From NCBI RefSeq assembly GCF_048771995.1, contig NC_133059.1, forward strand, positions 2,779,001 to 2,843,000: 64,000 nt of DNA, written 5' to 3'. The position numbers and the translations under genes are program-made. Below the pieces are notes generated by a model. That model was not told the origin of the DNA, did not search any database, and was given only the letters and a program-made list of their open reading frames with translations. This DNA is from Taeniopygia guttata (taxonomy: Eukaryota > Chordata > Aves > Passeriformes > Estrildidae). Positions 1 through 64,000 of the stretch are shown here, one piece after another (within the stretch, counting starts at the first letter, position 1; each line of letters opens with the position of its first letter).

Positions 1-80
1 AATCCCGCCCGGAATTCCCAAAAATCCCCCCCGGAGCTGTCGGCGCCCCCGGCTGGACGCAAACCCGGCAGCGCCTCCAG
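1..80 (+). CDS. SIPA1L3: SIPA1L3 coding exon, partial at left edge
   Basis: The sequence reaches a consensus donor (CAG then GTGAGA) at 81. Reading from base 3 keeps an open frame ending GWTQTRQRLQ and leaves phase 0, which the next two proposed exons need. The true 5' boundary is not visible; the first 30 or so bases resemble intron repeat, so the exon may begin inside the window. I cannot align this peptide from memory. Confidence 0.5.
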
Positions 81-3000
81 GTGAGAGAAAATTCCCACAT
101 TTTTGGGGTAAAAACTCCAAATTTTGGTAAAAATTCTCTTTTTTGGTAAAAATTCCCTTTTTTGATTGAAAAATCCAAATTTTTGAGTAAAAATTCCCAT
201 TTTTTGGGGAAAAATTCTCAATTTTTTGGTTGAAAAAATCCCAATTTTTGAGTAAATATTTCCATTTTTCATGAAAATTCCCACATTTTTAGTTAAAATT
301 CCCAAATTTCCCTCAAATTCCCAAATTTCTGGGGTAAAAATTTCCTTTTTCTGTAATAATTCCCAAATTTTTGTAAAAGTCCCAATTTTGGGGGTAAAAA
401 TTCCCCTTTTTTTTGTTAAAAATTCCCAGGTGAGAGAAAATTCCCCAATTTCCCCAAATTTTGGGGTAAAAATTCCCATTTTTTGTAAAAATTCAGAATT
501 TTTTGTTAAAATTCCTAATTATTAGTACATTTCCCAATTTTTTGGTTGAACATTCCCAAATTTGAGGAGAAATTCCCGATTTTTGGGATGAAATTCCCAA
601 ATCTGGGTAAAAATTCCCAATATTTGGGTTGAAATTCTTATTTTTCCTTAAAATTTCCTAATTTTTGGTTAAAAATTCCCTTTCTCTGTTAAATTTTTGG
701 TTTTTTTATAAAAATACCCAAATTTGGGGTGAAATTGCCAATTTTTGGGCCAGAATTCCCATTTTTTTCATCTAAAATCCCTTTTTTTTGTTAAAAATTC
801 CCCTTTTTTGTTTAAATTTCCTATTTTTTCATTAAAAATTCTAATTTTTGTGTCAAAATTCTCATTTCTTGGTTAAAAATTTTTCAAATTTTTAGTAAAA
901 ATTCCCATTTTTGGGGTGAAATTTTCATTTTCCAGGCCCGGGCCCGCGGCTCCGAAATTCGGCCCCAAAATCTCCGGGAGAGGCTCCGGGGGAGAGGCCG
1001 GAATGTGAGAGAAAATGGGGGAAAAAATGGGGAAATTGGGAAAAATGGGAAAAAGTGGGGGAAATTGGGGGGAAATTGGGAAAAAGTGGCAAAAATTGAG
1101 GGAAATCGGGGGGAAAATGGGAAAAGTTGGGGAAAAAATGGGGGAAATTGGGAAAATTGGAGGGAAAATTGGGAAATTTGGGGAAATAATTGAAAAAATG
1201 GGGAAAATGGGGAACAATTGGGGGAAAATGGGGAAAATCGGGAAATTTGGGGGAAATTGGGGAAAATGGGAAATTGGGGGGGGAAATGGAGGGAATTGGG
1301 AAAAATTTGGGGGGAAAATGGGGAAAAATTGGGGAAATTGGGGAAAAATTGGAAAATTGGGGTAAAATTGGAAAAAATTGGGGAAAATTGGGGGAAATGG
1401 AAAAAATGGGTGAAAATGGGAAAAAATAGGAGGGAAATTGAGGAAAAAATGGGGGAAGTGGGAAAAATGTGAGAAATTTGGGAAAATGTGCAAAAAATGG
1501 GGAAAAATGGGGAAAAAATGGGGGAATTGGGGGAAATTGGAAAAAATGGGGGGGGAAATGGGGAAAAATGGGGGGAATTGGGCAAATTTGGGGAAAAATT
1601 GGGAAAATGGGAAAAATTGGGGAGAAAATGCGAAAAATCGGGGGGAAATGGGGGAAATTTGTGAAAATATGGGAAAAAATGGGGAAATCGGGAAAAAATT
1701 GGGAAAAATTGGGGGAATTGGGGGAGAAATGGGGGGAAAATGGGGAAAAATGGGGGAAATGGGGAAAAATGGGAAAAATGTAGAAAATTGGGAGAAATTG
1801 GGGAAAAGGGGGAAAATTGGGGGAATTTTAATTTGGGGGATTTTGCTGGGACTTTTTTGTTCTTATGGATTTTAATCAAATTTTGATGGATTTTTTTATC
1901 TTAATGAATTTTGATGGGATTTTCCTGAATTTTGAAGGGATTTATGTGGAATTTTAATGGGATTTTGATGTAATATTTATTAATTTTTGGGGGATTTTAA
2001 TGGGATTTTCATGGGATTTTAATGGGATTTTTTTTATTTTTCTGTGATTTTGATGGATTTTAATGGGATTTTTATGGATTTTTCTGTGATTTCCATGGAA
2101 TATTTGGAATTTTCGGCAGGCAGGTGAACGTTTTCGGGCAGCCGCGGCTTTGAATGAATTTTAATGGGATTTTAATCGAATTTTAATCAAGTTTGATAAG
2201 ATTTAACGGGATTTTAATCAGTTTTTATGGGATTTTAATGGGATTTTTTTTATTTTTCTGGGATTTTGATGGATTTTAATGGGATTTTGATGGATTTTTC
2301 CGTGATTTTTATGGAATATTTGGAATTTTCGGCAGGCAGGTGAACGTTTTCGGGCAGCCGCGGCTCCGGGCGTCGCTGCGGGACCTTCGCTCCCCCCGGC
2401 GCCTCCCGAAATCCTCCATCGAGGACGACCTCAAGCGCCTCATCCTGATGGACAATTCCTGCCCCGAGGCCGAGCCCGCCCCGGTGAGAGCGGAATTCCC
2501 GAATTTCCCAACATTCCCGAAATTCCCAGACCCAAAATGCAAAAAATCCCCAGGTTTTAGACAAAAAAACGGCAAAAAAATGGCAAAAAAATCCGATTTT
2601 TAGCCCCAGAAATGGAGAAAAATTGGATTTTTTTAGCCCCAAAAATGGGAAAAAATTGAATTTTTCTCCCTGAAATTCCCAAAGTTCCTGAAATTCCCAA
2701 AATTCCCGAAGTTCCTGAAATTCCCAAAATTCCTGAAGTTTTAGCCCCAAAAAATGGGAAAAAATGGTGACAATTTGGATTTTTTTAGCCCCAAAAATGA
2801 GGAAAATTGGGAATTTTCCCATGAAATTCCTAAAATTCCCAAATTTCCAGTTTTTCCATATTTTAGTGGGAAAATTCTGGAATTTCCCCTTTTTTCATAG
2901 AAAAAACTGCGGAATTTTCCATTTTTTATTGAAAAAAATCTGGAATTTTCCATTTTTTAATAGAAAAACACTGGAATTTCCTCATTTTTAACAGGAAAAA

Positions 3001-6000
3001 ATCGTGAATTTTCCTCATTTTTCCTGGAAAAAAATCTGGAATTTTCCATTTCTCACCATTCCAACCTCCGTCCTCCCTTGGGAATTCCGGAATTTCTCGG
3101 ATTTTCCCAGAAATTCCCGGATTTTTCCAAATTTTCACAGATTTTTTCGAATTCTCCTGGATTTTCCCGGATATTCCTGGAATTTCCCGGATTTTCCCGT
3201 AATTTTCCGGAATTTCCCAGATTTTCCAAGAATTTCCTGGAATTTTCCATAATTCCCAGAATTTCCCATATTTTCACGGATTTCCCAGAATTTTCTGAAA
3301 TTTCCCGTATTTTCCCAGATTTTCCCGTATTTTCCCAGAATTTCACGGATTTTCCCAGATTTCCCCGTATTTTCCTGTATTTTCCCGGAATTTCCCATAT
3401 TTTCTCGGATTTTCCCAGATTTTCCCGGAATTCCTGGATTTTCTGGATTTTCCCAGATTTTCCCCTATTTTTCCAGAATTTCCCATATTTTCCCAGATTT
3501 TCCCAGAATTTCCTGTAATTCCCAGATTTTCCCAGATTTTCCCGTATTTTTCCGTATTTCCCCTTATTTTCCCGTATTTTCCCAGAATTTCCCAGATTTT
3601 CCCATATTTTCCCAGATTTTCCCCTATTTTCCCAGAATTTCCCTGATTTTCCCCTATTTTCCCAGATTTTCCCAGATTTTCCCAGATTTTCCTGGAATTC
3701 CCAGATTTTCCCAGATTTCCCCAGATTTTCCCGTATTTTCCCAGAATTTCCCGGAATTCCCAGATTTTTGCCGATTTTCCCGTATTTTTCTGTATTTTCC
3801 CAGATTTTCCTGGAATTCCCGGATTTTCCCAGAATTTTGCAGATTTTCCCGTATTTTTCTGTATTTCCCGTTATTTTCCTGTATTTTCCCAGATTTTCCC
3901 AGATTTTCCCAGATTTCCCCGTAATTCCCAGAATTCCGTAATTCCGTAATTCCGTACTCCCTCTTTTTCCCGCAGCCGCTGCCGCGGACGCTGTCGGACG
4001 AGAGTCTCTGTGGGGGGCGGCGCCGGAGCCCCCAGAATTCCCAACATTCCGGGAATTTCGGGAATTTCGGGAAGAGCTCCGGGAACTCCGGGAGTTCCGG
4101 GAATTCCGGGAATTTCCCGGAGCCGTCGGGCGGCGGCCGCAGCAGCCGGAGCGGGCGGAGAGCGGCCGATGGGAGCCGAGGTGGGAATTCCGGAATTTCG
4201 GGGTTTTTTGGGAATTTGGGGGAAATCCGGGAATTTTGGGGAGGTTTGGGGGGAAATCCGGGAATTTTTGGGGATTTTTTTGGGATTTTTTGGGGGATTT
4301 GGGAATTTTTTTTTATTTTTCTGGGAATTTTTGGAGATTTTTGTGGATTTTGGGGGAAATTTGGGAATTTATTGGGAAATTTTTGGGGATTTTGGAATTT
4401 TTTTTGGGGGATTTTTGGGATTTGGTGGGGATTTTTTGGAAATTTGGGAATTTAAAGGGGATTTTTGGGAATTTCTGGGATTGATGGATTTGGGTTGGAA
4501 AATCAGCATTTTGGGGGGGATTTTTGGGTGTTTTTGGAGCATTTTCACCCAGATTTTTGGGATTTTGGGCTGGAATTTTTTGGGATGTTTTTGGGAATTT
4601 TTGGGCTTGATGGATTTGGGTTGGAAAATGGGAATTTTGAGCAGAAAAATAGGATTTTGGGTGGGATTTTGTGCAGAAAAATGGCATTTTTTGGTCATTT
4701 TTAACCCGGATTTTTTTGATTTTGGGGCATTTTGGGCTGGAATTTTTTGGGAATTGTTGGAATTGTTGGGAATTGTTGGGAATTGTTGGAATTTCGGGAA
4801 TTCCCTCCCCAGGCCCGGCGGCGCGGTTGGAGCCGGGGCTGTTCCCGCTGCCGGATTTGGGGATTTTGGGGGGAAAAATGGGAATTTTGGGGCATTTTCA
4901 ACCACATTTTTTGGGATTTTGGGCTGGAATTTTTTTGGGAATTTTTTGGGAATTCTGGGAATTTTGGGATTGATGGATTTGGGTTGGAAAATGGGAATTT
5001 TGGGTGGGAAAAACGGTATTTTTGGGGTATTTTTGGAGCATTTTCATCTGTTTTTTTTTTATTTTTGGACAGAATTTTTAGGGAATTTTTGGGGATTTTG
5101 GAATTTTTGGGATTGTTGGGATTTTAGAATGGGAATTTTTTGGATTTTGGGGTGGAATTTTTGGGAATTTTGGGAATTTTTGGGATTGATGGATTTGGGG
5201 GGATTTTGGTTGAAAAAAATGGGATTTTCTGGGGGATTTTAGGGAAAAATGGGAATTTTGGGGCATTTTCTGCCACATTTTTTGTGGTTTTTTTGGATTT
5301 TGGGCTGGAATTTTTGGGGAATTTTTTGGGAATTGTTGGGAATTTTGGCATTGATGGATTTGGGTGGGATTTTGAGTAGAAAAATGGGATTTTGGATGGA
5401 TTTTGGGTGGAAAAACGGGATTTTTTTTTCATTTTTAACCCAGATTTTTTTGATTTTTGGGTATTTCGGGCTGGAATTTTTTGGGAATTTTTTGGGAATT
5501 GTTGGAATTGTTGGAATTTCGGGAATTTCCCCCCCAGGCCCGGCGGCGCGGTTGGAGCCGGGGCTGTTCCCGCTGCCGGACGCGGCCGGACTGGAATGGG
5601 CGACGCTGGTGAGCGCGGCCAGAGCCTACGAGGGTGAGAGAGAAAATCGGGGCAAAAAACGGGGATTTCGGGAAAATTGGGGGAAAAACGCTGGTTTCGG
5701 GCAAATTGGGGCAAAAAGCAGCGGTTTTGGGGGAATTGGGGCAAAAAGTGGCGGTTTCGGGCAAATTGGGGAAATTGGGGATTTGGGAAAATTGAGGAAA
5801 ATCGGGGATTTTGGTGAAATTTGGGGGTTTGGGGGAAATTTGGGGGATTTTGGGGAAATTCGGGAGTTTTGGAAAAATTGGGGATTTTGGGAAAATTGGG
5901 GATTTTGGGAAAATTGGGGATTTGGGGAAATTGGAGGAAAATCGGGGATTTTGGGGAAATTGGGGATTTTGGGAAAATTGGGGAGAAAATCGAGGATTTT

Positions 6001-9000
6001 GGGAAAATTTGGGGCGAAATCGGGGATTTTGGGGACATTTGGGAATTATTTGGGAAATTTGGGGGAAAAAATGGGAATTTTGGGGATAAAAATGGGAATT
6101 TTGGGGATAATTTTGGGGTGATTTGGGGCTGATTTTGGGGTAATTTTGGGGTGATTTTGGGGTAATTTTGGAGTGATTTTGGGATAATTTGAGGCTGATT
6201 TTGGGGTGATTTGGGACTGATTTGGTGCTGATTTTGGGGTAATTTCATGCTGATTTTGGGTTGATTTTGGGGTGATTTGGGGCTGATTTTGGGGTATTTT
6301 CGTGCTGATTTTGGGGTAATTTGGGGCTGTTTTGGTGCTGATTTTGGGGTGATTTGGGGCTGTTTTGGGGTGATTTTGGGGCTGATTTTGGGGATAATTT
6401 GGGGCTGATTTGGGGCTGATTTTGGGGTATTTTCGTGCTGATTTTGGGGTGATTTGGGGCTGTTTTGGTGCTGATTTTGGGGCTGATTTGGGGCTGATTT
6501 TGGGGTAATTTGGGGCTGATTTGGTGCTGATTTTGGGGCTGATTTGGGGCTGATTTTGGGGTAATTTGGGGCTGATTTGGTGCTGATTTTGGGGCTGATT
6601 TTGGGGTGATTTGGGGCTGATTTGGTGCTGATTTTGGGGTGATTTTGGGGCTGATTTTGGGGCTATTTTGGGCTGATTTTGGGGTAATTTGGGGCTGATT
6701 TTGGGGTAATTTGGGGCTGATTTTGGGCTGATTGTGGGGTAATTTCATGCTGATTTTGGGTTGATTTTGGGGTGATTCGGGGCTGATTTTAGGGATAATT
6801 TCGGGCTGATTTGGGGCTGATTTTGGGGTAATTTGGGACTGATTTTGGGGTGATTTTGGGGTAATTTGGGGGTGATTTGGGGCTGATTTTGGGGTGATTT
6901 GGGGCTGATTTTGGGGATAATTTCGGGCTGTTTTGTTGCTGATTTTGGGGTAATTTCGGGCTGTTTTGGTGCTGATTTTGGGGTAATTTCGTGCTGTTTT
7001 TGGGCTGATTTTGGGGTGATTTGGGGCTGATTTGGGGCTGATTTTGGGGTGATTTGGTGCTGATTTTGGGGTGATTTGGGTCCGATTTGGGGCTGATTTT
7101 GGGGTAATTTGGGGCTGATTTTGGGGATATTTTTGGGACATTTTGGGGATAATTTTGGGACATTTCTGGGACATTTTGTTGCTGATTTTGGGGTAATTTT
7201 GGGCTGTTTTGGGTCCCGCAGTGCAGCGCGCCGTCTCGCTGTTCTCCCTGAGCGATCCCGCCCTGAGCCCGGAGCCGCCCCCCGCCCCTCCCCCACCCCC
7301 CCGGCCGCCCCTCCCCCCACTCAGGTACCCAACATCCAAATTTGGGGGAAAAAAATTGGATTTTTGGGGAAAAAATTTGAAATTTTTTTGGAGAAAAAAA
7401 AAGAATTTTGGAGAAAAAAATTGAATTTTTGGGGAAAAAAATTTGAATTTTGGGGGGATTTTGTCGGGTAAAAATTGAATTTTGGGGGAAAAAATTTGAA
7501 ATTATGGGGTGAAAAAATCGAATTCTTGGGGAAAAAAATTGAATTTGGGGGGACTTTGTTGGGTAAAAATTAAATTTTGGGGTAAAAATTAAATTTTGGA
7601 GAAAAAAATTGAAGTTTTGGGGAAAAATGCAAATTTGGGGGGGAAGTTGAATTTTGGGGGAAGAAAAATTGAAATTTTGGGGGGAAAATGAATTTTGGGG
7701 TAAAAAAATCGAATTCTTGGGGAAAAAAATGAATTTGGGAGGATTCTGTGTGGTAAAAATTAAATTTTGGGGGTAAAAATTGAATTTTGGGGGAAAAATG
7801 CAAATTTGGGGGGAAGTTGAATTTTGGGGGGAAAAAATTGAAATTTTGGGTAAAAAATTTAAATTTGGGGGGGAAAAACCTGAAATTTGGGGGAAAAAAA
7901 TTGTATTTGGGGAAAAAATAAAAGTTTTGGGGAGAAATGAATTTGGGAGGATTTTGTTGGGTAAAAATTAAATTTGGGGGGCAAAAATTGAAATTTTTTT
8001 GGGAATTTCAGGGTGGGAAATGTAAAATCCGGGGCAATTTTAGGGTGAAAAATTCAATTTTTTGGAAGATTTTTGTGAGTTTAGAGCAGGAATTTGGGGC
8101 AAAAATGGGGATTTTTTTCAGTCTGGCTTTTGGGACCATTTTTAAAATTTTTTTGGGTAATTTTTGGATAATTTTTGTTTTGTTTTTTTCATTTTTTCCC
8201 CCAAAATTTGTCTGCCAGCCCCTGCCCCGCCCCCCTGGACCTGCCGGGAAAAGTTTCCCAATTGGAGGCGATGCTGAAGCAGCTCCACAGCGACCTGGAA
8301 AAGGTGAGAAAAACCCCAAATCCCCACTTTTCACCCCCAAATCCCCTCCAAAAATCATTCTTCCACCCGAAAATAACATTTTCCCAAAAAATTCCCATTT
8401 ATTCCCAAAAAACCCAACATTATTCCCTAAAAATTGGGATTTTTTTTTCCCTAAAAATTCGGATTTTTTTCCCTAAAAATTCTGATTTTTTTTCCCTAAA
8501 AATTCACTTTTTTTCCCCATAAAAATCCACATTTATTTCCAAAAAAATTTCCCATTATTCCCTAAAAATCAGCATTAATCCTACAAAAAAATTCTGATTA
8601 GTCCCTAAAAATTCACATTTTTTTTCCCCAAAAATCCCTCCAAAAATCCATTCTTTCCTCCAAAAATGACATTTTTTGGAAAAAAATAAAATTTATTCCC
8701 TAAAAAACCAGCATTATTCAAAAAAAATTCCGTAGAAAAATCTCAAATTTTTCCCACCAAATCCGCATTTTTGCCATAAAAATCCCATTTTTTTTACAGA
8801 AAATCCTAATTTTTTCACTTAAATTTTACCAAAAATTGGGAATTTCCCAAATTCCCATTTTCCACCCAAATCTCCAAAACCCCAAAAAATTCCCGAAAGT
8901 ATCTTAAAAAGATCTCAAATTTTTGCCCTAAAATCCCCATTTTTTTGCCAAACATCGCAATTTTTTCCCCCAAAAATCGGGAATTTTCCCCAAATTCCCA

Positions 9001-11892
9001 TTTTCCACCCAAATCCCAAAAATTCCCAAAAATTCCCCCCAAAAATCTCATTTTTCCTTCAAAAAATCCCCATTTTCTCACCAAAAAATCCCCATTTTTT
9101 GTCGAAAAAATCCACATTTTTTGCCCTAGAAACCCCATTTTTTCACCAAAATTCTCCATTTTTTTTTCGGAAAATTCCCAAAAATCCGGGAAATTCCCCC
9201 AAAATCCGTGAATTTCCCCCAATTCCGTATTTTCCCCGCAGGAGAAGCAGGACAAGGAGTTCCTGCAGGCGGAGGTGGCGTCGCTGCGGCAGAACCCATT
9301 TTTTCTCAAAAAGTCCTAATTTTTTCCCCAAAAGTCAGGAATTTTCCCCAAATTCCCATTTCTCACCCAAATTCACAAAAAACTCCCAAAATTCCTCAAA
9401 AAATCTCAGTTTTTCTTCCAAAAAATCTCATTTTTCTTCCAAAAAATCCCATTTTTTTGCCGAAAAATCCACATTTTTTGCCCTAGAAACCCCATTTTTT
9501 CACCAAAATTCCCCATTTTTTTTCCCTAATTTTCCCAAAATCCATTAATTTCCCCCAATCCCATTTTTCCCCGCAGGAGAAGCAGGACAAGGAGTTCCTG
9601 CAGGCGGAGGTGGCGACGCTGCGGCAGAACCAAATCCCCAAAAATCTCCAAATTTTCCCATTTTTTGCCAAAATGTCCCAATTTTTTCCCCAAAAAATCG
9701 GGAATTTTCCCCAAATTCCCATTTTTCACCCAAATCCCAAAAATTCCCCAAAAAATATCATTTTTCTACCAAAAAATCCCATTGTTTTGCAAAAAAATCC
9801 CCATTTTTTGCCAAAAAATCCACATTTTTTGCCCTAGAAACCCCATTTTTTCACCAAAATTCCCCATTTTTTCACCAAAACTCCCAATTTTTTTTTTCTG
9901 AAAATCCCCAAAATCCGTGAATTTCCCCCCAATCCGTTTGTTTCCTCCCAGGAGAAGCAGGACAAGGAGTTCCTGCAGGCGGAGGTGGCGTCGCTGCGGC
10001 AGAACCCATTTTTTGCCAAAAAGTCCTAATTTTTTCCCCAAAAAATCGGGAATTTCCCCCAAATTCCCATTTTCCACCAAATTCCCAAAAAACTCTTTAA
10101 ATTCTCCCCAAAAAATCTCATTTTTCTTCCAAAAAATCTCATTTTTCTTCCAAAAAATTTCATTTTTTTGCCGAAAAATCCACATTTTTTGCCCTAAAAA
10201 CTTCATTTTTTCACCAAAACTCCCCATTTTTTCGCTCCGAATTTCCCAAAATCCGGGAATTTTTCCCAAAATCCCATTTTTTCCCCCCAGGAGAAGCAGG
10301 ACAAGGAGTTCCTGCAGGCCGAGGTGGCGTCGCTGCGTCAGAACCCATTTTTTGCCAGAAAGTCCTAATTTTTTCCCCAAAAATCGGGAATTTTCCCAAA
10401 ATTCCCATTTTCCCCCAAATTCCCAAAAAACTCCAAAAATTCCCCCAAAAAATCTCATTTTCCTTCCAAAAAATCCCATTTTTTTGCCGAAAAATCCCCA
10501 TTTTTTTTGCCGAAAAATCCCCATTTTTTGCCCTAGAAACCCCATTTTTTCACCAAAACTCCCCATTTTTTCGCTCCAATTTTCCCAAAATACAGGAATT
10601 TTCTCCCAATTCCGTATTTTCCCCCAGGAGAAGCAGGACAAGGAGTTCCTGCAGGCGGAAGTGACAACACTGTGGCAGAACCGAATCCCCAAAAAGCCCC
10701 AAAATTCCCCATTTTTTGCCAAAAAGTCCCAATTTTTTTCCCCCAAAAATCGGGAATTTTCCCAAAATTCCCATTTTTCCCCAAATTCCCAAAAAACTCC
10801 TAAAAATTCCCCAAAAAAATCTCATTTTCCTTCCAAAAAATCCCATTTTTCTTCCAAAAAATCTCATTTTTATTCCAAAAAAACCCCCATTTTTTGCCAA
10901 AAAATCCACATTTTTTGCCCTAAAAACCCCCATTTTTTCACCTAAAAACTTCATTTTTTCACCAAAACTCCCCATTTTTTCGCTCCGATTTTCCCAAAAA
11001 TCCGTGAATTTCCCCCAAATCCGTTTGTTTCCCCCCAGGAGAAGCAGGACAAGGAGTTCCTGCAGGCCGAGGTGGCGTCGCTGCGGCAGAACCAAATCCC
11101 CAAAAATCTCCAAATTTTCCCATTTTTTGCCAAAATGTCCCAATTTTTTCCCCAAAAATCAGGAATTTTCTCCAAATTCCCATTTTCCCACCAAATCCCA
11201 AAAAACTCTTTAAATTCTCCCCAAATAATCTCATTTTTCTTCCAAAAAATCCCCATTTATTTGCCGAAAAATTCACATTTTTTGCCCTAAAAACTTCATT
11301 TTTTCACCAAAATTCCCCATTTTTTCACCAAAACTCCCCATTTTTTTGCTCCGATTTTCCCAAAATCCGTGAATTTCCCCCAATTCCGTTTGTTCCCCCC
11401 CAGGAGAAGCAGGACAAGGAGTTCCTGCAGGCGGAGGTGGCGTCGCTGCGGCAGAACCCATTTTTTGCCAAGAAGTCCTTATTTTTTTCCCCAAAAATTG
11501 AGAATTTCCCCCAAATTCCCTATTTTCACCCAAATCCCAAAAACCTCCCAAAATTCTCCCCAAAAAATCTCATTTTTCTTCCAAAAAATCCCATTTTTAG
11601 GCCGAAAAATCCCCATTTTTTGCCGAAAAATCCACATTTTTTGCCCTAGAAACCCCATTTTTTCACCAAAATTCCCCATTTTTTCGCTCCAATTTTCCCA
11701 AAATCCGTGAATTTCCCCCAATTCCATATTTTTCCCCCTTAGGAGAAGCAGGACAAGGAGTTCCTGCAGGCGGAGGTGGCGTCGCTGCGGCAGAACAATC
11801 GGCGGCTGCAGCGGGAGTCGAGTTCGGCCGCGCGGCAGCTCCGGCGCTTCGCCCGCATCTTCTCCGGAGCCCCGCCCCACCAGGAGCCATGA
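1..11892 (+). CDS. SIPA1L3: SIPA1L3, 3' part of the gene (8 exons seen)
   Basis: This is the C-terminal end of a SIPA1-family RapGAP scaffold protein, which in mammals acts on Rap GTPases at cell junctions and the cytoskeleton. Proposed coding exons: (?)-80, 936-1004, 2340-2483, 3976-4180, 5538-5633, 7222-7324, 8219-8303, 11743-11892. Every junction has an AG acceptor and GT donor with matching phase; coding length from base 3 is 930 bases, 310 codons with the stop. Signature peptides match the family: VNVFGQPRLRASLRDLRSP, SIEDDLKRLILMDN, RTLSDESLCGGRR, LFPLPDAAGLEWATLV, QRAVSLFSLSDPALSP, and a C-terminal coiled coil from KVSQLEAMLKQLHSDLEK through EKQDKEFLQAEVASLRQNN. QRAVSLFSL-DPALSP points to SIPA1L3 rather than L1 or L2. 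The RapGAP and PDZ domains lie left of the window. The first two exons are less certain than the rest. Introns are tandem repeats throughout. Confidence 0.87.
81..935. repeat. AT-rich degenerate tandem repeat, SIPA1L3 intron
   Basis: About 20-bp degenerate units alternate TAAAAATTCCC with runs of T and TTTGGGG. No coding sequence or regulatory site stands out. The array ends at a pyrimidine tract and AG at 934-935. Confidence 0.7.
936..1004 (+). CDS. SIPA1L3: SIPA1L3 coding exon (69 bp)
   Basis: A GC-rich island of 23 codons between an AG at 934-935 and a GTGAGAG donor at 1005. It reads ARARGSEIRPQNLRERLRG and onward with phase 0 at both ends, matching the phase of the following exon. It is the only non-repetitive sequence between 81 and 2100. 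No family motif was recalled here, so the call rests on splice sites, phase and composition. Confidence 0.55.
1005..2123. repeat. Purine-rich GGGAAAAATTGGGG array then ATTTTAATGGG array
   Basis: From 1005 to about 1830 the + strand is almost pure G, A and some T in units near 12-16 bp. From 1830 the unit changes to GGGATTTTAATGGG-like sequence. Long open frames on both strands are repeat translations (poly GKIGKMG or FPIFPPFP) and not genes. Confidence 0.85.
2124..2150 (+). repeat. Partial copy of the 5' edge of the next SIPA1L3 exon
   Basis: About 27 bases repeat the acceptor and first codons (VNVFGQPRL) of the exon at 2340, including the GGCAGGCAG acceptor context. The copy then runs into intron repeat without a donor. 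It sits 216 bp upstream of the intact exon. The flanking ATTTTAATGGG repeat is the same on both sides, so the duplication unit spans intron plus exon edge. Confidence 0.85.
2340..2483 (+). CDS. SIPA1L3: SIPA1L3 coding exon (48 codons)
   Basis: Begins after GGCAGGCAG and ends at the GTGAGAG donor at 2484; phase 0 at both ends. It encodes VNVFGQPRLRASLRDLRSP and SIEDDLKRLILMDN, a block strongly conserved in SIPA1L proteins. Third codon positions are mostly G or C. Confidence 0.92.
2484..3975. repeat. Intron array of TTTTCCCAGATTTTCCCG units
   Basis: 2484-3060 is a mixed repeat of AAATTCCC and TTAGCCCCAAAAATGG blocks. From 3060 to about 3950 it is a pyrimidine-rich array with a basic unit of 10-11 bp (TTTTCCCAGA, TTTTCCCGTA). 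It ends in the CTCTTTTTCCCGCAG acceptor. No coding sequence seen. Confidence 0.85.
3976..4180 (+). CDS. SIPA1L3: SIPA1L3 coding exon with in-frame repeat tract
   Basis: Starts after CCCGCAG and leaves phase 1 at the GTGGGA donor at 4181. It opens with PLPRTLSDESLCGGRR, the family's conserved phosphorylation-like motif. About 20 codons of low complexity follow, built from GN, GS and FG pairs, encoded by GGGAATTTCGGGAATTCCGG units. The same units fill the introns on both sides. It closes with an Arg/Ser/Gly-rich stretch. Mammalian SIPA1L3, as I recall it, has a longer non-repetitive segment here. Confidence 0.88.
4181..5537. repeat. Intron array with TTGATGGATTTGGGTTGGAAAA marker
   Basis: The basic unit is GGGAATTTTTGGG. 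A higher-order unit is marked by GGGATTGATGGATTTGGG, seen near 4478, 4606, 4968, 5184 and 5350, and also carries a GCATTTTCA element. It contains one partial exon copy, listed separately. Confidence 0.85.
4813..4855 (+). repeat. Partial copy of SIPA1L3 exon 5538-5633 with acceptor
   Basis: The sequence after CCCCAG at 4812 matches the first about 43 bases of the exon at 5538 (ARLEPGLFPLPD), then falls into repeat. It has no donor. It lies 725 bp upstream of the intact exon. Confidence 0.9.
5538..5633 (+). CDS. SIPA1L3: SIPA1L3 coding exon
   Basis: Enters in phase 1 after CCCCCAG and leaves in phase 1 at GTGAGAG. It encodes PAARLEPGLFPLPDAAGLEW followed by ATLVSAARAYE, the conserved family block that precedes the C-terminal coiled coil. 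Confidence 0.93.
5634..7221. repeat. Intron array, GGGGCTGATTTTGGGGTAATTT units
   Basis: 5634-6110 is GGAAATTGGGGATTTTGG repeat. From about 6110 to 7200 it is a very regular G/T-rich array of 18-22 bp units (GCTGATTTTGGGGTGATTTG). The other strand is open for over 300 codons, purely from repeat (QNQPQITPKSAPN). Confidence 0.9.
7222..7324 (+). CDS. SIPA1L3: SIPA1L3 coding exon, proline-rich
   Basis: Begins after GTCCCGCAG, enters in phase 1 and leaves in phase 2 at GTACCC. It encodes VQRAVSLFSLSDPALSPE, the clearest SIPA1L3 signature in the window. About 16 residues dominated by proline follow, where mammalian SIPA1L3 (as I recall) has a longer, more varied stretch. Confidence 0.93.
7325..8218. 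repeat. Intron array, GGGGAAAAAAATTGAATTTTGG units
   Basis: Purine-rich repeat with a unit near 20 bp to about 8040. A short T-rich stretch then leads to the TTTGTCTGCCAG acceptor. No gene seen. Confidence 0.85.
8219..8303 (+). CDS. SIPA1L3: SIPA1L3 coding exon, start of C-terminal coiled coil
   Basis: Enters in phase 2 and leaves in phase 0 at GTGAGA. It encodes SPCPAPLDLPGKVSQLEAML then KQLHSDLEK, matching the family's DLTGKV-QLE-MLKQLH-DL-K coiled-coil start. It sits where the strand composition flips from G-rich to C-rich. Confidence 0.93.
8304..9241. repeat. C/A-rich intron array before the last exon
   Basis: Degenerate CCCAAAAATTCCCATTTTTT and CCCTAAAAATTC units of about 20 bp. It passes directly into the array of last-exon copies at 9242. 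Confidence 0.8.
9242..11457 (+). repeat. Seven upstream copies of the SIPA1L3 last-exon acceptor edge
   Basis: Each unit holds a CCCCAG acceptor plus 54 bp encoding EKQDKEFLQAEVASLRQN or a close variant, then C/A-rich intron repeat. Copies: 9242-9295, 9577-9630, 9952-10005, 10291-10344, 10628-10681, 11039-11092, 11404-11457; the intact exon follows at 11743. Spacings are 335, 375, 339, 337, 411, 365 and 339 bp. After the Asn codon every copy reads into ACCC or ACCAAA rather than the exon's AATCGG, and none shows a donor. Copy 5 is the most diverged (TTLWQN). The 54-bp piece stays in frame in all seven. Confidence 0.95.
11743..11892 (+). CDS. SIPA1L3: SIPA1L3 last coding exon and stop
   Basis: Only this copy continues past RQN into NRRLQRESSSAARQLRRFAR and on to a TGA at 11890-11892. 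It matches the SIPA1L3 C-terminal coiled coil (mammals: RLQEESQAASEQLRKFAEIF as recalled). The final residues, GAPPHQEP, differ from the mammalian tail. Enters in phase 0 after a CCCTTAG acceptor. Confidence 0.93.
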   Translation, partial: EKQDKEFLQAEVASLRQNNRRLQRESSSAARQLRRFARIFSGAPPHQEP

Positions 11893-13060
11893 GACCGAAT
11901 TCTGGGAATTTTATGGAATTTTCTGGGATTTTCTGCATTTTCTGGAGTTTTCCGGGATTTTGGGCTCCTGGAATTGCAGAATTCCCATCGGAATTGGCGC
12001 TGCCGAAGCTTCGCCCGCATCTTCTCCGGGGCTGCGCCGCACCAGGAGCCCTGAGACCGAATTCCGGGAATTTTATGGAATTTTCCAGAAGTTTCTGGGA
12101 TTTTCTGGGAATTTTCCAGGATTTCGGGCTCCTGGAATTGCAGAATTCCCATCGGAATTGGCGCTGCCGAAGCTTCTCCCGCATCTTCTCCAGAGCCGCG
12201 CCGCACCAGGAGCCCTGAGCGGGAATTCCGGGAATTTTATGGAATTTTCCAGAATTTTCTGGAATTTTGGGATCTGGAATTTTGGGATTTCCCTCCTGGA
12301 ATTGGGACGGATTCCTTCGGGATTGGAGCTTTTCTGGGATCTTCTCCGGAGCCGCGCCCCACCTGGCACCCTGACTGGGATTTTCTGGAATTTTCTGGGA
12401 TTTTCCGGGAATTTTCCAGGATTTTGGGATCTTTGGGATCCGGGATTTGGGATTCTCCCCCCAGAATTGCAGAATTCCCATCAGAATTGGCGAATCGGCG
12501 CTGCCGGTGTCTCACCAGGATCTTCTCTGGAGCCACCCCCCAGCAGGAGCCCTGACCAGGAATTCCGGGAATTTTATGGAATTTTCCGGAATTTTCTGGA
12601 ATTTTCCAGGATTTTGGGATCCGGGATTTTGGGATTTCCCCCCTGGAACTGCAGAATTCCTATTGGAATTTTCAGGAATTTTCCGGGATTTTGGGATTCT
12701 TTGGGATCCACTGGGATTTTTTGGGATTCGGGATTTTGGGATTCTTTGGGATTCTTTGGGATTTCCCCCCTGGAACTGCAGAATTCCCATCAGGATTTTT
12801 GGGAATTCTCCGGGATTTTTGGATTCTTTGGGATTTTTTTGGGACCTGGAATTTTGGGATTCTTTGGATTTTTGGGCTCCAGGATTTTGGGATTTTCCCC
12901 CTGGAATTGCAGAATTCCCATTGGGATTTTCAGGAATTTTCCGGGATTTTGGGATTCTTTGGGATCTGTTTGGGATTTTTTTGGGATCCGGGATTTTGGG
13001 ATTTTTGGGGATTTTTGGGATCCGGGATTTTGGGATTTCCCCCCTGGAATTGGGACGGAT
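11893..13060 (+). repeat. 3' UTR array carrying copies of the SIPA1L3 stop region
   Basis: Four further copies of the exon's 3' end, encoding FARIFSGAAPHQEP-stop or decayed versions, end at TGA positions 12052, 12216, 12372 and 12553; the real stop is at 11890. Spacing is 162, 164, 156 and 181 bp. The units also carry CTGGAATTGCAGAATTCCCAT, which continues alone to about 13050. An 853-codon open frame across this region is repeat translation. Confidence 0.9.
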
Positions 13061-14600
13061 CCCTCAGGATCCAGAACATTCCCTGGAATTCCAGAACATT
13101 CCAGGAGGATCCAGAACTTTCCATGGAATCCCAGAACATTCCAGAACTTTCCAGGTGCTTCCAGAAACTTCAGCATTTTCCACAGAATTCCAGAACTTTC
13201 CATGGAATTCCAGAACTTTCCATGGAATTCCAGAACTTTCCAGAGGGGACCAAGAACATTCCTGGATGGATCCAGAATTTTCCATGGAATTCCGGAACTT
13301 TTCCAGACCCTTCCAGGTGCTTCCAGAAATTCCAGAACTTTTCATGGAATTCCAAAAATTCCAGAACATTCCACGGAATTCCAGAACTTTTCACGTAATC
13401 CCAGAAATTCCAGAATTTTCCATGGAATTCCAGAACTTTTCATGGACTTCCGGAACTTCTCCAATGGAATTCCAGAACATTCCAGAACTTCCAGGTGCTT
13501 CCAGAACTTCTCACGGAATTCCAGAACTTCCCATGGAATTGAAAAAATTCCAGAACTTTTTATGGAATTCCAGAAATTCCAGAACTTTCCAGGTGCTTCC
13601 ACAGGGATCCAGAACTTTCCACAGAATTCCAGAATTTTCCACGGACTTCCAGAACTTTTCCAATGGAATTCCAGAAATTCCAGAATTTTCCATGGAATTG
13701 CAAAAATTCCAGAACTTTTTATGGAATTCCAGAAATTCCAGAACTTTCCATGGAATTCCAGAACTTTCCAGGTGCTTCCACAGGAATCCAGAATTTCCCA
13801 CGGAATTCCAAAACTTTCCACAGAATTCCGGAACTTTTCCAATGGAATTCCAGAACTTTCCACAGAATTCCAGAACTTTCCATGGGCTTCCAGAAATTCC
13901 AGAAATTTCCACGGAATTCCAGAATTTTCCACGGACTTCCGGGAACTTTTCCAATGGAATTCCAGAACTTTCCACATCGTTCCAGAACATTCCAAAACTT
14001 TCCACGGAATTCCAGAACTTTTAATGGAATTCCAGAAATTCCGGGACCTTCCAGGTGCTTCCAGAACTTTCCACAGAATTCCAGAACTTCTCCCACAGAA
14101 TTCCAGAACTTTTTATGGGCTTCCAGAAATTCCAGAACTTTCCACGGAATTGAGAAAATTCCAAAACTTTCCACAGAATTCCAGAACTTTCCACGGGCTT
14201 CCAGAAATTCCAGAATTTTCCATGGAATTCCAGAATTTTCCACGGACTTCCGGGAACTCTTCCAATGGAATTCCAGAACATTCCAGAACTTTCCACGGAA
14301 TTCCAGAACTTTTCATGGAATTCCAGAACTTCTCACGGAATTCCAGAAATTTCGGGACCTTCCAGGTGCTTCCAGAACTTTCCATGGAATTCCAGAACTT
14401 TCCAGGTGCTTCCAGAAACTTCCAGAACTTTTCATGGAATTCCAGGAATTCCAGAACATTCCATGGAATTCCAGAACTTTTTATGGGCTTCCAGAAATTC
14501 CAGAACTTTCCATGGAATTGAGAAAATTCCAAAACTTTTCATGGAATTCCGGAACTTTCCGTGGAATTCCGGAACCTTCCGGAGGGTCTTAGGCCCCTCC
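13060..14600. repeat. CCAGAACTTTCCATGGAATT minisatellite
   Basis: A 1.5-kb array of units near 15-20 bp (GAATTCCAGAACTTTCCACG), with a longer-range marker CTTCCAGGTGCTTCCAGAA. It is open in several frames on both strands because stops are rare in the unit. Probably SIPA1L3 3' UTR or just downstream. Confidence 0.9.
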
Positions 14601-14639
14601 CCCCCCCCCCGGAATTCCTGGATTTTTTGGGAACAGGGG

Positions 14640-15960
14640 GAGGAGCCCCGATCTTGAATTAATGAATAATAATTAATAATTCATGAGGAATAATTAATAA
14701 TAATTAAGGAGCTTCCAGGCACTTTCATCCCCAAAAAAAATTCCTTAAATTTTTTTTTTTAAATTCCCTAAAATATCCTAAAATTTTCCTTAAAAATTCC
14801 CGAAAAATTCCTTTTAAATCCCCCCCCAAAAATGACTCAAAATCCCCCAAAAAATTCCCGAAAAATTCCTTAACATTCCTAAAAAAAATCCCAAAAATTC
14901 ATTTAAAAATCCCTGAAAAATTCCCTAAAAATTCCTTAGAAATTCCCAAAAAATCCCTAAAAATTCATTTAACAATTCCTAAAAAACCTCTTTAAAAATT
15001 CCAAAACATTCATTTAAAAATTCCTAAAATTTCCCCAAAAAATCAAAAAAAATTCCCAAAAAATCACTAAAAATTCCAAAAAATTTTAAGATCCTAAAAT
15101 ATTCCCAAAAAATTCCTTTAAAAATACAAAAAATTTAATTAAAAAAGTCCAACAAAATTCCCTAAATATTAAAAAATCATTTAAAATTCCCTCAAAATTC
15201 CTTTAAAATTCCCTCAAAATTTCCAAACAATTCTCAACAAATCCATTTTAAAATTCCTAAAAAATGCCCAAAAAATTCCCACAAAATTAATTTAAAAGTT
15301 CCTTTAAAATTCCCCAAAAATTAAAAATCCCCCAAAAATTCCATAAAAAAGACTTTAATTCCTTAAAAATTCCTGAATAATCCCTAAAAATTCCCGAAGT
15401 TCTTTAAGAATTCCTAAAAAATTCATTTAAAATTCAAAAGAAATTTAAAAAATTCTCTGAGAATTCCCTAAAAATTAATTTAAAAATTCCTAAAAATTTC
15501 CATAAAAATCGCTTTAATTCCTGAAAAATTCCCTTAAAATTCATTTAAAATTCCCCAAAAATTGCTTAAAATTCCTTTTCAAATTTCTGAAAAATTCCCT
15601 AAAAATGCCACAAAATTCCTAAGAAATCCCCCCAAAAATCCCTTAAAATTTCTTTAAAATTCAAAAAAATCTCTAAAAAATTCCTTTAAAAATTCCTTTA
15701 AAAAGCCCCAAAAATTCCTTAAAAATTCCATTAAAATCCCTTTAAAAATCTGTAAAAATTCCTTTAAAATCCCTAAAAAATTCCCTAAAATTCCCCAAAA
15801 AAACCCCTTAAAAGTCCCTTAAAAATCCCTGAAAAAATTCCTAAAAATTCCCTAAAAAATCCCTAAAAATAATTTTAAAAACTCCCTAAAAATCCCTAAA
15901 AAATTCCCTAAAATTCCCCAAAATTCCCTTAAAAAATCCCTAAAATTCCCTAAATTATTT
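14640..15960. repeat. AT-rich CCCTAAAAATTCC degenerate array
   Basis: Preceded by a short AATTAATAATTCATGAGG segment. Units are about 11-13 bp and quite diverged. No coding potential. Confidence 0.85.
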
Positions 15961-16280
15961 CCTGGAGCGGCTCAGGGTTTGAAACCCCTCCCCCTTCATT
16001 CCCAACATTCCCAAAATTCCCCCAAAATTCCCCAAAATTCCCGTTTTTAAACACTATATTTGTATAAATGGCACCGTTTTAATTCCCTTTTTTTTTTTCC
16101 CCTTTTTTTTGCTGTTTTGGGGAGAAAATTCCCAATTTTCCCCCAAAAAATCCCCCAAAATTTGGGATTTTCGCTCCTTTTTTGTCTTATTTAATCCCCT
16201 CCCCATTCCTGGAAAATTTTGGTGGATAGGAATAAAAATTCCCAAAAAATTTTGCGGATTCGAGTTTGGATTTTTGAGGC
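15961..16280 (+). other. Non-repetitive segment, possible SIPA1L3 3' UTR end
   Basis: One of the few non-tandem stretches here. It contains TATATTTGTATAAATGGCACC near 16050 and a canonical AATAAA at 16231-16236. It could be the distal poly(A) region of SIPA1L3. That is inference from position and hexamer only; 4.3 kb of repeat lies between it and the stop codon. Confidence 0.35.
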
Positions 16281-16850
16281 AAATGGGATTTTTTGGGAAA
16301 AAAAATGAAATTTTGGGGGGGAAAATGGGAATTTTGGGGGGGAAAATGGGAATTTTGGGGGGGGAAATGGGAATTTTGGGGGAAAAAGGGAATTTGGGGA
16401 GGAAAAATTGGAATTTTGGGGGGAAATATTGGGAACTTGGGGGGAAATGGGAATTTTGGGGGTAGAAATGGGATTTTTTTGGGGGGAAATGGGAATTTGG
16501 GGGAAAATGGGAATTTTGGGGGGAAAAATGGGAATTTTGGGGAAATCTGGGGACAAAAAGGGCAGAAAATAGGAATTTTCAGAGCTCAAAATTGGGGAAA
16601 AATGGGAATTTTTGGGGAAAAGAGAATTTTGGGAGGGAAAATTGGAAATTTGGGGAAATTTGGGGACAAAAAGGGGGGAAAATGGGAATTTTCAGAGCTC
16701 AGAATTGGGGAAAAATGGGAATTTTGGGGGGAAAATGGGAATTTTGGGGGGGGAAATGGGAATTTTGGGAAGGAAAATGGCAATTTGGAATTTTGGGGGT
16801 GGGGGGAAATGGGAATTTTGGGGTCTCAGGGATTCGGGGTCATTTTGGGG
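16280..16850. repeat. GGGAATTTTGGGGGGGAAAAT minisatellite
   Basis: G/A-rich + strand with a unit of about 20 bp. A longer unit is marked by TTCAGAGCTCAAAATTGGGG near 16578 and 16694. Confidence 0.9.
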
Positions 16851-19800
16851 TCACTTTTGGGATCCTGAAGTCACTTTTGGGGCCATTTTTGGGGTCGTTT
16901 TTGGGGTCACTCCTGGGGTCCCTTCTGGGGCCATTTCTGGGGTCACTTTTAGGGTCCTTTTTGGGGTCATTTTTGGTCATTTTGGGGGTCCTGGATCATT
17001 TTTAGGGTCGTTTTGGGGTCAGTTTTGGGGTCCTGGGGTCATTTTTGGGGTCACTCCTGAAGTCACTTTTGGGGTCACTTTTGGTGTCTTGGGGTCACTT
17101 TTGGGGTCATTTTTGGGGTCACTTTGGGGTCACATTTGAGAGGCCAATCGTGGGGTCAATTTTGGTTTAATTTTTGGGGTCTTGGGGTCATTCCTGGGGT
17201 CACTTTTGGGGTCCTGGGGTCACTTTTAGGGTCACTTTTAGGTCATTTTTGGGGTCACACTTGAGGTCACTTCTTGGGTCACTCCTGAAGTCCCATTTGG
17301 GGTCACTTTTGGGGTCTTGGGGTCACTTTTGGGGTCATTTTTGGGGTCACTTTGGGGTCACATTTGAGGCCAATCCTGGGGTCAATTTTGGGGTCACTTT
17401 TAGGATTTTGGGGTCACTTTGGGGTCACATTTGAGGCCAATCCTGGGGTCAATTTTGGTTTAATTTTTGGGGTCTTGGGGTCACTTTTGGGGTCACTTTT
17501 GGGGTCCCGGGGTCACTCCTGAAGTCCCATTTGGGGTCACTCTTGGGGTCACTTTTGGGGTCACTCCGTCGGTCACTCCTGAAGTCCCATTTGGGGTCCC
17601 TTTTGGGGTCCTGGGGTCACTTTTGGGGTCACTTTTGGGATCTTGGGGTCACTTTTGGGGTCATTTTTGGGGTAATTTTTAGAGTCTTGAGGTCACTCTT
17701 GGGGTCACCTCTGGGGTCACTTTTGGGGTCACTTTTAGGATCCCGGGGTCACTCCTGAGGTCATTTTTGGGGTCACTTTGGGGTCACATTTGAGGCCAAT
17801 CCTGGGGTCAATTTTGGTTTAATTTTTGGGGTCCCGGGGTCACTTTTGGGGTCACTTTTGGGGTCCGGGGTCATTCTTGGGGTCACTTTTGGTGTCTTGG
17901 GGTCACTTTTGGGGTCACTTTTGGGGTCCTGGGTTCACATTTGGGGTCACTCCTGAAGTCCCATTTGGGGTCACTTTTGGTGTCTTGGGGTCACTTTTGG
18001 GGTCATTTTTGGGGTCACTTTTGAGGTCTTGGGGTCACATTTGAGAGGCCAATCCTGGGGTCAATTTTGGGGTCACTTTTAGGATTTTGGGGTCACTTTG
18101 GGGTCACATTTGAGAGGCCAATCCTGGGGTCAATTTTGGTTTAATTTTTGTTGTCTTTGGGTCACTTTTGGGGTCACTTTTGGGGTCCTGGGGTCACTTT
18201 TAGGGTCACTTTTGGGATCACACTTGTGGTCATTTCTTGGGTCACTCCAGGGGTCATTTTTGGGGTCCTGGGGTCACTTTTGGGGTCGCATTTGGGGTCA
18301 CTTTTGGGGTAATTTTTGGAGTCTTGAGGTCACTCTTGGGGTCACCTCTGGGGTCATTTTTGGGGTCACTTTTAGGATCCCGGGGTCACTCCTGGGGTCA
18401 CTTTTGGTGTCTTGGGGTCACTTTTGGGGTCATTTTTGGGGTCACTCTTGGAATCACTTTTGGGGTCACTTTTGAGTTCTTGGGGTCACTTTGGGGTCAC
18501 ATTTGAGAGGCCAATCCTGGGGTGAATTTTGGTTTAATTTTTGGGGTCTTGGGGTCACTTTTGGGGTCCTGGGGTCACTTTTGGGGTCACTTTTGGGGTC
18601 ACTCCGTCGGTCACTCCTGAAGTCCCATTTGGGGTCACTTTTGGGGTCACTTTTGGTGTCTTGGGGTCACTTTTGGGGTCACTTTTGGGGTCATTTTTGG
18701 GGTAATTTTTGGAGTCTTGAGGTCACTCTTGGGGTCAATTTTGGGGTCACTTTTAGGATCCTGGGGTCACTCCTGAGGTCATTTTTGGGGTCACTTTTGG
18801 GGTCTTGGGGTCACATTTGAGGCCAATCCTGAGGTCAATTTTGGTTTAATTTTTGGGGTCCTGGGGTCACTTTTGGGGTCACTTTGGGGTCACTCCGTCG
18901 GTCACTCCTGAAGTCCCATTTGGGGTCACTTTTGGGGTCCCGGGGTCACTTTTGGGGTCATTTTTGGGGTAATTTTTAGAGCCTTGAGGTCACTCTTGGG
19001 GTCACCTCTGGGGTCACTTTTAGGATCCCGGGGTCACTCCTGAGGTCATTTTTGGGGTCACTTTGGGGTCACATTTGAGGCCAATCCTGGGGTCAATTTT
19101 GGGGTCACTTTTAGGATTTTGGGGTCACTTTGGGGTCACATTTGAGAGGCCAATCCTGGGGTCAATTTTGGTTTAATTTTTGGGGTCTTGGGGTCACTCT
19201 TGGGGTCCCGGGGTCACTTTTGGGGTCACTTTTGGGGTCACTCCGGGGGTCATTTTTGGTGTCCCGGGGTCACTTTTGGTGTCTTGGGGTCACTCTTGGG
19301 GTCACTTTTGGTGTCTTGGGGTCACTTTTGGGGTCATTTTTGGGGTCACTCTTGAAATCACTTTTGGGGTCACTTTTGAGTTCTTGGGGTCACTTTGGGG
19401 TCACATTTGAGGCCAATCCTGGGGTCAATTTTGGTTTAATTTTTGGTGTCTTCGGGTCATTTTTGGGGTCACTTTTAGGATCCTGGGGTCACTTTTAGGG
19501 TCACTTTTGGGTCATTTTTGGGGTCACTTTTGAGTTCTTGGGGTCACTTTGGGGTCACATTTGAGGCCAATCCTGGGGTCAATTTTGGTTTAATTTTTGG
19601 GGTCCTGAGGTCACTTTTGGGGTGACTTTTGGGGTCCCGGGGTCACTTTTGGGGTCACTCTGTTGGTCACTCCGTCAGTCACTCCTGAAGTCCCATTTGG
19701 GGTCACTTTTGGGGTCCTGGGGTCACTTTTAGGGTCACTTTTGGGGTCACTCCATTGGTCACTCCTGGGGTCACTCCTGAAGTCCCATTTGGGGTCACTT

Positions 19801-20170
19801 TTGGGGTCACTTTTGGTGTCTTGGGGTCACTTTTGGGGTCATTTTTGGGGTCCTGGGGTCACTTTTGGGGTCACTTTTGGTGTCTTGGGGTCACTTTTGG
19901 GGTCATTTTTGGGGTAATTTTTGGAGTCTTGAGGTCACTCTTGGGGTCACCTCTGGGGTCACTTTTAGGATCCTGGGGTCACTCTTGGGGTCACTTTTGG
20001 GGTCACTTTGGGGTCACATTTGAGAGGCCAATCCTGGGGTCAATTTTACTTTAATTTTTGGAGTCTTCGGGTCACTCTTGGGGCCACTTTTGGGGTCACT
20101 CCGTTGGTCACTCCGTCGGTCACTCCTTGGGGTCACTTTTGGGGTCCGGGGTCACTCTTGGGGTCACTTT
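16850..20170. repeat. GGGGTCACTTTT minisatellite downstream of POLR2I
   Basis: 3.3 kb of 15-bp GGGGTCACTTTTGG units. A higher-order unit of about 300 bp is marked by GAGGCCAATCCTGGGGTCAA then TTTTGGTTTAATTTTT, seen about ten times (TTTAAT near 17166, 17459, 17818, 18139, 18534, 18845, 19174, 19435, 19589, 20050). It abuts the POLR2I stop codon, so it is the region transcribed or terminated downstream of that gene. Confidence 0.9.
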
Positions 20171-20175
20171 TGGGG

Positions 20176-30268
<10,093 letters not shown>

Positions 30269-30892
30269 GGCTGCGCGGCCACGCCCCTTCCCCATCCCCC
30301 TCATCCCATTGGTGCATCCACCCATCAATCATTCAAATCCACACTCTCATTGGTCAACACCCCCTAGACCCTCCAACGCTTTATTTCTATTGGTCAATCC
30401 TCTCTACCGCGCCCATTCTTTAGTCTATTGGTCCATTCGCTGTTAGACACGCCCTACTCGTCTTATTATTGGCTAATCCCCACTTTACCCCTCCTTTTCT
30501 CTCTTCCTATTGGTCAGCCCCAAATTTCCCCGCCTTTTACGCGCCTATTGGGTAGTTTTCTCTCCGTCCCGCCTTTTCTCGGTAGCTATTGGTTGGCTTT
30601 TAACACGTGACGCCATCCGGCGGCTCTGATTGGCCGCTCCCTCAGCGGTGGCGGCCCGTGAAGGTTCCAGAAGCGGCTCCGGTTCGGGCGGGCGCGGAGC
30701 CGTTCGGGGCTCCCGGTTCGGCCTCCCGGAGGCTCCCGGAGGCTCCCGGAGGGGCTCCCGGAGGGTCCCGGGGAGCTGCCGGGGGGAGCCGGGCCGTGCC
30801 CGGTGCTGCCGGTGCGGTTCCGGTGCGGTTCCGGTGCGGCGGTACCGGCGGGGCCCGGGCGGTACCGGCGGGGCCCGGGCGGTACCGGAGCC
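30269..30892. promoter_or_regulatory. Divergent POLR2I/TBCB promoter with nine CCAAT boxes
   Basis: The start codons are 624 bp apart on opposite strands. Nine ATTGG motifs (inverted CCAAT, the NF-Y core) start at 30308, 30349, 30389, 30427, 30468, 30509, 30547, 30588 and 30629, spaced 41, 40, 38, 41, 41, 38, 41 and 41 bp. Several units also carry a CGCCC or CGCCTTTT element. A CACGTGA E-box at 30604-30610 overlaps a TGACG half-CRE, followed by GCCATCCGG. No TATA box is seen. 30640-30890 is a GC-rich TBCB leader made of short direct repeats (GGAGGCTCCC, GGTGCGGTTCC, CGGTACCGGCGGGGCC). Confidence 0.85.
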
Positions 30893-41319
<10,427 letters not shown>

Positions 41320-43500
41320 GACATTCCCGGTTATCCCGGAATTATCCCGGAATTATCCCGGAATTATCCCGGAATTCCCGAATTCCCGGGATCCGCCCGG
41401 GGCTTCCCACAGCTTTTCCCGCTTTTTCCGGGGAAAAAAAGCGCCAAAATTCGCCGCTCTCGCCTCGTTTTGGGCAGGGGGAGGGACCGGAATTCACTCC
41501 GGGATTCACGAAATTCCCAAAATTTCTGCAGGGATTCCCGAAATTCCCAAAATTCCTGCAGGGATTCCCGAAATTCCCAAAATTCCTGCAGAGATTCCTG
41601 AAATTCCTCCCAGAATTCCCAAAATTCCTGCAGGGTTTCCCGAAATTCCCAAAATTCCTCCCGGGATTCACAAAATTCCTGCAGGGATTCACGAAATTCC
41701 CAAAATTCCTCCTGGGATTCCCAAAATTCCTGCAGGGATTCCCGAAATTCCTGCAGGGATTCCCGAAATTCCCTCCAGGATCCCAAAATTTCCCAAAATT
41801 CTTCCTGAGATTCCCAAAATTCCTCCAGGGATTCCCAAAATTCTTCCAAGGATTCCAAAAATTCCCTCCAGGATCCCAAAATTCCTCTTGAGATTCCCAA
41901 AATGATCCCAAAATTCCCTCCAGGGTCCCAAAATGATCCCAAAATTCCTGCCAAGATTCCCAAAATTCCTGCAGGGATTCCCAAAATTCCCTCCAAGATC
42001 CCAAAATTTTCCCTAAATTCCCTCCAGGATCCCAAAATTCCTCCCGGGAGTCCCAAAATGATCCCAAAATTCCGCCAGGATCCCAGAAATTCTCAGAATT
42101 ATCCCGGAATTCCCGAAATCCCCGGGATCCAACGGGGCTTCCCGCAGCTTTTCCCGCTTTTTCCGGGGAAAAAAAAGCGCCAAAATTCGCCTCGTTTTGG
42201 GCAGGGGGAGGGACCCAAATTCACTCCAGGATTCACGAAATTCCCAAAATTCCCAAAATTCCTGCAGGGATTCACGAAATTCCCGAAATTCCTCCCGGGA
42301 TTCCCAAAATCCCCTCCAGGATTCCCAAAATTCCCAAAATTCCTGCAGGGATTCCCGAAATTCCTCCCAGGATTCCCAAAATCCCCTCCAGGATTCCCAA
42401 AATTCCCAAAATTCCTGCAGGGATTCCCGAAATTCCTCCCAGGATTCCCAAAATCCCCTCCAGGATTCCCAAAATTCCCAAAATTCCTGCAGGGATTCCC
42501 GAAATTCCTCCCGGGATTCCCAAAATCCCCTCCAGGATTCCCAAAATTCCCAAAATTCCTGCAGGGATTCACGAAATTCCCAAAATTCCTCCCAGGATTC
42601 CCAAAATTCATCCCGGGATTCCCGAAATGATCCCAGAATTCCCTCCAGGATCCTGAATTATCCCAAAATTCCTGCAGGGATTTCCAAAATTCCCTCCAAG
42701 ATCCCAAAATTTTCCCTAAATTCCCTCCAGGATCCCAAAATTCCTCCCAGGATTCCCGAAATGATCCCAAAATTCCTCCAGGATCCCAGAAATTTTTGGA
42801 ATTATCCCGGAATTCCCGAAATCCCGGGATCTCCCGGGGCTTCCCGCAGCTTTTCCCGCTTTTTCCGGGGGAAAAAAGCGCCAAAATTCGCCGCTCCCGC
42901 CTCGTTTTGGGCAGGGGGAGGGACCGGAATTCACTCCAGGATTCCCGAAATTCCCAAAATTCCCAAAATTCCTGCAGGGATCCACAAAATTCCCAAAATT
43001 CCTCCCAGGATTCCCAAAATTCCTGCAGGGATTCACGAAATTCCCAAAATTCCCTCCAGGATCCCAAAATTCTTCCCAAGAGCAAAAAATTCTCTCCAGA
43101 ATCCCAAAATTCCTCCAGGGAGTCCCAAAATTCCTCCAGGATTCAAAAATTCCCTCAGGAATTCCCAAAATTCCTCCCAGGATTCCCAAAACTCCTGCAG
43201 GGATTCCCCAAATTCCTCCCAAGATCCCAAAATTTCCAGAATGATCCCAAAATTCCCCCCAGGATTCCCAAAATTCTTCCTGGGATTCCCAAAATTTTCC
43301 CAAAATATCTCCCGGGATTCCCAGATTTTCTCCTCGGATTTGCAAAACTATCCCAAAATTCCTCCAGGATCCCAAAATTCCTCCCAGGATCCCAAAATGA
43401 TCCCAGAATTCCCTCCAGGATCCCAAATTATCCCAAAATTCCCCAAATGATCCCAAAACAATCCCAAAATTCCCTCAGGATTCCCAAAATTCCCCCAGAG
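41320..43500. repeat. Downstream TBCB array, GATTCCCAAAATTCCTGCAGG units
   Basis: Basic unit GGGATTCCCAAAATTCCTGC, about 20-24 bp. A higher-order unit of about 700-740 bp contains a GC-rich insert, at 41395-41505, 42110-42225 and 42820-42935. It may include the TBCB 3' UTR. No AATAAA was noticed before about 43939. Confidence 0.9.
41395..41505. promoter_or_regulatory. E2F-like composite module, copy 1 of 3
   Basis: Contains TTTTCCCGC, then TTTTTCCGGGGAAAA, then GCGCCAAAA at 41441. TTTCCCGC and TTTGGCGC (here inverted) are both E2F consensus octamers. Copies 2 (42110-42225) and 3 (42820-42935) keep all three parts. Function is inferred from motif only. Confidence 0.4.
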
Positions 43501-43900
43501 TCTCCGGCCCTGCCCCACGTTGGGCGCCCAACGTGGGCGTGGCTTTGTGTGGGCGTGGCCCCACCATCGACCAATCAGAGCGCTCCTGAGGGCGCAGAAA
43601 GGGGCGTGGCCAATGCGCGGTCCAGCCCCGCCCCCTCTGGCCCCGCCCCCTGCCCAAAAAAGGCGCCAAAAGGTGAAAAAATTCGAGTTTTGGTCGTTTT
43701 TGGGGCAAACGGCGCCGACCAATCAGAGCGCAGGGATGGAGGGGGAGGGGCGGGGCTACGGGCGGCTCGGCCAATGGGGTGGCAGGGTGGGGGCAAGGGG
43801 CGGGGCTTGGGCATGGTCATCATAAGGGGTTATGAATATTAATGAGGGTGTAATGAGGGCGTGGCCAGGAGGAAAGGGGCGTGGTCGGGGTGGGGGAGGG
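43500..43900. promoter_or_regulatory. Orphan GC-rich island with CCAAT, GC-box and E2F motifs
   Basis: Non-tandem GC-rich DNA with CCAAT at 43571, 43610, 43719 and 43771; the first and third share CCAATCAGAGCG. There are many GGGCGTGGC, CCCCGCCCC and GGGGCGGGGC boxes, an E2F-like GGCGCCAAAA at 43662-43671, and a perfect 24-bp palindrome at 43514-43537. It looks like a housekeeping promoter, but I recognise no exon on either side. It sits between two convergent genes. Confidence 0.45.
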
Positions 43901-44745
43901 GTCCCAGTTTGATCCCAGTTCAATCCCAATTAAATCCGAATAAAATCCCAGTTCAATCCCAATAAAATCCAAATAAAATCCCGATTAAATCCCAGTCCAA
44001 TCCCAGTTTAATCACAGTTAAACCCAGCCCAATCCCAATTAAATCCCAATTAAATCCCAGTCCAATCCCAGTTCAATCCAAATAAAATCCCAGTTTAGTC
44101 CCAGTTTTATCCCAGTCCAATCCCAGTTTAACCCCACTCCCATCCCAATTAAATCTCAGTCAATCCCAATTAAATCCCAGTTTAATCCCAGTCCTATCCC
44201 AATTCCCAATTAAATCCCAGTTTAATCCAAATTAAATCCCACTCCAATCCCAGTTAAACCCAGTTCAATCCTAATTAAATCCCAGTTCCCAATTAAACCC
44301 CAATTAAATCCCAGTTCCAAATTAAAATCCAGTTTAATCCCAGTCCATTCCCAATTAAATCCCAGTTAAACCCAGTTCAATCCCAGTTCCCAATTAAATC
44401 CCAATTAAATCCCCGTTCTCGATTAAATCCCAATTAAATCCCAGTCCAGTCCCAGTTTAACTCCAGTTCAATCCCAATTAAATCCCAGTTAAACCCAGTT
44501 CAATCCCAATAAAATCCCAATTAAATCCCAGTCCAATCCCAGTTTAAGTCAATTTAAATCCCAATTTTATCCCAGTTTAATCCAAATTAAATCCCAGTTT
44601 AATTCCATTTAAATTCCAGTTTAATCCCAATTAAATCCCAGTTTAATTCCATTTAAATCCCAGTTCGGTCCCAATTAAATCCCAATTAAATCCCAATTAA
44701 ATCCCAGTTTATTCCCAATTAAATCCCAGTCCATTCCCAGTTCCC
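43900..44745. repeat. AATCCCAGTTCAATCCCAATTA minisatellite
   Basis: 0.85 kb of 11-bp units (AATCCCAGTTT, AATCCCAATTA). It contains several AATAAA hexamers on + (for example 43939-43944) that could serve as TBCB poly(A) signals. Confidence 0.9.
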
Positions 44746-45140
44746 GTTTTCCAAGGAAAAAAAATCTCCGCAGCCGCCTCGTTTTATTTTTAATTATCTT
44801 TTTTTTTTTTGTCATTTTTTTTATCCTTTTTTTTCCTCTTTTTCCTCTTCCTTCCGACTTTATTTTCCCGGCAGTTCCTGGGGCTTTCCTCATGCACGAA
44901 ATCCCGGAAAAAAATCCCGGGAAAAGCCCAAAAAATTCCCAAAAAATCCCCTTCAAAACGTCCTTGAACCGAGCAGAAATTCCTGTAAAATTCAGATTTT
45001 TTGGGGGATTTTCATCCCTAAAAATCTCAAAAATTCCCCCTTGGAGGCCCCAAAATTCCGGAAAAAAATTCCCGGGATTTTTCCGACAGGTTGGGTGGAA
45101 ATTCCGAAGTTTTTTTGGGGGTTTTTATTTTTTTTGGAAT
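44745..45140 (-). other. Low-repeat segment, possible ARHGAP35 3' UTR end
   Basis: Contains T-rich sequence and TTTATT at about 44783 and 44860, which read AATAAA on the - strand, plus further ones near 45127-45155. It may hold the distal poly(A) site of ARHGAP35, 4-5 kb past its stop. This is inference from position and hexamers. Confidence 0.3.
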
Positions 45141-46440
45141 TAATTTTTATTTATTCTTTCAACAATAATTTACGGCGGCTCCGAAATTCCTCCATTTTCC
45201 ATCCGTTTCCTTGGGGTTATCCCAAAAAAAAATCAAATAAAAAGGGAAAAAAATCTAAATTAAAAAAAAAACTAAAATCCACAGGAAAAAAGAATGGAAA
45301 ACCCCAAAAAAATCCCCAAAAAAACCCCAAAATTCCAAATTCTGGCCCCAAAACCGTGGCAGGAAAAGGAGGGAAAATGGCCCTGAAATTTTTCCTTTTT
45401 TTCCTGTTTTTTTTTGGGAAAAACGGCTCCAAATTCCCAGTTTTTTTTGGATTTTCCTTCGATTTTCCCCTCCCGGCAACAAAATTCCTTTAAAAGGCTC
45501 CTGCAGCTGAAAAATCGGATTTTTTCAGGGGAAAAACTCAAATTTTTGGGAAAAAATTTGAATTTTTTTACATTTTCCCCCCATTTTTTTGTGTCGAAAT
45601 CCCCCAAAAACTCCACGGATTTTTCCATGGAAAAATCTCAAATTTTTGGGAAAAAAGAATAGAATTTTTTTGCATTTTTTCCCAATTTTTCCACCTTTTT
45701 TTTGTCTATAAATCCCCCAAAATTCCCCCAAATGCTCCAGCTGAAAAATCAGATTTTTCCATGGAAAAATCTCAAATTTTTGGGGAAAAAAAATTTAAAT
45801 TTTTTGCGTTTTTCCCCCAATTTTTCCACATTTTTTTGTTCTATAAATCCCCCAAAAGCTCCAGTGGTTAAATTGGATTTTTCCAGGGAAAAAAATCAAT
45901 TTTTTGGGAAAAAAATTAATTTTTTTGCATTTCCCAACTTTTTTCTGGTGTAAAAATTCTCCAAAATTCCCCCAAATGCTCCAGTTGAAAAATCATATTT
46001 TTCCATGGAAAAAACTTAACTTTTGGGGGAAAATTTTCTTCTTTTTTTGCATTTTTTCCCAAATTTTCCACCTTTTTTTTGTCTATAAATCCCAAAATTT
46101 CCCCCAAAACCTCCCGCTGAAAAATCAGATTTTTCCATTAAAAAACCCCAATTTTTAGGAAAAAAAATTGAATTTTTTCCCCAATTTTTCTGCATTTTTT
46201 CCCAATTTTTCCACTTTATTTTTGGTACAAATCCCCCAAAATTCAGCTGAAAAATCAGATTTTTTGGGAGAAAAAAAATTGAATTTTTTTGCATTTTTCC
46301 CCGATTTTTTTTGCATTCCCCCCCAATTTTTCTGTGATTTTCCCACTTTTTTTTTTTTCCTTTTTTTTTTAACCCCCAAAATTCCCAAAAATGGGAAATT
46401 TGGGATTTGGAGCCTTTTTTTTTTAATTTTGAATTTTTTG
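45140..46440. repeat. Higher-order array of about 125 bp units, GAAAAATCAGATTTTTCCATGG
   Basis: About seven units between 45500 and 46400. Each carries CTCCAGCTGAAAAATC, TTTTCCATGGAAAA, TTTTTGCATTTTTTCCC and TTTTGTCTATAAATCCCCC. No coding sequence. Confidence 0.88.
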
Positions 46441-46840
46441 GGGGATTTTTGTGCCCGGGGTGGGGTCTCGGGGACGTCTTAAAGTGCGAAGAGACCCGGG
46501 AGGTCCCGGTGGTACCATGAAAATCCCAAAAAATCCCCCAAAATTCCCAAATTTCCTCAAAATTCCCAAAATTCCCGATTTTTTTTTGGTGGGAAAAGCC
46601 CAAATTTGGGGGGGCGGGAGGGAGGGGAGGTCCAAGGCCCCTCCCCCACCCCGGAAGTGCTTTGGGGCGGATTTGGGGATTTTGGGGGAATTTTTGGGGA
46701 TTTTGGGAATTTTGGGAATTTTGGGAATTTTGGGGAATTTTGGGGAATTTTGGGGATTTTTGGGAATTTTGGGAATTTTGGGGATTTTTGGGAATTTTGG
46801 GATTTGGGGTCTTGGGGGGTCTGAGGAGCCGCGGTGGCCT
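46440..46840. other. Short mixed GC-rich segments and GGAATTTTGGG repeat
   Basis: 46440-46520 and 46590-46670 are non-repetitive and GC-rich, without recognisable exons. 46670-46810 is GGGAATTTTGGGGATTTT repeat. Probably ARHGAP35 3' UTR or intergenic. Confidence 0.5.
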
Positions 46841-47340
46841 CGGGTGGACCTTGGGCAACCTGGGGTGGGATTTGGGCAACTTGGGTGGAATTTGGGCCAC
46901 TTTGGATGGAATTTGGGCCACTTTGGATGGAATTTGGGCCACTTTGGATGGAATTTGGGCCACTTTGGATGGAATTTGGGCCACCTGGGATGGAATTTGG
47001 GCAACCTCAGATGGAATTTGGGCACCTCGGGTGGGATTTGGGCAACTTTGGGTGGGATTTGGGCAACCTCAGATGGAATTTGGGCCACTTTGGACCACCT
47101 GGGATGGAATTTGGGCCACCTGGGATGGAATTTGGGCAACTTTGGGTGGAATTTGGGCAACCTCAGATGGAATTTGGGCAACCTCGGGTGGGATTTGGGC
47201 CACTTTGGACCACCTCAGATGACCCTGGGCCACCTCAGATGACCCTGGGCCACCTCGGATGGAATTTGGGCAACCTGGGGTGGGATTTGGGCAACCTGGG
47301 ATGGAATTTGGGCCACTTTGGACCCCCTCGGATGGGCCCT
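46840..47340. repeat. GGATGGAATTTGGGCCACTTT minisatellite (21 bp)
   Basis: About 24 units of 21 bp. The length divides by 3, so frames stay open (GIWATLD). Not a gene. Confidence 0.93.
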
Positions 47341-48345
47341 GGGCAATGTTGGATGAGCCTTGGATGGATGTTGGGCCACCTTGGATCTCCTTGGGCCACC
47401 TTGGATCTCCTTGGGCCACCCTGGACCACCTGGAATGAACCTTGGACCACCTGGAGTGACCCTTGGACCACCTGAAATGACCCTTGGACCACCTGGAGTG
47501 ACCCTTGAACCACCAGGAATGACCCTCAGGCCACCCTGGACCATGATGGATGACATTTGGACCACCTGGAATGACCTTTGGACCACCTGGGATGACCCTT
47601 GGACCACCAGGGATGACCCTTGGACCACCTGGGATGACCCTCAGGCCACTCTGGACCATGATGGATGAAATTTGGACCACCAGGAATGACCCTTGGACAA
47701 CCAGGAATGACCCTCAGGCCACTTTGGACCACCAGGAATGACCCTTGGACCACCTGGAATGACCCTCTGGCCTCCTCAGACCACCTGGAATGACCCTCAG
47801 GCCACCTCAGACCACATGGAATGACCCTCAGGCCACCCTGGACCACCTGGAATGACCCTCAGGCCACTCTGGACCACCTGGAATGACCCTTGGACCACCT
47901 GGAATGACCCTTGGACCACCTGGGATGACCCTTGGACCACCTGGAGTGACCCTTGGACCACCTGGGATGACCCTTGGACCACCTGGGATGACCCTTGGAC
48001 CACCTGGAGTGACCCTTGGACCACCTGGGATGACCCTCAGGCCACTCTGGACCACCTGGAATGACCCTTGGACCACCTGGAATGACCCTTGGACCACCTG
48101 GGATGACCCTTGGACCACCTGGAGTGACCCTTGGACCACCTGGGATGACCCTCAGGCCACTCTGGACCACCAGGAATGACCCTTGGACCACCTCAGACCA
48201 CCAGGAGTGACCCTTGGACCACCTGGGATGACCCTCAGGCCACCCTGGACCATGATGGACGAAATTTGGACCACCTGGAATGACCCTTGGACCACCAGGA
48301 GTGACCCTTGGACCACCAGGAGTGACCCTCAGGCCACTCTGGGCC
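47340..48345. repeat. GACCACCTGGGATGACCCTTG minisatellite (21 bp)
   Basis: About 45 units of 21 bp with a longer unit marked by CTCAGGCCACTCTGGACCA. It appears related to the preceding array (shared GGACCACCTGGGATG). Confidence 0.93.
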
Positions 48346-49690
48346 ACCCCCACCCCCTTCCAGCCCCTCCCCCGTCCGGCCCGGCCTGGCCAAAGTCTGG
48401 GCAAACGTCCCCGGCAACGGCCGAGCCCCTCCCCCGGCCAAATTCCGGCCACACGTTCCGGCGGTCACTCCGAATTCCGGCGGTCACTCCGAATTCCGAC
48501 CGGACATCCCGGCGGTCACTCCGAATCCCGGCCGCACATCCCGGTGGTCACTCGGAATTCCGGCGGTCACTCCGAATTCCAGCCGGACATCCCGGTGGTC
48601 ACTCGGAATTCCGGCGGTCACTCCGAATTCCGGCCGCACATCCCGGCGGTCACTCCAAATTCCGGCCGCGCATCCCGGCGGTCACTCCAAATCCCAGCTG
48701 GACATCCCAGCGGTCACTCTGAATTCTGGCCGGACGTTCCAGTGGTCACTCCAAATCCCAGCTGGACATCCCAGCGGTCACTCTGAATTCCGGCCGCGCA
48801 TCCCAGTGGTCACTCCGGAAGGGCCAAATTCCGGATGGACATCCCAGCGGTCACTCCGGAATGACCAAATTCCAGTGGTCACTCTGAAAAGGCCAAATTC
48901 CGACCGGACATCCCTGCCGGACATCCTGGTGGTCACTCTGAATTCCGGCCGGACATCCCAGCGGTCACTCTGGAAAGGGCCAAATCCCGGCGGTCACTCT
49001 GAATTCCGGCCAATTTCCGGCCGGACATCCCGGCGGTCACTCTGGAAGGGGCCAAATCCCGGCGGTCACTCCGAAAAGGCCAAATTCCACCGGGACACTC
49101 TGGAAAAGGCCGAAAATTCTGGTGGTCACTCCGAATTCCGGCCCGAAATCCCGGTGGTCACTCCAATTCCCGGCCGGACACCCCGGCGGTCACTCCGAAT
49201 TCCGGCCAATTTCCGGCCGGACATCCCGTCGGTCACTCCGAAAAGGCCAAACTCCGGAAAAGGCCGAAAATTCTGTCGGTCATTCCGAATTCCGGCCGGA
49301 AATCCCGGCGGTCACTCCAAATTCCGGCCAATTCCTGACCGGACATCCCGGCGGTCACTCCGGAATGACCAAACCCGGCCGGACGCGCTGGCGATCACTC
49401 CGAATTCCGGCCAATTTCCGCCCGGACATCCCGGCGGTCACTCTGAAATGGCCAAAGCCCGGCCGGAAATCCCGGCGGTCACTCCGAATTCCGGCCAATT
49501 TCCGCCCGGACATCCCGGCGGTCACTCCGAATGACCAAACCCGGCCGGAAATCCCGGCGGTCACTCCGAATGACCAAAGCCCGGCCGGACATCCCGTTGG
49601 TCACTCCGAAATGACCAAACCCAGCCGGACATCCCGTTGGTCACTCCGAAAAAGGCCAAAGTCCCGTCCGGCCGTCGCTCCCACGCCGCC
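48345..49690. repeat. CATCCCGGCGGTCACTCCGAATTC array
   Basis: 48345-48440 is GC-rich and non-repetitive. 48440-49660 has units near 32 bp built from CCGGCCGGACATCCCGGCGG and TCACTCCGAATT. It abuts the ARHGAP35 stop codon and is presumably its 3' UTR. Confidence 0.9.
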
Positions 49691-49691
49691 G

Positions 49692-62919
<13,228 letters not shown>

Positions 62920-64000
62920 CTAAAATCACCCCAAAATTCCCTAAAAATTCCCCAAATTCCCAAATTTCTGACCAGTGGCCTCGATGTACCCAAAAAAGAC
63001 CTCCTAAAATCCCAAAAAAAAATGCAGAATAACCTCAAAAAATGCCAAAAAAATGCCAAAAAAACCCGTAAAATGCCGAAAAAATCCCAAAAACTTCCCA
63101 AATTTTCCCAAAAAATTCCCCAAAAATTCCCAAAATCCGGAATTCTGAATGGTGGCCTCGATGTACTGGATTCAGCGCTCAATGAACCCAAAAAAACCCA
63201 AAAAATTGCGAAAAAATTCCTAAAAATGCCAAAAAACCCCCAAAAAAATTCCTAAAATCTCCCCAAAAGTCCCTAAAAATTCCCAAAATTCCCAAAAATT
63301 CCTGACAAATGGCCTCGATAAACCCAAAAAAACCCTCAAAAAATTCCCAAAAATCGCAAAAAAACCCCAAAAAAAGCAAAAAAAAACCCATAAAATGCCC
63401 TAAAACCCCCCAAATTTTCCCAAAAAATTCCCAAAATTCCCAAATTCCCGAATTCTGACCGGTGGCCTCGATGTACCCAAAAAAAAACCCCCAAAAATTG
63501 AAAAAAAATCCCAAAAAATGCCAAAAAAAAGCCAAAAATCCCCCATTAAATGCCAAAAAAATCCCAAAAAATTCCCAAAAAATTCCCAAAATTCCCGAAA
63601 TCCCGGAATTCCTGACCGGTGGCCTCGATGTACTGGATGCAGCGCTCGATGAAGACGGGGATGGGCCGCTCGGGGCTGACCACGCTGGCCCAAAAACCCC
63701 AAAAAAATCCCCAAAAAAAACCCCTAAAATCACCCCAAAATTCCCTAAAAATTCCCAAAAATTTCCTAAAATTCCCAAAATTCCAAGATTTCTGACCAGT
63801 GGCATTGATGGTGCCAAAAAATAACCCCAAAAAACTCCCAAAAATCGCTAAAAAGACCCCAAAAATGCCCAAAAACCCCATAAAATGCCCCAAACCCCCC
63901 AAAATTTCCCAAAAAATTCCCAAAAATTTCCCAAAAATTCCCAAAAATTCCCGGAATTCCAAAATTCCTGACAAATGGCCTCGATAAACCCAAAAAAACC
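62920..64000 (-). repeat. Continuation of the about 165 bp array to the window edge
   Basis: Further exon-edge copies have low ends at 62974, 63150 (longer, about 36 bp), 63308, 63460, 63617 (75 bp), 63797 and 63973. The array is not finished at the edge, so more copies, and possibly a still more complete exon, may lie beyond it. Confidence 0.9.

Follow-up and report, generated by a model that had tools for sequence, protein, structure and literature searches.

The multiplication of exon edges in adjacent introns was recently described as "exon stuttering" or sequence stuttering in the dot chromosomes of chicken (Hron et al. 2026, Genome Biol Evol evag038, PMC12954441). As reported in the main text of that paper, a lateral part of an exon is repeated together with its splice site, the median exon fragment comprises 36 bases, and the source is located at most 1 base from the exon border in over 90% of the cases. 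A total of 190 of the 5,572 annotated dot-chromosome introns were stuttered, and the repeats were reported not to cross into coding exons. The mechanism was left open there, and the word microhomology does not occur in the main text. Related features are minisatellites that occur as internal tandem repeats where exons and introns meet in segmentally duplicated human genes and that can alter splicing (PMC2812944), GC-rich avian genes with introns filled by tandem repeats (PMC6792250), and the GC-rich, gene-dense dot chromosomes of the complete chicken genome (PMC9974502). The locus described here shares traits with all of them, but exon edges as a part of the repeat unit are not described in the accessible text of the latter two papers.

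The window, which is the whole stretch of 64,000 bases of Taeniopygia guttata DNA that was analyzed, contains four genes:

Up to 11892, plus strand: SIPA1L3 (end of the gene), identified by Pfam SPAR_C over exons C and D.
20176-30268, minus strand: POLR2I, identified by RPB9 chain matches.
30893-41319, plus strand: TBCB, identified by TBCB chain matches.
From 49692 upwards, minus strand: ARHGAP35 (end of the gene), identified by a match to the ARHGAP35 RhoGAP domain.

Protein matches, comparison with human proteins, Pfam SPAR_C, open frames, and the splice consensus were used to assign gene identities and to place 25 exons. The positions of SIPA1L3 exons A and B were based on frame and splice consensus alone and those of exons E to H on frame continuity. 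This yielded 49 testable edges, with the 5' edge of the first SIPA1L3 exon, which is cut by the window, being excluded. The real exons are intact and have open frames, and GT or AG is present at every splice edge except the 5' side of ARHGAP35 exon a. Local tandem repeats fill the introns (679 TRF rows across the window). SIPA1L3 exon D (3976-4180) contains a 9-base tandem repeat with 7.3 copies at 4046-4114 in an open frame, so that a satellite may lie inside putative coding sequence. The start codons of POLR2I and TBCB are positioned head to head with 625 bases between them (30268-30893), perhaps sharing a promoter. A GC-rich, mostly non-repetitive block at 43495-43813 between TBCB and ARHGAP35 had no recognized product. 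Over the window (1-64000), the GC skew was strong, with a size of up to 0.84 and a sign that flipped between introns, and Rfam gave zero matches at the gathering threshold.

The outer 24 exonic bases of each edge were used as a probe against both strands of the whole window, allowing up to 5 mismatches. Adjacent copies were found at 13 of the 49 edges and at none of the other 36, and these were the same 13 edges that the first-pass annotation had named, while shuffled probes (20 each) gave on average 0 to 0.2 matches. The copies are direct and adjacent, start or finish at the exon border, and include flanking intron, as expected if, as had been proposed, a tandem duplication had one of its breakpoints within an exon. 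The arrays, with the copies next to the real exons designated as decoys, are the following:

2120-2149, plus strand: one copy of the acceptor edge of SIPA1L3 exon C (real exon 2336-2483).
4813-4855, plus strand: one copy of the acceptor edge of SIPA1L3 exon E (real exon 5538-5633).
9242-11457, plus strand: seven decoys of the acceptor edge of SIPA1L3 exon H, each including some 54 exonic bases (real exon 11743-11892).
12009-12555, plus strand: four copies of the stop edge of SIPA1L3 exon H, each comprising the end of the coding sequence with its stop codon and located downstream of 11892, where the real stop is.
23489-23699, minus strand: two copies of the acceptor edge of POLR2I exon 4 (real exon 23246-23320).
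33219-34595, plus strand: seven decoys of the acceptor edge of TBCB exon 2, the exonic part of which reaches some 94 bases (real exon 34707-34850).
35677-35710, plus strand: one copy of the donor edge of TBCB exon 3, GT lost (real exon 34931-35027).
36687-36746, plus strand: one copy of the acceptor edge of TBCB exon 4 with 60 exonic bases (real exon 37248-37439).
61821-63989, minus strand: donor-edge array of ARHGAP35 exon a (YIEATG) with 14 motif copies at 6 or fewer mismatches (best copy 62814-62895).
59335-61037, minus strand: six decoys of the donor edge of ARHGAP35 exon b (real exon 61358-61435).
58384-58889, minus strand: two copies of the acceptor edge of ARHGAP35 exon c (real exon 57789-57920).
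55571-57277, minus strand: four decoys of the donor edge of ARHGAP35 exon c (same real exon).
54441-54766, minus strand: two copies of the acceptor edge of ARHGAP35 exon d (real exon 54056-54161).

Eleven of the 13 edges are clearly intronic, one is the stop edge, and the status of ARHGAP35 a depends on the location of the real exon. By the 24-base test, 8 of the 21 introns were involved, or 9 of 21 when the motif copies of ARHGAP35 a are included. The copies were not distributed equally to both sides of the exons: 38 of 40 were situated transcript-upstream of acceptors or downstream of donors and of the stop, the orientation stated before, and both off-side copies belong to the ARHGAP35 a array, which had been given as the exception. 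Probes from the exon middle found adjacent copies for 2 of the 25 exons, each within long edge copies. Five further matches in the whole window, all with exactly 5 mismatches, were distant or on the opposite strand. At the first SIPA1L3 donor, which has only 4 exonic bases, an identical 20-base stretch occurs at 77-96 and 426-445, a possible fourteenth edge. No link of the copies to G-quadruplex motifs was seen, with a motif coverage on the richer strand of 0.01 to 0.32 in the nine copy-bearing introns (ARHGAP35 a>b included) versus 0 to 0.82 in the 12 others.

The screen of Hron et al. was approximated by blastn-short without dust filtering at a minimum length of 20 bases and a threshold of 42.1 bits. 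It departed from the published procedure in that soft masking was switched off, a high E-value was used, only matches within the same gene were retained, those with multiple sources were not discarded, and manual review was omitted; the introns searched comprised neither the stop edge nor those copies of ARHGAP35 a that lie upstream of exon a. Every one of the 28 matches of at least 42.1 bits was on the same strand and in the neighboring intron. Together, they account for 9 of the 13 edges and fall into 7 of the 21 introns. The exon border was reached by 26 of them, and the remaining two are inner pieces of TBCB copies, the edge pieces of which scored 36.2 bits. Another 26 matches, 20 of them proximal, were below 42.1 bits, and the copies of POLR2I 4 and of the TBCB 3 donor remained under this threshold. 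None of the downstream copies of ARHGAP35 a was among the BLASTn matches listed. One shuffle of the introns gave no match of 20 bases or more.

With respect to a direct, imperfect tandem of an exon edge plus splice site in the adjacent intron, an intact exon, introns full of local tandem repeats, and similar sizes of the exon fragments, the arrays agree with exon stuttering (PMC12954441). The kind of structure is thus already known. The first-pass annotation was true as an observation and right in outline as an interpretation, but its statement that no named description of the pattern existed has been overtaken by the 2026 paper. None of SIPA1L3, POLR2I, TBCB, and ARHGAP35 is named in the main text of Hron et al. 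(PMC12954441), but these genes may already be in the published list of 115 in its supplement. Two differences need to be considered. The portion of 7 of 21 introns, obtained without manual review, compares with 190 of 5,572 in chicken, but this window had been picked as striking and its density is no fair estimate. Moreover, one array is located at a stop codon, outside of an intron-only screen such as that of Hron et al. (PMC12954441). This stop-codon array and the least divergence of the exon-derived parts in 7 of 8 arrays are modest additions to the published description.

The junctions inside the exons indicate how the arrays may have been formed. A single interior junction is common to all copies in five arrays, those of ARHGAP35 b, both edges of ARHGAP35 c, ARHGAP35 d, and POLR2I 4. 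Because the copies share this junction, the exon was probably broken only once per array, followed by amplification of the unit, which refines the proposed repeated duplication. Two or three different junctions occur in TBCB 2 (at least two forms) and in ARHGAP35 a. The two forms in SIPA1L3 H are apparently related by a deletion. One founding junction and subsequent amplification is the simplest reading of the arrays. Whether microhomology may have caused the breaks inside the exons was considered by seeking intron sources at 12 of the 13 edges (ARHGAP35 a excluded). In this search, which had no control and in which the TBCB 2 junction was misplaced, with the fragment length given too long, microhomology at the junctions did not occur consistently. 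By eye, microhomology was about 5 bases at TBCB 2 and about 3 bases at ARHGAP35 b, and short or unclear at the remaining edges.

The sidedness of the copies follows from geometry. If a tandem duplication is to spare the reading frame, the extra copy has to end up on the intron side, and the position of one intact distal copy results from the fact that a copy can be real only if the remainder of the exon is attached to it. Sidedness supports tandem duplication, therefore, and not selection beyond keeping the exon.

The ARHGAP35 a array requires a separate evaluation. Its 14 motif copies comprise short, middle, and long fragments, and it runs to 63989, eleven bases short of the window end. Copies within the window flank the best copy on both sides, as had been noted before, but the best copy is itself probably a decoy. 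No acceptor adjoins this copy (62814-62895). The two long copies are both preceded by the same repeat stretch and lack an adjacent AG, the nearest one being located 24 and about 35 bases upstream, respectively, in a context that appeared weak by eye. Because the best copy is without an adjacent acceptor, the true exon is probably beyond base 64000 and both long copies are probably decoys. Alternatively, the copy at 62814-62895 could still be the real exon, since the frame from the AG 24 bases upstream of it is open. An exon boundary of human ARHGAP35 presumably falls after YIEATG. Residue 617 of human ARHGAP35 is within the first exon (PMC9995503), which fits a large exon, and the word "exon" does not occur in PMC6523970.

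The observations are very probably explained by exon stuttering through local tandem duplication with one breakpoint inside the exon, followed by amplification of the unit. Other origins of the arrays have to be weighed against this. Introns of this kind are hard to sequence and the arrays are known here from assembled sequence alone, so that a misassembly in low-complexity DNA might have multiplied the exon edges. Substitutions and indels, however, distinguish most copies from one another, and raw nanopore reads confirmed the same pattern for chicken PHF8 (PMC12954441), which makes an artefact very improbable. An equally slight chance is left to a transfer of exon sequence to the intron by repeated templated insertion or by gene conversion instead of tandem duplication: the exon parts indeed remain close to the real exon, but five arrays share their interior junction, flanking intron was copied too, no distal or inverted copy of at least 42.1 bits was present among the introns of the same gene, and such copies in the whole window appeared with the 24-base probes only at 5 mismatches.

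A function of the decoy banks, which may act on splicing as a buffer or a tuning device, either through titration of splicing factors or through alternative ends, would be indicated by the retention of GT or AG in 33 of 36 decoy splice sites, the dinucleotide being lost in TBCB 3, ARHGAP35 a at 63150, and ARHGAP35 b at 60359. Low divergence, however, leaves most dinucleotides intact by default. Four TBCB 2 decoys (33219, 33435, 33621, and 34509) and one ARHGAP35 d decoy (54453) are open in frame to the end of the real exon, which also agrees with a function, but in 18 of 23 decoy acceptors reading on meets a stop before that end, a stop would be included at each of the 10 decoy donors tested, which are those of ARHGAP35 b and c, and a one-base frameshift is present in three of the TBCB decoys. 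Most of the copies thus appear to be unused decoys. Coding selection on them is unsupported. At the splice edges, 30 differences to the real exon were counted, 28 of them classifiable as 14 synonymous and 14 not, and the stop-edge copies, which are untranslatable, had 16 synonymous and 14 other changes of 30, so that the synonymous share was alike. It exceeded the expected 0.27 at both kinds of edges, as changes in the real exon would cause. This comparison used the first 22 bases only for five TBCB 2 decoys, excluded ARHGAP35 a, and counted shared changes many times.

The divergence of the copies is the remaining argument for a function. When only decoys were compared in arrays with at least two of them (ARHGAP35 a excluded), divergence was lower in the exon fragment than in either flank for 7 of the 8 arrays, with POLR2I 4 as the exception (downstream flank, 0.083; exon fragment, 0.091); with the real exon included and one flank considered, it was lower in 8 of 8. 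In the stop-edge array, divergence was high throughout, 0.217 in the exon fragment versus 0.275 and 0.294 in the flanks. The lower divergence of the exon fragments weighs against simple drift unless sub-repeat turnover and search bias explain the difference, and they may do so: the portion of repeated 6-mers was 0.12 to 0.75 in the intron flanks versus 0 to 0.13 in the exon fragments, and the copies had been chosen by exon similarity, which biases the measure. The upstream flank of the ARHGAP35 c acceptor copies counts against the turnover account, since it is among the least repetitive (0.20) and differs by 0.169 versus 0.031 in the exon part. On the other hand, some intron bins were equally conserved, with a divergence of only 0.02 to 0.03 in the 40 bases next to the donor copies of ARHGAP35 c and of 0 in some bins of POLR2I and the ARHGAP35 c acceptor. 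On this evidence, functional decoy banks are improbable. Likewise improbable is an active preservation of the exon-derived parts in the splice-edge decoys, whether through conversion by the exon or through selection on splicing, with the stop-edge array not being preserved; stuttered introns would then contain maintained banks of decoy splice sites and offer a natural test of exon definition with the real pair outermost and the decoys innermost.

Exon stuttering by tandem duplication may have proceeded in these genes from introns that already consisted of unstable tandem repeats. A local tandem duplication beginning in the intron would occasionally end within the coding exon, so that the duplicated unit contained a part of the intron, the splice site, and the exon edge, and this unit would expand and mutate like other intronic satellites. 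Slippage or unequal exchange may have served as the copying step. Since the real splice pair lies outermost in each affected intron, its choice would call for exon definition: the decoys would be mostly unused, and the cell would recognize the real exon because the decoys have no opposite splice site. The stop-codon array suggests that the process acts on the DNA and does not need splicing.

A very recently named kind of genome instability is thus present in four neighboring genes, and its occurrence at a stop codon indicates that the arrays may arise independently of splicing. Many near-perfect decoy splice sites beside constitutive exons would allow a direct test of how the cell picks the right site.
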